In this document: positions 1 through 64,000 of the stretch, in pieces
Numbering within the stretch: position 1 is the stretch's first letter
Layout: the number at the start of each line of letters is the position of its first letter
Assembly: GCF_024400215.1 (NCBI RefSeq)
Contig: NZ_CP053748.1
Coordinates: 3,782,001-3,846,000 of the forward strand
Reading direction: 5' to 3'
DNA from: Massilia sp. erpn
Lineage (GTDB): Bacteria; Pseudomonadota; Gammaproteobacteria; Burkholderiales; Burkholderiaceae_D
Length of the DNA: 64,000 nt
Program-made: the position numbers and the translations under genes
Notes under the pieces: model-generated
Database searches by the model: none
Seen by the model: only the letters and a program-made list of their open reading frames with translations
Told to the model about the DNA's origin: nothing

Positions 1-503
1 CTTTCTCCGTTGGGTGATTGGGAGTCGCCATGTTCGCCGAGCGGCAGGAATCCGGCCTGACCGCCGCTGCCATTCACCTGATCAGGATTGCTATTGTCCT
101 CCTCGCGCGCCTGGCGCAGTCCGGCCGCCAGTGCGGCCAGGCGCTCGCGTGTGCCGTCGCGCCAGGTGCTGGGCGAGCAGCCGAACTTCTGGCGGAAGGC
201 GCGCGCCAGCGCCTCGCCGGAGCCGAAGCCGGTAGCCAGCGCCACTTCCAGCACGCTGGCCTGGGCACCGCAGGACAGGTGGAAGGCTGCCGTTTCCAGG
301 CGCCGCCGCCGCACGTAGTCGCCGATGGTTTCGCCCATCCATGCAGCGAAGATGCGGTGGAAGTGGAAGCGCGAGAAGTTGGCGATATCGGCCAGTTCCG
401 CTGTTTCCAACGTGCTGTCGAGATGGCGGTCGATGTGGTCGATCACGCGGTTCATGCGGCGCGTGTATTCCGCGCGGTTGAGCAGGGGCAGGCTGTCGGC
501 CAT
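1..503 (-). CDS. AraC-family transcriptional regulator, C-terminus cut by window edge
   Basis: The minus strand is open from an ATG at 503 to the window edge, giving 167 residues without a stop. Residues about 10-110 form an AraC-type double helix-turn-helix: a first helix region with FSRFHFHRIF and the second-helix signature GFGSGEALARAFRQKFGCSP near residues 88-107. The DNA-binding domain is N-terminal, as in the AraC/GyrI (Rob/SoxS-like) group, where a ligand-binding GyrI-like domain follows; that part lies outside the window. The start sits 4 bp after the stop of dgt on the same strand, so the two are probably cotranscribed. The ligand and targets cannot be told from the sequence. Confidence 0.85.
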   Translation of the reverse strand, partial: MADSLPLLNRAEYTRRMNRVIDHIDRHLDSTLETAELADIANFSRFHFHRIFAAWMGETIGDYVRRRRLETAAFHLSCGAQASVLEVALATGFGSGEALARAFRQKFGCSPSTWRDGTRERLAALAAGLRQAREEDNSNPDQVNGSGGQAGFLPLGEHGDSQSPNGE

Positions 504-507
504 GAGC

Positions 508-1731
508 TTATTTCTTCCAGTAGATCGCATCCAGGCTGCCTTCACCGAAATACTTCTTGTACTCCTGGGCGGCGTTCGAATCCATCATGCCGGAGATGTA
601 GTCGATCACCAGGCGCTCGCGCGAATCCTTCAGGCAGCGCAGCTCGGGCGGCAGCAGGATATTGTCCTTGTTGTACTGCTTATCGCTCAGCACCTCGAAC
701 AGGCCACGGATGATTTTCTCGCCGCGTTTTTCGTAGAGCTGCACGTCCTTCTTGCGCAGGATGGCTTTCCACAGCAGGCTTTTCAGGCCGCGCGCCAGCT
801 CCGCCTTGGTCTTGTAGCCCAGTTCCGGCCCATGCCTGCCTTCGACCACGCTGATGTCGCGGCACAGCTCATGCACGATTTGCGACGTCATTTCCTTGCG
901 CAGTACGATGGAGTATTCCTCCGAACTGTCCTGCGCCTCGCATTTGAGCGCTTCGGCATGCGCATGTTCGGCGATGGCAGAGAACTGCTCGTAAGCGCCG
1001 GCGAAGTCGCGGCTGATCTTGAATTCGTGGACGATCTCGCCCCAGGTGATGATGCCAAAGCTCAGCGCATCCTCCAGGTCATGCGCGGCGTAGGCGATTT
1101 CGTCGGACAGGTCCATGATCTGCGCGTCGATGCTCTTGCGCACGGCGATGCCATGGCCGTCCAGCGCCGCGCTGAGAAAGGCGTAATCGTCCTGGTACAG
1201 GAACTTCTTGGGATTGTCCTCGCGCCGGTGGAAGTACTTGGTGATGCCGAACAGGGTGCGCACGGTCAGGTTCAGGCCCGCATAGGCGTAATGCTTTTTC
1301 TCCAGCGTGCGCAGGATGCGGAAGGCCTGGGCATTGCCTTCGAAGCCGCCGCCGTCCGCAATCAGCTCGTTCAGGATTTTCTCGCCGTAGTGGCCGAACG
1401 GCGGGTTGCCGATGTCGTGGGCCAGCGAGCAGGTTTCGGACACCACACTGCGCTCCAGCCCCAGGTCGGCGGCGATGGAGCGGGCGATCTGCGCCACTTC
1501 CAGGCTGTGCGTCAGGCGGTTGCGGTTAAAGCTGTTGGCGTCCACGCCCAGCAGCTGCATCTTGCCTTGCAGGCGGCGGAAGGAGGCGGAATAGAGCACG
1601 CGCGCATAGTCGCGCATGCACTCTTCGCGGCCCTCGCCGCGGCCGTCGGACTGCGAGTGGGCGCGGTACTCCAGCGGCAGCACCAGTTTTTCCTGTTCGC
1701 GGGCGAATTCTTTTGTTTCGGCTGAATACAT
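508..1731 (-). CDS. dgt: Deoxyguanosinetriphosphate triphosphohydrolase-like dNTPase
   Basis: A 407-residue HD-superfamily phosphohydrolase of the Dgt type, which cleaves dNTPs to deoxynucleoside and triphosphate and so affects dNTP pools. Metal-binding residues are visible: His75 in RLTHSLE, the His105-Asp106 pair in LAHDIGNPPFGH, and a later Asp in MDLSDEIAYAAHD. An N-terminal segment rich in charged residues (SQSDGRGEGREECMRDYARVL) matches the conserved start of this subfamily. The length fits the family. It is transcribed divergently from the sodium symporter and lies directly upstream of the AraC-type regulator. The family is confident; substrate preference among dNTPs is not determinable. 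Confidence 0.93.
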   Translation of the reverse strand: MYSAETKEFAREQEKLVLPLEYRAHSQSDGRGEGREECMRDYARVLYSASFRRLQGKMQLLGVDANSFNRNRLTHSLEVAQIARSIAADLGLERSVVSETCSLAHDIGNPPFGHYGEKILNELIADGGGFEGNAQAFRILRTLEKKHYAYAGLNLTVRTLFGITKYFHRREDNPKKFLYQDDYAFLSAALDGHGIAVRKSIDAQIMDLSDEIAYAAHDLEDALSFGIITWGEIVHEFKISRDFAGAYEQFSAIAEHAHAEALKCEAQDSSEEYSIVLRKEMTSQIVHELCRDISVVEGRHGPELGYKTKAELARGLKSLLWKAILRKKDVQLYEKRGEKIIRGLFEVLSDKQYNKDNILLPPELRCLKDSRERLVIDYISGMMDSNAAQEYKKYFGEGSLDAIYWKK

Positions 1732-1822
1732 GGCTGTTCCTGTGTTTTTACCCAGTGATTTTAGACGAGAGCTTGCCCGGGCGGTGTATATTGCTGCCCA
1801 CTGTTTTTCAATCGGATCTGGA

Positions 1823-3292
1823 ATGTCTTCTTTTTCCCTGTTTTCACTGGTGTTCGGCTACTTCGGCCTGCTGCTGCTGGTGGCCTGGTTCACCTCGCGC
1901 AATGCGAACAACGACAGCTTCTTCATCGGTAACAAGAGTTCGAACTGGATGCTGGTGGCCTTCGGCATGGTGGGCACCACGCTGAGCGGCGCCACCTTTA
2001 TCAGCGTGCCGGGCGCGGTGGGGCGCGACGGCTTCGGCTATCTGCAGCTGACCATGGGTTATGTGGCCGGCTATGTGGCGGTGGCCTATGTGCTGCTGCC
2101 GCTGTACTACCGGCTCAAGCTGACCTCCATCTACCACTACCTGGACATGCGCCTGGGCCGCCGTTCCTATCAGAGCGGAGCCGCCTTCTTCATCCTGTCG
2201 CGTACCCTGGGCGCCACGGCGCGCCTTTACCTGGTGGTGAATATTCTGCAGGCGACGATTCTGGACAGCCTGGGCGTGCCGTTCTGGCTCACCAATCTGG
2301 TGATCCTGCTGATGATCCTCCTGTATACCTACGAGGGCGGCGTGAAGACCATCGTGTGGACCGATACCCTGCAAACCGTGGGCATGCTGCTGGGCCTCGT
2401 CAGCTGCGTGGTCTTCCTGATGCACGAAATGCAGCTGGATGTGGCGGGCAGCCTGGCGCGGATGGAGGCGAAAGGCCTGTCGCGCATCTTCACGCTGGAC
2501 GTGGACAGCCCATCCTACTTCTGGAAGCACTTCTTCGCCGGCATGTTCATCGTGGTCGCCATGACGGGCATGGACCAGGAGATGATGCAAAAGAATATCT
2601 CGGTCAAGACCCTGGCCGATTCGCAAAAGAATATGCTGACGCTGACGGCGATCCTGGTGGGCGTGCTGTCGCTCTTCCTTTTCCTGGGCGGCCTGTTGTA
2701 CCTGTATGCGCCCCAGGTCGGGCTGGCGGCCAGCGGCGACAAGATTTTCCCCGCCGTGGTCATGGGCCATCTGCCCGCCGCCATGCAGATGGTCTTCTTC
2801 ATCGCCCTGGTCAGCGCCTTGTTCCCCAGCGCGGATGGCGCGATCACGGCGCTGACCTCGTCCTACTGCATCGACATCCTGGGTCTGAAACGGCGTACGG
2901 ATCTGAGCGAGGCGCAGCGCTTGCGCATGCGGCACCGCGTCCATCTCGGCTTCTGCGCGCTTTTCCTGGTGCTGGTGATGGTGTTCAAATGGGTCGATAA
3001 TCCCAGCATGATCGGCGTGATCCTCAAGCTGGCCGGTTACACCTATGGACCGCTGCTTGGCCTGTTCGCCTTCGGCCTGTTCACGCGCCGCAGCGTGCGG
3101 GATGGCCGCGTGCCGCTGGTGGTGCTGGCCGGGCCGGCGCTGTGTTTCCTGATCGAGCAGTATCAAGGCTTATTATTTGGTAGTTATAAAATTGGCCTGG
3201 AACTGTTGATACTCAACGGTTTGCTGACCATGGGCGGCCTGTTCCTGATTTCGCGCCCGGCCGAGAGCAAAGAAATGCTGCCGACGCACTGA
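1823..3292 (+). CDS. Sodium:solute symporter (SSS family)
   Basis: A polytopic inner-membrane protein of about 489 residues with roughly 13 hydrophobic segments, in the sodium:solute symporter (SLC5/SSS) family. The N-terminal part reads FFIGNKSSNWMLVAFGMVGT then LSGATFISVPGAVG, the usual first-helix region of the family, followed later by an EGGVKTIVWTD loop. The reading frame stays open upstream to 1616, but that extension overlaps dgt antisense. MSSFSLFSL at 1823 begins directly with the first membrane segment, so I chose it, although there is no strong ribosome site. The substrate (amino acid, sugar or carboxylate) cannot be inferred from context. Confidence 0.85.
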   Translation: MSSFSLFSLVFGYFGLLLLVAWFTSRNANNDSFFIGNKSSNWMLVAFGMVGTTLSGATFISVPGAVGRDGFGYLQLTMGYVAGYVAVAYVLLPLYYRLKLTSIYHYLDMRLGRRSYQSGAAFFILSRTLGATARLYLVVNILQATILDSLGVPFWLTNLVILLMILLYTYEGGVKTIVWTDTLQTVGMLLGLVSCVVFLMHEMQLDVAGSLARMEAKGLSRIFTLDVDSPSYFWKHFFAGMFIVVAMTGMDQEMMQKNISVKTLADSQKNMLTLTAILVGVLSLFLFLGGLLYLYAPQVGLAASGDKIFPAVVMGHLPAAMQMVFFIALVSALFPSADGAITALTSSYCIDILGLKRRTDLSEAQRLRMRHRVHLGFCALFLVLVMVFKWVDNPSMIGVILKLAGYTYGPLLGLFAFGLFTRRSVRDGRVPLVVLAGPALCFLIEQYQGLLFGSYKIGLELLILNGLLTMGGLFLISRPAESKEMLPTH

Positions 3293-3350
3293 CTAAACTT
3301 GCTTTTTCGCTTACAGTAGTCACGGAATCATCTTAATTTTAGGAGAATTG

Positions 3351-5213
3351 ATGTCTCGATCGGTTTCATCTTATGTCGGCGGCGCCTTCCGCTTTGTCTG
3401 GCGGGCGCTGGACGTTGGCCGCCGCGCGGTACTGAACCTGCTGTTCCTGATTATCCTGATCGCGCTGCTGTATGCGATCTTCGGCGGTGGCGCCAAGCCG
3501 CTGGGCGACAAGACCATGCTGGTGATCGAGCTGAAAGGCCAGTTGCTGGAGCAGGGCCGCAATGGCGCGCGTGAGGCCGTGCTGGCCAATCTGAATGGCG
3601 ACGACCCGCGCAAGCAGATCCAGTTGCGCGACGTGCTGTCCGTGCTGGACGCGGCAGGCAAGGACGCGCAGATCGGCGGCGCCGTGCTGGTGCTGGACGA
3701 AATGCAGGGCGGCGGCCAGGCGCTGGAACGCGAGTTCGGCGCGGCACTGGACCGTTTCAAGGCCAAGGGCAAGAAGGTCGTGGCCTGGGGTGCCTCCTAC
3801 AACCAGGCGCAATACCAGGTTGCCTCGCATGCCGATGAAATCTATCTGCACCCGATGGGCATGGTGATGCTGGATGGTTTCGGCCATTACCGCAGCTATT
3901 ACCGCGATGCGCTCGACAAGGTGGGCGTGACCGTGAACCTGATGCGGGTCGGTACCTTCAAGAGTTTTGCCGAGCCCTTCGTCGCCAACGGCCCGTCGCC
4001 GGCGGCGGCGGAAGCGGACGCCTTCCTCATCAACGATCTGTGGGCGCGCTACACCAAGGGCGTGGAGACGGCGCGCAAGCTGCCGGAAGGCCAACTGATG
4101 AAGGTCATCAATGGCCTGCCTGAGCTGTCCAAGGCCGCCAACGGCAATATGGCCAAGGTGGCGCTGGATGCGAAACTGATCGACGGCGTGAAAACCCGCG
4201 ACGATATCCGCAAGCTGATGATGGAGCGCGGCGCCACGAATGCGGAAGGCAAAACCTTCCGCCAGGTGGCGTTTGACGATTATCTGGCGCGCCAGCGTCC
4301 GAAATTCACCGGCGATGCCATCGGCGTGGTGATGGCCGTGGGAGAGATCGGCGACGGCGTGGCCGGTCCCGGCGCCATCGGCGGCGAATCGACCTCGAAC
4401 CTGATCCGCATGGCGCGCGAGGACAGCAGCATCAAGGCTGTGGTGCTGCGCGTGGATTCGCCTGGCGGCAGCGCCTTCGGCTCGGAGCTGATCCGCCGCG
4501 AGCTGGAACTGACGCGCGCCGCCGGCAAGCCGGTGGTGGTGTCGATGGGGAATGTGGCGGCATCCGGCGGCTACTGGATTTCCATGGCCTCGGACGAGGT
4601 GATCGCCGATCCGGCCACCATCACCGGCTCCATCGGCGTGATCGCCCTGTATCCGACGGTGGAAAAAGTGGCGGACAAGCTGGGCATCCATACCGCCGGC
4701 CAGACCACCACCTGGCTGGGCGATATCGACAACCGCCTGCGTCCGATGGACCCGCGCTTCGGCCAGGTCATCCAGGGCATGATCAACCACACCTACGACG
4801 AGTTCACCACCAAGGCCGCGCTGGCGCGCCGTACCACCCCGGCCAAGATCGATGAAGTGGGCCAGGGCCGCGTATGGACCGGCGCCCAGGCCAAGGAACG
4901 CGGTCTGGTCGACACCCTGGGCAGCTATCAGGATGCGCTGAAGTCCGCCGCCAAGCGCGCCAAGATGGAAGGTGAGCCGCGCATCGTCTACATCGAGCGC
5001 GAGACCTCGCGCTTCGACCGCGTGCTGGAATACTTCGGCGGTTCCGCCGCCAAGGCCGTGGGCGAGCAGGTGAAGGTGGCGCTGGCGCCATCCGGCCTGC
5101 CGCTGGGTGTGGCTGCCGGCGTGGCGAAAGATCTGAGCTGGTTGAACGATCTGACCCAGCAGCGCAAACCGTTCACGGCGCTCACGCACTGCCTATGCGA
5201 ATCGCCGCGCTAG
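3351..5213 (+). CDS. sppA: Signal peptide peptidase SppA, 67K type (S49)
   Basis: A 620-residue serine-lysine protease that degrades cleaved signal peptides at the inner membrane. An N-terminal membrane anchor (LLFLIILIALLYAIF, about residues 25-40) precedes two tandem S49 domains, as in the long enterobacterial SppA. The general base is predicted as Lys204 in RVGTFKSFAEPF in the first half. The nucleophile is Ser405 in GNVAASGGYWIS, followed by the family motif TGSIGVIALYP. The ATG at 3351 has AGGAG 5 nt upstream; an in-frame TTG at 3348 is less likely. It stands alone, followed by a strong hairpin terminator at 5266-5297. Confidence 0.95.
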   Translation: MSRSVSSYVGGAFRFVWRALDVGRRAVLNLLFLIILIALLYAIFGGGAKPLGDKTMLVIELKGQLLEQGRNGAREAVLANLNGDDPRKQIQLRDVLSVLDAAGKDAQIGGAVLVLDEMQGGGQALEREFGAALDRFKAKGKKVVAWGASYNQAQYQVASHADEIYLHPMGMVMLDGFGHYRSYYRDALDKVGVTVNLMRVGTFKSFAEPFVANGPSPAAAEADAFLINDLWARYTKGVETARKLPEGQLMKVINGLPELSKAANGNMAKVALDAKLIDGVKTRDDIRKLMMERGATNAEGKTFRQVAFDDYLARQRPKFTGDAIGVVMAVGEIGDGVAGPGAIGGESTSNLIRMAREDSSIKAVVLRVDSPGGSAFGSELIRRELELTRAAGKPVVVSMGNVAASGGYWISMASDEVIADPATITGSIGVIALYPTVEKVADKLGIHTAGQTTTWLGDIDNRLRPMDPRFGQVIQGMINHTYDEFTTKAALARRTTPAKIDEVGQGRVWTGAQAKERGLVDTLGSYQDALKSAAKRAKMEGEPRIVYIERETSRFDRVLEYFGGSAAKAVGEQVKVALAPSGLPLGVAAGVAKDLSWLNDLTQQRKPFTALTHCLCESPR

Positions 5214-5265
5214 GCCGTATCAATTTGCTGCGTAATGTAGCCAATTTGTAACCGGGTTTGACAGC

Positions 5266-5297
5266 AAAACGCCATCGGCAGCCGCCGGTGGCGTTTT
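5266..5297 (+). terminator. Hairpin terminator after sppA
   Basis: Perfect 9-bp arms (AAAACGCCA and TGGCGTTTT) flank a GC-rich inner stem with CGGC/GCCG complementarity, and the 3' arm ends in a T run. It lies about 50 nt after the sppA stop. The symmetrical A and T runs could let it work on both strands. Confidence 0.75.
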
Positions 5298-5486
5298 CGT
5301 TTGAGGGCCGGATTTGCACGCTTTGCGCGTCTTTCGGGCTGTTTTCACGAGCCGAAGGACGTTTTGGACGGAATCGGCCTGGCGCGGGATACCGTCCGGC
5401 GGCGGCCAATTGTATCGGCCTTGAAGCATTTGCCGGAAAGCCCTGTGCTAGAGTCATTCAACACTCTGACCCAGCAAGGACTTGCG

Positions 5487-6911
5487 ATGGATGCGCACCC
5501 GAACACTTCTCCAGCCCCTCAATCGCGCCGCCGCAAATGGCTGGGTGCCGTTATCGCGGTTGCGGCCATGGCGGGGCTGGGTGGTTTGGCCTGGCATCTG
5601 ACCCACAAGGCGCCGGAAGGGGCGGGGCAGGGTGGGCCGGGAGCGGGCGTCCCTGGGGCTGGCGGACCAGGTGGGGCAGCGGGCGGCGCCGGACGCGGTT
5701 CCGGGCGTGGCGGCCGGGGCGGCCCAGCCAGCACCGTGGGCGTGGCCACGGCCGAAAAGGCCGATATCCCGGTCGTGCTGGAGGCGCTCGGCACGGTGTC
5801 GGCGGCGGCCACCACCACCGTGCGGCCGCAGGTCTCGGGCATCCTGCAAAAAGTGCTGTTCAAGGAAGGGCAGATGGTCAAGGCCGGCCAGGTGCTGGCC
5901 CAGATCGATCCGCGCCAGTTCGAATTGTCGCTGATGCAGGCCAGCGGCCAGCGCCAGCGCGATGAAGCCCAGCTGGAAAACGCCCGCCTGACGCTGGAAC
6001 GCTACCGCACCTTGCTGGCCCAGGATTCCATCGCGCGCCAGGACGTGGACACGCAAGCGGCCCTGGTGCGCCAGCTGGAAGGCACGGTGATGACGGACAA
6101 GGCGGCGGAAGGCACGGCGCGCCTGAATCTAGGCTATACCAAGGTGATGGCGCCGATCAGCGGGCGTGTTGGCCTGCGCGTGGTCGATGTCGGCAATCTG
6201 GTCGGCTCGGGCGATGCAGGCGGCATTGCCGTCATCACCCAGATTTCGCCCATCGACGTGGAATTCGCCGTGCCCCAGGACCAGGTGCCGGAGCTGATCG
6301 CCCGCGCCAACGAAGGCGCCGTGCTGCCCGCGCTGGCGCTGGACCGCACCCGCAGCGCCACGCTGGAGCAGGGCCGTTTTGCGGCGCTGGATAATCAGGT
6401 GAACACGCAGACCGGCACGGTGATGGCGAAGGCGCGCTTCGAGAACGCCAAGATGGCGCTCTTCCCCAGCCAGTTCGTCAACGTGCGCCTGGAGCTGCGC
6501 ACCGTCAAGGACGCAGTCATGGTGCCGGTGACGGCGCTGCGCCATGGCGCGACCGGTGATTTCGTGTACGTGCTGAACCAGGACAAGACCGTTGCGCTGC
6601 GTCCCGTCACGCGCGGCCAGGCGACGGTGGACAAGGTGCAGCTCAAAACCGGCGTGCAGGCGGGCGAACAGGTCATCACCGAAGGCGCCGACCGTCTGAA
6701 GGACGGTGCCCACGTCACCTTGCCGGGAGAGCGGGGCGGTAAAGGCCCTGGCGCCGGCGGCCAGGCAGGGGAAGGCGGGGAGGGACATCGCCGCCATCGC
6801 AGGCAGGCCGAGGATGCGCCCGCCGCCGCCACGCCGGCACCCGCGGCGCCGGGCGAGGAGCGCAAGCGGCGCACCGACCCCGCCCAGCAAGCGGGAGGCG
6901 GCGCGCGATGA
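5487..6911 (+). CDS. mdtA: RND efflux periplasmic adaptor (MdtA/MuxA-like)
   Basis: A 474-residue membrane-fusion protein of the HlyD/MdtA type, linking inner-membrane RND pumps to an outer-membrane channel. It has an N-terminal anchor after SRRRKWLG, then a glycine-rich linker at about residues 50-85. The lipoyl-like half-motif is [20 protein letters not shown], followed by a coiled-coil hairpin (about residues 150-215) and beta-barrel domains. The C-terminal 60 or so residues are an unusual Gly/Ala/Arg-rich tail. The ATG at 5487 has AGGA 6 nt upstream; a longer open frame from 5301 overlaps the intergenic region. Its stop overlaps the next start by 4 nt (ATGA), so it is the first gene of a translationally coupled operon. 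Confidence 0.92.
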
Positions 6912-9900
6912 GTCCCTCGGCGCCATTCATCCAGCGTCCGGTGGCGACTTCGCTGCTGATGCTGGCCATCGTGCTGGCGGGCCTGGTCGGCTTCAAGCTG
7001 CTGCCGCTGTCGGCGCTGCCCCAGGTCGACTTCCCGACCATTCAGGTGCAGACCCTGTATCCCGGCGCCAGTCCCGAAGTCATGGGCCAGACCGTGACCG
7101 CGCCGCTGGAGCGCCAGTTCGGCCAGATGTCGGGCTTGCAGCGCATGAGTTCCACCAGCGCGGCGGGCGTGTCCATCATCACCCTGCAATTCAGCCTGGG
7201 CCAGACGCTCGATGTGGCGGAGCAGGAAGTGCAGGCCGCCATCAACGCGGGCGGCTCGCTGCTGCCGGCCGACCTGCCGGCGCCGCCGGTCTACGCCAAG
7301 GTCAATCCGGCCGACGCGCCCGTGCTGACCTTGGCCATCACCTCCGATACGATGCCGCTGACCGAGGTGCAGAACATCGTCAACACCCGGCTGGCGCTGA
7401 AAATCTCCCAGGTCAATGGCGTCGGCCTGGTCACGCTGAGCGGCGGCCAGCGTCCCGCCGTGCGCATCCAGGCCGACACGCTGGCACTGGCGTCCTATGG
7501 CCTGGGCCTGGACACGCTGCGCAGCGCCATTTCCGCCGCCAACGCCAATAGCGCCAAGGGCAGCTTCGATGGTCCCACGCGCTCGTTCACCATCAACGCC
7601 AACGACCAGCTGTTGACCGCCAACGACTATAAGAACCTGATCGTGGCCTTCAAGAACGGCGCGCCGGTGCGCCTGTCGAACGTGGCGCAGGTGGTGGACA
7701 GCGCCGAAAACGTCAAGCTGGGTGCCTGGTCCGGCCTGAAACCCGCCATCATCCTGAATGTGCAGCGCCAGCCGGGCGCGAATGTGATCGCCACCGTGGA
7801 TGCCATCAAGGAGCGCCTGCCCGAGCTGCAGGCCGGTCTGCCCGGCGCGCTGCGTGTCGATGTGCTGAGCGACCGCACCAACGGCATTCGCGCCTCGGTC
7901 GAACATGTGGAGATGGAGCTGGTGCTGGCCGTGGTGCTGGTGGTGCTGGTGATTTTCGCCTTCCTGCATAGCCTGCGCGCCACGGTGATCGCCAGCCTGG
8001 CAGTGCCGATTTCGCTGATCGGCACTTGTGGGCTGATGTACCTGCTGGGCTACAGCCTGAATAACCTGAGCCTGATGGCGCTCACCATCGCCACCGGCTT
8101 CGTGGTGGACGACGCCATCGTCATGATCGAGAACATCGCCCGCTATATCGAGGAGGGCGAAACGCCGATGGCCGCCGCGCTCAAGGGCGCGCAACAGATC
8201 GGCTTTACCATCATCTCGCTGACGGTGTCGCTGATCGCCGTGCTGATTCCGCTGCTGTTCATGGGCGATGTGGTGGGGCGGCTGTTCCGCGAATTCGCCG
8301 TCACGCTGTCGATCACCATCCTGATTTCGGCCGTGGTGTCGCTGACCCTGGTGCCGATGATGGCGGGCCGCTGGCTGCGCAGCCATGCCGGCGATGCGCC
8401 GGGCAGCGCCGGTGCGCGCATCCAGCGCGTGATGGACCAGGTGATCCACCGCTACGACCTGTCCCTGCAATGGGTCCTGCAGCGGCAGGGATTGACCTTG
8501 CTGGTGGCACTGGCCACACTGGCGCTGACGGTGCTGCTGTATATCTACATCCCGAAAGGCCTGTTCCCGACGCAGGATACGGGCCAGCTGCAGGCGCGCA
8601 TCGAAACGGCGCAAGCCGTGTCCTACAACCGCATGGCCGAGCTGCAGCAGGCCGCCGCCAAGGCGATTCTGGAAGACCCGGACGTGGAATCCCTGAGTTC
8701 ACTGGTGGGCGTGGACGCGGCCAACAACACCATGCTGCACACCGGCCGCATGCTGATCAACCTGAAACGCGAGCGCGGCAATCAGGCCGACACCATGGAA
8801 CGCCTGAAGCGCAGGGCAGGGACGGTGGCCGGTGTGCAGATCTACCTGCAGCCAACCCAGGATCTGACCATCGACGCCGAATCCGGTCCCACCCAGTACC
8901 GCGTCTCGCTGGAAGGCGCGGACAATGCGACGGTTTCGCAATGGGCCGGCAAGCTGGCCGCGCAAATGCAGAAAAAGGCGCAGCTGCGCAATGTGGTGTC
9001 CGACGCCGGCGCGACCGGCGCGGCAGCTTATATCGCCATCGACCGCGACACGGCCTCGCGCCTGTCCGTCACGGCCGCCGCCATCGACGACGCCTTGTAC
9101 AGCGCCTTCGGCCAGCGCATCGTTTCCACCATCTTCACTGAAACCAACCAGTACCGCGTGATCCTGGAGGCGCAGCCCGGCATTCTCAGCACGCCCGAGT
9201 CGCTGGGCAATCTGCAGATCCGCACCGGCAGCGGCAAGCCCACACCCTTGTCGGCCATCGCCACCATCACCGAAAAGCCCGCGCCGCTGCAGATCACCCA
9301 TGTGGCCCAATACCCGGCGACCACCATCGGCTTCGATACCGCGCCTGGCGTGGCGCTCGGCAAATCGGTGGAGGCGATCCGCGCGGCGGCGCAGGACATC
9401 GGCTTGCCGCCTTCGGTATCGCTGACCTTCCTCGGCGCGGCGGGCGCCTACCAGGCCTCGCTGACCAACCAGCTCTGGCTGATCCTGGCGGCGGTGGTGT
9501 GCGTCTACATCGTGCTGGGCGTGCTGTACGAAAGCTATATCCACCCGCTGACCATTCTCTCCACCCTGCCATCGGCGGGCGTGGGCGCCTTGCTGGCGCT
9601 GCTGCTGAGCGGCCAGGATCTGGGCGTGATCGGCATTATCGGCATCATCCTGCTGATCGGCATCGTGAAGAAAAACGCCATCATGATGATCGACTTCGCC
9701 ATCGAGGCCGAGCGCGACGAAGGCAAGCCGCCGCGCGAAGCCATCCACCAGGCGGCGCTGCTGCGCTTCCGTCCGATCCTGATGACGACCCTGGCCGCCT
9801 TGTTCGCCGCCGTGCCGCTGATGCTGGGCTGGGGCGAGGGCGCGGAACTGCGCCGTCCCCTGGGCCTGGCCATTTTCGGCGGCTTGATCGTGAGCCAGAT

Positions 9901-10006
9901 GCTGACCCTGTACACCACGCCGGTGATTTACCTGGCTTTCGACCGGCTTGGCCGGCGCTGGGGCGCCAAGCGCAGCGAGACGGCGGCTGGAGCGGTCCTG
10001 CCATGA
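6908..10006 (+). CDS. mdtB: RND multidrug efflux pump, MdtB/MuxB-like permease
   Basis: A 1032-residue proton-driven RND transporter of the HAE1 group. It opens with [20 protein letters not shown], the classic first helix. The family motifs [14 protein letters not shown] (helix 4, with the paired Asp residues of the proton relay) and [14 protein letters not shown] (helix 10) are both present. Two large periplasmic porter regions sit between helices 1-2 and 7-8. It is the first of two different RND pumps here; MdtB and MdtC form mixed trimers in the known MdtABC/MuxABC systems, and the same assembly is inferred. It overlaps both neighbours by 4 nt. Confidence 0.93.
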
Positions 10007-13000
10007 ACCTCTCCGAACCATTCGTCCGCCGCCCCATCGCCACGGTGCTGCTGACGATAGGGCTGGCGCTGGCGGGCATTGCCGCCTTCTTCGTGCTGCC
10101 GGTATCGCCGCTGCCCCAGGTTGACTATCCATCGATCTCGGTCAGCGCCAATCTGCCCGGCGCCAGCCCGGACACCATGGCCAGCAGCGTCGCCACGCCG
10201 CTGGAACGCCGGCTGGGCGTGATCGCGGGCGTCAACGAAATGACCTCGTCCTCCGGCAACGGTTCCACCCGCATCAACCTGCAGTTCGACTTGAACCGCA
10301 AGATCGATTCGGCGGCGCGCGAGGTGCAGGCGGCTATCAACGCCAGCCGCGCCGACCTGCCTGCCACCCTGCGCAGCAATCCCACCTACCGCAAGGCCAA
10401 TCCTTCCGACGCGCCGGTCATCATTCTGGCGCTGACTTCTCCCACGCGCAGCCCTGGTCAGATTTACGAGGCGGTGTCGAATATCGTGCAGCAGAAGCTG
10501 GCGCAGGTGAAAGGCGTGGGCGATGTGGAAATCGGCGGCGGTTCGCTGCCCGCCGTGCGCGTCGAGCTGCTGCCCTACGCGCTGAACCGCTACGGCGTGT
10601 CGATGGAAGACGTGCGGGCTGCCATCCAGGCCACCAATGCCAACCGGCCCAAGGGCGCCATCGAGAGCGAAGGGAGGCGGCTGCAGATCTATTCCGCGCC
10701 CAGTACCGCCAGCGGCGGGCGCAGCGCCGCCGACTACCGCGATCTGGTGATCGCCTGGCGCGACGGCGCGGCCATCCGCCTGCGCGACGTGGCCGAGGTG
10801 GTGGATGGAGCCGAGAACAAAAATACCCTTGGCCTGTACAACGGCTATCCGGCCGTGATCGTGCTGGTGACGCGCCAGCCGGGCGCCAATGTGATCGAAA
10901 CCGTGGACGGCGTGCGTGCCTTGCTGCCGCAGCTGCAGGCCCAGTTGCCGCAGGACGTGAAGCTGCAAGTGGCTTCCGACAGCACCAACTCCATCCGCTC
11001 CTCGCTGCACGAGATCGAATTCACCCTGCTGATCTCCATCATGCTGGTGGTGCTGGTGGTCAGTGCCTTCCTGCGCAGCGCACGCGCCACCATTGTGCCT
11101 GCGGTGGCGACCATCGTTTCGCTGCTGGGAACTTTCGGCGTGATGTATCTGCTGGGATTCAGCCTGAATAATCTGAGCCTGATGGCGCTGACGGTGGCGA
11201 CCGGTTTCGTGGTTGATGACGCTATTGTGGTGCTGGAAAATACCTCGCGCCATATCGAAGCGGGGATGGACCGCTTCAAGGCGGCCCTGCTGGGTGCGCG
11301 CGAGGTGGGCTTCACCGTGCTGTCCATCAGCCTGTCGCTGGTGGCCGTGTTCATCCCGCTGCTCTTCATGGGCGGGCAGGTGGGAAGGCTGTTCCGCGAA
11401 TTTGCCGTCACGTTGTCGGCGGCGGTGCTGATCTCCCTGCTGATTTCCCTGACCACCACGCCCATGATGTGCGCCTGGCTGCTCAAGCCTGGGCAGGAAA
11501 GCAAGCCGGCCGGCGCGATCTCGCGCTTCTTCGAGCGGATATTCGACTATGTGCTCAAGGCTTACGAGCATTCGCTGGATTGGGCGCTGTCCAGTGTCTG
11601 GCTGGTGATGGCGATCCTGGTCTTCGTGGTAGGACTGAACGTATACCTGTTCTCGGCCGCGCCCAAAGGCTTTTTCCCGCAGCAGGATACGGGCCAGATC
11701 AATGGCGGCATCCGCGCCGACCAGAGCATCTCCTTCCAGGCCATGCAACAGAAGCTGCGCCAGCTGGTTGGCATTATCAAGCGCGACCCGGCGGTGGCGA
11801 CGGTGGTGGGATTCACCGGCGGCGGCAGGGCAGGGGGCGGCTTCATGTTCGTCAACCTCAAACCTGCTTCGGAACGCACGCAAACCGGGCAGCAGGTGAT
11901 TGCGCGCCTGCGGCCGCAACTGGCGAAGGTGACCGGCGTATCGCTCTTCCTCAACACGGTGCAGGATTTGCGCATGGGGGGGCGGCAAAGCAATTCCACC
12001 TACCAGTACACGCTGAAAAGCGACAACCGCGCCGACCTGAAAAACTGGGCCGCGCGCCTGGCCGATGCGATGAAGCAGCAGAAAGCCCTGATCGATGTGG
12101 ATACCGACCAGGCGGACAACGGCGTCGAAACCTTCGTCACGATCGATAAGGATACCGTGGCGCGCTTCGGCATGACGGTGCGCGATGTGGACAATGCGCT
12201 GTACAACGCCTTTGGCCAGCGCCAGGTTGCCACTATTTACGATGAGCTGAACCAGTACAAGGTGGTGATGGAAGCCGCGCCAGAATATGCGCAAAGCCCG
12301 GAAGCGCTGAAGGATGTGCATGTGGCGGCGCGCGCGGCGGCCACCGCCACGGCCTCCAGCAACGCCAGCGCGAACAACACCACGGCCCTGCGCGACGCGG
12401 CCACCGGCTCGGCCCTGAGCGGCGCGCCCAGCGCCATGGTGCCATTGACGGGCATTGCGCGCTTTTCGGAAAGCGCCACGCCGGCCTCGGTCAACCATCA
12501 GGACGGCGAACTGGCCACCACCATCTCCTTCAACCTGGCCGACGGTTTCAGCCTGAGCCAGGCGCAGGAGGCGGTGAAGCAGGCCGAAGCCGATATCGCC
12601 ATGCCGAACAATGTGCGCGGCAGCTTCCAGGGCACGGCGCGCAGCGCCCAGGAATCGAACAAGCAGCAGCCCTTGCTGATCCTGGCCGCGATTGTGGTGA
12701 TCTACATCGTGCTGGGCATCCTGTACGAAAGCCTGGTGCATCCGGTGACGGTGCTGTCCACCTTGCCCTCGGCTGGCGTGGGCGCCGTGCTGGCGCTCCT
12801 GATGTTCAATATGGAGTTCTCCATCATCGCCTTGATCGGCGTTTTCCTGCTGATTGGCATCGTCAAGAAGAACGCCATCCTGATTATCGATTTCGCGCTG
12901 GAGGCGGAACGCGCGCGCGGCTTGACATCGGTGCAGGCTGTGCGCGAAGCCTGCCTGCTGCGCTTCCGCCCCATCCTGATGACGACCCTGGCCGCGGCCC

Positions 13001-13224
13001 TCGGCGCGCTGCCGCTGGCCATCGGCTTCGGCGAAGGCTCCGAACTGCGCCAGCCGCTTGGCATTGCCATCATCGGCGGCTTGATCGCCAGCCAGCTTCT
13101 GACCCTGCTGACCACACCCGTGGTCTATATCCTGATGGACCGCCTGCGCACGCGCGGCCCGAATGAACGGCATTTGAGCCGCACCGGCGGCGCGCAGGCA
13201 ACTGCCGCGCCGATCACGCCATGA
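10003..13224 (+). CDS. mdtC: RND multidrug efflux pump, MdtC/MuxC-like permease
   Basis: A 1073-residue second RND pump of the operon. [20 protein letters not shown] begins the first helix, [14 protein letters not shown] carries the helix-4 Asp pair, and [14 protein letters not shown] lies in helix 10. The start is the ATG at 10003, overlapping the previous stop as ATGA; a longer open frame back to 9499 is a shadow within mdtB. It is about 40 residues longer than mdtB. The excess maps largely to an Ala/Ser/Thr/Asn-rich stretch (about residues 775-811) in the second periplasmic porter domain, a low-complexity loop rather than a new domain. Confidence 0.93.
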
Positions 13225-14618
13225 CTCTAAAGATGAAACAGACCTTGCGCCTGCTGCCGCTGGCCGCCTCCCTGCTGGCTGGTTGCGCTGTCGGCCCTGC
13301 GTATCAAACACCTGCCACACCATTGCCGGCCCACTTCAAGGAAGCGGAAGGCTGGCAGCCCGCCGCCCCGGCCGATGCGCTGGAGCGCGGCCCCTGGTGG
13401 ACGCTGTTCGGCGATCCCGTGCTGAACGAGCTGGCCGCCAGCGTGGAAGTGTCGAACCAGAACGTGGCGGCGGCCGTGGCCCGCTATGCGCAGGCGCGGG
13501 CCATCGTGGCAGAGCAGCGCGCCGCGCTGTTCCCGACCTTGAACCTGACGGGCAGCGCCGACCGCTCCGGCGGCGAAGGCGCGGCGCGCACCGGCAACCA
13601 GTACCGCGCCAGCATCGGCGGCAGCTGGGAGCCGGACATCTGGGGACGCCTGCGTGCCGGGGCCGGCGGCGCGGCCGCCAGCGCCCAAGCCAGCGCCGCC
13701 GACCTTGCCTCGGCCCGCCTGTCGGCCCAGGGCGAACTGGCCCTCAACTATATTGCGTTGCGCCAGAGCGACTACCAGATACAGCTGCTGGACACCACGG
13801 TGGCCGGCTACGAACGCGTGCTGGACATCACGCGCAACCGTTTCGCGGCCGGCATCGCCGGCCATGCCGACGTCTTGCAGGCCGAAACCCAGCTGGCCAA
13901 TGCCCGCGCCGACCGCCTTGGCGTGCAGCGCCAGCGCGCCCAGCTCGAACACGCCATCGCCGTTTTGCTGGGCAAGGCGCCGGCCGACTTCGCGCTGGCG
14001 GCCGCCGCGCCGCAACTGGCCGTGCCGGAGGTGCCGCCCGGCGTGCCATCCACGCTGCTGCAGCGCCGCCCCGACATTGCCGCCGCCGAACGGCGCGTGG
14101 CGGCGGCCAATGCGCAGATCGGCATTGCGCGCTCGGCCTATTTCCCCAGCCTGGACCTGAGCGCTTCCTATGGTTTTGGCGCCAGCAAGGCGGCGGGCCT
14201 GTTCAATGCATCCAACAGCCTGTGGTCATTGGGCCTGTCGGCCGCGCAGACCCTGTTCAATGCCGGCGCCACCGGCGCGCGCGTCGACCAGGCCAAGGCC
14301 GGACACGCTCTGGCCGTCGCCCAGTACCGGCAAAGCGTGCTGGCTGCCATGGCCGATGTCGAAGACCAGCTTACCGCCACCCGCGTGCTGGCCGAACAGC
14401 AGGAACTGCGCCGCCGCGCCTCGCAGGCGGCCGACCAGGTCGAGCAGCAGCTATTGAACCGCTACCGCGCCGGACAGGTCAGCTATACCGAAGTGGTCAC
14501 GGCCCAGGTCAGCGCACTCAATGCGCGCCGCGCCCTGGCCCAGGTGCAGGCCGACCGCCAGACTGCCGCCGTGGCCCTGATCCAGGCCCTGGGCGGCGGC
14601 TGGCGCAACTCTCCATAA
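13221..14618 (+). CDS. RND efflux outer-membrane factor, NodT/TolC-like lipoprotein
   Basis: A 465-residue outer-membrane efflux lipoprotein that completes the tripartite pump. A lipobox LLAGC places the lipidated cysteine at residue 22, followed by AVGPAYQTP, the standard start of NodT-family channels. Two repeated OEP domains follow; the motif LGLSAAQTLFNAG and the heptad-rich helices are typical. The ATG at 13221 overlaps the mdtC stop; an alternative start MKQT lies 12 nt downstream. It is the last gene of the operon, and no regulator gene adjoins it on either side. Confidence 0.92.
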   Translation: MTLKMKQTLRLLPLAASLLAGCAVGPAYQTPATPLPAHFKEAEGWQPAAPADALERGPWWTLFGDPVLNELAASVEVSNQNVAAAVARYAQARAIVAEQRAALFPTLNLTGSADRSGGEGAARTGNQYRASIGGSWEPDIWGRLRAGAGGAAASAQASAADLASARLSAQGELALNYIALRQSDYQIQLLDTTVAGYERVLDITRNRFAAGIAGHADVLQAETQLANARADRLGVQRQRAQLEHAIAVLLGKAPADFALAAAAPQLAVPEVPPGVPSTLLQRRPDIAAAERRVAAANAQIGIARSAYFPSLDLSASYGFGASKAAGLFNASNSLWSLGLSAAQTLFNAGATGARVDQAKAGHALAVAQYRQSVLAAMADVEDQLTATRVLAEQQELRRRASQAADQVEQQLLNRYRAGQVSYTEVVTAQVSALNARRALAQVQADRQTAAVALIQALGGGWRNSP

Positions 14619-14733
14619 AGGGGCGGGCACCACAGGAACGCTCTTGTATAATCGGGCCTTCCACGTGCAATGCGCCAACGCGCCGTGCATGGAAAATCTC
14701 CCGTGACAGGGCCTTTCCATCAACCAGATTACA

Positions 14734-17322
14734 ATGAGCAAGAATCAAGCAGTCGATGCCGGCGCGGGTGCGCGGCCTATCAGTATCTGGAGTGCAGGGG
14801 GAACCGTTCCTATCGTCGCCATAGGCGCCTCCGCAGGCGGACTTGATTCGATCATTGAGTTTCTGGCGGCGGTGCCGCAGAACAGCGGCATGGCTTTTGT
14901 CGTTATCCAGCATCTTGACCCGCAGCGCAAATGCGTGCTGCCCGAGCTGCTGCAGCGCGCGACGGCCATGCCCGTATATCAGATCAGCGACAATATGGCG
15001 ATCGAACCGGATTGTGTATATGTGATTCCGCCCAATATGAGCCTGGCCTTTGCCAATGGCCTATTATCCCTGGGGCCGCTGTCCAGCCTGCGCGGACCGC
15101 GTTATCCCATCGACGCTTTCTTCCGCGCGTTGGCGACGGAGCGCCGCCAACTGGCCGCCGGTATCATTTTTTCCGGCATGGGTAGCGATGGTACGGCCGG
15201 CCTGCGCGCCATCCGCGAGGCGGGCGGCGTGACACTGGCCCAGCCGCCCGAATCGGCCAAATTCGACCCCATGCCGCGCAGCGCCATCGATGCCGGGGTG
15301 GTCGATATCACCGCCTTGCCCGGCGATATGCCGGAAAGACTGGGAAATGTCTGGTCGGTGTCGCCCTATGTGCAGCAGGCGCGCGTGCGCGGCCGGCCGC
15401 ACGCTCTGCAAGAGCTGCTGGAACTGCTGCAAGCGCATACCGGCAATAACTTCAGCGACTACAAGATGAATACCGTCATGCGCCGCATCGACCGCCGCAT
15501 GAAGCTGCAGCAAAGCCAGTCGATGGAGCAGTATGTGCTGTTCCTGCGCGAGAACCCGACTGAGATCGACCTGCTGTTCAAGGAGCTGCTGATCGGGGTG
15601 ACCAGCTTCTTCCGCGACCCCAAGATGTGGGAGCATCTGAAGAGCGTCACGCTGCCGGCCATGGTCGCGGCCAATCCGGACGGCTGCGCCTTCAAGGCCT
15701 GGGTGCCGGCCTGTTCCACCGGTGAGGAGGCGTATTCCCTCGCCATCGTGTTCGACGAGGTGATGGAGTCGATCAACCCGCGCGGCAAATACTCGCTGCA
15801 GATTTTTGCCACCGACCTCGATCCGGACGCGATCGACCGCGCGCGCCAGGGTGTTTTCAGCCGCAATATCGAGGAAAGCGTCTCGGCCGAGCGCCTATGC
15901 CATTACTTTATTGACGATGGCGTCGGCTTCCGCATCCGCAAGGATCTGCGCAATTCCATCATTTTCGCGCAGCAGAATGTGATCTCCGATCCACCATTCA
16001 CCAAACTGGATATTCTCAGCTGCCGCAACCTGCTGATATATTTCACCCATAAGCTGCAAGAGCACCTGATTCCGCTGTTCCATTACGCCCTCAAGCGCGA
16101 TGGTTTCCTTCTGCTAGGCAGTGCCGATACACCGGGCAATTTCACGGAGCTGTTTGCCTCCGTGCCCGGTTCGGGACGCGTCTACCAGCGGCTGGATGCG
16201 GCGGTGCATCGGGTCAGCCATTATTTTCCGACCAAGGTGGTATCGGCCAATGTTCCATTGTCAAACGAAGCTAGGACAGTATCCATGACGGGCAATCTCC
16301 AGTCCCAAGTCGAGCATCTGCTGCTCAAAAAACACTCGCCTGCGGCTGTCCTGCTGAGCAAAGAAGGCGATATTCTGTATATTCACGGGCGCACCGGCAC
16401 CTTCCTGGAGCCGGCGGCGGGCAAGGCCAACTGGAATATCCACGCCATGGCGCGCGACGGTTTGCGTTACCACCTGGCCGAATTGCTGGAGCAGGCCAAC
16501 GTCAGTGGCAAGCAGGAGGCGCTGCGCGGCCTGATGCTGAAAGACAGCGAGAACCGCTCGCTGCTGGTCGATGTCACGGCCGAGAAGCTGCCCGACAGCG
16601 ATGCGGTCGAAGGCATGATGCTGCTGACTTTCCACGCCATACCGGCGCCGGCGGGCAAGCGTCATCGCGGCGGTTCACCCAATCCGCATCAGGTGGAGCT
16701 GGAGCAGCAGCTGGCCCAGGCGCGCATGGAAATCCACTCTGTGCGCGACGAAATGCAGACCTCGCGCGAGGAGCTCAAGTCGGCCAACGAGGAACTGCAA
16801 TCGACCAACGAGGAGCTGCAATCGACCAACGAGGAGCTGACCACCTCCAAGGAGGAAATGCAGTCCCTGAATGAGGAGCTGTACACCGTCAACGCGGAAT
16901 TGCAGTCCAAGGTGGACGACCTGTCGATGGCCAACAGCGATATGAAAAATCTGCTGAACAGCACCGATATCGCCGTCATCTATCTCGACAACTCCCTGCA
17001 CATCCGCCGCTTCACCACCCAGGCCACGCAGATCTACAAGCTGATTCCCGGCGATGTGAACCGGCCGCTGGGCGATATCGTGACCGACCTGATTTATCCG
17101 GAACTGGAAGACGATGCGCGCGAAGTGCTGCGCACCCTGGCTTTCTGCGAGAAGCAGATCGCCACCAAGGACGGACGCTGGTTCATGGTGCGGGTGCGGC
17201 CTTACCGCACCTTGGCCAATGTCATTGACGGTCTGGTTGCCACCTTCGTCAACATCACTGAGTTGAAGTCGCTGGAGGCGCGGTTGGAGGGGCCAGGCGG
17301 CCATAACGGGGAGACGCAGTAA
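14734..17322 (+). CDS. CheB-CheR hybrid chemotaxis methylesterase/methyltransferase with PAS
   Basis: An 862-residue fusion. An N-terminal CheB esterase domain (about 25-205) keeps its catalytic set: Ser33 in GASAGG, His60 in VIQHLDP and Asp152 in GMGSDGTAG. A CheR methyltransferase follows (about 215-480) with the SAM-binding stretch KAWVPACSTGEEAYSLAI near residue 321 and NLLIYF. Then come a degenerate domain, a striking coiled coil of repeated SANEELQSTNEELQSTNEEL type (about 680-750), and a C-terminal PAS fold (about 750-850). It lacks the receiver domain of classical CheB. Its stop overlaps the start of the histidine kinase (TAATG), so the two act as a unit, probably in a sensory pathway other than classical chemotaxis. 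Confidence 0.93.
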   Translation: MSKNQAVDAGAGARPISIWSAGGTVPIVAIGASAGGLDSIIEFLAAVPQNSGMAFVVIQHLDPQRKCVLPELLQRATAMPVYQISDNMAIEPDCVYVIPPNMSLAFANGLLSLGPLSSLRGPRYPIDAFFRALATERRQLAAGIIFSGMGSDGTAGLRAIREAGGVTLAQPPESAKFDPMPRSAIDAGVVDITALPGDMPERLGNVWSVSPYVQQARVRGRPHALQELLELLQAHTGNNFSDYKMNTVMRRIDRRMKLQQSQSMEQYVLFLRENPTEIDLLFKELLIGVTSFFRDPKMWEHLKSVTLPAMVAANPDGCAFKAWVPACSTGEEAYSLAIVFDEVMESINPRGKYSLQIFATDLDPDAIDRARQGVFSRNIEESVSAERLCHYFIDDGVGFRIRKDLRNSIIFAQQNVISDPPFTKLDILSCRNLLIYFTHKLQEHLIPLFHYALKRDGFLLLGSADTPGNFTELFASVPGSGRVYQRLDAAVHRVSHYFPTKVVSANVPLSNEARTVSMTGNLQSQVEHLLLKKHSPAAVLLSKEGDILYIHGRTGTFLEPAAGKANWNIHAMARDGLRYHLAELLEQANVSGKQEALRGLMLKDSENRSLLVDVTAEKLPDSDAVEGMMLLTFHAIPAPAGKRHRGGSPNPHQVELEQQLAQARMEIHSVRDEMQTSREELKSANEELQSTNEELQSTNEELTTSKEEMQSLNEELYTVNAELQSKVDDLSMANSDMKNLLNSTDIAVIYLDNSLHIRRFTTQATQIYKLIPGDVNRPLGDIVTDLIYPELEDDAREVLRTLAFCEKQIATKDGRWFMVRVRPYRTLANVIDGLVATFVNITELKSLEARLEGPGGHNGETQ

Positions 17323-18914
17323 TGTCCCGGCCTGCGCCTCCCGCCCGGATTCGGAGCGACATGCTGAAAGCATGGCATGAGGCGCAGGTCAGCCGTATCG
17401 AGCTGGAGCTGCAGGCCGCCGCCCTGGCCGAGATGCACCGGCAAAAAGAAGAGGTGGAGCAGGATCTGAGCCGCTACACCGGGCTGTATGAGCAGGCGCC
17501 CGCCTGCTACCTGTCGCTCGGCCGTTCCGGCCGCATCGATGGCGCCAACCGCGCCGCCGCCGCCTTGCTGCGCCAGCAGCGGGCGGAGTTGATCGGCCTG
17601 CATTTCGAAGAATTCCTCGCCCCTTCTTCGCAGCCCGACTGGCGCGGGATGATGGCGCGCCTGGACCGCGAAGGCCGGCCGTCGGCGCTGGAGGTGCAGC
17701 TGCTGGAGGAACTGGGTGGCGCCAGCCGGGTGCGGCTGGAAGCCAATTACAATGCGCGCACGGGCGGCTGCCGCATCATCGTCAGCGATATCAGCGACTG
17801 GCATGCGCGCGAAACGGCCTTGCAGCGCGCCTTTTCCATGCTGGATAGCCTGGACGAGGGTATGGTGCTGACCAATGCCGATGGTCACATCGTCACCGTC
17901 AATCCCGCGTTCAGCCAGCTGACGGCCTATCCTGCCGCCGCCGTGCTGGGGCGCTCGCTGCGTTTTCTGCGCCACCGCGCGCCAGGCGCCGCTTTTTACG
18001 CGGACCTCTGGCGCAACCTGGTCAGCCGCGGCAGCTGGCAGGGCGAGGCCTGGGGCCAGCGCGCCGACGGCGGCGAGTTCCTGGCGGCGCTGTCGCTCAA
18101 GGTCATGCGCGACCCCGATGGCCGGCTGGCCAATCTGTTGGCCGTCTTCTCCGACATCACCCAGCGCAAACGCGCCGAACTGGCGCTGCGCGAGTTGCAC
18201 CGCGAGCTCGATGCGCGCGTGCGGCTGCGCACCAGCGAGCTGGCCCAGGCCAATGCCCATCTGCGCCAGCTCAGCGCCCACCTGGCCGAAGTCAAGGAGG
18301 CCGAGCGCAAGCGCATCGCGCGCGAAATCCACGATGAGCTGGGACAGAATCTGCTGGCGCTGCGCATCGACATCTCCATGCTGCAGGCGCGCACCGGCGC
18401 CAACCATCCGCGTTTGCGGCAGCGCGCCAGCCTGGCACTGGAGAATGTGGACGCCACCATCCGCAGCGTGCGCAATATTATCAATGAGCTGCGTCCCGCT
18501 GTGCTGGATCTGGGCCTGCATGCTGCGCTGGAATGGCTGGTGCGCGATTTCGCCGTGCGCGGCCAGCTCGATTGCCGCCTGCTGGTTGCGGGCGACGCCC
18601 TGCTCGAGCGCATCGACGCCGAAAGCGGCCTGGTACTGTTCCGCATCGTGCAGGAAGCGCTGAGCAATGTGCTGCGTCATGCGGCGGCCAGCCATGTGCG
18701 GGTGGAACTGGCGGAGGAGGGCGACACCGTGCTGCTGCTGGTCGAGGACAATGGCGCGGGCATGGAAACCAGCCAGCGCGACAAAGCCGGCGCCTTCGGC
18801 CTGCTGGGCATTGCCGAACGGGTGGAGGCCATGGGCGGGGCGCTGAGCATCGTTTCCGCGCCGCGCGACGGCTGCCGCCTGAGCGTGCGCCTGGCGCTGC
18901 CGGCGCGCGCTTGA
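17322..18914 (+). CDS. PAS-containing sensor histidine kinase (NarL/HisKA_3 type)
   Basis: A 530-residue soluble kinase with no membrane segments. It has an N-terminal coiled coil (about 10-50), PAS domains at about 52-160 and 165-285, a second coiled coil, and then HisKA_3 with the phospho-acceptor His337 in IAREIHDELGQN. The HATPase domain has EALSNVLRHA (N box), VEDNGAGM and GLLGIAERVEAMGG. HisKA_3 kinases normally pair with LuxR/FixJ-type regulators, but none is adjacent. Translational coupling to the upstream CheB-CheR hybrid suggests a shared signal. The partner must be encoded elsewhere. Confidence 0.92.
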   Translation: MSRPAPPARIRSDMLKAWHEAQVSRIELELQAAALAEMHRQKEEVEQDLSRYTGLYEQAPACYLSLGRSGRIDGANRAAAALLRQQRAELIGLHFEEFLAPSSQPDWRGMMARLDREGRPSALEVQLLEELGGASRVRLEANYNARTGGCRIIVSDISDWHARETALQRAFSMLDSLDEGMVLTNADGHIVTVNPAFSQLTAYPAAAVLGRSLRFLRHRAPGAAFYADLWRNLVSRGSWQGEAWGQRADGGEFLAALSLKVMRDPDGRLANLLAVFSDITQRKRAELALRELHRELDARVRLRTSELAQANAHLRQLSAHLAEVKEAERKRIAREIHDELGQNLLALRIDISMLQARTGANHPRLRQRASLALENVDATIRSVRNIINELRPAVLDLGLHAALEWLVRDFAVRGQLDCRLLVAGDALLERIDAESGLVLFRIVQEALSNVLRHAAASHVRVELAEEGDTVLLLVEDNGAGMETSQRDKAGAFGLLGIAERVEAMGGALSIVSAPRDGCRLSVRLALPARA

Positions 18915-18930
18915 AGCTGTCAAAAAAGCA

Positions 18931-18959
18931 TTTTCACCTGGAAGAGTAAGGCATATACT
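18931..18959 (+). promoter_or_regulatory. Candidate sigma70 promoter for the S46 peptidase
   Basis: TTTTCA at 18931-18936 and TATACT at 18954-18959 are separated by 17 nt, in the 74-nt gap before the peptidase start. The -10 is good and the -35 weak; this rests on pattern only. Confidence 0.35.
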
Positions 18960-18988
18960 GCCCCCGCATCCACACACAGGGGTAAATC

Positions 18989-21124
18989 TTGTATAAATTG
19001 CTCGTTCTCCCGGCCGCGCTGCTGGGCGTTTTCGCCTCCGCTCACGCCGACGAAGGCCAATGGCAACCGCACCAGCTGCCGCAACTGAAGTCCGAATTGA
19101 AGCGCATCGGCATCGCCATTCCAGCCGAAAAGCTGGCTGACCTGTCCAAGCATCCGATGAGCGCCATCGTCTCGCTGGACGGCTGCTCCGCCTCCTTCGT
19201 GTCGCCTGAAGGCCTGGTGGTCACCAATCACCACTGCGCTTATGGCGCCATCCAGCGCAATTCGACTGCCGAGAAGAACTACATCAGCAATGGCTTCCTG
19301 GCCAAGACCCGCGCCGAAGAACTGCCGGCCGGCCCCAACTCCCTGGTCTACGTCACCGACAAGGTCGAAAACGTGACCGAGCGCGTGCTCAAAGGCCTGG
19401 ACACGCTGACCGGCCGCGCGCGCCATGAAGCCGTTCAGGACAGCATCAAGAAACTGATCGCCGAGTGCGAATCGGACAAGATCTACCGCTGCTCCGTGCC
19501 GGCCTTCCACCGCGGCGCCGAGTACTACCGCATCCGCCAGATGATGATCCGCGACGTGCGCCTGGTGTACGCGCCATCGAACATGATCGGCAATTACGGC
19601 GGCGACGTCGACAACTACGAATGGCCGCGCCATACCGGCGACTACTCCTTCCTGCGCGCTTACGTGGGCAAGGACGGCCGCCCGGCCGACCCGTCGCCGG
19701 ACAACGTGCCGTATAAATCCAAGGACTTCCTGGTGGTTTCCGCCGAAGGCCTGAAAAACGGCGATCCGATCCTGCTGGCCGGCTATCCGGGCCGCACCAG
19801 CCGCTACAAGCTGCCGTCGGAAATCCGCTATGCGCGCGACCTGAGCTATCCGGCCATGGTGGCCGAATACCAGGCCGACCTGGACACCATCGCCGCCGCC
19901 ACCAAGGGCAACGATGCGAACGTGGTGCGCTACGCCAGCGTGGCCAAGTCCATCAACAACCGCATGAAGAAGACCCAGGGCTTGCTGGACGGTTTTGCGC
20001 GCAAGGACATCGCTGCCATCAAGGATGTGCAGGATGCCGAGTTCCGCAGCTGGTACAACAAGCAGGCTAACGTGTCGAAGACCATGCTGTCCGAACTGGA
20101 TGCCGTGATCGCCGCCGACATGGCCCTGAACGATGAGGAATTTGCCTGGAACATGGCGACCAACAGCGATCTGCTGAAGAGCGCCCGCACCCTGTACCGC
20201 CTGGCCCTGGAACGCCAAAAGCCGAACGAACAGCGCAAGACCGGCTACCAGGAGCGTGACCTGAGCTTCATCACGGCCCGCCTGACCCGTCTGGAACAAT
20301 CGCTGGCGCTGCCGGTGGACCAGGCCCGCTTCGCCGGCGGCCTGCAACGTTACGCCAAGCTGGCAGCCAAGTTCCATCCGCAAGGACTGGATGTCCTGCT
20401 GCCAGCCGTGGATGCCGTGCCGGTCTTGTATCAGAACTCGAAACTGGGCGACACCGCCCAGCGCCTGGCCCTGCTCGACAAGGACGCCGCCGCCTTCACC
20501 GGTTCCAGCGACGCCTTCGTGCAGCTGGCCGTGAAACTGCATGGCGTTGATGAATCGCTGGAAAACCGCCGCAAGGAAGTGGACGGTAATCTGGAGCGCA
20601 TCATTCCGCAATACATGGGCGCCGTGATCGCGTGGAAGAAGTCCCAGGGCAAGCCGGTCTACCCGGACGCCAACTCCACCCTGCGCGTGACCTATGGCAC
20701 TGTGTCGCCGTATTCGCCGCGTGATGGCGTGACAAAAGGCCCATTCACCACGGTGGAGGGCATTGTCGAGAAGCACACCGGCAAGGAGCCGTTCCTCGCG
20801 CCGCAAAACCTGATCGATGCCGTCAAGGCCAAGCGCTACGGCCAGTTCAAGGATCCTGTCCTGGGCACGGTGCCAGTCAACTTCCTGACCAGTGCCGATA
20901 CCACCGGCGGCAACTCCGGTTCGGCCGTAATGAACAGGAATGGCGAACTGATTGGCCTGAACTTCGACTCCACCTACGAGTCCATCACCAAGGACTGGTA
21001 CTTTGACCGCGGCATTACCCGCGCCATCCACCTGGATGCACGCTATATGCTGTGGGTGATGAAGGAAGTCGACCATGCCGACAACCTGTTGAAAGAAATG
21101 ACGATCAAGTATCCAAAGCGCTGA
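18989..21124 (+). CDS. S46-family dipeptidyl-peptidase (DPP7/DPP11-like)
   Basis: A 711-residue exported serine peptidase that removes N-terminal dipeptides in the periplasm. It has a signal peptide ending near ASAHADE. The chymotrypsin-like catalytic residues are visible: His in VVTNHHCAYGA (residue 81 or 82), Asp in GGDVDNYEWPRHTGD, and Ser643 in TGGNSGSAV. The length matches S46 enzymes. The start is unusual: the only position that gives an intact signal peptide is TTG at 18989, with AGGGG 6 nt upstream. Specificity (DPP7 hydrophobic versus DPP11 acidic) cannot be fixed by eye. A strong terminator follows, so it is monocistronic. Confidence 0.93.
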   Translation: MYKLLVLPAALLGVFASAHADEGQWQPHQLPQLKSELKRIGIAIPAEKLADLSKHPMSAIVSLDGCSASFVSPEGLVVTNHHCAYGAIQRNSTAEKNYISNGFLAKTRAEELPAGPNSLVYVTDKVENVTERVLKGLDTLTGRARHEAVQDSIKKLIAECESDKIYRCSVPAFHRGAEYYRIRQMMIRDVRLVYAPSNMIGNYGGDVDNYEWPRHTGDYSFLRAYVGKDGRPADPSPDNVPYKSKDFLVVSAEGLKNGDPILLAGYPGRTSRYKLPSEIRYARDLSYPAMVAEYQADLDTIAAATKGNDANVVRYASVAKSINNRMKKTQGLLDGFARKDIAAIKDVQDAEFRSWYNKQANVSKTMLSELDAVIAADMALNDEEFAWNMATNSDLLKSARTLYRLALERQKPNEQRKTGYQERDLSFITARLTRLEQSLALPVDQARFAGGLQRYAKLAAKFHPQGLDVLLPAVDAVPVLYQNSKLGDTAQRLALLDKDAAAFTGSSDAFVQLAVKLHGVDESLENRRKEVDGNLERIIPQYMGAVIAWKKSQGKPVYPDANSTLRVTYGTVSPYSPRDGVTKGPFTTVEGIVEKHTGKEPFLAPQNLIDAVKAKRYGQFKDPVLGTVPVNFLTSADTTGGNSGSAVMNRNGELIGLNFDSTYESITKDWYFDRGITRAIHLDARYMLWVMKEVDHADNLLKEMTIKYPKR

Positions 21125-21139
21125 TCTGATCCGCATTGC

Positions 21140-21171
21140 AAAACGGGGCCGCGTGCCCCGTTTTGTTTTTT
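21140..21171 (+). terminator. Rho-independent terminator after S46 peptidase
   Basis: 10-nt arms AAAACGGGGC and GCCCCGTTTT with a 5-nt loop are followed by GTTTTTT. It starts 15 nt after the stop codon. Confidence 0.9.
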
Positions 21172-21236
21172 CGGCCGCCACACGGCGGGGCAGGGCAGGC
21201 TGCGCTATAATCCCCGGTCCTGCTAAACCCCCTGCC

Positions 21237-21872
21237 ATGAACGAAACCCTTTCCCTGTTTGGCTTTGCCACTACGCCGCTTGAGCTGATTTCCTTTGTGC
21301 TGTCGGTCGCCACGGTCTGGCTGAATATCCACCAGAAGCACTGGGCATGGCTGTTCGCCATCGTCGCATCCGCCACTTATGGCGTGGTGTTCTTCAATTC
21401 GCGGCTGTATGGCGATATGGGCCTGCAGCTGGTCTTCATCAGCGTTTCAGTCTGGGGCTGGTATCAGTGGCTGCATGGCGATGCCACACACGCACAACTG
21501 CCGGTGACGGCACTGAACACGCGCCAGCGCTGGCTGGCGGCGGCAAGCTGGCTGCTCGCCTTTGGCGTGCTGGCCTGGTTTCTCAAAACCTATACCGACA
21601 CCGACGTCCCGCATTCCGACGGCTTCCTCACCGCGGGCAGCCTGGTAGGGCAGGTGCTGCTGTCGCGCAAAAAACTGGAAAACTGGGTGGTCTGGATCGT
21701 GGTCGATATTTTGTATGTCGCGCTGTACGTGCACAAAGGCCTGATGCTGACGGCCGTCCTGTATGGCATGTTCGTGGTGATGGCCGCGATCGGCTTGCGC
21801 GCCTGGATGAAATCGGCGGCTGACGACAGCGCGGCTTCAACTACCGCACGCGATGCGATGGTGCTGAAATGA
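21237..21872 (+). CDS. pnuC: PnuC/PnuT-family vitamin transporter
   Basis: A 211-residue inner-membrane protein with about seven hydrophobic segments, typical in size for Pnu transporters. These move vitamin precursors by facilitated diffusion, with intracellular phosphorylation trapping the substrate. The family motif WxxWxxx(N/D) appears as WVVWIVVD near residue 147. From memory, Asn there goes with nicotinamide-riboside PnuC and Asp occurs in thiamine PnuT-type members; this needs checking. The downstream kinase gene overlaps by 4 nt, and a TPP-riboswitch-controlled receptor is convergent, so thiamine is a serious alternative to nicotinamide riboside. The start MNETLSL at 21237 was chosen over an open frame from 21153 that covers the terminator. 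A TATAAT at 21206-21211 may be its -10. Confidence 0.85.
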   Translation: MNETLSLFGFATTPLELISFVLSVATVWLNIHQKHWAWLFAIVASATYGVVFFNSRLYGDMGLQLVFISVSVWGWYQWLHGDATHAQLPVTALNTRQRWLAAASWLLAFGVLAWFLKTYTDTDVPHSDGFLTAGSLVGQVLLSRKKLENWVVWIVVDILYVALYVHKGLMLTAVLYGMFVVMAAIGLRAWMKSAADDSAASTTARDAMVLK

Positions 21873-22387
21873 AGCAGCCGTTTAGGGTAGCGATCCTGGG
21901 CAGCGCCTCGTCCGGCAAGACCACGTTGGCGGCGGCCCTGGCCGAAAAATACGGCGCGCTCTGGGTGCCTGAGTATCTGCGCGAATTTGTCGATACGCGC
22001 CAGCGGGTGCCGGTCGCAGCCGACCAGATTCACATCGCCCGCACCCAGGTTGCGCGCGAAGACGCCGCCGCCGCGCAAGGCGGCCGCTTCCTCTTCTGCG
22101 ATACCACGCCCGTGATGACGGCGGTCTACAGCCGCCACTACTTCGGCGGCATCGACGCCGAACTGGAAGCGCTGGCCGCCTCCCGCCGCTACGACGTGAC
22201 GCTGGTGTGCGCCCCCGACATCCCCTGGATGCCCGACGGCCTGCACCGCGAAAACCAGGACCTGAGCGGCATCATCAACGGCTATCTCAGCGAAGAACTG
22301 GCGCGTCGCGCCATCCCCCACACCCGCATCCACGGCCCCCTGGCCGAGCGCCTGGTTCAAGTCGCTCAGCTGCTCGGCCAAGTTTGA
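21869..22387 (+). CDS. NadR-like small P-loop kinase (nucleoside or vitamin kinase)
   Basis: A 172-residue ATP-binding protein with an N-terminal Walker A (GSASSGKTT, about residues 11-19) and the layout of the ribosylnicotinamide-kinase half of NadR: EYLREF after the first helix, FLFCDTTPVMT as the Walker B region, and a lid near PWMPDGLHRENQ. The adenylyltransferase half of enteric NadR is absent. Its ATG overlaps the stop of the PnuC-type gene, so the pair makes a transporter plus trapping kinase. The substrate may be nicotinamide riboside or, given the neighbouring TPP-riboswitch receptor, thiamine. Its stop codon TGA lies in the first box of a dispersed repeat. Confidence 0.82.
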   Translation: MKQPFRVAILGSASSGKTTLAAALAEKYGALWVPEYLREFVDTRQRVPVAADQIHIARTQVAREDAAAAQGGRFLFCDTTPVMTAVYSRHYFGGIDAELEALAASRRYDVTLVCAPDIPWMPDGLHRENQDLSGIINGYLSEELARRAIPHTRIHGPLAERLVQVAQLLGQV

Positions 22388-22468
22388 TCTTCCTCAACAA
22401 ATGTCCAACCCTGGTGTCAGGCGGGGCCGCCGAGGCACGAAGGTAGGACATTGTTTGATTTTGCGCAA
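22384..22468. repeat. Dispersed palindromic repeat, locus A (one unit, two boxes)
   Basis: Box TTGATCTTCCTCAA at 22384-22397, a 2-nt gap, a hairpin unit at 22400-22452 beginning AATGTCCAACC and ending GGTAGGACATT, a 2-nt gap, and a box TTGATTTTGCGCAA at 22455-22468. The unit is 53 nt rather than 38-39, because its centre is replaced by a GC-rich segment (GGCGGGGCCGCC). It lies between convergent genes, and the first box contains the TGA stop of the kinase gene. Compare loci B, C and D. Confidence 0.88.
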
Positions 22469-22470
22469 AT

Positions 22471-24591
22471 TTAGAAGTCGAACTGGGCCGACAGCTTGTA
22501 GGTGCGCTCGGCGCCGGGGAAGAGGTAGCCGCCCAGCTCCGGCGTGACGTCGCGCCAGTAGAACTTGTTGGTGACGTTGTTGATCTGGGCGCGCAGCACG
22601 GTCTTGTTGCCGGCAATGCTGGTGGCCCAGGCGGCGCCCAGGTTCAGCAGATGGTAGGCTGGGACCATGACCTTGTTCTGGTCGTCGAAGGCTTTGTTGC
22701 CGGAGTATTGCCAGTTGGCGTTCAGCTTCAGGCCCGCCACTTGCGGCACGGAGTATTCGGCGTACACGGTGGACTTGAACTTGGCGACGTTCGGTACGCG
22801 CTTGCCGTCCATGCCCGGCTGGCCGGTGCCTTCCTGGTGGGTGTTCAGCGCGGTGGCCGATGCGCCCAGCAGCAGGTCCGGCGTCAGCTTGCCTTGTGCC
22901 GAGAATTCCACGCCGCGGTGGCGCGCTTCGCCGCTGCGCACGAAGGTGCCGCCTGTGCCCAGCGTGTAGTCGGTGAATTCCAGGCCTTTGGTGATCTGGA
23001 AGACGGAGGCCGCCAGATTCAGGCCGCCGACATCGGCTTTCACGCCAGCTTCAAGCTGTTTGGATTTGCCGGGCGCGAGGGCTTGCTTCTCGTTGCTCGT
23101 GCCTTTGGGCGCGATGCTGCCCAGTTCCAGGCCTTGGGCGTAGGAGCCGTACACGGCCAAACCGGCGTTCGGGCTGAAGACCAGCGCCACATTCGGCAGC
23201 CAGAAGCCTTGGTCGATATCGTATTTGGCCTTGGCTTCATGGCGCTTGACCTGCACATGGCGCGCGCCGGCATGCAGTTTCAGCGTGTCGTTCAGGGCGA
23301 TGACGTCCTGGGCGAAGAAGGCGCGCTGCTGGTCGTTGCGGCGTTCCGAGACCGGACCGCTGCTCAGGCCCGTCGCCTGCAGCGTCACAGGACGGTAGAT
23401 ATTGCTGGTGCCGACGCCTTCGTAAATATAGTCGCCCCAGTATTCGCTGTTCTTGAAGTAGGAATAGCCAGCGGTCAGCTCGTGGCGCAGCGTGCCGGTG
23501 GCGAATTTGCCCTGCACCATGGCCTGCACGGTCTGCGGTTTTTTCTTCTCGCCCAGGCTGACATAGTCATACACATCGAAATCGCCATTGGCGCAGAAGC
23601 CGCTGTCCAGGCCTTCGCGGTAGCAGCCCAGCGGGAAGGCGGTGTAATCGTCGCGCTTCAGCGTGTGGCGGTTGGCGCTGACGGTGGCGCTCCAATCCTG
23701 ATTGAATTCGTACTGGAAGCGCAGGCCGATATTGCTGCTCTCCGTTTCCACCGGCTTGCTCCAGGGCTGATTGTTCAGCATATTGTCGGCGGTGACATTC
23801 GGCAGGGTGGTTCCGCTGATCAGCTGGAAACCGGGCGCCGTCACCTGGGATTTTTTCTGGTAGTCGGCGTCGATCTGCAGCAGCGCCTGCGGCGTGATCT
23901 GCCAGTCGAAGGCGCCGGAAACGAAGTTGCGGTGGCCATCCGCGCCCTTGATATAGGAACGTAGACGTTCGGCCGCCGCATTGACGCGGTAACCGAAGCG
24001 TTTGTCTTCGAAGCGCCCACCCAGATCGACAGAGCCGAATAGCGTACCGCGCTCGCTCGCTTCCAGCGTGACGGAGCGCAGCGGCGCATTGGTCGGACGC
24101 TTGGTCACATAGTTGACGATGCCGCCCGGCGCCGCCACGCCAGCCTGCAGACCGGCCAGGCCTTTGAGCACTTCCAGGCGCTCTTTGTTCTCCAGCGGGA
24201 TTTGCGTATCGCCGGAAATCGCCATGCCATCCTTGCGGTAGCTGTTCGCGTTATTCAGCTTGAAGCCGCGGATCGAAAACTGCTCCGCATAGCCGACCGC
24301 GTTATACGAATCGCTGATGCTGGCATCGAACTTGGCCGCATCGGTGGTCGAGCGGATATTCAGATCCTGCATCTGTTCGCGCGACAGCACGCTGACCGAA
24401 GCCGGCGTTTGCATCAATGGCGTATCGGAGAAGCCGGCGACAGCCGCGCGCTCGCCGCTGGTACGGCTGGCGCTTACCACCACCTCGGTCATTTTCGCGT
24501 CACCCGATGGCGACTGCGCGTAAGCGGAAGACGAAAAAGCCTGCGCCACAGCCAGCGCGAGGACGGAAACAGCAAAATTCGGAGTAGGCAT
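22471..24591 (-). CDS. TonB-dependent outer-membrane receptor under TPP riboswitch control
   Basis: A 706-residue TonB-dependent receptor that resembles siderophore receptors. It has a signal peptide ending SSSAYAQ, a TonB-box-like TEVVVSA near residue 36, a plug domain with SVSVLSREQM, FSIRGF and LEVLKGLAG, then a 22-strand barrel ending in YKLSAQFDF with the usual terminal Phe. The name 'siderophore receptor' would be misleading: a TPP aptamer lies at 24666-24740 on the same strand, 74 nt before the ATG, so the substrate is more likely thiamine or a thiamine precursor. The start MPTPNFAV has AAGAG upstream, which lies in a possible sequestering stem. It is a single-gene unit, convergent with the PnuC-type transporter and kinase. 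Confidence 0.92.
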   Translation of the reverse strand: MPTPNFAVSVLALAVAQAFSSSAYAQSPSGDAKMTEVVVSASRTSGERAAVAGFSDTPLMQTPASVSVLSREQMQDLNIRSTTDAAKFDASISDSYNAVGYAEQFSIRGFKLNNANSYRKDGMAISGDTQIPLENKERLEVLKGLAGLQAGVAAPGGIVNYVTKRPTNAPLRSVTLEASERGTLFGSVDLGGRFEDKRFGYRVNAAAERLRSYIKGADGHRNFVSGAFDWQITPQALLQIDADYQKKSQVTAPGFQLISGTTLPNVTADNMLNNQPWSKPVETESSNIGLRFQYEFNQDWSATVSANRHTLKRDDYTAFPLGCYREGLDSGFCANGDFDVYDYVSLGEKKKPQTVQAMVQGKFATGTLRHELTAGYSYFKNSEYWGDYIYEGVGTSNIYRPVTLQATGLSSGPVSERRNDQQRAFFAQDVIALNDTLKLHAGARHVQVKRHEAKAKYDIDQGFWLPNVALVFSPNAGLAVYGSYAQGLELGSIAPKGTSNEKQALAPGKSKQLEAGVKADVGGLNLAASVFQITKGLEFTDYTLGTGGTFVRSGEARHRGVEFSAQGKLTPDLLLGASATALNTHQEGTGQPGMDGKRVPNVAKFKSTVYAEYSVPQVAGLKLNANWQYSGNKAFDDQNKVMVPAYHLLNLGAAWATSIAGNKTVLRAQINNVTNKFYWRDVTPELGGYLFPGAERTYKLSAQFDF

Positions 24592-24594
24592 ATT

Positions 24595-24633
24595 GTGCTC
24601 TTGTAGTCGGCGGACAGGCCAACGCAGGAGCAC
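24595..24633 (-). promoter_or_regulatory. Candidate RBS-sequestering hairpin of the TPP riboswitch
   Basis: On the minus strand GTGCTC (24633-24628) can pair with GAGCAC (24600-24595), extended by two more pairs after a mismatch. The 3' arm includes the AAGAG Shine-Dalgarno of the receptor gene. This would be the expression platform for translational control, if the aptamer state decides whether the stem forms. No fold was computed. Confidence 0.45.
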
Positions 24634-24665
24634 TCAAAGGAGGGAGACAACAACTTTGCGCTTTC

Positions 24666-24740
24666 CTTCGCTGGCATTATCCAGATCAGGTACGAAGGGT
24701 ATCTCTCACCCGGAACAGCGTTCCAGGACCCCTAGCGAAG
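24666..24740 (-). ncRNA. TPP riboswitch (THI element)
   Basis: Read on the minus strand, the closing helix CTTCGCT / AGCGAAG brackets the conserved thi-box blocks. These are AGGGGTCC, then GTGAGAGATACCC (TGAGAGATACC is the pyrimidine-sensing core), then CCTGATCTGGATAATGCCAG (the pyrophosphate-binding arm). The conserved blocks are in the correct order, with a short variable P3 region. It sits 74 nt upstream of the TonB receptor ATG on the same strand, so thiamine pyrophosphate should repress the receptor. Confidence 0.95.
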
Positions 24741-24766
24741 CCCGAAGCTTACCACAAGCCCCCCGT

Positions 24767-24893
24767 TTGCGCTAAATCAAGCAATGTCCAACCCTGGTGC
24801 CAGGCACGCAGGTCGGACATTCTTTGAGAAAAATCAAAGAATGTCCGCCTCTGGTGCCTGACACCAGGGTGGACATTTGTTGAGGAAGATCAA
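24767..24893. repeat. Dispersed palindromic repeat, locus B (two units, three boxes)
   Basis: Boxes TTGCG-CTAA-ATCAA (24767-24780), TTGAG-AAAA-ATCAA (24824-24837) and TTGAG-GAAG-ATCAA (24880-24893) alternate with palindromic units at 24783-24821 (39 nt) and 24840-24877 (38 nt). Every box-to-unit gap is 2 nt. The last box read on the minus strand is identical to the first box of locus A, and it contains the stop codon of the alcohol dehydrogenase. It occupies the space between the TPP riboswitch region and that gene's 3' end. Confidence 0.9.
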
Positions 24894-26047
24894 AGGCTGA
24901 GGGTGAGGGCGGCGCGGGTGGTGGCGCTGTCGATGTCGTGGTGCTCGCCCAGGTGCACGGAGCCGGCGGCTTCGAGGGCGTTGACGACGGCGTCGATGGC
25001 GCTGGCGTCCAGGCCGTAGGCGCTCAGGCGCGTGGGGACGGCCATCTGTTCGAAGAAGTTTCTGGTGGCGGCAATCGCGGCGTCGATGCGGCTGTCTTCG
25101 CCGCCATCGCGCAAGCCCCAGACGCGCTCCGCATACTGCAGCAGCTTGGCGCGCTTGGCGTCGCGTTTGACCTGCATGATGCCGGGCAGGACGACAGCCA
25201 GGGTTTGGGCGTGGTCGAGTCCATACAGGGCGGTCAGCTCATGCCCGATCATATGGGTGGACCAGTCCTGCGGCACGCCGACGCCAATCAGGCCGTTCAG
25301 GGCCATGGTGGCGCTCCACATCACATTGGCGCGCACGGCCAGGTCGTCGGGCTGGCTCAGGGCTTGCGGACCTTCTTCGATCAGCGTCAACAGCAGGCCT
25401 TCGGCATAGCGGTCCTGTACCGGCGCTTGCGCCGGGTAGGTCAGGTACTGTTCCATGACGTGGACGAAGGCGTCGACCACGCCGTTGCCGACCTGGCGCG
25501 CGGGCAGGGTCAGGGTCTTGGCCGGGTCGAGCACGGAGAACACGGGATAGACGTGGCGGCTCATGAAGCCGCGTTTTTCCTGCGTGGCGTGGCGGGTGAT
25601 GACGCTGGCGCTGTTCATCTCGGAACCGGTGGCGGGCAGGGTCAGCACGCTGCCGAAGGGCAGGGCGGACTGGATCACTTTGCCGCCTTTGCTGAGAATG
25701 TCCCAGGCGTCGCCTTGATACAGGGCCGCCGCGGCGATGAATTTGGTGCCGTCGATGACGGAGCCGCCGCCCACGGCCAGCAGGAAGCCAACCTGTTCGC
25801 GCCGCACCAGCTCCACCGCCTGCATCAGGGTTTCGTAGTGAGGATTCGGTTCGATGCCGCCGAATTCCAGCACGGTGTGGCCGGACAGCGCGGCTTTGAC
25901 CTCGTCATACACGCCATTGCTCTTGATGCTGCCGCCGCCGTAGAGCATCAGCACTTTGGCGCCTGCCGGCACCTGCTTGGCGAGGGCGGCGATCTGACCC
26001 TGGCCGAAGAGGATGCGGGTGGGGTTGTGGAATTCGAAGTTCTGCAA
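24890..26047 (-). CDS. yqhD: Iron-containing alcohol dehydrogenase, YqhD-like
   Basis: A 385-residue NADPH-type aldehyde reductase / alcohol dehydrogenase of the metal-dependent family. The start is a TTG at 26047 (QNFEFHNPTRILFG follows, the standard YqhD opening), with AAAAGAG 7 nt upstream. A longer frame from 26188 would overlap the divergent gene's promoter. The cofactor motif YGGGSIKSNGVYDEV is present. Metal-binding Asp/His occur in GNGVVDAFVHVMEQY, and two more His in MIGHELTALYGLDHAQ. YqhD enzymes detoxify short aldehydes formed by lipid peroxidation. Its TGA stop lies in a repeat box of locus B. It is divergent from the small gene at 26187. Confidence 0.9.
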   Translation of the reverse strand: MQNFEFHNPTRILFGQGQIAALAKQVPAGAKVLMLYGGGSIKSNGVYDEVKAALSGHTVLEFGGIEPNPHYETLMQAVELVRREQVGFLLAVGGGSVIDGTKFIAAAALYQGDAWDILSKGGKVIQSALPFGSVLTLPATGSEMNSASVITRHATQEKRGFMSRHVYPVFSVLDPAKTLTLPARQVGNGVVDAFVHVMEQYLTYPAQAPVQDRYAEGLLLTLIEEGPQALSQPDDLAVRANVMWSATMALNGLIGVGVPQDWSTHMIGHELTALYGLDHAQTLAVVLPGIMQVKRDAKRAKLLQYAERVWGLRDGGEDSRIDAAIAATRNFFEQMAVPTRLSAYGLDASAIDAVVNALEAAGSVHLGEHHDIDSATTRAALTLSL

Positions 26048-26186
26048 TTGATAACTCTTTTCGTTGAAACTGCGGACATTATCCCCGATCGGGCCGCATT
26101 TCGTGCGACGTCCATCCTTTTCAGCGGCTAGACTTGAGAAATCTGCGCCGTCCGCCGACAATGCCTGTATTGATAAGGAGTCTGCC

Positions 26187-26486
26187 ATGGCACAGGAAGA
26201 ACTGATTGAGGAACGCGATTATCTGAACGCGCAAGTGATCGACATGCACCGCGCTTTGCGCTCCCTCGCCGAAAAGCTGGAGCAGCTGGATCTGCATAAC
26301 CAGCGCATCGAGGCTTGCACCGATCCCGAGCTGAAGCTGGTCATGGCCAGCCAGCGCGATGCCACCCGCAAGCATATCGCCATGCTGCTGGAGTGGGTGC
26401 GTCGGCGCGATCCGAAACTGGATAAGGAAATGAAGGATGCGCTGTTCAAGGCGGGTCCGATCGCGGCGCAATACCATTATGAGTAA
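26187..26486 (+). CDS. Small hypothetical protein, helical
   Basis: A 99-residue protein with a strong ribosome site (AAGGAG, 6 nt before ATG 26187). I do not recognise the family. The sequence is charged and appears all-helical, with a heptad-like stretch ALRSLAEKLEQLDLHNQRIE (about residues 23-42). It has no signal peptide, no cysteine pair and no membrane segment, so it is probably cytoplasmic. It lies 27 bp upstream of the Imm26-like gene on the same strand and may be cotranscribed with it. The real ribosome site and the normal codon use support it as a gene. Confidence 0.75.
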   Translation: MAQEELIEERDYLNAQVIDMHRALRSLAEKLEQLDLHNQRIEACTDPELKLVMASQRDATRKHIAMLLEWVRRRDPKLDKEMKDALFKAGPIAAQYHYE

Positions 26487-26513
26487 GGCCGCTGTTGTAC
26501 TGAAAGGATGTGA

Positions 26514-26990
26514 ATGAGATTGAAGCCCTACCGCGAAGGAAGCTGGTTTGCCGTGCCGCTCCGGCATGGCGGTTATGCCACGGGATTGGTAGCCCGCTTG
26601 TCGCCGCAAGGGAAAATCATGCTGGCCTACCTGTTTGGTCCGAAGCGTGAGGACGTGCCTGCGCTGGAGGAGGTGGCCGGCCTCACGGCCCAGGATGCGC
26701 TGAAGGCCATCCGTACCGGCGACGTGGCCCTGGCCAACGGCCGCTGGCCCGTGATCGGCGATGCCGAGGAGTGGCAGCGCGCCGACTGGCCGGTGCCGGT
26801 CTTCATCCGCCGCGCCGACGCCTTGAAGCGGGCTTGGCGCGCCACCTATGCCGATGATCCAGCCCGCCCGGAGAAGGAAGTGTCGGTGCCGTATGAAACC
26901 GAGGGGCTGGAAAGTGATTCCCTGTACGGCTACGGCTCGACCGAGCTGCTGCTGACTAAGCTGCTGGAGCCGCCGACCCTGGCGGCGTAG
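26514..26990 (+). CDS. Imm26-like immunity-family protein
   Basis: A 158-residue protein resembling the Imm26 family of predicted immunity proteins for polymorphic toxins. The opening YREGSWFAVPLRHGGYATGL, followed by AYLFGPKRE, is the family pattern: an aromatic and basic start, VPL, GGYA, and a later FGP. No toxin, Rhs or secretion gene is seen nearby, so it is an orphan immunity gene or a housekeeping relative. Its last 35 bp overlap the 3' end of the convergent sigma-factor gene. Family recognition is by motif memory only, and the function is inferred. Confidence 0.65.
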   Translation: MRLKPYREGSWFAVPLRHGGYATGLVARLSPQGKIMLAYLFGPKREDVPALEEVAGLTAQDALKAIRTGDVALANGRWPVIGDAEEWQRADWPVPVFIRRADALKRAWRATYADDPARPEKEVSVPYETEGLESDSLYGYGSTELLLTKLLEPPTLAA

Positions 26991-28263
26991 GCGGCAGGCG
27001 CCGGTGGCAGGTCGCGGCGCGCGTCAGCAGCAGGTCGCGTTCGCGCTCGTTCTGCGTCATGCCGGCGGCGCGCTCGAATTCGGCGCGCGCCTCGTCCAGC
27101 CGGCCCAGTTTGAACAGCAGGTCGCCGCGCACGCTGGGCAGCAGATGGTAGTTGCGCAGCAGCGGCTCGTCGAGCAGGGTGTCGGCCACGGCCAGGCCTT
27201 CGGCCGGGCCGAAGGCCATGGAGACGGCCACCGCCCGGTTCAGCTCCACCACCGGCGAGGACGCCAGTTCGGACAGCGTGTGGTAGAGGGCGGCGATGCG
27301 CAGCCATTCCGTCTCCTCTGCCTTGCGCGCCCGCGCATGGCAGGCGGCGATTTCCGCCTGCAGCACATAGGGCCCGGCTGGACGATCCAGGCGGGCGGCG
27401 CGTTCCAGCGCGGCCAGACCGCGTCCGATCAGGAGCTGGTCCCAGCGCGAGCGGTCCTGCTCCAGCAGCAGTACGGGGCGGCCGCGCGCGTCGCAGCGCG
27501 CCCGCAGGCGCGAGGACTGGATTTCCAGCAGGGCCGCCAGGCCATGCACTTCCGGTTCCTGCGGCGCCAGCCCGGCCAGGATGCGCGCCAGGCGCAGCGC
27601 TTCCTCGCATAGGGCGGGACGCATCCAGTCGGCGCCGGCGCTGGCCGAATAGCCTTCGTTGAAGATCAGGTAAATCACTTGCAGCACGGAGGACAAGCGT
27701 TCCTCCAGCTCGGCGCCGCGCGGCACTTCGTAAGGCACGCGCTTGTCGGCCAGGGTGCGTTTGGCGCGCACGATGCGCTGGGCGATGGTCGGCTCGGCCA
27801 CCAGGAAGGCGCGCGCGATTTCGTCGGTGGACAGGCCGCCCAGCAGGCGCAGGGTGAGCGCCACCCGGCCTTCGGTCGGCAGCACCGGATGGCAGGAGAT
27901 GAAGACCAGGCGCAGCAGGTCGTCGCCGATATTGTCGTCCAGCGTCTTTTCCAGATCGGGAGCGGCATCCTGCAGCAGACCCTCGATCTCGTAAGTCAGT
28001 TCGGCTTCCTTGTCCCGGGTCAGCTTATGGTGGCGCAGATGGTCGAGGGCGCGGTTTTTCGCCACCGTCATCAGCCAGGCCGCCGCATTCTCCGGCATGC
28101 CTTTTTCAGGCCAGATTTCCAGTGCGCTGACCAGGGCATCCTGGGCCATCTCCTCGGCCAGGCCGACGTCGCGCAACATGCGCGTCAGCACCGCGATGAT
28201 CTTGGCCGACTCGATGCGCCAGACCGCATCGAGCCGCTGGTGGATGGCCTGGGAGCTGGTCAC
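26956..28263 (-). CDS. ECF42-type sigma factor with C-terminal TPR-like extension
   Basis: A 435-residue sigma factor, about twice the normal ECF length. Sigma-2 (about 8-80) carries LAEEMAQDALVSALEIWP and NAAAWLMTVAKNRALDHLR. Sigma-4 (about 110-165) carries LGGLSTDEIARAFLVAEPTI. The remaining 250 or so residues form a helical repeat domain (IFNEGYSAS, LCEEALRLARIL, AEIAACHARA, VELNRAVAV) that in this group replaces an anti-sigma factor. The start is GTG at 28263, overlapping the preceding stop as GTGA. The upstream DGPF/YCII genes are the diagnostic partners of the ECF42 group. The trigger is not known from sequence. Confidence 0.9.
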   Translation of the reverse strand: MTSSQAIHQRLDAVWRIESAKIIAVLTRMLRDVGLAEEMAQDALVSALEIWPEKGMPENAAAWLMTVAKNRALDHLRHHKLTRDKEAELTYEIEGLLQDAAPDLEKTLDDNIGDDLLRLVFISCHPVLPTEGRVALTLRLLGGLSTDEIARAFLVAEPTIAQRIVRAKRTLADKRVPYEVPRGAELEERLSSVLQVIYLIFNEGYSASAGADWMRPALCEEALRLARILAGLAPQEPEVHGLAALLEIQSSRLRARCDARGRPVLLLEQDRSRWDQLLIGRGLAALERAARLDRPAGPYVLQAEIAACHARARKAEETEWLRIAALYHTLSELASSPVVELNRAVAVSMAFGPAEGLAVADTLLDEPLLRNYHLLPSVRGDLLFKLGRLDEARAEFERAAGMTQNERERDLLLTRAATCHRRLPPTPPGSAAPAA

Positions 28264-28958
28264 TGGCGTACAACCTCGCGCAATTCAATCTGGATATCGG
28301 GACCGTTGGGGAAGGGATAGTTGCGCACCCATTCATAGGCTTCTTCGCGGCTGGCGGTCTGGATCACCCAGTAGCCCGCGATCAGTTCCTTGATCTCGGT
28401 GAAGGGACCGTCGATCACGGTATGGCGGCCGCCGCTGAGCTTCACGCGCGCGCCTTGCGCCGCCGGTTTCAGTCCTTCGCCCGCCAGGATCACGCCGGCG
28501 CGCACGCCTTCCTCGTTACGGCGCATCATCAGGGCGATATGCGCAGGGTCGACGTGCTCGTCGCGCTCGTGCTTTTCGTTTGCCTTCAGCAGCACCATAT
28601 ACGGCGTGAGCTGGGGCGGCACATTGGCCTCGAAACCCAGGCAGCCGCTGGTGCAGCCGGTTTCACGCACTTCCAGCGTGAATTCGCCCTCGTTGTCGGC
28701 CGTGGGCCATTGCTTGGCCCACTCGATGGCCTCGGCCTGGTCATTGGCTTCGATCACGGTGAAGCCGGCCACCATCTCGTGGGCATTGGGGAAGGGGCCT
28801 TGCTCGACTTCCCAGGCGCTGCCGTTGTACTTCATGCGCGTCGAACGCTCGCTGGAATGCAGCCATTTGCCGTCGGGCAGGGCGGCGGTCAGGCCGGGGG
28901 GCGGGAACGAAGCCTGCTCGGTGCTGGCGTCGGCCCGGCGCAAAATCATAAAGTGCAT
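28260..28958 (-). CDS. Double YCII/DGPF-domain protein
   Basis: A 232-residue fusion of two YCII-related (DGPF) domains. The first (about 1-110) has a degenerate motif QGPF in VEQGPFPNAHEMVAGF; the second (about 118-225) has the full motif in VIDGPFTEIKELIAGYWVI. The start ATG 28958 has a near-perfect AGGAGG 5 nt upstream. The stop overlaps the sigma-factor GTG by 4 nt, so the two are translationally coupled. Such proteins accompany ECF42 sigma factors; their biochemical role is unknown, although some YCII proteins are enzymes or regulators. The loss of the acidic motif residue in domain 1 suggests only domain 2 keeps an active site. Confidence 0.88.
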   Translation of the reverse strand: MHFMILRRADASTEQASFPPPGLTAALPDGKWLHSSERSTRMKYNGSAWEVEQGPFPNAHEMVAGFTVIEANDQAEAIEWAKQWPTADNEGEFTLEVRETGCTSGCLGFEANVPPQLTPYMVLLKANEKHERDEHVDPAHIALMMRRNEEGVRAGVILAGEGLKPAAQGARVKLSGGRHTVIDGPFTEIKELIAGYWVIQTASREEAYEWVRNYPFPNGPDIQIELREVVRQ

Positions 28959-29028
28959 TGCATCCTCCTGTATCGGTTGGCATACGGCCCGGCGCGCAGC
29001 GGGCGCGCGCCGGGTTTGCGGCAAATAC

Positions 29029-29448
29029 TCAGGCAGCGCTTTCGACCTGGGCGCGCAGGCGGTCTTCCTGATCGCGCAGCTCGGGTGTCATGGCGGCGCC
29101 GAAATCCTCCATCTCGAAGACGCGGCGGATTTCCACTTCCGAACCGTCGTCCATCGGCGCGCGCTTCATCCATTCCACCGCTTCGTCCAGCGACTTGACC
29201 TGGATCAGCCAGAAGCCGGCCACCAGCTCCTTGGTTTCGGCGAAGGGGCCGTCGAGCACCACGCGTTCCTTGCCCTGGTAGCGGATGCGCGCGCCGCGCG
29301 AGCTGGGATGCAGGCCTTCGCCGGCCAGCAGCACGCCGGCGCCCACCAGCTCTTCATTGAAGCGGCCCATCTGGGTCAGGGTTTCTTCCGATGGCATTTC
29401 ACCGGCTTCGGAACGGGCATTGGCTTTGACGATAATCATGAAACGCAT
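29029..29448 (-). CDS. YCII/DGPF-domain protein
   Basis: A 139-residue single-domain protein opening MRFMIIVKA, with a central GAGVLLAGEGLHPSSRGARI and the signature VVLDGPFAETKELVAGFWLI. ATG 29448 has GAGGAG 6 nt upstream; a longer start at 29466 would swallow that site. It lies between the VOC protein and the double DGPF protein on the same strand, in the operon ending with the ECF42 sigma factor. It is closely similar to the second domain of its neighbour, so the set probably arose by duplication. Confidence 0.9.
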   Translation of the reverse strand: MRFMIIVKANARSEAGEMPSEETLTQMGRFNEELVGAGVLLAGEGLHPSSRGARIRYQGKERVVLDGPFAETKELVAGFWLIQVKSLDEAVEWMKRAPMDDGSEVEIRRVFEMEDFGAAMTPELRDQEDRLRAQVESAA

Positions 29449-29471
29449 GGCAGTCTCCTCGTGCATCAGAA

Positions 29472-29963
29472 TTATTGTTGGGCCGCTTCGCCGCAGCCGC
29501 CATGCTTGGCCGCGTCGGCCGCCGCCGCCGCGATCTCTTCCGGCGTCAGGTCGCGCACATGGGTGGCAATCGACCAGGAGTGGCCGAAGGGGTCGGTCAG
29601 CACGCCGTAGCGGTCGCCCCAGAACATTTCGGTGACGGGCATCTTGGTGGTGGCGCCGGCTTCCAAGGCGCGCGCAAAGGTGGCGTCGGCGTCTTCCACA
29701 TACAGGTGGATGGTGACGGGCGAGCCTTTCAGCGCGATCGGACCGAGCGAGCCCCAGGCCGGCGCCTCATCCATCAGCATCAGGGCGGAATCGCCGATGC
29801 GCAGCAGGGCATGCATGATCTTGCCGTCCGGGCCGGGCATGCGCGCGCCTTCGACGGCGCCAAAAGCCTTCTTGTAGAACTCGATGGCCTGGGCCGCGCC
29901 CGCACAGACCAGGTGCGGGGTCAGGGAGTGCATGTCTGCGGGAATGGCGTTTACTTTGCTCAT
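29472..29963 (-). CDS. VOC-superfamily (PhnB/glyoxalase-like) protein
   Basis: A 163-residue protein of the PhnB-like branch of the vicinal oxygen chelate fold: HSLTPHLVCAGAAQAIEFYK, then GPDGKIMHALLRIGDSALML, then WGDRYGVLTDPFGHSWSIA. Two beta-alpha-beta-beta-beta repeats are implied. The start MSKVNAIPADM at 29963 has AGGAG upstream. It is the first gene after the candidate ECF promoter, heading the VOC-YCII-YCII-sigma operon. The substrate is unknown. A His/Gly-rich C-terminal tail (KHGGCGEAAQQ) is unremarkable. Confidence 0.88.
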   Translation of the reverse strand: MSKVNAIPADMHSLTPHLVCAGAAQAIEFYKKAFGAVEGARMPGPDGKIMHALLRIGDSALMLMDEAPAWGSLGPIALKGSPVTIHLYVEDADATFARALEAGATTKMPVTEMFWGDRYGVLTDPFGHSWSIATHVRDLTPEEIAAAAADAAKHGGCGEAAQQ

Positions 29964-30020
29964 GATGAGGTCTCCTATCAAGGGTTGGCGGAGAGCGCAC
30001 ATTGCGCTTCCATATCCCCA

Positions 30021-30048
30021 CGACGGCCCGCGCCGGCGGAAATCGACA
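30021..30048 (-). promoter_or_regulatory. Candidate ECF42 target promoter
   Basis: On the minus strand TGTCGA (30048-30043) is followed after 17 nt by CGTCG (30025-30021), 57 nt before the VOC gene start. A TGTCGA -35 with a C-G-rich -10 is the motif I recall for ECF42 targets, which would mean autoregulation of the operon. Neither element resembles sigma70. Confidence 0.55.
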
Positions 30049-30055
30049 AGCCTGA

Positions 30056-30088
30056 CAAAAATAATTCAAAAATTGTAAATTATTTTTG
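30056..30088. repeat. AT-rich inverted repeat between envZ and the ECF42 operon
   Basis: An 11-bp perfect inverted repeat (CAAAAATAATT / AATTATTTTTG) with an 11-nt AT-rich spacer, in otherwise GC-rich DNA. It ends 8 bp upstream of the candidate -35 and 27 bp after the envZ stop. It may act as a weak terminator for envZ, an UP-like element, or an operator. Confidence 0.6.
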
Positions 30089-30114
30089 CCAGCTTTGCCG
30101 AGCGATATGACTCA

Positions 30115-31479
30115 TCAGGCGATAGCGCGCATCACGATCTGGATCGCCAGGCCGCCGCCGGGGCGGTTGCGCACCTTGAATTCCGCCCCATGCTTGAGCA
30201 GCACGCGCTCGACAATGGCCAGACCGAGGCCGGCGCCATTGGCCTGGCCGCGCGCCGCGTCGAGGCGGGTGAAGGGTTTGAGCAGCTGGGCGATCTGCTC
30301 TTCGGGCACGCCCACGCCATGGTCGCTCACCTCGATGGTGACGCGGCGCGCCGTGTGCATGCCTTTGACGCTGCATTTCAGCTCGATCTCGGCCACCTCC
30401 TTGCCCGGCGTCTTGCCGTAGCGGCGCGCGTTCTCGATCAGATTGCCGATCACGCGTTTCAGGTCGGTGGCGTTGCCCAGCACGTGGGCGCGTTCGGCCA
30501 GCTCGGTGCTGACCTGCACGTCGGTCAGACGCGACACCTCATGCGCGCATTCCTCCAGCAGGGTTTTCACGTCGACATTGATGAAGGTGGCAGCTTCGGT
30601 CGGCTTGGCGTAGTCGAGGAACTGGCCGATGATGGCGTCCATCTGGGCGATGTCGGACTGGATGCCGTCGCGCGATTCAAGCGAGAGATTGGCCATTTCC
30701 ACTTCCAGCTGCATGCGCGCCAGCGGCGTGCGCAGGTCGTGCGAGATGCCGGCCAGAATCACGGCGCGGTCCGATTCGACCTGCTGCAGATCGTCCACCA
30801 TCTGGTTGAAGCTGCGGTTCGCCTCGCGGATTTCGCGCGGGCCTTTTTCCGGCAGCGGCGGCGGACGGTTGCCCTGGGCGAATTCGCGCGTGGCCGCCGT
30901 CAGGCGCGCCAGCGGCAGGTTGATCAGGCTGGAAATCAGGGCGGCACCGAGCAGCGAGACGATCGACACCACGCCGGCCCAGCCCAGCCACTGGATGCCG
31001 GTCAGGCCGCGGATGCGCTCGCGCTCCAGCATCAGCCAGTAGGCGTCGTCGTCGATCTTGAAGCTGACCCAGAAGCCGGACACGCCGTTCACGCTGGAGG
31101 AAAAGCGCGTATCGGCCCCCAGCTTGGCTTTCACCAGGGCTTCGATATCGGGCATCAGGGCATTGTCGGGCGGCGGGTCGACCTCGTCGTCCTCCTCCAT
31201 CGGGAAGACGCGGATGCCCTCGTTCGAGACCAGCTCGAACAGCAGTTCGCTGCGCAGGCCGACGGCGGAGTGGGTGAGGGCGGCGCGGGTGATGGTGACC
31301 ACGGAGATCACCTGGGCCGAGATTTGCTGGACTTGCGGTTCGCGCTGGACGATGCTGATCATGCCCACCCAGGCCGACATGCTCAGCGTGGTGAGCACGC
31401 CGAGCAGCAGGAAGGTGCGCCAAAAGAGACCGCTTTTCAGCCAGGCCAGGCGGGGGAGTTTAAACAGGCGCTTCTTCAT
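30115..31479 (-). CDS. envZ: EnvZ-like sensor histidine kinase
   Basis: A 454-residue inner-membrane kinase. It has a first membrane helix at about 19-42, a periplasmic region rich in acidic residues (EEDDEVDPPPD, about 96-105), a second helix at about 163-187, a HAMP domain, then HisKA with His247 in GISHDLRTPLARM. The ATPase domain carries NLIENARRYG, VSDHGVGVPEEQ and GAGLGLAIVERV. It lies 18 bp downstream of the response regulator on the same strand, in the normal ompR-envZ order. It is probably the osmotic/envelope sensor also known as RisS in related genera. Confidence 0.92.
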   Translation of the reverse strand: MKKRLFKLPRLAWLKSGLFWRTFLLLGVLTTLSMSAWVGMISIVQREPQVQQISAQVISVVTITRAALTHSAVGLRSELLFELVSNEGIRVFPMEEDDEVDPPPDNALMPDIEALVKAKLGADTRFSSSVNGVSGFWVSFKIDDDAYWLMLERERIRGLTGIQWLGWAGVVSIVSLLGAALISSLINLPLARLTAATREFAQGNRPPPLPEKGPREIREANRSFNQMVDDLQQVESDRAVILAGISHDLRTPLARMQLEVEMANLSLESRDGIQSDIAQMDAIIGQFLDYAKPTEAATFINVDVKTLLEECAHEVSRLTDVQVSTELAERAHVLGNATDLKRVIGNLIENARRYGKTPGKEVAEIELKCSVKGMHTARRVTIEVSDHGVGVPEEQIAQLLKPFTRLDAARGQANGAGLGLAIVERVLLKHGAEFKVRNRPGGGLAIQIVMRAIA

Positions 31480-31497
31480 GCGGTGCTGCCGGGCACC

Positions 31498-32265
31498 TTA
31501 GCGCGGCTGTCCCTCCGGGATGAAGACATAGCCCAGTCCCCATACCGTCTGGATGTACAGCGGGCTCGATGGATCCGGTTCGATCAGCTTGCGCAGGCGG
31601 GAAATCTGCACGTCCAGGCTGCGGTCGAACACCTCGTATTCGCGGCCGCGCGCCAGTTCCATCAGCTTCTCGCGCGACAGCGGCTGGCGCGCATGGCGCG
31701 CGAACACTTTCAGTACCGAGAATTCGCCGGTGGTCAGCGGCACGGTCTCGCCGTTTTTCTTCAGCGTGCGCGTGCCCAGGTCCAGCACGAACTGGCCGAA
31801 TTCGAAGGTCTGCGGGGTTTCCGACGGCGCGCCCGGAATCTCGTCCGGCGCCTTGCGGCGCAGCACGGCGCCGATGCGGGCCACCAGCTCGCGCGGGTTG
31901 AAAGGCTTGGGCAGGTAATCGTCGGCGCCCATTTCCAGGCCGACGATGCGGTCCACATCCTCGCCCTTGGCGGTCAGCATGATGATCGGCGTCTGGTCGC
32001 CCGCGCCGCGCAGGCGGCGGCAGATCGACAGGCCGTCTTCGCCCGGCAGCATCAGGTCCAGCACCAGCAGGTCGTAACGCTCGCGCAGCCACAGCTTGTT
32101 CATGGCCGTCGCGTTTTCCGCGGTGAAGACATTGAAGCCCTGTTCGGTCAGATAGCGGCGCAGCAGGTCGCGTAGACGGACGTCGTCGTCCACTACCATG
32201 ATCTTGGCTTGGTGGCCCTGGTTGCTGCCAGAACTGTTGCTCGATTCGGTGGAGGTCGTAGTCAT
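31498..32265 (-). CDS. ompR: OmpR-family response regulator
   Basis: A 255-residue two-domain regulator. The N-terminal 20 residues are Ser/Thr/Asn-rich. The receiver has its acidic pocket at MVVDDD, phospho-acceptor Asp70 in LLVLDLMLP, and the Thr/Lys switch residues in MLTAKG and LPKPF. A winged-helix DNA-binding domain (about 150-250) shows LTTGEFSVLKVFARH, SREKLMELARG and QTVWGLGYVF. This is OmpR-type, with an EFSVL recognition region. It is transcribed before envZ. The 196-nt region upstream contains an AT-richer stretch around 32300-32370 that probably holds the promoter. Confidence 0.93.
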   Translation of the reverse strand: MTTTSTESSNSSGSNQGHQAKIMVVDDDVRLRDLLRRYLTEQGFNVFTAENATAMNKLWLRERYDLLVLDLMLPGEDGLSICRRLRGAGDQTPIIMLTAKGEDVDRIVGLEMGADDYLPKPFNPRELVARIGAVLRRKAPDEIPGAPSETPQTFEFGQFVLDLGTRTLKKNGETVPLTTGEFSVLKVFARHARQPLSREKLMELARGREYEVFDRSLDVQISRLRKLIEPDPSSPLYIQTVWGLGYVFIPEGQPR

Positions 32266-32461
32266 AATGCTGTCGGAATTGTCAGATTCATGTTGCTATG
32301 GTAACGTCATAATGGTCGCCGGAAACAATACTTGGCAGACCCATTACAAAGTGTTACAAACTTTACCCAAACGCTCTTACCCGCGTGATGAAAGGGGCAT
32401 ACACTTGGCCCATAGTCAGTACAGCTTATAGGTTTACCTTGCAAGACGGAAGAGGATCACG

Positions 32462-32839
32462 ATGAACAAGCCAGCAGCAACAAGCAAAAGGACGGGAGAA
32501 GCGCATTTGCGCCGGCACCTGCCTGCCGCTGCGCTGGCGCTGGCCTGCTCCCTGACCGCCGCCGCGGCCTGGGCCAACGGCCCCACTGATCCGCCCAGCA
32601 ACCAGCCGCGCCGCGAAGAAAGCCGTCCGGCGCCGCGCGAAAGCCGCGAGACGCGCGACCGCCGCTGGGGTGACTACGAACAGCGCGCGGAAGAGCAGCG
32701 CCGCGCCATGCAGGAAAATGTGAACAATGCGGAGATGAGCCGCCGCGTGGGCCGCATGACGGCCGACGAGAAGCGCGACCTGCGCCGCCAGATCACGGAA
32801 ACGGGACAGGAGCTGTACGCGATTCCGCCGCGCCGCTAG
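32462..32839 (+). CDS. Small exported charged protein, hypothetical
   Basis: A 125-residue protein with a basic N-terminus, a hydrophobic signal core (AALALACSLTAAAAWA, about residues 22-37) and a predicted cleavage near AWANG. The mature part is Pro/Arg/Glu-rich and hydrophilic (NQPRREESRPAPRESRETRD), with a helical tail MTADEKRDLRRQITETGQEL. A ribosome site GAGG precedes ATG 32462. I recognise no family; the TADEKRDLRRQI tail resembles the ends of small periplasmic proteins common in Burkholderiales. It is divergent from ompR and followed by a clear terminator, so it is a monocistronic gene possibly under OmpR control. Confidence 0.75.
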   Translation: MNKPAATSKRTGEAHLRRHLPAAALALACSLTAAAAWANGPTDPPSNQPRREESRPAPRESRETRDRRWGDYEQRAEEQRRAMQENVNNAEMSRRVGRMTADEKRDLRRQITETGQELYAIPPRR

Positions 32840-32861
32840 AGCGGCGCCGCAGAGCGCAACC

Positions 32862-32884
32862 AGGGCCGCTTGCGGCCCTTTTTG
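32862..32884 (+). terminator. Rho-independent terminator after the small exported protein
   Basis: Stem AGGGCCG / CGGCCCT with a 4-nt loop (CTTG), followed by TTTTTGTTTG, 22 nt after the stop codon. Confidence 0.9.
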
Positions 32885-33042
32885 TTTGCGCAACTTTCTC
32901 ATATTTGCAACCGGCGGGCGGCGAAAAGCGCGAACAGGGGTGTGTTTGGCCCCGGTTCGTGGTACGCTTCCCCGATATAATAAAGAAATAAATGTTGCTG
33001 GCGTGACAAATGCAGTCCCGTTAGGCGTTCATTGGGGGATTC

Positions 33043-34908
33043 ATGTCAGACGTCGCTCCTGCGGGGCAAGCTAGTGGAGAGGGCGAGCTGCCGTCGTCGA
33101 TCGTCAAGCGCGAGGATGGCGTCTACTTCAAGGCCGATGCCGGCACCGTGGCCTGCCAGGCGGCCGCCAACCAGATCTTCCTGTCCAGCGCCTACTTCAG
33201 CGGCCTCGATTACGGCGTCTTTCTGCGCGCCCTGTACGAGGCCGGGCCGGAACTGCCCGAGGGCATCCAGGGCCAGCCCCTGATCCGCTTCGCCGACGAT
33301 ATCGTTCCCTTCAATCCCGCCCGCCGCGGCTTCTACAAATCGGTCCGCATCAGCAATGGCGAGGCCGAATACTATTTCGAGCCGGTCTTCCTCGACCTGC
33401 CCGGCCAGCCGCCGCAGCAGCAGGCCTTGAACTTCGACGAGTTCGTGGCCGATATGTGGATCAAGGGCATACGCTTTGGCATCGACGCGCCGGCCGTGAA
33501 AGCGGCCATCGCCCACGGCAAGGCGGTGCGCCTGGTGGCGGCGCGGCGCCTGAACGCGGCGCCGGGACGCGATGCTTCCATCGCCGAGGTGTCGCAGCAG
33601 CTGCACCGCTCGAACGCGCCGCGCGAGCTGGCCAATGGCCGCGTCGACCTGCACACTTTCCAGAACCGCTTTCCGCAGGTGAAGGCCAACGTCAAGCTGC
33701 TGCGCAAGGTGCCGAAACAGGCCGGCGCGCGCGGCTACGAGCTGTCCGGCATCGTGATCGAGCCGCCCGAACCGCGCGACCTGGAGCTGACCGGCGTGGC
33801 GGGCGAAGGCACGGTGATCGAGCATATCAACGGCGAGGACTACCTGGTATCGGCGGTGGAGGGCTTCGTCAGCGTCGATGGCGGCAGCAAGCGCCTGTCC
33901 ATCGGACCCAAGATCGTCAGCCGCGAAGGCGTCAGCGTGCGCACCACCGGCAATCTGCAGCTCACCGGCGAATACGAGGAATTCGGCGAGGTGCAGGAGC
34001 AGCGCGTGGTGGACGGCTACAGCATCACCATCCACCAGGACGTGTATGGCAAGATCAATTCGCGCGGCGGCAATATCAGCCTGCAGCGCAACCTGATCGG
34101 CGGCACGGCCATGAATGCGGACGGCAATATCAAGGTCAAGGGCATGGCCTCCGGCGCGGTGCTGCAGACGAAGAAGGGCGAGGTGGTGCTGGGCCGCGCC
34201 GAGAACTGCATTATCTCCGGCAGCAAGGTGGTGGTGGGCGAGGCGCTGAACTGCGAGATCATGGCCGATGAAGTCATGGTGCATAAGGCCGAGGGCTGCA
34301 CGATCGCCGCGCGCAAGATCGACATTGATGGCGCCGGCCCGCGCAAGCAGGCCGAGATGCAGCTGTACGTGCTGTTGCCCGATACCGGCAAATACGACCG
34401 CAGCATCGCCGAATGCAGGGAAAAGGCGGCGCGGCATGCGGCGACGGCGGCCCAGCGCCAGTCCGAACTGGATGCGCTGACCGGCCGCCAGGATATGCGC
34501 AACTACCTGACCCTGGCGACCCGGGTGCGCAAGCAGGAGGTGGTGCTGACCCACGAGCAGCTGGGCTTATTCCAGAAGATGGCCGAGCAGCTTGGACCGG
34601 CGCTGAAGCAGGTGGGGCAGATTTCGCTGGCCGTGAAAGAAGCCCAGGTGCGGCAAAAGCAGATGGAAGACCAGGCCGAGGCCGTGCTGCACCAGAAGCT
34701 CAGCGTGATCGGCGCGGCGCGCTGCACGGTGCGCGCGGTGCTGGGCGATACGCTGCTGCGCCCCATGATCTTCAATCCCGATCTGGGTCCGGCCTACGAC
34801 CATGCGCCGAAAGACATCAAGGCCCGCCTGCGCGCGGCCAGCGGCAGCCAGCCCATCTTCTCGGGCGCGCGCGGCAGCATCGACTGGAGCGCCAGCAGCG
34901 CGGCCTGA
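33043..34908 (+). CDS. FapA (DUF342) family protein
   Basis: A 621-residue protein with the FapA/DUF342 core: a right-handed beta-helix-like run of short strands at about residues 250-450 (GEGTVIEHINGEDY, VDGGSKRLSIGPKIV, GYSITIHQDVYGKI, NADGNIKVKGMASGA). A coiled-coil segment at about 455-565 follows. The N-terminal 230 residues are a variable domain. FapA-type proteins are linked to flagellar assembly or cell-surface regulation, but no flagellar genes are nearby. ATG 33043 follows a GGGGG stretch. TATAAT at 32976-32981 could be a -10. Family confident, function inferred. Confidence 0.85.
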   Translation: MSDVAPAGQASGEGELPSSIVKREDGVYFKADAGTVACQAAANQIFLSSAYFSGLDYGVFLRALYEAGPELPEGIQGQPLIRFADDIVPFNPARRGFYKSVRISNGEAEYYFEPVFLDLPGQPPQQQALNFDEFVADMWIKGIRFGIDAPAVKAAIAHGKAVRLVAARRLNAAPGRDASIAEVSQQLHRSNAPRELANGRVDLHTFQNRFPQVKANVKLLRKVPKQAGARGYELSGIVIEPPEPRDLELTGVAGEGTVIEHINGEDYLVSAVEGFVSVDGGSKRLSIGPKIVSREGVSVRTTGNLQLTGEYEEFGEVQEQRVVDGYSITIHQDVYGKINSRGGNISLQRNLIGGTAMNADGNIKVKGMASGAVLQTKKGEVVLGRAENCIISGSKVVVGEALNCEIMADEVMVHKAEGCTIAARKIDIDGAGPRKQAEMQLYVLLPDTGKYDRSIAECREKAARHAATAAQRQSELDALTGRQDMRNYLTLATRVRKQEVVLTHEQLGLFQKMAEQLGPALKQVGQISLAVKEAQVRQKQMEDQAEAVLHQKLSVIGAARCTVRAVLGDTLLRPMIFNPDLGPAYDHAPKDIKARLRAASGSQPIFSGARGSIDWSASSAA

Positions 34909-35007
34909 GCGGCGGGCGCTCTTCATTGGCCCTTCAGCATCCCTTAGCTTGGGCTTCACGCGTGCGGACGCACAATCGCTCCTCGTTTTCACACAGGAGC
35001 AAACACC

Positions 35008-37347
35008 ATGCAGCAACAACCGGGCTGGCGCAGCGGCGCCACGCTTTCCCTCATCCTCGCCATGTCGGCGCTGGCGCTGAGCGCCTGCGGCGGCAGGAAA
35101 TCCGGCGAGCCCTCCAATCCGCCCAGGACGCAGCTGTCCGCCGAAATCCGCCGCACTTCTTTCGGCATCCCGCACATCAAGGCCAATGACGAAGCGGGCC
35201 TGGGTTATGGCATCGGCTATGCCTACGCCGAGGACAACGCCTGCCTGCTGGTCGAAGAGATCCTGACCGTCAGCGGCGAGCGCTCCAAATACTTCCTTCC
35301 GGTGGCACAAAGCTTCCCGATGGAGGGGGCGCCGAGCAATCTGGACTCGGATTTCTTTTACCGCGCCGTGAATAGCGAGGCCGCCGTGAACGCCGCGCTG
35401 AACGCACAAAGCACCGAGGTGCGGGAGCTGCTGCGCGGCTATGTGGCCGGTTTCAACGCCTGGTTCGACCAGCCCCAGTCGGGCACGGTGAATGCCGTCT
35501 GCCGCAAGGAGCCCTGGCTGCGCAAGATCACGGAACAAGACCTGGTGCGTCTGATGCGGCGCACCACCATGACCAATGGCTCGGCGAGCTTTGCCGGCGG
35601 CATCGGTGCGGCGCAGCCGCCGGGCAGGGCGCAGGCCGCGCCGGCGGCGGCACAGGCGCCCATGCCGCGCCGCACGGCCAGCAATGCCTTGGCCGTGGGC
35701 GGCGAGCGTTCGGAAAATGGGCGCGGCATCGTGCTGGGCCAGCCGCATTTGCCGTGGTTGAATAAAATGCGCTTTTACGAGATGCACCTGACCATCCCCG
35801 GCAAGCTCGATGTGATGGGCGCCAGCCTGCCTGGCCTGCCGGTGATCGGCATCGGCTTCACGCAGAATTTCGCCTGGACCCACACCACCGACACTTCGGC
35901 CCACGCCACCTTCTACGCCTTGCAGCTCGACAGCAAAGATCCGACGCGCTATATCGTGGACGGTCAGTCGATCCCTATGGGCCGGCGCGAGATCAGCATC
36001 GAGGTGCGCAATGGCGAGGGCCAGCTGGTGAAGCAGACGCGCACGCTGTACACGACGGAATACGGCCCGCTGGTGCAGATGCCGGATATGGATCTGAACT
36101 GGACCGCCAGCCGCGCCTTCGCCCTGCGCGACGCGAATGCCGACAACCACCGCATGGTCGAGCAATGGTATGCGATGAACAAGGCCGCTTCGCTGGAGGA
36201 ACTGAAGCAGCTCAACCAGCGCATCGTCGGCAATCCCTGGAATAACACGCTGGCGGCGGACAAGGAGGGTCGTACCCTGTATATGAACGTCTCGCCGGTT
36301 GCCAACCTGCCCAATCTGGCGCAGTGCCAGCTGCCGCAATCGGCCTACCTCGATGGGCAGAACGCCTTCACGCTGGACGGCAGCCGCCAGGCTTGCAACT
36401 GGGTCGACGATGCGGGCGCGCCGCAGGCCGGCATCATGGCCGGTAGCCGGCTGCCGCTACTGGAAAACCGCGACTATGTGCAGAACGCCAATGACAGTGC
36501 CTGGCTGACCAATCTGGCCACGCCCTTGACCGGCTTCTCGCCGCTGGTCAGCAAGCAGGATAACGCGCAGGGTTTGCGCACCCGGCAGCTGCTGACGGAA
36601 ATCCAGTCGCGTCCGAAAAAGCTGGGCATGGCCGATCTGCAGGATATGGCTTTGAACAACAAGGTCTATCTGATGCAGGCGATCCAGGACGATCTGAAAC
36701 TGTACTGCGCCAGCCGCAGCTGGCAACCCGATGCCGGCCGCGCCTGCGCCGCCATGGCCAGTTGGGACGGCCGTGCCGATTTGGACAGCAATATGGCTTA
36801 TGTCTACCTGCGCGGCATGTGGGCCAGGACCATGTCCCGGCTGGAGAGCGACGCCGCCTTCTGGGCTGTGCCTTTCAACGTTGCCGATCCGGTGCACACG
36901 CCGCGCGGCTTGCGCTACCGCGATCCGGCCCTGGCCGAAGCGCTGTCGCTGTCGCTGGACGATGTGATCGTCAACCTGAATGCGAAAGGCGTGCCGCTGG
37001 CCGCGAAGCTGGGCGAGGTGCAGGTGGCGACGGCGGGCGGCCGCCGCATCGGCATCCATGGCGGCGCCGATCAGATGGGGGTATTGAACGCGATCGAAAC
37101 CGATGGGCCGGCGCATGGCGTCTTTGAAGTCAATGCCGGCACCACCTACTTGCAGGTCGTCGGTTTCGATGCGCAAGGGCCGGTGGCGCAAACCCTGCTG
37201 GCCTATTCGCAGTCGTCCGATCCCTCGTCGCCGCATCACAGCGACCAGACCGAACGCTTTTCGCGCAAGCAGTGGATTGCGCTGCCCTTCAGCGAGGCGG
37301 CGATCCAGGCCGATCCGGCTTACCGCAGCAAGACTATAAAACAGTAA
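35008..37347 (+). CDS. Penicillin/AHL acylase-family Ntn hydrolase, lipoprotein (paralog 1)
   Basis: A 779-residue N-terminal nucleophile hydrolase of the penicillin acylase / acyl-homoserine-lactone acylase family. These are made as one chain and self-cleaved into alpha and beta subunits. The predicted new N-terminus and nucleophile is Ser225 in RRTASNALAVGG. Other family marks are IRRTSFGIPHIKA, GYAYAEDN, HLTIPGKLDVMGASLPGLPV and FAWTHTTDTSAH. The start has a lipobox (ALSACGG), so it should be anchored to a membrane, unlike its downstream paralog. The spacer before the nucleophile is Ala/Pro-rich. Substrate (AHL, beta-lactam or lipopeptide side chain) is not determinable. Confidence 0.9.
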   Translation: MQQQPGWRSGATLSLILAMSALALSACGGRKSGEPSNPPRTQLSAEIRRTSFGIPHIKANDEAGLGYGIGYAYAEDNACLLVEEILTVSGERSKYFLPVAQSFPMEGAPSNLDSDFFYRAVNSEAAVNAALNAQSTEVRELLRGYVAGFNAWFDQPQSGTVNAVCRKEPWLRKITEQDLVRLMRRTTMTNGSASFAGGIGAAQPPGRAQAAPAAAQAPMPRRTASNALAVGGERSENGRGIVLGQPHLPWLNKMRFYEMHLTIPGKLDVMGASLPGLPVIGIGFTQNFAWTHTTDTSAHATFYALQLDSKDPTRYIVDGQSIPMGRREISIEVRNGEGQLVKQTRTLYTTEYGPLVQMPDMDLNWTASRAFALRDANADNHRMVEQWYAMNKAASLEELKQLNQRIVGNPWNNTLAADKEGRTLYMNVSPVANLPNLAQCQLPQSAYLDGQNAFTLDGSRQACNWVDDAGAPQAGIMAGSRLPLLENRDYVQNANDSAWLTNLATPLTGFSPLVSKQDNAQGLRTRQLLTEIQSRPKKLGMADLQDMALNNKVYLMQAIQDDLKLYCASRSWQPDAGRACAAMASWDGRADLDSNMAYVYLRGMWARTMSRLESDAAFWAVPFNVADPVHTPRGLRYRDPALAEALSLSLDDVIVNLNAKGVPLAAKLGEVQVATAGGRRIGIHGGADQMGVLNAIETDGPAHGVFEVNAGTTYLQVVGFDAQGPVAQTLLAYSQSSDPSSPHHSDQTERFSRKQWIALPFSEAAIQADPAYRSKTIKQ

Positions 37348-37359
37348 GGAAGGAGGTTG

Positions 37360-37386
37360 GCTGCCGCAGGCGTTGCATGCGGCAGC
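37360..37386 (+). other. Stem-loop between the two acylase genes
   Basis: Perfect 9-bp arms GCTGCCGCA / TGCGGCAGC with a 9-nt loop, 12 nt after the first acylase stop. No U-tract follows (AATAATAAAG), so it may stabilise or partly terminate the upstream message rather than act as a standard terminator. Confidence 0.5.
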
Positions 37387-37474
37387 AATAATAAAGAATT
37401 TACATCTTTCCTCGTTTGCCGGGCAAATTTGCATGGCACAATGGCCCATGTATAAATTGACAAGGAGCCTCCTC

Positions 37475-39808
37475 ATGCAGCAACGGCAGTTGTGGCGCAG
37501 CGGCGCTTTGCTTTCCCTTTTGTTCCTGGCGCTGCCCGCGCCGGCGCAGGACGAAAGCGCGAAGGCGGAAGAGTCCTACCAGCCTTCCAAGTCCCTCTTC
37601 ATCGCCGAAATCCGGCGCACCTCCTTCGGCATCCCGCATATCAAGGCTCTCAATGAGGCCAGCCTCGGTTTTGGCCTGGGTTATGCCTATGCCGAGGATA
37701 ATTTCTGCCTGATCGCTGACGAGATCCTGACGGTGTCCGGCCAGCGCTCGCGCTACTTCGATCCATCCCAGCCCAGTTATCCGTACTGGAGCGCGGCGCC
37801 CAACCTGGAGTCGGACTTCTTCTTCCGCAGCGTGAACGACGAGGCCAACGTGAAGGCGGCATGGAATGCGCAGACGCCTGAAGTGCGCGACCTGCTGCAT
37901 GGTTATGCGGCAGGCTTCAACAGCTATCTGGACCAGACCGGCAGCGCCCATCTGCCCGAGGCTTGCCGCGGCGCGCCCTGGGTGCGCAAGATCAATGAGT
38001 ATGACCTGATCCGCATGGCGCGCCGTATTGCCTTGTTCACCACTTCGGCCATGTTCGTACCGGCCATTTCCAGCGCCCAGCCGCCGGGGCAGGGTGCACG
38101 CCCTGCCGTGGCCACACCCAAGCAGCGCCTGGCCGCCAGCAATGCGCTGGCGGTGGGCGGCGACCGTTCCGCCAATGGACGCGGCATCGTGCTGGGCCAG
38201 CCGCATCTGCCCTGGATCAACCAGCTGCGCTTCTACCAGGCGCACCTGACCATTCCCGGCAAACTCGATGTGATGGGCGTGACCCTGCCGGGCATGCCGG
38301 TGGTGGGCATTGGCTTCACCCGCAACTTCGCCTGGAGCCACACGGTCAACACCTCGGCCCATGCCACCTTGTACGCGCTGGAGCTGGACAGCAAAGACCC
38401 GACCCGTTACCTGGTCGACGGCCGCTCCGTCCCCATGAGCCGGCGCGAGATCAGCGTGGACGTGCGCGGCGCCGATGGCCGCCTGGAAAAACAGACGCGC
38501 ACCCTGTATTCGACCCAGTATGGCCCCGTGCTGCGTTACCCCGACCTGGGCATGGAGTGGAGCAGCACGCGCGCTTATGCCATCCGCGACGCCAACGCGG
38601 CCAACCACCGCGCCATCGAGCAATGGTACGCCATGGGCAAGGCGCGCTCGCTGGAAGAGGTGAAGCAGGTCAACCAGCGCATCGTGGGCAATCCATGGAA
38701 TAACACCGTCGCGGCGGACAAGGATGGCCGCACGCTGTACCTGAATATCTCGCCGACCGCCAATGTGAGGGATCTGGCCGCCTGTGAAGTGGAGCAGGCG
38801 CCGGTGCTGTACACGCTCAACACCGTCACGCTGGATGGCAGCCGCCAAAGCTGCGGCTGGGCCAATGATGCGGGCGCGCCGCAGCCGGGCATCGTGGCCG
38901 GCCGCAATCTGCCGGTGCTGCAAAACCGCGACTATGTGCAGAACGCCAACGACAGCGCCTGGCTGACCAACCTGGCCACGCCGCTGACCGGCTTTGCGCC
39001 GCTGGTCAGCCGCGAGTATCTGCCGCAGGGACCGCGCACGCGCCAGCTCCTGAGCGAAGTGCGGGCGCATCGCCATGCCTTGGGTAGCGCCGACCTGCAG
39101 GACATGGCCTTAAGCGACAAGGCCTTCATCGCCAGCGTGGTGCAGGACGATATGCGCAGCTTCTGCGCCAGCCGCAGCTGGCAGCCGGATGAGCAGGCAG
39201 CCTGCGAACGCATCGGCAGCTGGGATGGCGTGGCTGGCCTGAACAGCAATATGGGTTATGTCTATCTGCGCGGCCTGTGGGAAGGGCTGACGGCCGAGCG
39301 TGACGGACTCTGGGCCGTGCCTTTCGATCCGGCCGATCCGGTGGCGACGCCGCGCGGCCTGGCCTACAGCGATCCGGTGGTGGGTGCCAAGCTGGCGGCG
39401 GCACTGGGCGCGGCCGCGGCCGGGGTCAAGGCGGCCGGCATCGATGCGGACGCGAAACTGGGCGCGGTGCAGCTGTATAGCAGCGCCGGCCGCCGCCTGG
39501 GTATTCCTGGCGCTTCCGATGCGATGGGCGCGCTCAACACCATCGATACCGATCCGCCAGCGGAGGGCGCGCTGAACGTGACCGGCGGCACCAGTTATCT
39601 GCAGGTGGTGGGCTTCGACGACAACGGTCCGGTGGCCAATGCGCTGCTGTCGTACTCGCAATCGGCCAATCCGGCCTCACCCCACCATCTGGACCAGACC
39701 GAGCGCTTTATCCGCAAGGAGTGGATCAAGCTGCCTTTCAGCGATGCCCAGATCGTGGCCGATCCAGCCTACAGCCGCAGGATCATCAGCCGTTTCGACC
39801 TGCCTTGA
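37475..39808 (+). CDS. Penicillin/AHL acylase-family Ntn hydrolase, secreted (paralog 2)
   Basis: A 777-residue close paralog of the gene before it, sharing AEIRRTSFGIPHIKA, the DPTRY and ALDSKDP-like stretches, NQRIVGNPWNNT and the C-terminal SPHH-DQTERF-RK end. The predicted self-cleavage nucleophile is Ser222 in LAASNALAVGG. The signal peptide ends APAQ without a lipobox, so this copy is soluble in the periplasm. The start chosen is ATG 37475, with AAGGAG 7 nt upstream; the frame is open from 37373. A tandem duplication with different anchoring suggests split substrate or location. Confidence 0.9.
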   Translation: MQQRQLWRSGALLSLLFLALPAPAQDESAKAEESYQPSKSLFIAEIRRTSFGIPHIKALNEASLGFGLGYAYAEDNFCLIADEILTVSGQRSRYFDPSQPSYPYWSAAPNLESDFFFRSVNDEANVKAAWNAQTPEVRDLLHGYAAGFNSYLDQTGSAHLPEACRGAPWVRKINEYDLIRMARRIALFTTSAMFVPAISSAQPPGQGARPAVATPKQRLAASNALAVGGDRSANGRGIVLGQPHLPWINQLRFYQAHLTIPGKLDVMGVTLPGMPVVGIGFTRNFAWSHTVNTSAHATLYALELDSKDPTRYLVDGRSVPMSRREISVDVRGADGRLEKQTRTLYSTQYGPVLRYPDLGMEWSSTRAYAIRDANAANHRAIEQWYAMGKARSLEEVKQVNQRIVGNPWNNTVAADKDGRTLYLNISPTANVRDLAACEVEQAPVLYTLNTVTLDGSRQSCGWANDAGAPQPGIVAGRNLPVLQNRDYVQNANDSAWLTNLATPLTGFAPLVSREYLPQGPRTRQLLSEVRAHRHALGSADLQDMALSDKAFIASVVQDDMRSFCASRSWQPDEQAACERIGSWDGVAGLNSNMGYVYLRGLWEGLTAERDGLWAVPFDPADPVATPRGLAYSDPVVGAKLAAALGAAAAGVKAAGIDADAKLGAVQLYSSAGRRLGIPGASDAMGALNTIDTDPPAEGALNVTGGTSYLQVVGFDDNGPVANALLSYSQSANPASPHHLDQTERFIRKEWIKLPFSDAQIVADPAYSRRIISRFDLP

Positions 39809-39826
39809 AGCGGGCAGCCGGCCCGT

Positions 39827-40906
39827 TCAGGCGCGGAACTTGAGCGGGCTGGCCGCTGCCAGATAGCGGCCTTCGCTCTGATGTTCGCGCTGGCGCACCA
39901 TGCCGCGCGCCTGGAACAGCGGGTGCTGCACGGCTTCGCTGGTGCGCAGCACCGGAGTGACGCAGCAGTCGCTGGCGCTGAACGCCTCGCACCATTGCGC
40001 CATGCTGCGGCTGGCGAAGATGGCCTCCAGCTCCGCTTGCACGGCCATGGCATCCGCGCCGCCGGGCTGCTGGCCCAGCTGCCAGTGGCGCGCGGCGAGG
40101 TCGGGCCGCTGCAGCACGGCGCAGCAGGCTTGCCAGAACTTGAGTTCCAGCGCACCCACCGCCATGAAGCGGCCGTCGCGCGTGCGGTAGACGTTGTAGC
40201 AGGGGACGCCCCCGGTCAGCAGCTCGCGTCCCGGTGCAGCGTCGGCGCCATTGTTGAGGGCGACCAGCGGCATGAGGTTATGGGCGAAGACGGCGTCCGT
40301 CATCGAGACGTCGATAAAGCGTCCCGGCCCGCCCATCTTCACCGCCACCAGGGCCGCCAGGATGCCTTGCAGCGCTGTCTGCGCGCCGCCCAGCAGGTCG
40401 CCCACCTGCAGATTGGGCAGGGCGGGCACGCCGTCGGCGCCCACATTCTGTTCCAGCATGCCGGCGTAGCCGATGTAGTTGATGTCGTGGCCGGCCAGCG
40501 CCGCATACGGGCCGTCGGCGCCGTAGCCGGAGATGGCGCACATCACCAGGCGCGGATTGCGCTGCTTGAGCGCCTCCCAGCCCAGTTCCAGCCTGTCCAT
40601 CACGCCGGGGCGGAAGCTTTCGACCAGCACATCGGCCGTTTCCACCAGCGCGAGCAGCTGCTGGCGCTGGGCCGCGTCCTTCAGGTCCAGGCGTAGGAAG
40701 GTCTTGTCGTGGTTGAGGGCGACGAAGAATTGCGACACCTCCCGGCGCGGCGCGCCCATGCTGCGCGCATAGTCGCCGGGGCCGGGATCTTCGATCTTGA
40801 CGACCTCGGCGCCCATTTCGGCTAAATGGCGCGTCGCCATCGGTCCAGGCAGTAGCCGGGTCAGGTCCAGTACGCGGATGCCGGCCAGCGGCTGTTGTAT
40901 ATCCAT
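39827..40906 (-). CDS. CaiB/BaiF CoA-transferase family, alpha-methylacyl-CoA racemase-like
   Basis: A 359-residue family III CoA enzyme. Residues at the racemase catalytic positions are visible: His140 in ALAGHDINYIGYAG, Asp170 in NLQVGDLLGG and Glu254 in AVGALELKFW. This points to the AMACR branch rather than CoA transfer. The opening LAGIRVLDLTRLLPGP and FRPGVMDRLELGW are typical. It would epimerise 2-methyl acyl-CoAs in branched fatty-acid or steroid breakdown. It lies 12 bp downstream of the HDOD gene on the same strand and is convergent with the acylase pair. No other beta-oxidation genes are near. Confidence 0.9.
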   Translation of the reverse strand: MDIQQPLAGIRVLDLTRLLPGPMATRHLAEMGAEVVKIEDPGPGDYARSMGAPRREVSQFFVALNHDKTFLRLDLKDAAQRQQLLALVETADVLVESFRPGVMDRLELGWEALKQRNPRLVMCAISGYGADGPYAALAGHDINYIGYAGMLEQNVGADGVPALPNLQVGDLLGGAQTALQGILAALVAVKMGGPGRFIDVSMTDAVFAHNLMPLVALNNGADAAPGRELLTGGVPCYNVYRTRDGRFMAVGALELKFWQACCAVLQRPDLAARHWQLGQQPGGADAMAVQAELEAIFASRSMAQWCEAFSASDCCVTPVLRTSEAVQHPLFQARGMVRQREHQSEGRYLAAASPLKFRA

Positions 40907-40918
40907 CGGTGCTTTTCC

Positions 40919-42043
40919 TCAGGTATCGGCTTCGGGAATGGCGTGCAGGGTGGCGTAGCAGCGCTGCGCCGCGGGCGGCAGGCCGTCGAACAGGCTGGGA
41001 TCGTCCTCGGCAATCTGGCCTTGCTCGGCCATGATGCGGGCCTTGCTCAGGTAGTCGGCGCGCGCCAGCACCCGGCCCAGCGGCGAGATGGCCGAACCGC
41101 GGCGCATCAGCTCCTGCTCCAGGATCGCCTCGGCCACGCTGGGCGGAAAATGCCATTCCTGCGCCACGCCGGCCGCGATCTGGCGCGTGGCGCCCTGCAG
41201 GCGGGCGCAGAACAGGGCACTGCCCAGGGCGCGGCTTTCGCCGCCGATCTGGTCCATCACGCGCAGGGTGGCCAGCAGGCCGGCGTTCTGCACCAGGCCA
41301 GTGAGGAAGGCGTCGAAAGGTTCGATGCCTTCCGGCGGCGCCAGCATGCGCGCGGCCACGGCGCAGCGCTCCGACTGTTCCCAGATGCGTGGTGCCAACA
41401 GCTTGGTGTAATAGCCGGAATTCAGGTTGATGATGGGACGGAAGGCGACCGTGGTGATCAGCTGGCGCAAGCCTTCCTGGCCGATCACCATGATCGCGTG
41501 TTCCACGCTGGTGATGCCTTGGCCCGAATGGTGAATGGCGTGGTTGGCGAGCCGGATCACGGCGGCCACCAGCACCACGTCGCTGGAGATCTTGCGCGCG
41601 ATCTCGGCCCCGGCGAACTGCTCGCTGCGCAGGCTTTGCAGCACTTGCGGGATCAGTCCCGGCATGCGCCGCATCATGTCGGTGGCGCTGTGCTGGCGCG
41701 ACATCTTGAGCAGGGTGGCCAGCACGCGCTCTTCGGCCAGGTTGGTGTCCAGTTCATCCTTGCCGTAGGTGGCGAAGAGCCAGCGGCAGTAGGCGCTGTT
41801 GATGGCATCTTTCTGATCGAAGGAGGGTACGCCGGTTTCCAGCACGGCGGCGATGGCGGATGGTGGCGGTGGCGCGATCTCGGCGGCCGTCTCGGACATG
41901 GATGGGGCAGGCGGCGCCGCGGCCGGTGGATGTGGCGCGGCGGGCGCTGTCGCATGCGCGGCGCGCGCGGCGGCAACGGGCGGTGCGGCGGTATCGCTGG
42001 CCGCGGCCGAACCGGATAGCAGACGTCTGAGCCACTGGTACAT
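40919..42043 (-). CDS. HDOD-domain signalling protein
   Basis: A 374-residue protein with a Pro/Ala-rich disordered N-terminus (about 15-75) and an HDOD domain (about 115-310) marked by MPGLIPQVLQSL, VLVAAVIRLANHAI, AIMVIGQEGLRQLI and FLTGLVQNAGLLA. HDOD domains resemble HD phosphohydrolases but usually lack metal ligands, and work in signalling scaffolds tied to chemotaxis, c-di-GMP or stress. ATG 42043 has GGGAGGG upstream; an open frame to 42208 crosses the promoter region. It is divergent from cheW, suggesting a shared sensory role. Confidence 0.85.
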   Translation of the reverse strand: MYQWLRRLLSGSAAASDTAAPPVAAARAAHATAPAAPHPPAAAPPAPSMSETAAEIAPPPPSAIAAVLETGVPSFDQKDAINSAYCRWLFATYGKDELDTNLAEERVLATLLKMSRQHSATDMMRRMPGLIPQVLQSLRSEQFAGAEIARKISSDVVLVAAVIRLANHAIHHSGQGITSVEHAIMVIGQEGLRQLITTVAFRPIINLNSGYYTKLLAPRIWEQSERCAVAARMLAPPEGIEPFDAFLTGLVQNAGLLATLRVMDQIGGESRALGSALFCARLQGATRQIAAGVAQEWHFPPSVAEAILEQELMRRGSAISPLGRVLARADYLSKARIMAEQGQIAEDDPSLFDGLPPAAQRCYATLHAIPEADT

Positions 42044-42195
42044 GGATGCCCTCCCTGGACCGCAAACTGTCGTGCAATTGTAGCGCAGGCGGCTTGGCTT
42101 GCGTTGCCGCAACTCCACCGGCCTGCGCAAGGAGTAGCATGAATTCCACGCAGCTTTGTTAGTGCCGCTCAAACCCAATGGTGAAAGGATGCATG

Positions 42196-42705
42196 ATGCA
42201 ATCGTCAAACACGCCAGTTTTGGGGCAGCCGGGCCTGGCCCCGCCGCCGCCCGACGCCGGGCCGCGGCAGTTTCTGACCTTCCGCCTCGGTGGCCTGGAA
42301 TACGCCATCGACTATGGCAAGGTGCGCGAACTGCGCCCCTTCAAAACCCTGGAACGTTTTGCCGCCGACGGGGAAATCGTGAAAGGCGTGGCGCTCTCGC
42401 GCGGTGTCATCATGCCTATCGTCGACATGCGCGTGGCTTTCGGCCAGCGTCCCGCGTCCGAGAACGAGATCGACGTGGTGATCCTCAAGCTCTCCAGCTG
42501 CATCGTGGGCATGGTCACGGATGGCGTGACCGATATCGTGGAAATGAGCGGCGGCCAGATCGCCCCCTTGCCCGATGTGGGCGAGGAGGTCGATTATCTG
42601 ATTGGCCTGGGGCAGGCGCATGGCCGCAAGCTGATCGTGCTCGACATCGACAAGCTGATGTCGCTGCGCCAGGCCAGCCTGGGTTCGCAAACAGTGGCCG
42701 CCTGA
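42196..42705 (+). CDS. cheW: CheW-like chemotaxis coupling protein
   Basis: A 169-residue single-domain CheW protein that links chemoreceptors to the CheA kinase. FLTFRLGGLEYAIDYGKVRE, GVALSRGVIMPIVDMRVAFG and VVILKLSSCIVGMVTDGVTD are family hallmarks. Three in-frame ATGs exist (42178, 42193, 42196); AAAGGA at 42184-42189 gives the best spacing (6 nt) to 42196. It stands alone, divergent from the HDOD gene, with no cheA or receptor nearby, so it may be an accessory coupling protein rather than the main one. Confidence 0.9.
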   Translation: MQSSNTPVLGQPGLAPPPPDAGPRQFLTFRLGGLEYAIDYGKVRELRPFKTLERFAADGEIVKGVALSRGVIMPIVDMRVAFGQRPASENEIDVVILKLSSCIVGMVTDGVTDIVEMSGGQIAPLPDVGEEVDYLIGLGQAHGRKLIVLDIDKLMSLRQASLGSQTVAA

Positions 42706-42721
42706 GACCGGGCAGGCCCGG

Positions 42722-42759
42722 CTCCCGGTCCCGGTCCCGGTCTCGGCTCCCGGTTCCGG
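42722..42759. repeat. CCCGGT-type short tandem repeat between convergent genes
   Basis: Imperfect hexamer copies of CCCGGT (CTCCCGGT, CCCGGT, CCCGGT, CTCGGCTCCCGGT) lie between the cheW and ABC-F gene ends. With ACCGGG around 42708 it can form several stems, so it may act as a structured bidirectional end region. Slippage between strains is expected. Confidence 0.55.
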
Positions 42760-42774
42760 CGGCGCTGGCTGGCC

Positions 42775-44772
42775 TTAGACGGCCAGCGCTTCGAGCTGCT
42801 CCTGCAGCTCCAGCCATTGACCTTCCAGCTGTTCCAGGTCTTTCGTGTAGAAAGCCTGGTCGGCCAGCAGGGTTTTCAGCTTGGCCTTGTTGGCCGCGTC
42901 GTAGATGGTGGAATCGGCCAGCTGTCCATCGACATCGGCTTTTTGCGCATTGCGCTTGGCCATCTGCTCCTCGACTTTTTTCAGCTTGTTTTCCAGCGGC
43001 TTGCGCTGGGCCGAAAGACGCTGGCGCTGCTCGGCTTCCAGGCGCTTTTGCTCGCGCTTGTCCACGCCCGGCGCCGGTGGCGGCGCGATCGGCGAGGTGG
43101 TCGGGAAGTCGGTCTTGTTGGCCTTGCCGGCGGCGGGCAGCACGTCGGTGCCTTTCCCCATCTTGGTCTGCAGCAGCCAGTCCTTGTAGTCGTCCAGATC
43201 GCCGTCGAAGGGTTGCAGCTTGCCGTCGGCAACGATGATGAACTGGTCGGTGGTGGCGCGCAGCAGGTGGCGATCGTGCGATACCACCACCAGCGTGCCT
43301 TCGAACTGCGCCAGCGCCTCGGTCAGCGCTTCGCGCGTTTCCAGGTCCAGGTGGTTGGTCGGTTCATCCAGCAGCAGCAGATTGGGGCGCTGCCACACGA
43401 TCAGGGCCAGGGCCAGGCGCGCTTTTTCGCCGCCCGAGAAGGGCGCGATCGGGCTGGTGACCATGGTGCCGGGGAAGTTGAAGCCGCCCAGGAAGTTGCG
43501 CAGCTCCTGCTCGCGCGTGGTCGGCGCGATCTTGGCCAGGTGCCACAGCGGCGATTCGTCGTGGCGCAGCATTTCCACCTGGTGCTGGGCGAAGTAGCCG
43601 ATGGTCAGGCCCTTGCCGACGGTCGATTCACCGGTCAGCGGCTGCAGCTCGCCGGCGATGGTCTTGATCAGCGTGGATTTGCCGGCGCCGTTCACGCCCA
43701 GCAGGCCGATGCGCTGGCCGATCTGCAGCGAGAAGTTGATGCCGTGGACGATGGTTTTTTCGCTGATGGCACCCGTGTCCTGGTTCTCGCTGCGGTAGCC
43801 GGCGTTGACGTCTTCCATCACCAGCAGCGGATTGGGGGCGCTGAGCGGCTCGCGGAACTCGAAGGAGAATTCGGCGGCGGCACGCAGCGGCGCCAGCTCT
43901 TCCATCTTGGCCAGCGCCTTCATGCGGCTTTGCGCCTGGCGCGCTTTGGAAGCCTTGGCCTTGAAGCGCTCGATGAACGATTCCAGGTGGGCCTTCTTGC
44001 GCTGCTGCTTCTCGATCATGCCGGCGGCCAGCGTCATTTGCGCGGCGCGCTGGCGCTCGAAACCGGAGTAGTTGCCGGAATAGCGTTTCAGCTTGCGCTC
44101 GTCGATATGCACCACCACGTTCACGATTTCGTCGAGGAAGTCGCGGTCGTGCGAGATGATGATCAGGGTGCCGGCATAGCGTTTCAGCCAGTCTTCCAGC
44201 CAGATGATGGCGTCCAGGTCCAAGTGGTTGGTCGGTTCATCGAGCAGCAGCAGGTCGGAAGGGCACATCAGCGCCTGCGCCAGGTTCAGGCGCATGCGCC
44301 AGCCACCGGAGAAGCTGGCCACCGGCTGCTGCATCTGGTCCAGCGAGAAGCCCAAGCCGAGCAGCAGCTGTTCGCCGCGCGACTGCACAGTGTAGGCGTC
44401 GGCGTCGGCCAGGGCGCTATACACTTCGCCGATGGCGATACCGTTGTCGTGCGAATCCGGCAGGCCTTCCAGTCGCGCCAGTTCGGCCTGCAGCTTGCGC
44501 AGGTTGACGTCGCCGTCGATGGCGTAGTCCAGGGCCGCGCGCTCGAGCGGCGGCGTTTCCTGGGCCACGTAGGCCATGCGCCATTTGGCGGGGAAGTCGA
44601 TATCGCCCTGGTCGGGGTGCAGCTCATTGCGCAGCATGGCGAACAGGCTGGATTTGCCGGCGCCGTTGGCGCCGATCAGGCCGATTTTATCGCCGGGGTT
44701 CAGCGTCAGGTCAGCCTGTTCGAGCAGCGGCTTGATGCCGCGCATCAGGCTGACATTTATCAAACGAATCAT
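42775..44772 (-). CDS. yheS: ABC-F family ATPase, YheS-like
   Basis: A 665-residue soluble twin-ATPase protein that acts on ribosomes, not a transporter. Walker A motifs GANGAGKS (about 34-41) and GVNGAGKS, two signature motifs (FSGGWRMRLNLAQAL and FSGGEKARLALAL) and two LLLLDEPTNHLDL boxes are present. An arm/linker with Lys/Arg-rich helices (SFIERFKAKASKARQAQSR) lies between the domains, and a charged coiled-coil C-terminus follows (about 555-660). Alignment from memory fits E. coli YheS more closely than EttA or Uup. It is 1 bp from prmB upstream, a likely translational unit with a ribosome-modifying enzyme. Confidence 0.93.
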   Translation of the reverse strand: MIRLINVSLMRGIKPLLEQADLTLNPGDKIGLIGANGAGKSSLFAMLRNELHPDQGDIDFPAKWRMAYVAQETPPLERAALDYAIDGDVNLRKLQAELARLEGLPDSHDNGIAIGEVYSALADADAYTVQSRGEQLLLGLGFSLDQMQQPVASFSGGWRMRLNLAQALMCPSDLLLLDEPTNHLDLDAIIWLEDWLKRYAGTLIIISHDRDFLDEIVNVVVHIDERKLKRYSGNYSGFERQRAAQMTLAAGMIEKQQRKKAHLESFIERFKAKASKARQAQSRMKALAKMEELAPLRAAAEFSFEFREPLSAPNPLLVMEDVNAGYRSENQDTGAISEKTIVHGINFSLQIGQRIGLLGVNGAGKSTLIKTIAGELQPLTGESTVGKGLTIGYFAQHQVEMLRHDESPLWHLAKIAPTTREQELRNFLGGFNFPGTMVTSPIAPFSGGEKARLALALIVWQRPNLLLLDEPTNHLDLETREALTEALAQFEGTLVVVSHDRHLLRATTDQFIIVADGKLQPFDGDLDDYKDWLLQTKMGKGTDVLPAAGKANKTDFPTTSPIAPPPAPGVDKREQKRLEAEQRQRLSAQRKPLENKLKKVEEQMAKRNAQKADVDGQLADSTIYDAANKAKLKTLLADQAFYTKDLEQLEGQWLELQEQLEALAV

Positions 44773-44773
44773 A

Positions 44774-45661
44774 TTAAATCTTCAGTTGGTCCGCGGTCAG
44801 CAGGAAGACCATATCGTCGCCCTGGCTGGTGGTGAGCCAGGTCAGGCCCAGATGGCCGAAGGCCGCTTCCGCAAATTCTTTTTCATTGCCGATTTCGACA
44901 ATCAGCAAACCGTCATCGGAGAGGCGCTCGGCGGCGCCGGCCACGATCTTGCGCACCAGGTCCATGCCGTCGGCGCCGCCGTCCAGGGCGATCTGCGGTT
45001 CATGCAGATACTCCTGCGGCAGGCGCGACATGGAACCGGAGTTCACATACGGCGGGTTGGTGATGATCAGATCGTACTTCTTGTCCGGCACGTTCTGATA
45101 CAGGTCGGACTGGATCAGCGTCAGGCGGTCTTCGAGCTTATACGTTGCCACATTGCGGCGCGCCACTTCCAGCGCGTCCGGCGAGATATCGACCGCATCG
45201 ACCTTGGCGTCCGGGAAGGCGTCGGCCAACATGATGGCCAGGCAGCCGGAGCCCGTGCACAGTTCCAGCACATTGGCCACGTTCTCCGGCTCGTTGACCC
45301 AGGGCGCGAAGTAGTGCGGAATCAGTTCGGCGATGAAGGAGCGCGGCACGATGGTGCGCTCGTCCACGTAGAAGTTGTAGGTGCCGAGCCAAGCCTCGTT
45401 GGTGATGTAGGCGGCCGGAATGCGGTCGGTGGCGCGGCGCTCGATCACGGCCAGTACCTGGGTGATTTCCTCTGGCAGCAGGCGCGCGTCGAGGAAGGGT
45501 TCCAGCTTATCCAGCGGCAGCTTGAGCGTGTGCAGGATCAGGTAGGCCGCCTCGTCGAAGGCTTCGGCGCTGCCGTGGCCGAAAAACAGCTTGGCGGCGT
45601 TGAAGCGGGTGGTGGCATAGCGCAGCAGGTCGCGCGGCGTGGTGAAAAGAGTGGTGGTCAT
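44774..45661 (-). CDS. prmB: Ribosomal protein L3 N5-glutamine methyltransferase
   Basis: A 295-residue SAM methyltransferase that modifies a glutamine of ribosomal protein L3. The SAM-binding motif VLELCTGSGCLAIMLA begins at about residue 131, and the catalytic NPPY at 202-205. The PrmB-specific region ERTIVPRSFIAELI precedes motif I, and residues EPQIALDGGADGMDLVRKIV follow it; this separates it from PrmC. It sits between dapE and the YheS gene on the same strand, consistent with a translation-related pair. Confidence 0.94.
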   Translation of the reverse strand: MTTTLFTTPRDLLRYATTRFNAAKLFFGHGSAEAFDEAAYLILHTLKLPLDKLEPFLDARLLPEEITQVLAVIERRATDRIPAAYITNEAWLGTYNFYVDERTIVPRSFIAELIPHYFAPWVNEPENVANVLELCTGSGCLAIMLADAFPDAKVDAVDISPDALEVARRNVATYKLEDRLTLIQSDLYQNVPDKKYDLIITNPPYVNSGSMSRLPQEYLHEPQIALDGGADGMDLVRKIVAGAAERLSDDGLLIVEIGNEKEFAEAAFGHLGLTWLTTSQGDDMVFLLTADQLKI

Positions 45662-45705
45662 TGTTGTTCTCGATAGTTCACGCCGCGCACTGCCTTATCG
45701 CTGTT

Positions 45706-47197
<1,492 letters not shown>

Positions 47198-47295
47198 GGA
47201 TAGGCAAAGAATAGAGGCGTGGCCGGGCCTCGACCCGGCGAAAGTGCGACATTATAGCTCGCCGAAGCCCTGGGAGTGAGTCAGGGCGCGGCCGC

Positions 47296-48435
47296 TCAGC
47301 TATCGAGCGTGAACTCGGTGAACGAGGTTTCGGCGGCCGGCGCCTTGTGTTCTGGCTCGTTGGCGGGCTTGGCGTCCGGCCCGTTGTTGAGCAGCCAAAG
47401 CAGGTTGGTGGCCGAATCGGCGTTGGCCAGGGCTTCTTCCTGGGTGATCGCGCCTTCCTGCACCAGGGCGTACAGCGCCTGCTCGAACGATTGCGAACCG
47501 GGCGAGAGGCTTTTTTCCAGCGCTTCCTTGATCTGGCTGATGTCGCCTTTCTCGATCAGTTCCGAGATATAGCGGGTATTCACCATCACTTCCACGGCCG
47601 GCGTGCGCGTGCCGCCTTGGGCGGAGCGCAGCAGGCGCTGCGACACGATGGCCTTCACCGTAGACGATAAATCCTGCAGCAGCGCCGCGCGGTTTTCGAT
47701 GGGATAGAAGCTGATGATGCGGTTCAGCGCGTTGTAGCTGTTGTTTGCATGCAGCGTCGCCAGCACCAGGTGGCCCGACTGGGCATAGGCCAGGGCGGCG
47801 GCCATGGTTTCCTTGTCGCGGATTTCGCCGATCAGGATGCAGTCCGGCGCCTGGCGCATGGAGTTGCGCAGGGCGGTGTAGAAGTCCTTGGCGTCGCTGC
47901 CGATCTCGCGCTGGTTGACGATGGACTTGCGGTTCTTGAACAGATACTCGATCGGGTCTTCCAGTGTCAGGATATGGCCGGAGCGCAGCTCGTTGCGGTG
48001 ATCGAGCATGGCGGCGATGGTGGTCGATTTGCCGGAGCCGGTGGAGCCGACCAGCAGCAGCAGGCCGCGCTTCTCCATGATGAGTTCAGCCAGCACGGGC
48101 GGCAGGCCGAGTTCTCCCAGCACGGGAATATTCGCGGGTACAAAGCGGAACACGGCGGAAATGCTGCCGCGCTGGCGGAAGGCGGAGAGGCGGAAGCGGC
48201 CCAGGTTTGGCACCGAGACGCCCATATTCAGTTCGTTCTCGCGCGCCAGTTCGTCCATCTGCTCGGGTGAGCAGATTTCGGCCAGCAGGGCGTGGATATT
48301 GTCCGGCTCCAGCTTCTGCTGGTTGATCGGAATCAGATTGCCGTTGATCTTGATGTGGACCGGTGAATTCACCGCGAAGAACATATCCGACGCGTTCTTC
48401 TCCTTCATCAGCTGGAACAAGCGATCCATCGCCAT
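47296..48435 (-). CDS. pilU: Type IV pilus retraction ATPase, PilU
   Basis: A 379-residue hexameric ATPase of the PilT/PilU type that powers pilus retraction. Walker A GSTGSGKST is at residues 130-138, the Asp box has ILTLEDPIEYLF, Walker B is CILIGEIRDKETM, and the His box is HLVLATLHANNSYNAL. The longer Glu/Ala-rich C-terminus, the opening LFQLMKEKNASDMFF and the length favour PilU over PilT. It is isolated from other pil genes, lying between dapD and the ArsC-like gene. A terminator after dapD separates it from that gene. Confidence 0.92.
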   Translation of the reverse strand: MAMDRLFQLMKEKNASDMFFAVNSPVHIKINGNLIPINQQKLEPDNIHALLAEICSPEQMDELARENELNMGVSVPNLGRFRLSAFRQRGSISAVFRFVPANIPVLGELGLPPVLAELIMEKRGLLLLVGSTGSGKSTTIAAMLDHRNELRSGHILTLEDPIEYLFKNRKSIVNQREIGSDAKDFYTALRNSMRQAPDCILIGEIRDKETMAAALAYAQSGHLVLATLHANNSYNALNRIISFYPIENRAALLQDLSSTVKAIVSQRLLRSAQGGTRTPAVEVMVNTRYISELIEKGDISQIKEALEKSLSPGSQSFEQALYALVQEGAITQEEALANADSATNLLWLLNNGPDAKPANEPEHKAPAAETSFTEFTLDS

Positions 48436-48451
48436 GGCACCCTCCGCAAAG

Positions 48452-48478
48452 AAAAACCGGGAGCGCCTGGCTCCCGGT
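48452..48478 (-). terminator. Rho-independent terminator after dapD
   Basis: On the minus strand ACCGGGAGC / GCTCCCGGT arms are followed by TTTTTC. It begins about 10 nt after the dapD stop and ends before the pilU start at 48435. Confidence 0.92.
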
Positions 48479-48488
48479 TAGTAAGGCA

Positions 48489-49316
48489 TTAAACGCCGCG
48501 CAGCAGTTCGTTGATGCCGGTTTTGGCGCGGGTCTGCGCATCCACGCGTTTGACGATCACGGCGCAGTACAGGCTGTACTTGCCGTCTTCCGAAGGCAGG
48601 GAGCCGGACACCACGACGGAACCGGAAGGCACGCGGCCATAGGTGATTTCGCCGGTGGCGCGGTCGTAGATCTTGGTCGACTGGCCGATGTACACGCCCA
48701 TCGAGATCACCGAGTTCTCTTCCACGATCACGCCTTCCACGATCTCGGAACGGGCGCCGATGAAGCAGTTGTCTTCGATGATGGTCGGATTGGCCTGCAT
48801 CGGCTCCAGCACGCCGCCGATGCCCACGCCGCCGGACAGGTGGACGTTTTTGCCGATCTGGGCGCAGGAACCGACGGTGGCCCAGGTGTCGACCATCGCG
48901 CCTTCATCGACGTAGGCGCCGATGTTGACGTAGGAAGGCATGAGTACCACGTTCTTGCCGATGAAGGAGCCGCGGCGGGCAACGGCCGGTGGCACCACGC
49001 GGAAGCCGCCCTTGGCGAAATCGTCGGCGCTGTAGTTGGCGAACTTGGTCGGCACCTTGTCGTAGAACTGCATGGTGCCGTCCGATGGCAGCACCACATT
49101 GTTCTCCAGGCGGAAGGACAGCAGCACGGCCTTCTTGACCCACTGGTTCACCACCCAGGCGCCGCTGTCTTTCTGCGCCACGCGCAGGCTGCCGTTGTCC
49201 AGGCCGGCCAGCACGTGGTTGACGGCGTCGCGCAGTTCGGCGCTGCCGTTGGATGGGTTAATTTCGGCGCGGTTGTCCCAGGCCTGTTCGATGATTTGCT
49301 GAAGTTGTTGGCTCAT
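48489..49316 (-). CDS. dapD: Tetrahydrodipicolinate N-succinyltransferase
   Basis: A 275-residue left-handed beta-helix acyltransferase that transfers succinate from succinyl-CoA in diaminopimelate synthesis. Hexapeptide repeats run at about 105-230 ([40 protein letters not shown]). The family opening [17 protein letters not shown] and the closing [16 protein letters not shown] are present. It follows dapC by 8 bp, so dapC-dapD form an operon ended by the hairpin at 48452-48478. Confidence 0.96.
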
Positions 49317-49324
49317 GATGATGT

Positions 49325-50539
49325 TTACTTGGTCAGGGTGTTACAGAATTGGACAATGCGCTGTGCTGCTTCCAGGCCTTCGCCGGTTTCGGCCACCAGG
49401 GCCATGCGGATGCGGTTTTGGCCGGGATTGACGCCATGCGCCTCGCGCGCCAGGAAGCTGCCCGGCAGGACAGTTACATTATATTCGGCGTACAGGCGGC
49501 GCGCGAACTCCGTGTCCGACAGGCCGGTGCGGCTGACATCGGCCCACAGATAGAAGCCCGCGTCGGGCAGCGCCACGTCCAGCACCTGCTGGATCAGCGG
49601 GGTGACGGCGGCGAACTTGGCGCGGTATTGTTCGCGGTTGGATTCGACATGGGTTTCGTCGTTCCAGGCCGCGATCGACGCAGCCTGCACCGGCAGGCTC
49701 ATGGCGCTGCCGTGGTAGGTGCGGTACAACAGGAATTTTTTCAGTACTTCAGCGTCGCCCGCCACGAAGCCTGAGCGCATGCCCGGCACGTTCGAGCGCT
49801 TGGACAGGCTGGAAAACACCACCAGGCGCGCATACGGACGCTCCACCGTGGACAGGCCAAGGATATGGGCCGCCTGCAGGGCGCCCAGCGGCGGCTCCTC
49901 GCCGTGGTAGATCTCGGAATAGCACTCGTCGGAGGCGATGATGAAGCCATGGCGCTCGGACAGGGCGAACAGGTTCTCCCAGTCGGTCAGAGTCAGCACC
50001 GCGCCGGCCGGATTGCCGGGCGAGCACAGATACAGCAGCTGCACGCGCTCCCACACCGAGGCCGGCACGCTGTCGTAATCGCAGGCGAAGTTGCGCGCCG
50101 GGTCGGAATTGACGAAATACGGCTCGGCGCCGGCCAGATAAGCCGCGCCCTCGTAAATCTGATAGAAGGGGTTGGGGCTCACGACGACCGATTGCGCGGC
50201 CGGATCGATCACCGCCTGCGCCAGCGAGAACAGCGCCTCGCGCGAACCGTTCACCGGCAGCACCTGGGTGGCGGGATTCAGCGGCGGAATGCCGTAGCGG
50301 CGCTCCAGCCAGCCGGCGATGGCGCCGCGCAGGGCTTCCGTGCCCAGCGTGGTCGGATAATTTGCCAGACCGGCAAGGTTGTCATCCAGCGCTTGCTGGA
50401 TGAAGGGCGGGGTAGGGTGTTTCGGCTCGCCCATGCCCAGGCTGATCGGGCTATATGCCGCATTCGGCGTGACGCCGGCAAACAGCTGGCGCAGTTTTTC
50501 GAACGGGTAGGTTTGCAGCTTGTCGAGATGTGGGTTCAC
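49325..50539 (-). CDS. dapC: Succinyldiaminopimelate transaminase
   Basis: A 404-residue fold-type I PLP aminotransferase of the DapC group. [18 protein letters not shown] contains the PLP-binding Lys, and [19 protein letters not shown] and an [13 protein letters not shown] start match DapC. The frame is open to 50662, but the conserved start MNPHLDKLQ corresponds to a GTG at 50539, with no clear ribosome site. It is the first gene of the dapC-dapD operon, so three lysine-pathway genes (dapC, dapD, dapE) lie within 5 kb. It is divergent from the membrane-protein gene. Confidence 0.94.
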
Positions 50540-50647
50540 GGGCGTTGGACGGTGATTTTTTGAGTCGGAACCAATGATTATAGCGTCTGCGCGCAACTGG
50601 GGCCGCGCATGCCATAATCGCAAGAATATCCATTTAAGAACAAGACC

Positions 50648-52459
50648 ATGCAGGCAGTCCACGAAACAAATGAATCCATCCGCGATGCCGCCGTGACCGG
50701 CCAGGTCGGCCGCGCGCGCTTATTGACAGGGCTGGTGCAGGGCGGCCTGCTGTATTGGCTTTACCGCGCTTCGCGTGATACAGCCTGGCCGGCCACCGAT
50801 CCTTTCATGTTTTATCCGCTGCTGATGCTGTCCCTGCTGGTGCCGGTGCTGCTGGTATCGAGCCTGGGACATTTGAACGGCCGCCAGCTGTTGCGCTGGC
50901 TCGGCGCGGTGGTGCTGGTGATCGTCGCTTGCAGCCTGCATGACGCATGGCGGCGCGCCGAGTGGCGGCCGCATGCCGAGCTCTTCCCGTCCTTTTACCT
51001 GTTTGCGTTCTGCGTTTGCTTCCTCTACATCGCGCATTCCCTGGTGCTGGCCGGGGTGCGCGACGGGCGCCGCCTGGCGCAGTACGAGACGTATTTCGAG
51101 TCGGCCTGGAAGCTCTTCCTGCAACTGGCGTTTTCCGCCTTCTTTGTGGGCACGATGTGGGCGGTTCTGTTCCTCGGCAGCGCCTTGTTTGACCTGATCA
51201 AGCTGCGCTTCATGCGCGATCTGCTGGGCAAGTCCTGGTTCGTGGTGCCGGTGATCTGTTTCGCCTTTTCCTGCGCCATGCACGTGACCGACGTGCGGCC
51301 CGCCATCGTGCGCGGCATCCGCACGCTCTTGCTGGTGCTGCTGTCCTGGATACTGCCGATTGCCACGCTGCTGGTGGCAGGCTTCCTGGGCGGCCTGCTG
51401 TTCACTGGGCTGGAGCCGCTGTGGCAGACGCGCCGCGCCACCTCCGTGCTGCTGGGCGCCACGGCCATGCTGGTGGTGCTGATCAACGCCGCCTTCCAGC
51501 ACGGCGGCATGGAACAGGGCGTGGCGCGCATGGTGCGCTTCAGCGCCCGCATCGCGGCCTGCCTGCTGCTGCCGCTGGTGGCTATCGGCATTTATGCGCT
51601 CGGCCTGCGCGTGGCTGGCCGTGGCTGGAGCACGGATCGCGTCATCGCCGCCGCCTGCCTGCTGGTGGCGGCCTGCTACGCCTTCGGTTATTTGTATGCG
51701 GCCTTGCGCAAGGGACCATGGCTGCAGGCGCTGGCCCAGGTGAATGTGGCGGCGGCGCTGCTGGTGCTGGCCGTGCTGCTGGCCCTGTATACCCCATTGC
51801 TCGATCCCGCCCGTATTTCGGTGAATAACCAGGTGGAGCGGCTGAAGCAGGGCCGCGTCACGCCCGAGCATTTCGATTTTGGCTTCCTGCGCTTCGAGGG
51901 CCAGCGCTATGGGCGCGACGCCTTGCAGGAACTGAGCGGCTACAGCCAGGGTGCGCATGCGCCCAGAATACGCGAGCTGGCCGCCATCGCGGCCAAGGCC
52001 ACGATCCGCAGCAGCTACGTTGAGACCGAGGCCAGGTCGATCGGCGAGAATCTGACCATCTGGCCCAAAGGCGCCAAGCTGCCGGCCAGCTTCCCGCTCA
52101 GCGGCTGGAATCTGGTGCGTCCCGACTACGGCCTGCCGCGCTGCCTGCATGAGAAGGGCTTTGACTGCGACGCCTTCGTGCTGGACATGACCGGCGACGA
52201 CAAGCCGGATGTGCTGCTGATCAGCAGCAGTGGATCGCACGGAGCGGCGCTGATGAGTGAGGTCGGGGGCAAATGGCAGATGCTGGGCCGCCTGCCGTAT
52301 GACGTGGCGGGCTGCGACACGCTGCTGCAGAAGATGCGGGCCGGCAGCTATCGCGCGATTGTGCCGAAAATGCGCGATCTGGAAGTGGATGGCCAGCGCA
52401 TTGAACTGGAGGTCGGTGAGTACACGCCCTCCCAAGCCTGCACCGGCGCCGGAAAATAG
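50648..52459 (+). CDS. DUF4153-like multi-pass membrane protein with soluble C-terminal domain
   Basis: A 603-residue inner-membrane protein with roughly 10-11 hydrophobic segments from residues 30 to 390, in the pattern of DUF4153 proteins (LAQYETYFESAWKLFLQLAF is a family-like loop). A hydrophilic C-terminal domain of about 200 residues follows (PARISVNNQVERLKQGRV onwards), with an aspartate-rich CDAFVLDMTGDDKPDVLLI stretch resembling a calcium-binding FG-GAP-like loop. No enzymatic motif is evident. A CATAAT about 30 nt upstream may be the -10. It is divergent from dapC. Function unknown. Confidence 0.78.
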   Translation: MQAVHETNESIRDAAVTGQVGRARLLTGLVQGGLLYWLYRASRDTAWPATDPFMFYPLLMLSLLVPVLLVSSLGHLNGRQLLRWLGAVVLVIVACSLHDAWRRAEWRPHAELFPSFYLFAFCVCFLYIAHSLVLAGVRDGRRLAQYETYFESAWKLFLQLAFSAFFVGTMWAVLFLGSALFDLIKLRFMRDLLGKSWFVVPVICFAFSCAMHVTDVRPAIVRGIRTLLLVLLSWILPIATLLVAGFLGGLLFTGLEPLWQTRRATSVLLGATAMLVVLINAAFQHGGMEQGVARMVRFSARIAACLLLPLVAIGIYALGLRVAGRGWSTDRVIAAACLLVAACYAFGYLYAALRKGPWLQALAQVNVAAALLVLAVLLALYTPLLDPARISVNNQVERLKQGRVTPEHFDFGFLRFEGQRYGRDALQELSGYSQGAHAPRIRELAAIAAKATIRSSYVETEARSIGENLTIWPKGAKLPASFPLSGWNLVRPDYGLPRCLHEKGFDCDAFVLDMTGDDKPDVLLISSSGSHGAALMSEVGGKWQMLGRLPYDVAGCDTLLQKMRAGSYRAIVPKMRDLEVDGQRIELEVGEYTPSQACTGAGK

Positions 52460-52541
52460 GCCGCGCGGAAGCTCCACGTTCACTGCCGCCATGCCGCGAA
52501 ATGCCGGTATAGTGGCAGTTCATTCCGGGAGGAGGTGAACC

Positions 52542-52931
52542 ATGCAAGCACAACCCCTGATCGCCGTGCGCGACGTGCCAGCCGCCAGCCGCTGGTATCA
52601 GCAAGTGCTGGGCTGCCAGAGCGGCCATGGCGGCAACGATTACGAGCAGCTCATCCATGGCGGACGCATGATCCTGCAGCTGCACCGCTGGGAGGCGCAC
52701 GGTCATGCGCATATGGGTAATCCCGACGTGCGGCCCTACGGCAATGGCGTACTGCTGTGGTTTTATAGCGAGGATTTCGATGATGCCGTGGAGCGCGCAG
52801 CCGCCATCCCGGCCACGGTGCTGGAAGGGCCGAAGGAAAACACCAATGCCTCGCATCGTGAAATCTGGCTGCGCGACCTGGATGGCTATGTGGTGGTGAT
52901 CGCCGGACCCTACGGCGATATGGGAATGTAA
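52542..52931 (+). CDS. VOC-superfamily glyoxalase-like protein
   Basis: A 129-residue protein of the glyoxalase/bleomycin-resistance fold. AVRDVPAASRWYQQVLG is the first beta-alpha module, followed by HGGRMILQLHRWEAHGH; the second module runs GVLLWFYSEDFDDAVERA to EIWLRDLDGYVVVIAGP. A strong GGGAGGAGG precedes ATG 52542. Metal-binding residues are plausible (His, Glu) but not certain. It is upstream of the RibD-like gene in the same direction, 80 bp away. The substrate is unknown. Confidence 0.9.
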   Translation: MQAQPLIAVRDVPAASRWYQQVLGCQSGHGGNDYEQLIHGGRMILQLHRWEAHGHAHMGNPDVRPYGNGVLLWFYSEDFDDAVERAAAIPATVLEGPKENTNASHREIWLRDLDGYVVVIAGPYGDMGM

Positions 52932-53011
52932 AAATTTGCGGCTCCTGTTGTCGATTCCAGCGCGGCCCAGCCGTCGTTGGAATGAAAACCCGCTTAACAG
53001 GAGCATGCGCA

Positions 53012-53572
53012 ATGAGAAAACTGGTACTGACGATGTCCATGTCCGCCGACGGCTTCGTGGGCGGCCTGAATGGAGAAATGGACTGGCTGGCCGGCAGCCT
53101 GGACGCCGACGCCACGGCCTGGCTGCTGGATGGCTTATGGCAGGCCGACGCCCACCTGATGGGCAGCGAAGCCTTCCGCGATATGGCGGCGCACTGGGCT
53201 GGGTCGCATGCGGAGCTGGCCGCGCCCCTGAACGCCATTCCCAAGATCGTGTTCACGCGCGGCGGCGTGGCCTTGCCTGCGGATTGCGGCAGCTGGTCGG
53301 AAGCGCGCGTGGTGAAAGGCGGCTTGCGCGATGAAATCCTGCGTCTCAAGGCGCAGCCGGGCCAGCGCCTGCTGGCCCATGGCGGCGCGGGCTTTGCCCA
53401 GAGCCTGGTGCGGCATGGCCTGGTGGATGAATACCAGCTGATCGTGCATCCGGTGGTGCTGGGCAGCGGCTTGCCGCTGTTCCCCATCATGGAGCAGCCG
53501 CTGAAGCTTAAACTACTGAATGCGCGCTGTTTCCCCTCAGGGGCCGTGGCCCATGTCTACCGGCCCGCCTGA
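53012..53572 (+). CDS. DHFR-like/RibD C-terminal-domain reductase
   Basis: A 186-residue protein of the dihydrofolate-reductase superfamily, RibD-C branch. It has MRKLVLTMSMSADGFVG, an active-site GEMDWLAG region, LMGSEAFRDMAAHW, and the C-terminal HGGAGFAQSLVRHGLVDEYQ then HPVVLGSGLPLF. It likely binds NADPH; most such stand-alone proteins have unknown substrates. Start ATG 53012, with AGGAG 8 nt upstream, was preferred over 52982. Its stop is 1 bp from the stop of the convergent gene. Confidence 0.9.
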   Translation: MRKLVLTMSMSADGFVGGLNGEMDWLAGSLDADATAWLLDGLWQADAHLMGSEAFRDMAAHWAGSHAELAAPLNAIPKIVFTRGGVALPADCGSWSEARVVKGGLRDEILRLKAQPGQRLLAHGGAGFAQSLVRHGLVDEYQLIVHPVVLGSGLPLFPIMEQPLKLKLLNARCFPSGAVAHVYRPA

Positions 53573-53573
53573 T

Positions 53574-54626
53574 TTAGCAGCCGCCGCCTGAGGCCTTGGC
53601 TTTGCGTACCCATGTGCCCCGGCTTTTGCGCAGGACTTCGTACCACCACCATTCGTAGCCGTAGCCGGTGAGGACGATTTCCTGCTGTCCGTCCCCATCC
53701 AGGTCGGCGCTGCCGAGGAAGGCGTAGCGGCTGGTGCTGGTTTCGCCCTCGCTGAAGTTGGAGTAGGTCACGGCATAGCCGCCCGCAGGCTGGGCCTCGG
53801 CAATAAGGCTCAGGGCAAAGCTGACGTCAGCATTGACGTCGCTGCCGCCTTCGAACATCAGATTAGCCACCAAGGCGGGCGCCTGGCCATTGGCGCCGGG
53901 GACGGCGGCGAAATTCTGCAAGCCCTGGTTCTCGCCGGGCCACTCCTTAAGCGCGGCGTCGATATAGCGTGCCGGCACCTTGTGCTGGCGCAGCAGGGTG
54001 CCGGCCAGGGCGCGCACCTGGCTGTCCTGCGCGGCGTCCGGCAGATACGCCGCCTGGCTGACGCTGGCCTGGGGCAGTGCCGCATTGCTGACGATCGCAT
54101 CGCCCGATATCGGCGTCACTTCGCGGATATGGGCGGTATTCGAGGAGCAGCCCACTTCCTTCTTGCCGCTCACCACGACCTTGCCCTGCACGCCGGCGGC
54201 ATAAGCGTAATACAGCCTGCCGGGGCGGTAGTAGCGTTCTTCGCGCTCGCTGGACGGAAAATCGCTGATCCCGCCTTTCGACAGCATGGCGAGGGGCGCA
54301 ATCAGTTCGCCCTGGCGGGCGAACAGCAGATGCGGCTCGCCGGCCTCGCGCAGCACCGTCTGCGACCGGACATGCGCATAGAGCTTCTGCGCCTGCGCCA
54401 GTTCGGCGCCGCGCTGTTCGCGCCGCAGCGCATCGATCAGTTCTTCCCATGCCTGCGGCGCCATCGGGTCGAGAGCAATGGCGGCGCGCGCCAATTCAAT
54501 GCGTTCCGTTGTTTTGACAGGCTGGCTGGCGGCGGCATCGCCCCCCGCAATGGCGGCTTGCGGCGCCAGGCTCAAGGCCAGCAGCAGCGCCGCAAACAGA
54601 GGACTGGCTGCCGCGCGCTTACGCAT
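53574..54626 (-). CDS. Exported hypothetical protein
   Basis: A 350-residue protein with a signal peptide (LFAALLLALSLAPQAAIAGG). The mature part has an early TPR-like helical region (ELARAAIALDPMAPQAWEELIDALRR, about 43-70 in part) and a central domain with VVVSGKKEVGCSSNTA. A C-terminal FG-GAP-like calcium loop (FLGSADLDGDGQQEIVLTG) is followed by YEWWWYEVL and a Cys-terminal KASGGGC. I do not recognise the family. Its first 8 nt overlap the end of the dipeptidase gene, suggesting cotranscription. Confidence 0.75.
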   Translation of the reverse strand: MRKRAAASPLFAALLLALSLAPQAAIAGGDAAASQPVKTTERIELARAAIALDPMAPQAWEELIDALRREQRGAELAQAQKLYAHVRSQTVLREAGEPHLLFARQGELIAPLAMLSKGGISDFPSSEREERYYRPGRLYYAYAAGVQGKVVVSGKKEVGCSSNTAHIREVTPISGDAIVSNAALPQASVSQAAYLPDAAQDSQVRALAGTLLRQHKVPARYIDAALKEWPGENQGLQNFAAVPGANGQAPALVANLMFEGGSDVNADVSFALSLIAEAQPAGGYAVTYSNFSEGETSTSRYAFLGSADLDGDGQQEIVLTGYGYEWWWYEVLRKSRGTWVRKAKASGGGC

Positions 54627-55593
54627 GGGGCACCTGCCAGGTTTGCTGCGCCACGCGCATCATATTGCGACCCAGGACCATCAGCACCTCGCTATCGTTC
54701 ATGCCCAGCTTGCGCAGCTCAGCGGGCAATTGGCGCCAGACGCCGGTCGGCGTGAAGCTGGGCGGCTGGTCCGCCTTGTAGCCGGCCGCTTCCGGCCACC
54801 AGTAGCTGGCGTCGAAGGCGCCGGGCGGCGTGTCGTCCAGGCCGGGCTGCTGCACGCAGATATCCAGGCCGATGCCGACGTGGGCCACGCCGGCGATTTC
54901 CGCCACATAGGCCACATGGCGCGCCACATCGGCCGCACCGGGACGCGCCGCGCCCAGGAACCAGGACAGGCCGGACACGCACACCACGCCGCCGGTGGCG
55001 GCGCAGGCCAGGATCTGCTCGTCCGTCACATTGCGGCCATGCTGCACCAGGGTGTAAGGATTGGCGTGGCTGAACACCACCGGCTTGCTCGATGCCGCCA
55101 TGATCTCCAGGCTGCACACGCGGCCCGTGTGCGAGCAATCCATCAGGATGCCCGCGTCGTTGATGGCCGCGACCATGCGGTAGCCGAGCGGCGTCAGGCC
55201 GCGCGCGCTGTCGTGGCAGCCATCGGCCGCGCTGTTGTTGCGGTTATAGGCCAGATGGATCTGGCGCACGCCCAGGCTGGCGTAGAGGTCGACCATTTCG
55301 GGCTGTTCCAGCAAGGGCAGGCTGCCTTCCAGGTCGAAGCCGATGGCGATGCGGCCGGCGGCAGCGGCGCGGATGATGTCGTCCACGCTGCGCGCCAGGG
55401 TGTAGCGCTCCGGATTGGCGGCGATGGTGGCGCGGTAGCCGGCGATCACCGACATCACCTGGCTTACGGGATTCATGTCGGCGCCCACACAGACCGACAC
55501 GTAGTTGACGCCGGCGGCTTGCAGCTCGGCGATGGGGGTGAAATCAGCCTGCGGATGCTGGGGCAGGCAGAAGTGGGCGTCCCAATTAATCAT
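54619..55593 (-). CDS. M19-family membrane dipeptidase-like protein
   Basis: A 324-residue amidohydrolase-fold peptidase (renal dipeptidase group). It has an N-terminal WDAHFCLPQHPQ metal motif, the central bridging Glu in GFDLEGSLPLLEQ, the later His pair in MDCSHTGR and SHANPY, and HVGIGLDICVQQ for the last Asp. These enzymes cleave dipeptides, some of D-amino-acid type, using two zinc ions. The first motif has HFC instead of the usual HxD, so one metal ligand may differ. Start ATG 55593 follows GAAAGG. It heads a two-gene unit with the exported protein. Confidence 0.85.
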   Translation of the reverse strand: MINWDAHFCLPQHPQADFTPIAELQAAGVNYVSVCVGADMNPVSQVMSVIAGYRATIAANPERYTLARSVDDIIRAAAAGRIAIGFDLEGSLPLLEQPEMVDLYASLGVRQIHLAYNRNNSAADGCHDSARGLTPLGYRMVAAINDAGILMDCSHTGRVCSLEIMAASSKPVVFSHANPYTLVQHGRNVTDEQILACAATGGVVCVSGLSWFLGAARPGAADVARHVAYVAEIAGVAHVGIGLDICVQQPGLDDTPPGAFDASYWWPEAAGYKADQPPSFTPTGVWRQLPAELRKLGMNDSEVLMVLGRNMMRVAQQTWQVPHA

Positions 55594-55705
55594 GTGGCAA
55601 AGCCTTTCTTGTTGAATTTTCGACATTATAGTCCCATGAATGATGATTCAGAGCAATCGCCGCCGTGCTTTATACTGTCGGATTACTCCAGTTTTTTAAG
55701 CAGCC

Positions 55706-56956
55706 ATGTCCTTTTCCTCTCTCGGCCTTGCGCCCTCCCTGTTGAACGCCCTGGCCGAAATCGGCTACGCAGCGCCGACCGCCATTCAATCGGCCTCCGT
55801 TCCACCCGCCCTGCGTGGCGAGGATGTACTGGGCGCGGCGCAAACCGGCTCCGGCAAGACCATGGCTTTTGCCCTGCCCATGCTGCACGCGCTGCTGGCG
55901 AAAAAAGCCGGCCCGCGCCAGCTGCATGGCCTGGTGCTGGCGCCCACGCGCGAGCTGGCGGCCCAGGTGGGAGAGGCGATCCGCAAGCTGGTATCGCATC
56001 TGCCGGTGCCACTCAAGGTATCGATCGCCTTTGGCGGCGTCTCGATCAATCCGCAGATGATGGCGCTGCGCGGGGGCACCGACATCATGGTCGCCACGCC
56101 GGGCCGCCTGCTCGATCTGGTCGAGCACAATGCGCTCAAGCTCGATAGCGTCGCCACCCTGGTGCTGGACGAGGCGGACAAGCTGCTCGACATGGGCTTC
56201 AGCGAAGAGATTGGACGCATCCTGGCCCTGCTGCCCGCGCAGCGCCAGAACCTGTTCTTCTCCGCCACCTTCCCGGCGGCGGTGCAGGAACTGGCCACGC
56301 GCATGCTGCACCAGCCGGTGAAGGTGGAAACCACGGCAGAAGCGGCGCAGGAACCGGATATCCTGCAGCGCGCCATCGAAGTCGATGCGCCGCGCCGCAC
56401 GCAATTGCTGAAGCATCTGATCAAGACGGAAAAATGGGAGCGCGTGCTGGTCTTCGTCGCCACCAAATACGCCTCCGAGCACTTGGCCGACAAGCTGCGC
56501 CAGAACGGCGTGCGGGCCGAAGCCTTCCACGGCGATTTCAGCCAGGGCGCGCGCACCGAAGTGCTGGCCGATTTCAAATCCGGCCGCCTGCAAGTGCTGG
56601 TCGCAACCGACGTCGCGGCGCGCGGCATCGACATCGCCCAGCTGCCCGTGGTGGTGAACTACGACCTGCCGCGTTCCGCCGCCGACTACACCCACCGCAT
56701 CGGCCGCACCGGCCGCGCCGGCGCCAGCGGCACCGCCGTCAGCTTTGTCAGCGCCGACAGCGAAGCCCACTTCCGCCTGATCGAAAACCGCCAGAACAAA
56801 CGCGTGCCGCGCGAACGCATCGACGGCTTCGAACCGGTGCAGCAAGCTGCCGCCGTGCATCCCGCCACCGATACCGTCAACGGCGGCATCAAGGGCAAGC
56901 GCAAGAGCAAGAAAGACAAACTGCGCGAAGCCGCCGCCCAAACCAAGCCCGTTTGA
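55706..56956 (+). CDS. rhlE: DEAD-box RNA helicase, RhlE-like
   Basis: A 416-residue ATP-dependent RNA helicase used in ribosome assembly and mRNA decay. Motifs in order: Q motif (PTAIQ, Gln28), Walker A AQTGSGKT (45-52), PTRELA, GG, TPGRLLD, DEAD in VLDEADKLLDMGF, SAT in FFSATFP, then the second domain with VATDVAARGID and HRIGRTGRAG. The opening MSFSSLGL is RhlE-typical. A basic KGKRKSKKDKLREAAAQ tail binds RNA. Its stop codon TGA is supplied by the first box of repeat locus C. Confidence 0.93.
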   Translation: MSFSSLGLAPSLLNALAEIGYAAPTAIQSASVPPALRGEDVLGAAQTGSGKTMAFALPMLHALLAKKAGPRQLHGLVLAPTRELAAQVGEAIRKLVSHLPVPLKVSIAFGGVSINPQMMALRGGTDIMVATPGRLLDLVEHNALKLDSVATLVLDEADKLLDMGFSEEIGRILALLPAQRQNLFFSATFPAAVQELATRMLHQPVKVETTAEAAQEPDILQRAIEVDAPRRTQLLKHLIKTEKWERVLVFVATKYASEHLADKLRQNGVRAEAFHGDFSQGARTEVLADFKSGRLQVLVATDVAARGIDIAQLPVVVNYDLPRSAADYTHRIGRTGRAGASGTAVSFVSADSEAHFRLIENRQNKRVPRERIDGFEPVQQAAAVHPATDTVNGGIKGKRKSKKDKLREAAAQTKPV

Positions 56957-57023
56957 TCCAAATCAACGAATGTCCCACCCTAGTGCCTGACACCAGGGTG
57001 GGACATTTTTTGATGTGGATCAA
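56953..57023. repeat. Dispersed palindromic repeat, locus C (one unit, two boxes)
   Basis: Perfect box TTGAT-CCAA-ATCAA (56953-56966), a 2-nt gap, a 39-nt unit 56969-57007 (AATGTCCCACCCTAGTG ... CACCAGGGTGGGACATT), a 2-nt gap, and perfect box TTGAT-GTGG-ATCAA (57010-57023). Both boxes match the FNR/CRP-type consensus. The first box contains the helicase stop codon. The locus fills the gap between convergent genes, ending 3 bp before the lipoprotein gene's stop. Confidence 0.92.
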
Positions 57024-57026
57024 ACT

Positions 57027-57695
57027 TTATGGGGCGGGGCTTTGGATGAGGGCGATGCGGCGGCGAAGGCGTGCGGCTTCGGCGGTGTCGCCGGCTTTGT
57101 CGGCGCGCTGGGCCTGGACCTTGAGCCAGGCAAGCAGGGGGCGGCGCCAGCCTTGCGCGGAGGCGGTGTCGATGGCGAGCGTCAGCAGCTCGGGTGTGGC
57201 GCGGTTGGCGCGGAACAGGGCGCCGGCGGCGACCAGGCGGGAGAGGGGATCGCCCATCGCTTGCACGGCTGCCGCTGCGGCGGTGTCGCTGCCGGCGGCG
57301 AGCACGGCGCGCTGCGTTTCGGGCAGCAGGGCGGCGTCGGCGGGATTGGCGCGGCCGGCGAGGTAGCTGGCGTAGGCGATGTCGGCGGCGCTGGCGTCGG
57401 CGCGCAGGGCTTCAAAGCCGCCGCAGTCTTCAAACGCGAGCGCGGCGACGCGGCTTGCGCAGCGTATCAACTCGGCGCGGATCACCAGCTCCATCTTGCC
57501 GGTGCTGGCCAGTTGTTCGCGCGCGCGCTTGAATTCGGTTTTCTCGACGCTGGCATTGCCGCTCATATAAGCAGCCGTAGCGCGCTCCATCGCGCTTTGC
57601 GCGTTCATCTGCCAGTCCGGCACGCGCGGGCCGCTGCCGCAGGCGCTCAACAGCAGCAGGGCGGCGGCGCAGAGGAGGGGGCGGACATGGCTCAT
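57027..57695 (-). CDS. Putative lipoprotein of the Mla-like cluster
   Basis: A 222-residue predicted lipoprotein (lipobox LLSACG, cysteine at about residue 19). The mature part is helical and Ala-rich, with a repeat-like pattern of short helices (EKTEFKRAREQLASTGKMEL, ALAFEDCGGFEALR, DPLSRLVAAGALFRANRA). It has a sequence unlike the usual PqiC-type auxiliary lipoprotein. The start overlaps the MlaD-like stop by 4 nt, so it belongs to the same operon, and it may link the complex to the outer membrane. Function inferred from position only. Confidence 0.8.
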   Translation of the reverse strand: MSHVRPLLCAAALLLLSACGSGPRVPDWQMNAQSAMERATAAYMSGNASVEKTEFKRAREQLASTGKMELVIRAELIRCASRVAALAFEDCGGFEALRADASAADIAYASYLAGRANPADAALLPETQRAVLAAGSDTAAAAAVQAMGDPLSRLVAAGALFRANRATPELLTLAIDTASAQGWRRPLLAWLKVQAQRADKAGDTAEAARLRRRIALIQSPAP

Positions 57696-58663
57696 GGCAG
57701 TTTGATCTCCGTGTCGTCGCGCTTGAAGGGCCATTTACGGTTGATTTCGTTGACCAGCTGTTCGATGCGGCGCAGATTGCTGTCCACGTCGGCGCGCAGC
57801 GCGCCCAGGTCTTCGGTGGCGACACGCGCGTTGGCGCCCACGGCTTGCGCTTCGACCAGCACCGCATCCATCTTCTTCAAGCTGGCGCGCGCGTCGGACA
57901 GCAGGCCATTCAGCTGCACCACGGCCACCTGCGCATCGTTGGCCACGCCGTTCTTGCCGAAGACGCGGTTGTCGGCATTGCCCACCAGCTTGTCGGCCTT
58001 GACGATCAGCGAGTTCGCATTGCGCAGCAGTTCCTGTGCCTTCCTGTCTTCGCCCGCGATCAGGCCCATGGCGCCGCCCGGTCCATTGAGTTTCTGGGTC
58101 ACGCCTTCCACATTGCGCAGGCTATTGCCCAGCGAGGAATCGGCGGCCGTCAGTGCGGCCACATTGTTCAGCAAATCCTTGGCGGCCGACAGCAGGCGCG
58201 GAATCTCGGCCGCCGCGTCGCCCACCAGCAGTTCGCGTTCGGCGCCATCCTTGAGCGGTGGATCGGTGGGGATGCCGCTGAAGGCGCGCAGGCGGGCACC
58301 GCCCACCAGTCCCCGTTCCAGCGTGAAGATGCTGGTAGAGCGCAGCCAGTGCGCATCCTTTTCCGGCACATCGACCAGCACGCGCGCCTTGCCGTCCGCA
58401 CCCAGTTCGATGCGCAGTACGCGTCCCACGGGGAAGCCGGCGAAGGTCATGTCCATGCCCACCGACACGCCTTCGGAGTCGTCGGTGGTCAGGACCAGGC
58501 GCTGGGTCGGTTCGAATGCGCCGCGCGCATACATCAGATACAGCACGGCGCTGGCGACCAGGGCCACCATCAGGAGCAGCAGCAGGGCGGCCTTGAATTC
58601 GGCGTGGCGCACGGGGGCCGCTTCGGGTGCCGGTGCGGCAGGGGAGGGAGTCGGTTCGTTCAT
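57692..58663 (-). CDS. MlaD/MCE-domain lipid-transfer protein
   Basis: A 323-residue periplasmic protein with one N-terminal membrane helix (LLLLMVALVASAVLYLMYA, about 27-46). An MCE domain (about 55-140) has the characteristic DDSEGVSVGMDMTFAGFPVG start. Long helices follow (residues 150-320), with many DARA/VKADKLVGNADNR heptad-like stretches, resembling the tail of PqiB/YebT-type or long MlaD-like proteins. It carries hydrophobic lipids across the periplasm. It lies 13 bp after the permease gene and overlaps the lipoprotein gene. Confidence 0.88.
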   Translation of the reverse strand: MNEPTPSPAAPAPEAAPVRHAEFKAALLLLLMVALVASAVLYLMYARGAFEPTQRLVLTTDDSEGVSVGMDMTFAGFPVGRVLRIELGADGKARVLVDVPEKDAHWLRSTSIFTLERGLVGGARLRAFSGIPTDPPLKDGAERELLVGDAAAEIPRLLSAAKDLLNNVAALTAADSSLGNSLRNVEGVTQKLNGPGGAMGLIAGEDRKAQELLRNANSLIVKADKLVGNADNRVFGKNGVANDAQVAVVQLNGLLSDARASLKKMDAVLVEAQAVGANARVATEDLGALRADVDSNLRRIEQLVNEINRKWPFKRDDTEIKLP

Positions 58664-58676
58664 GATGCAATGTGAA

Positions 58677-59510
58677 TCAGTAGTAGTTGCCCATCAGGGA
58701 GGCGGCTTCGATCAGCAGGATCACGGAGAACATGCGGACCATATCGGCCAGGCCGTGGGTGCCGTGGGCGCGTCCGAACAGCGGATTGGCCGCGCCATGG
58801 TAGTAGGAGGAAGCCAGCGGAATCACGCCCACGGCAAAGCTGAAGAACAGGATTTTCAGCGCCAGGATCATGGAGACGGCAGGATTGAAGATATGCCCCA
58901 CCACCCGCGTATAGCTTTGCAAGGCCCATGGCGTAAAGCCGTATATCGAGAGATAGGCCAGCACCAGGGTCAGCACGCAGCTGACCGCCGCCAGCAGCCA
59001 GACGGCGAACACGCCAGCCGCGGCGCGTGGGAAGAATTCCGTCTGCAGGGCGTCGCGCGCATCGAGGCGGGTTGGGACGCCGCTGGCCGAAGCCGCCGCC
59101 AGTCGCATTTGCGCGAACTCCACACCGGCCGGCAGGGTGCTGCGCAGGGCCACGAAGAGGGCCGCCGTGAGCGGGATCAGTTCCAGCACCAGCACCCGCA
59201 CCACCATCTCCAGCGCATAGCGTGAAAGGCCGTAGCTGAACGACGTCACCACCACGATGCGGATGATAACGAGGCTGATCAAGGCCGACAGCACGGAGAA
59301 CCACAGCAGATTGGGCGCGGTCGCCACCACCAGATGGTGGGCGATCCAGGGCAGCCGGGGACGGGCGTAAGTGGAGGGAGTGAAGGCGCGCGAGACGATC
59401 AATGCCGCGAATTGCAGCAGCCGCCACCAGCTCGTCAGCCAGCCCATGGCGGAACGATGCAGGCGCCGCAGCGGCGGATAGGACGATGCGTTGGTGCTCA
59501 TGAGGGACAT
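58677..59510 (-). CDS. MlaE/YrbE-like lipid ABC transporter permease
   Basis: A 277-residue inner-membrane protein with about five to six hydrophobic segments and the MlaE-fold layout, including PLTAALFVALRS at the EQ-like loop region and the C-terminal MVRMFSVILLIEAASLMGNYY. ATG 59510 has GGAG 7 nt upstream. Its partner MlaF-type ATPase gene is absent from this locus, so the ATPase must come from elsewhere. It is the first gene of the permease-MCE-lipoprotein operon. Confidence 0.82.
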   Translation of the reverse strand: MSLMSTNASSYPPLRRLHRSAMGWLTSWWRLLQFAALIVSRAFTPSTYARPRLPWIAHHLVVATAPNLLWFSVLSALISLVIIRIVVVTSFSYGLSRYALEMVVRVLVLELIPLTAALFVALRSTLPAGVEFAQMRLAAASASGVPTRLDARDALQTEFFPRAAAGVFAVWLLAAVSCVLTLVLAYLSIYGFTPWALQSYTRVVGHIFNPAVSMILALKILFFSFAVGVIPLASSYYHGAANPLFGRAHGTHGLADMVRMFSVILLIEAASLMGNYY

Positions 59511-59524
59511 CTTAGCACTCCGCC

Positions 59525-60391
59525 TTATTTGCCGGGGAACGATTCAATAATGGCATCGGCCACGGCGCGCACGCGTGCGCTGCGATTCAAGTCGCTGTGC
59601 ATCACCAGATACATATCGTAGCTGTGCTCCCGCTCTGGCCAGATGCGTATCAGGCGCGGGTCGGCGTCGGCCATATGGGTGGGCAGTTCGCCGATGCCAA
59701 TGCCGGCGCGCGTGGCTTCCAGCAGCATCAAGCCGGTGTTGACCTCCATCGCCACGCGCGCATTGTGTACCGGCTCGCCGCAGATTTTCTCGGCATGGCG
59801 CGGCGCCACCGAGGCGTGGTAAATGACGATATCGTGGCCCGCCAGGCCCGTGCCGGGCTGCGGCTCGCCGCGTTGCTTGAGGTAGGAACGGGTGGCGTAC
59901 AGGCCCGCCGCGCGCCGCGTCAGGTGGCGCGAGATCAGATCGGGACTGGTGGGTTTCACCGTGCGCACGGCCAGGTCGGCCTCGCGCCGGGTCAGGCTGG
60001 AGACATGGGTATCGACCGACATCACGATGCGGATGTCGGGATGCTGCTTATGCAGACGGTGCATGGCCTCGATGACGAAGTGGACCGCCATGGTGTCGGT
60101 CGTCGCCAGGCGCACCACGCCGGACAGGCGGTTGTCGATGCCCTGCATTTCGCGCTGCAGCTGGTGCGCCGCCTGCTCCATCAATTCAGCCGAGCGCTGC
60201 GCTGTCTCGCCGGCCGGTGTGGGCACATAGCCGTCCGGCGTGCGCAGGAAGAGGCGCGCGTTCAAGCTGCTTTCCATGGCCGCCAGGCGGCGTCCCACCG
60301 TAGCCTGGTCGATGTCCAGCTGCGCCGCCGCGCCGCGCAAAGTGCCGGCGCGGCAGAGCGCCAGAAAGATGCGCGCATGGTCCCAATCCAT
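59525..60391 (-). CDS. LysR-family transcriptional regulator
   Basis: A 288-residue regulator with an N-terminal winged helix-turn-helix (ARIFLALCRAGTLRGAAAQL, about 6-25, then QATVGRRLAAMESSLNARLF) and a substrate-binding domain of the periplasmic-binding-protein fold. It is divergent from the MFS exporter. Between them lie two inverted repeats that are likely its operators. The typical arrangement is a regulator controlling the neighbouring efflux gene and itself. The ligand is unknown. Confidence 0.92.
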   Translation of the reverse strand: MDWDHARIFLALCRAGTLRGAAAQLDIDQATVGRRLAAMESSLNARLFLRTPDGYVPTPAGETAQRSAELMEQAAHQLQREMQGIDNRLSGVVRLATTDTMAVHFVIEAMHRLHKQHPDIRIVMSVDTHVSSLTRREADLAVRTVKPTSPDLISRHLTRRAAGLYATRSYLKQRGEPQPGTGLAGHDIVIYHASVAPRHAEKICGEPVHNARVAMEVNTGLMLLEATRAGIGIGELPTHMADADPRLIRIWPEREHSYDMYLVMHSDLNRSARVRAVADAIIESFPGK

Positions 60392-60404
60392 TTTCCCTCC
60401 CTCT

Positions 60405-60456
60405 CGTGATGCAATTTTGCATCACGATGCCGAGGTGATGCGTCTTTACTGCATCA
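60405..60456. promoter_or_regulatory. Two palindromic operator candidates for LysR regulator
   Basis: A perfect 22-nt palindrome CGTGATGCAA-TT-TTGCATCACG (60405-60426) lies 13 bp upstream of the LysR start. It is followed by TGATGC-N9-GCATCA at 60436-60456. The shared GATGCA half-sites suggest a single protein binds both. Confidence 0.65.
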
Positions 60457-60493
60457 TGAAGCAGAATTAGTATCGATGCAAGGAGGAAACATC

Positions 60494-61864
60494 GTGCTTT
60501 TATTTACCCTCGCCATCGGCTTCGTGATGGCAATGATCGACGTCACCGCCGTGAACACGGCTTTGGGCAGTATTTCTACGGACTTGCATGTGCCGCTATC
60601 GGGCCTGGTGTGGGTGGTGGACGGCTACACCCTGACATTTGCCGCCTTCCTGCTCGCTGGCGGCGCGCTGGCCGACCGCATCGGCGCGCGCCAGACCTAC
60701 CAGGGCGGCCTGCTGGTCTTCGTCGCCGGTTCGCTGGCTTGTGCGCTGGCGCCCAGCGGCAACGCCCTGGTCGCCGCGCGGCTGCTGCAAGGCACGGGGG
60801 CGGCGCTCTTCATGCCCAGCTCATTGAGCCTGCTGACCCACGCCGCGCCAAACGACACGGCGCGCACCCGCATGGTCGGCACCTGGTCGGCACTGGTGGG
60901 CTGCGCCGCCACCATCGGACCGCTGGTGGGCGGCCTGCTGGTGCACGAATTCGGCTGGCGCAGCGTGTTCTGGATTAATCTGCCGCTGGGACTGGCGGGC
61001 ATCGTGCTGGCGCAGATGCTGGCGCCGGCACCGGCCGCGCATCGGCGTCCGCTATCCATGCTCAGCCACGTACTGGGCGTGCTGACGCTGGCCGCGCTCA
61101 GCTTCCTGCTGATCGAAGGTCCGGTGCGCGGCTGGACCTCGCCTTCGGTGGCCATCGCCTCCTTGCTGGCCTTGCTGTTTGCCACCGTGCTGGTATGGCG
61201 CGAGCGCGCCGCAGCCCACCCGATTCTGCCGCGCGCACTGCTGGCCAGCAGCAGCTTTGCCGCCGCCAACTTCACCGGTTTCCTGATCAACTTCGCCGTA
61301 TTCGGCCAGATCTTCCTGCTCAGCCTATTCTTCCAGCAGGCGCAGGGCTCCAACGCGCTGGAGACGGGGATGAAGATTCTGCCCATGCTGGCCGCCAGCA
61401 CCATCGGCAATTTCCTGTCCGGCCGCGTCATCGCGCGCACCGGCACCCGGCCCTCGCTGCTGGGCGGCCTAGCCGTCAGCGCCCTGATGGGCGCCGCGCT
61501 GACCCGCACTGGGCCGCACACGCCCTATCTCTTGATGATGGCCGGCGTGCTGCTGATGTACCTGGCCATCGGCCTCGCCATCCCCGCCATGACGACCACG
61601 GTGATGCAAGTCGCGGGAAAGACCCACGCCAATATCGCCGCCGCCGCGCTGAACGCCAACCGCCAGATCGGCGCCCTGGTCGGCGTTGCCGCCATGGGCA
61701 GCATTCTGCATGCCGTGGAAGACTGGGGCTTGCGCCTGGCGCTCGGTTTCGGCGCCATCGGTCTCGCCTACGGCATCGCCTGCCTGCTGGTACACCAGCA
61801 CGTCCGCCAGCACCAGCCGCAAAGCGGCCCCGACCCCGACGCCACCCTGCAAGCCGGCCACTAA
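60494..61864 (+). CDS. MFS exporter, DHA2 / EmrB-QacA type
   Basis: A 456-residue proton-driven drug or metabolite exporter with about 12-14 hydrophobic helices. The motif-A region LAGGALADRIGARQTY sits after helix 2. Helix 1 carries FVMAMIDVTAVNTAL (the acidic residue of motif D1), and motif C is seen in GPLVGGLLVHEFGWRSVFWI. The start is the GTG at 60494, 7 nt after a strong AAGGAGG; an ATG at 60476 overlaps that site and is less likely. It is divergent from the LysR gene that probably controls it. Confidence 0.88.
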   Translation: MLLFTLAIGFVMAMIDVTAVNTALGSISTDLHVPLSGLVWVVDGYTLTFAAFLLAGGALADRIGARQTYQGGLLVFVAGSLACALAPSGNALVAARLLQGTGAALFMPSSLSLLTHAAPNDTARTRMVGTWSALVGCAATIGPLVGGLLVHEFGWRSVFWINLPLGLAGIVLAQMLAPAPAAHRRPLSMLSHVLGVLTLAALSFLLIEGPVRGWTSPSVAIASLLALLFATVLVWRERAAAHPILPRALLASSSFAAANFTGFLINFAVFGQIFLLSLFFQQAQGSNALETGMKILPMLAASTIGNFLSGRVIARTGTRPSLLGGLAVSALMGAALTRTGPHTPYLLMMAGVLLMYLAIGLAIPAMTTTVMQVAGKTHANIAAAALNANRQIGALVGVAAMGSILHAVEDWGLRLALGFGAIGLAYGIACLLVHQHVRQHQPQSGPDPDATLQAGH

Positions 61865-61878
61865 GTCCAAAGCAGCCT

Positions 61879-62006
61879 TTGATCTAAATCAGCAAATGTC
61901 CAACCCTGGTGTCAGGCACCAGGGTCGGACATTCTTTGATCCAGCGCAAACAATGTCCTACTCCGGTGCCTGACACCAGGGTTGGACATTGTTTGATTTG
62001 GCGCAA
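61879..62006. repeat. Dispersed palindromic repeat, locus D (two units, three boxes)
   Basis: Boxes TTGAT-CTAA-ATCAG (61879-61892), TTGAT-CCAG-CGCAA (61936-61949) and TTGAT-TTGG-CGCAA (61993-62006) alternate with 39-nt palindromes 61895-61933 and 61952-61990, always with 2-nt gaps. The period is therefore 57 nt. It lies between convergent MFS and ribB genes. Confidence 0.92.
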
Positions 62007-62018
62007 ACGGTGGCGGGC

Positions 62019-62663
62019 TTAGCCGTGCTGGCGGCGCCAAGTGATGAGCTCGGCGATGGTGAGGATGGGCATGGCGTGCTGCTCGGCGAAGCGTTCGATG
62101 GCTTCGCCGCGCATCATGGTGCCGTCGGGGTTCATCAGTTCGCACAGCACGCCATACGGTTGCAGACCGGCCAGACGGGCCAGGTCGACCGAGCCTTCGG
62201 TGTGGCCGGCGCGTTCCAGCACGCCGCCGGGCGCGGCGCGCAGGGGGAAGATGTGGCCGGGACGGACAATGTCTTCGGGCTTGGCGTGGCGCGCAGTGGC
62301 GGCGCGGATGGTGGTGACGCGGTCGGCGGCGGAGACGCCCGTCGTCACGCCGTCGCGCGCTTCGATCGAGACGGTGAACGGGGTGCCGAAGCGGCTGCCG
62401 TTTTCGGCGGCCATGGGCGGCAGTTCCAGTTCGCGCACCTTGTCGGCGGGCAGGCACAGGCAGACGATGCCGCTGCATTCGCGGATCAGCAGGGCCATGC
62501 TTTCCACCGTCAGCTTGTCGGCGGCGAGTATCAGGTCGGCTTCGTTTTCGCGGTCGAAATCGTCCAGCAGGATGACCGGCACGCCGGCGCGCATGGCTTC
62601 CAGTGCCGCGTGGATGCGGCCTTCCAGGTCGGTGCTATGAAGGGTGTAGGAATTGACTAACAT
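62019..62663 (-). CDS. ribB: 3,4-dihydroxy-2-butanone 4-phosphate synthase
   Basis: A 214-residue monofunctional DHBP synthase that converts ribulose 5-phosphate to the four-carbon unit of riboflavin. Its metal/substrate loop is [52 protein letters not shown] and the Glu of CELMNPDG are also present. It lacks the GTP cyclohydrolase II half of RibBA. Start ATG 62663 has GAGGAG 8 nt upstream; an in-frame ATG at 62681 is less likely. It is controlled by the FMN riboswitch upstream, as a single-gene unit. Confidence 0.95.
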
Positions 62664-62767
62664 GTGAAACGCTCCTCGCATAAGTGGGCGAAAAACGCAT
62701 CAGGGCAAAGCGAATGAACACGGCTTCCCGTGCCGCGAACGGCGCAGGAAATCGCGCAAAGCGCACA

Positions 62768-62899
62768 TCTTCTTTCATCCGGACTATACCGTCGGCTCTG
62801 GCTTCGCACCAGATCTGCTGACCCTGCTTGCGCAGGCGCTCGCGGGCTTGACCGTTGCCGGTCTTACCGCCGGTGGGGAATCGCACCCCGCCCCGAAGA
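62768..62899 (-). ncRNA. FMN riboswitch (RFN element)
   Basis: On the minus strand the closing helix TCTTC/GAAGA encloses the canonical RFN blocks: GGGGCGGGGTGCGATTCCCC, ACCGGCGGTAAGACCGGCAA, a variable arm, AGCCCGCGAGCG, GCAGATCTGGTGCGAAGCCA and GAGCCGACGGTATAGTCCGG. It lies about 105 nt before the ribB ATG. FMN binding should switch ribB off. Confidence 0.97.
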
Positions 62900-63057
62900 C
62901 GTATTGATTAAGTTGTTGCCCGTCGCCATGACGGGCCGTGGCATTGTAGCAGCGCCACAAAAAATTTGCTTATGAGGAAAGCTTCTAGCACAAAGATGTT
63001 GCCGTAGTGTATTGTTATTACCCTTGCCAAATTGGCTATCCAGAAAAGCACCACTGC

Positions 63058-64000
63058 ATGAAAACTTCTCTTCGCCTCATTTCCGCCGCCGTGCTGTTCA
63101 GCTGCTCGCTGCTGGCCCAGGCCGACATCAAGCTGGGCGACAAGCTGCCCGTGTCGCCCGCCGTCAAGGTCGGCAAGCTGCCGAACGGCCTGACTTACTA
63201 CATCCAGAAGAATGCGCGTCCGGAAAAGCGCCTGGAGCTGCGCCTGGTGGTGAAGGCCGGTTCCATCCTGGAGGACGAGGACCAGCGCGGCCTGGCCCAC
63301 TTCACCGAGCATATGGCCTTCAACGGCAGCACGAATTTCAAGAAGAACGAGCTGATTTCCTATCTGCAGTCGATCGGCGTGCGCTTCGGCGCCGACCTGA
63401 ATGCTTACACCAGCTTCGACGAAACCGTCTATATGCTGCCGATTCCGACCGATAAGAAGGAGAACGTGGAAACCGGCTTCCAGGTGCTGGAAGACTGGGC
63501 GCATGGCGTGGCCTTCAAGGACGAGGCGATCGAGAGCGAACGTGGCGTGGTGCTGGAAGAGGAGCGCCAGGGCAAGGGCGCCATGGACCGCATCAACAAG
63601 GTGCTGTATCCGAAGCTGCTGAACGGTTCGCGCTACGCCAACCGTCTGCCGATCGGCAAGGTCGAGGTGCTGCGCAACTTCAAGCCGGAGGCGATCCGCC
63701 GCTTTTACCGCGACTGGTATCGTCCCGACCTGATGGCGGTGATCGCGGTCGGCGATATCGAGCCGGCCGAGGCGGAAAAGCTGATCCAGGCCCACTTCGG
63801 CCGCCTGAAGAATCCGGCCAAGCCGCGCGCGCGTCTGTACGCCAAGGTGCCGACCTACAGCAAGCCGGAAGGTGTGGTCATCACCGATCCGGAGGCGGGA
63901 GGCAATGCGGTCATGATCCGCTATCCGATCTTCGCCAAAGCTGAAGGCCAGACCTACGGCGACTACCGCGCCAAGCTGATCGAAGGCCTGTATACCGGCA
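63058..64000 (+). CDS. M16-family zinc metalloprotease, C-terminus cut by window edge
   Basis: The first 314 residues of a periplasmic M16 peptidase (PqqL/zinc-protease type, normally about 900 residues). A signal peptide ends near LLAQADI. The inverted zinc motif HxxEH is at residues 81-85 (HFTEH, with Glu84 catalytic), and the third ligand Glu is in ESERGVVLEEERQ. SYANR-like substrate-pocket residues appear as GSRYANRLPIGK, followed by FYRDWYRPDLMAV. These enzymes degrade peptides. The 155-nt gap upstream, after the ribB riboswitch, should hold the promoter. Confidence 0.93.
   Translation, partial: MKTSLRLISAAVLFSCSLLAQADIKLGDKLPVSPAVKVGKLPNGLTYYIQKNARPEKRLELRLVVKAGSILEDEDQRGLAHFTEHMAFNGSTNFKKNELISYLQSIGVRFGADLNAYTSFDETVYMLPIPTDKKENVETGFQVLEDWAHGVAFKDEAIESERGVVLEEERQGKGAMDRINKVLYPKLLNGSRYANRLPIGKVEVLRNFKPEAIRRFYRDWYRPDLMAVIAVGDIEPAEAEKLIQAHFGRLKNPAKPRARLYAKVPTYSKPEGVVITDPEAGGNAVMIRYPIFAKAEGQTYGDYRAKLIEGLYTG

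Follow-up and report, generated by a model that had tools for sequence, protein, structure and literature searches.

REPIN-like inverted doublets at gene 3' ends, linked to a Y1/HUH RAYT, in Massilia sp. erpn

What are the short hairpin repeats that lie against gene ends in this part of the Massilia sp. erpn genome, and what are the FNR-like boxes beside them? A preliminary description of the window (the whole 64,000-nt stretch analyzed here) proposed four loci with six palindromic units and ten boxes, reminiscent of REP/REPIN families, and on reading the sequence we found all of them. We propose, with a probability of about 80%, that the repeats are non-autonomous, transposase-linked, REPIN-like inverted doublets of one Y1/HUH RAYT that has a C-terminal HTH-like region. 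This reading is carried by the linkage to that RAYT, the copy number, the inverted arrangement, the predicted ssDNA fold, the placement at gene ends, and the lower number or decay of copies in two relatives without this RAYT.

Repeat grammar in the window and across the genome

The loci are laid out as follows (no strand is assigned to any of them).

Locus 1, 22384..22468: box 22384-22397, unit 22400-22452 (53 nt), box 22455-22468
Locus 2, 24767..24893: boxes 24767-24780, 24824-24837 and 24880-24893; units 24783-24821 (39 nt) and 24840-24877 (38 nt)
Locus 3, 56953..57023: box 56953-56966, unit 56969-57007, box 57010-57023
Locus 4, 61879..62006: boxes 61879-61892, 61936-61949 and 61993-62006; units 61895-61933 and 61952-61990

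Locus 1 is a single-unit element whose left box contains the TGA stop of the upstream plus-strand ORF. Locus 2 is an inverted doublet, and its right box holds the stop of the minus-strand ORF 24890..26188. Locus 3 (a single unit) and locus 4 (an inverted doublet) each lie between convergent genes, and the predicted ssDNA fold of locus 4 (61877-62009) is one hairpin (-47.8 kcal/mol, z -10.4). As first described, all 12 box-unit gaps are exactly 2 nt, boxes outnumber units by one at each locus, and two boxes are perfect TTGAT-N4-ATCAA palindromes, both at locus 3 (56953-56966 and 57010-57023). Other details need amendment. The unit length of 38-39 nt applies to five of the six units; in the remaining one, at 22400-22452, a 14-nt GC-rich insert in the loop brings the length to 53 nt. 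The tandem period of 57 nt is right for both doublets (24783/24840 and 61895/61952), but the 56-nt variant is absent from the window and occurs elsewhere in the genome. Eight of the ten boxes, described as TTGAT-N4-ATCAA or close variants, lack the full FNR-type consensus.

The same grammar extends genome-wide. The pattern AATGTCCNNNNNTGGTGNC occurs 152+156 times in the 6.15-Mb genome, where its reversed control does not occur at all, so the repeat is far more frequent than chance, and there are 117 two-unit junctions. An evenly spaced 1.2-Mb sample of 60 stretches held 28 elements, equivalent to about 143 elements per genome; the window was left out because its 64 kb, with 4 elements, were not drawn at random, and adding it would give 156. 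We curated 63 elements with 117 units and 234 unit edges. Some of the single units admitted by an early, loose unit finder were false; three candidates were removed, and the context, box and cross-species core counts below use a stricter rule. At an offset of 2 nt from the unit, TTG-N8-CAA matches at six of six bases at 184 of the 234 edges and at five of six at the remaining 50, and the exact motif was absent at offsets 0, 1 and 3-8 among the edges checked. A search of the 63 elements for copies that break the 2-nt gap found none. Wherever units lie at most 30 nt apart, they are separated by 18 nt (45/45).

The inverted doublet is the prevailing form (50 doublets, 11 singles, 2 triplets), with loop order > < in 45 of the 50. 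For 42 doublets, the predicted ssDNA fold is one long hairpin; two adjacent unit hairpins, a fold that we had considered, are favored in only eight. Pairing of the inner arms with each other was likewise rejected, given that their complementarity is below that of shuffles (3.76 v 3.04 edits, 0/20000), possibly as a result of repeated copying of an asymmetric founder. Exactly one TTGCG end is present in 38 of 50 doublets, a statistic that, like those of the half-sites, counts related copies as independent and that often-copied descendants of an asymmetric founder would also produce. Target-site duplication as the origin of the box-unit-box order was discarded, since boxes within one element differ and 38 doublets have that single TTGCG end. 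The outer consensus of the 50 left ends, CTTTGATCnAnATCAAAnAATGTCC, has no GTAG/GTGG at the 5' hairpin foot. Rfam matched two riboswitches and nothing on the repeats, and the available text of the literature searched does not name this family.

A linked RAYT and the identity of the boxes

A linked RAYT, which the preliminary description had suggested looking for, is present 3 Mb from the window (P0001, G000:C1:769193-770029, where G000 is the genome studied here), between trmL and rfaE2. Two repeat units lie ahead of the gene and a third overlaps its 3' end. Together with the high copy number, the inverted doublets and the mostly extragenic positions, this supports the REP/REPIN idea. The protein is a Y1/HUH tyrosine transposase (Pfam Y1_Tnp, 42.8 bits, cut-off 23); it also matches NCBIfam REP_Tyr_transpos at E 5.3e-22, with a score (78.3 bits) below the cut-off of 80. 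It has the HUH motif (H60-Y61-H62) and a class 2 Y-motif, Y---NP (Y119...N123-P124); across 15 relatives H60-Y61-H62 and N123-P124 are invariant, and Y119 is nearly so. A C-terminal HTH_23 domain is detected in 12 of the 15 aligned relatives (best E 4.9e-6), and in P0001 itself at E 0.1, under the Pfam cut-off. Of 117 loci passed to an HTH parser, 39 yielded no ORF and 44 no HTH, and 34 were parsed. A sequence search of solved structures returned nothing at E 0.01.

The same genome encodes a paralogue (57%) flanked by CGTGTCC repeats with different tails. This sister family, with 14 genomic copies, keeps the 2-nt offset, and all 28 of its edges have CTCGGC/CTCAGC-like half-sites with up to one mismatch. 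Several related RAYTs are flanked by GGGGTCAG repeats, which fit the published GGGGWSAS motif; the window family has GGTGTCAG where that motif would stand.

Are the boxes FNR/CRP-type operators, so that the repeats bear an anaerobic or cAMP regulon? In favor of this reading, TTGAT-N4-ATCAA fits 15 of 180 boxes, at least five of six bases of TTG-N8-CAA are present at all 234 edges, and a Crp-like HTH model weakly matches the C-termini of some RAYT homologues (6/15, best E 0.0017). That last match could instead mean that the RAYT reads such a box. However, none of 54 inner boxes fits the consensus, and the common variants are TTGATTTGGCGCAA and TTGATCTTCCTCAA. Each of the three box classes has fewer perfect palindromes than shuffled half-sites produce (10 v 18.1, 0 v 13.5 and 5 v 16.2). 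The sister family places other half-sites at the same offset, and the elements sit at gene 3' ends, with 0 of 30 in divergent gaps. The box counts, the position relative to genes and the sister family together lead us to reject the FNR-type reading of the preliminary description, which we regard as highly improbable. We suggest that the boxes serve this family as recognition tails, and that the RAYT may recognize the folded strand as a hairpin plus a half-site 2 nt outside it.

Gene ends, relatives and core turnover

The gene-end bias noted in the window holds across 32 sampled elements, none of which is inside a called gene. Thirty could be classified, two being too close to the end of a stretch, using genes called with a simple codon-usage script (coding fraction 0.78): 18 lie between convergent genes, 12 between co-directional genes, and none between divergent genes. 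A gene 3' end is within 14 nt of the element in 27 of 30 cases and within 59 nt in all 30, and the outer box overlaps a stop codon in 10; random placement was sought among the 32 and not found. Such placement, along with strong hairpins like that of locus 4, would suit elements retained because they terminate transcription in both directions or stabilize mRNA 3' ends, with mobility as a by-product, and the locus 3 unit has one terminator-like match. But this was the one match on an element in a 5.5-kb scan for a GC-rich stem and T run, which found three in total against a shuffle mean of 3.9. Moreover, sites are absent or decayed in relatives, and the RAYT linkage and doublet grammar would be left unexplained. 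Terminator or stabilizer function as the main reason why the repeats persist seems somewhat doubtful to us; as a secondary role it is compatible with the transposase-linked explanation, under which the RAYT would copy doublets into gene 3' ends.

Across 74 genomes of the genus, searched with up to one mismatch, copies were found in six (352, 369, 130, 16, 2 and 1); the lone match in G207 could have arisen by chance, because the reversed control also matched once (in G147). The two richest genomes are G000 and Pseudoduganella violacea (G208), both with the RAYT at the same site; the protein in G208 is 85% identical. The repeat is rarer in G188 (130 matches; a 70-contig draft) and G181 (16), where trmL adjoins rfaE2 with no RAYT between them, a relation between repeat abundance and RAYT presence drawn from four species in a single clade. 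"No RAYT" is the wrong contrast, since G188 and G181 each retain another RAYT (56% and 51% identical) with CGTGTCC repeats beside it. G188 keeps its 130 matches without this RAYT, and cross-action by the other one is possible.

Comparing orthologous sites in sister genomes, as had been proposed, revealed presence/absence differences. Two relatives have two units at the locus 1 site. At locus 3, there are two units in G188, one in G208 and none in G181, and locus 4 is absent from G188 and G181. In G181 the element is missing from loci 1, 3 and 4, the first of which holds another hairpin, and locus 2 carries a remnant-like copy. Clean empty sites that would mark insertion borders were not obtained: short unmatched stretches lie at loci 3 and 4 in G181/G188, and no target duplication is readable. 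We first paired 31 sites between G000 and G208, of which four single-unit ones were not elements; all 27 remaining G000 elements with both flanks in G208 stretches, some of them chosen around known copies, are occupied there, so no insertion was caught between these species.

Unexpectedly, the core often differs between these species. In 21 orthologous G000-G208 doublets, the outer frame is conserved with its flanks, and the core is inverted in eight, direct in six, and neither in seven; at a threshold of 0.85, the loose finder and the stricter rule give the same numbers of direct and inverted cores. Could this be explained without inversion, by ordinary point mutations or by reshuffling of a pool of cores that resemble one another? 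Cores of non-orthologous loci are indeed alike (mean identity 0.76, maximum 0.98 inverted), the orthologous core ranks first at only nine of 21 loci, and at a threshold of 0.80 the excess of inverted cores is not significant (9 v 5.8, 1657/20000). At 0.85 or above, however, 8 of 21 cores are inverted against 1.66 in same-pool shuffles (0/20000 and 1/20000 in two runs), and at 0.93 or above 4 against 0.38 (1/20000). At one locus shared by three species, the G000 and G188 cores are direct (0.96), and the G208 core is inverted relative to both (0.94 and 0.98). We consider an account without inversion improbable.

Together, the outer arms make up a long inverted repeat, which would allow the polymerase to switch templates and so may flip the core between the two loops; cores may also sometimes be replaced by copying from other loci. 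From the sequences, we infer a combination of copying by the RAYT and template switching between the outer arms. A different agent would be the RAYT itself, acting on two adjacent hairpins as a single-strand recombinase that inverts or replaces cores. One report describes, in its available text, in vitro cleavage and recombination of single-stranded REP by E. coli TnpA_REP (PMC8266576). Inversions are common between the two RAYT-bearing species (8 inverted and 6 direct of 21) and rarer between G000 and G188, which lacks this RAYT (1 inverted and 6 direct of 9). Yet G188 is also less diverged from G000 (flank identity 94.8% v 92.4% for G208) and keeps another RAYT, and the numbers are small, with 2 inverted, 1 direct and 1 neither of 4 between G208 and G188. 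Inverted-repeat template switching, as the accessible part of PMC8604942 describes it, requires no transposase. Catalysis of core turnover by the RAYT is unlikely in our view, and we favor template switching.

Relation to known systems

The population is REPIN-like and belongs to what appears to be a TIR-type RAYT. As a tentative model, to which we give somewhat less than even odds, a large REPIN population would be kept up by a TIR-type (HTH-bearing) RAYT. Each element would have a fixed outer frame, vertically inherited at gene ends, that encloses a core of ~50 nt able to be inverted or exchanged. The HTH would read the tail half-sites, tail and HTH would have switched together at the split from the CGTGTCC sister, and the FNR look would reflect convergence between the Crp-like HTH in the transposase and its own tails. 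The sister family in the same genome makes tail recognition testable by swapping, and the sister species that carry or lack this RAYT open RAYT dependence to testing.

REPINs of Pseudomonas fluorescens SBW25 (Bertels and Rainey 2011, PMC3116915), as described in the available text, share extragenic inverted doublets, a long ssDNA hairpin, a RAYT linked to each family, and ends more conserved than the spacer. By comparison, GTAG is missing from the hairpin foot of the repeats here, each half forms a 38-39 nt palindrome, 14-nt tails flank both sides at a fixed 2-nt gap, and the RAYT has an HTH-like C-terminus. That text makes no mention of cores inverted between species, which we find here; such core turnover would be one concrete origin of the REPIN spacer described as "highly diverse" (PMC8049555, in the part available). 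Enterobacterial REP/BIME elements also form inverted pairs, with REPs mostly between convergent or co-directional genes (PMC3733652, available text), but the GTAG guide is missing here and the RAYT is of another subclass. In yeast, spacer inversion by template switching (Abraham and Hazkani-Covo 2021, PMC8604942) similarly leaves the arms in place and flips the spacer; the accessible text concerns spacer changes of 2-5 bp in coding genes, compared with ~50 nt cores in a dispersed bacterial repeat.

The C-terminal HTH-like domain and long, non-GTAG flanking repeats are shared with TIRtrons/TIRYTs (Di Nocera et al. 2013, PMC3733652) and with TnpA_Y1 subclass 2.1, equivalent to RAYT group 1 (Quentin et al. 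2018, PMC6006769); the available portions of these papers report that some TIR families are self-complementary and dimeric. The window family has GGTGTCAG rather than GGGGWSAS, which several relatives have as GGGGTCAG and which is common to the majority of TIRs, not all (PMC6006769, available text). In that same text, no REP-like sequences are reported near subclass 2.1 genes. In contrast, the apparent example in this clade has a large, ordered population of ~143 elements with 117 two-unit junctions, in an HTH-type RAYT subclass said to be without recognizable REP-like repeats.

Repeat architecture and gene context

Each element at the four loci alternates 14-nt boxes (TTGAT-N4-ATCAA-like) with palindromic AATGTCC...GGT...GGACATT units, of which singles, doublets and triplets hold one, two and three. 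These loci and two nearby riboswitches lie at the following window positions:

22384-22468, locus 1
24767-24893, locus 2
56953-57023, locus 3
61879-62006, locus 4
24646-24743 (-), TPP riboswitch (Rfam RF00059, 67.1 bits), directly between locus 2 and the minus-strand ORF 22471..24633
62763-62904 (-), FMN riboswitch (Rfam RF00050, 119.2 bits)

The layout given in the preliminary description stands, except that the locus 1 unit (22400-22452) is 53 nt long because of 14 GC-rich bases in its loop. The source genome (G000) is a single contig of 6.15 Mb, on which the window spans G000:C1:3782001-3846000. In this genome, sixty evenly spaced 20-kb stretches contained 28 elements, or ~143 per genome. 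From sample stretches and targeted loci, all in G000, we curated 63 elements: 50 doublets, 11 singles and 2 triplets. Their 117 units are 37-53 nt long, most being 39 nt (70/117) or 38 nt (32/117). The 2-nt gap between box and unit is also found across this set: TTG-N8-CAA at offset 2 matches at 6/6 bases at 184 of the 234 unit edges and at 5/6 at the remaining 50, while exact matches at offsets 0, 1 and 3-8 occur at none of these edges. A GC-rich loop insert of ~14 nt recurs in 13/117 units (51-53 nt; window 22423-22436 plus 12 others), six in one orientation and seven in the other.

Units repeated within a locus had been called tandem. Paired units are indeed present, but their asymmetric loop (GGTGTCAGGCACC) is turned round in the second unit (order > < in 45/50 doublets), which makes the "tandem" units inverted pairs. 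Single-stranded DNA folding predicts one long hairpin for 42/50 doublets, outer arm pairing with outer arm; for locus 4 the predicted folding energy is -47.8 kcal/mol (z -10.4). By sequence comparison, single-unit elements look like doublets minus one period: loci 1 and 3 and G000 sites 1606343, 1648881 and 668664 have two units in a relative, whose outer boxes are similar to those of the G000 singles at the five sites, least clearly to the right of 1606343.

The reported bias toward gene 3' ends was borne out by 32 elements, two of which lie at stretch ends and were left unclassified: convergent genes flank 18, co-directional genes flank 12 and divergent genes none, and 0/32 lie inside called genes. 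The nearest gene 3' end is within 59 nt in 30/30 and within 14 nt in 27/30, and the stop codon overlaps the outer box in 10/30. Among the sampled gene pairs, convergent ones number 129 (49 kb of intergenic DNA), tandem ones 568 (101 kb) and divergent ones 106 (39 kb).

Boxes, transposases and distribution among relatives

The boxes had been likened to FNR sites, a reading that we do not retain: the box is not the FNR consensus, and perfect TTGAT-N4-ATCAA palindromes are rarer (left 10/63, inner 0/54, right 5/63) than with shuffled half-sites (18.1, 13.5 and 16.2), counts as low as observed arising in 0/5000 shuffles for every box class. Exactly one end carries a TTGCG half in 38/50 doublets (shuffle mean 24.0, 0/20000). 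These shuffle statistics overstate independence, as copies are related by descent, and an asymmetric founder would explain both patterns.

A Pfam Y1_Tnp search of G000 found three genes. The first, P0001 (G000:C1:769193-770029), answers the suggestion to look for a linked REP-associated tyrosine transposase (RAYT): two AATGTCC units lie directly upstream and a third element at its 3' end. On one side it is flanked by trmL and on the other by rfaE2, the gene for heptose-phosphate adenylyltransferase (NCBIfam TIGR00185 and TIGR02199, each above cut-off). It has HUH and Y---NP motifs, and scores 42.8 bits with Y1_Tnp (cut-off 23) and 78.3 bits with the NCBIfam REP-associated tyrosine transposase model (just under the cut-off of 80; E 5.3e-22). 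Its C-terminus aligns with a helix-turn-helix (HTH), matched by HTH_23 in 12/15 relatives and at only E 0.1 in P0001 itself. Its last residues are encoded by the overlapping repeat (L031 2210-2310, G000:C1 about 769932-770032), and via this tail a whole-P0001 search retrieves many repeat copies in four genomes. The second RAYT is 57% identical to P0001; its flanking repeats differ but follow the same plan, CGTGTCC...GGACACG. This sister family has 14 copies in a 1.264-Mb G000 sample (L034-L090), in which a half-site resembling CTCGGC or CTCAGC, allowing one mismatch, lies at offset 2 at 28/28 edges and none at offsets 0, 1 and 3-6. The third gene (G000:C1:1977781-1978212, L033) is 30% identical, and no GTGTCAGGCAC-like core was found within 1.5 kb of it.

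An HTH parser given 117 RAYT loci yielded a tetrad at the presumed recognition helix in 34. Among these, TATR/TAAR occurs only in G000 and G208 RAYTs (G208, taken as Pseudoduganella violacea, counted twice: L181, L304), and 27 of the remaining 31 read T[VI][SG]R. This difference amounts to a single evolutionary event and is only suggestive.

The strict repeat pattern matched 1/145 family genomes, namely G000, in a draw that lay outside the relatives G208, G188 and G181. With up to one mismatch, 6/74 genus genomes match (G000 352, G208 369, G188 130, G181 16, G160 2, G207 1), and the reversed control gave one match overall, in G147. Junctions GGACATT-N18-AATGTCC (up to one mismatch) number 117 in G000, 122 in G208 and 47 in G188, with 0 in reversed controls. 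In G208 the trmL site likewise holds a RAYT (85% identical), and in G160, G152 and G168 it holds a more divergent one (47-50%) with flanking CGTGTCC-type repeats. In G188 and G181, trmL directly adjoins rfaE2 with no gene between, and each retains another RAYT, which shares 56% and 51% identity with P0001, respectively, and adjoins a CGTGTCC repeat. Altogether, this suggests an old trmL RAYT site, derived AATGTCC tails and loss of this RAYT in two relatives. G181 has a remnant-like single copy at locus 2 and none at loci 1, 3 and 4. Its fewer or decayed copies fit upkeep by a P0001-type RAYT, in a comparison of four species. At the locus 1 orthologue (G181:C1 about 193468-193510), a different GC-rich hairpin takes the place of the repeat.

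Core turnover between species

All 27 real G000 elements with both flanks in G208 stretches, some picked around known copies, have an occupied site in G208 (27/27). Stricter pairing left 26 sites, of which 21 are doublets in each species. Orthologous outer boxes are as similar (0.91 and 0.94, vs 0.69 at non-orthologous loci) as the flanks (92.4%). This similarity does not extend to the 52-nt core between the loops, which matches directly at 6 of the 21 loci, inverted at 8 and neither way at 7.

Inverted matches exceed those with partners shuffled in the same pool:

Inverted core matches, G000 vs G208
Identity 0.80: 9 seen, 5.8 shuffled, 1657/20000 (not significant)
Identity 0.85: 8 seen, 1.66 shuffled, 0/20000 reach 8
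Identity 0.90: 4 seen, 0.71 shuffled, 47/20000
Identity 0.93: 4 seen, 0.38 shuffled, 1/20000

Mean core identity is 0.801 inverted (0.766 shuffled, 90/20000) and 0.774 direct (0.761 shuffled, 3261/20000). The clearest inverted cores are at G000 positions 743517 (51/52 bases once turned round), 1945587, 898325 and 2127076; at the last, G188 matches G000 directly (0.96) and the G208 core is turned round relative to each of them (0.94 and 0.98). Orientations called from arms alone and from the inner box alone agree at 14 of the 21 loci, disagree at 3 and tie at 4. Between G000 and G188, the cores of nine doublet pairs match directly in 6 cases, inverted in 1 and neither way in 2, G188 also being closer (94.8%) and without a P0001 orthologue; for four G208-G188 pairs these counts are 1, 2 and 1.

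Certain core types are common, so that only 9/21 loci have their orthologous core as the best match out of the 29 G208 doublet cores, and a few of the eight inverted matches could come from this pool. The G208 assembly is a draft with about 50 contigs; misassembly is judged an unlikely source of its inverted cores because the inverted arms are short.

Proposed mechanism and known repeat families

We propose that the RAYT would copy and maintain elements by acting on the folded strand; E. coli TnpA_REP is reported to cleave and recombine single-stranded REP in vitro (PMC8266576). Template switching between outer arms would invert the core, and in yeast it is reported to flip inverted-repeat spacers (PMC8604942). 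Cores matching neither way suggest copying between loci.

Among open-licence papers listed in searches on REPs/RAYTs, REPIN inversion and REP spacer inversion, none names the AATGTCC family or such inversion in a title or abstract opening. The nearest systems appear to be TIRtrons (PMC3733652) and the HTH-bearing subclass 2.1, for which the authors report finding no REP-like sequences (PMC6006769); the AATGTCC family does not match GGGGWSAS, described as common to a majority of TIRs. In relation to REP/REPIN families, the AATGTCC family lacks the GTAG of classical REPs, but its repeats work like REPINs as described (PMC3116915, PMC8049555), and its doublets share the inverted-pair arrangement of REPINs and BIMEs.
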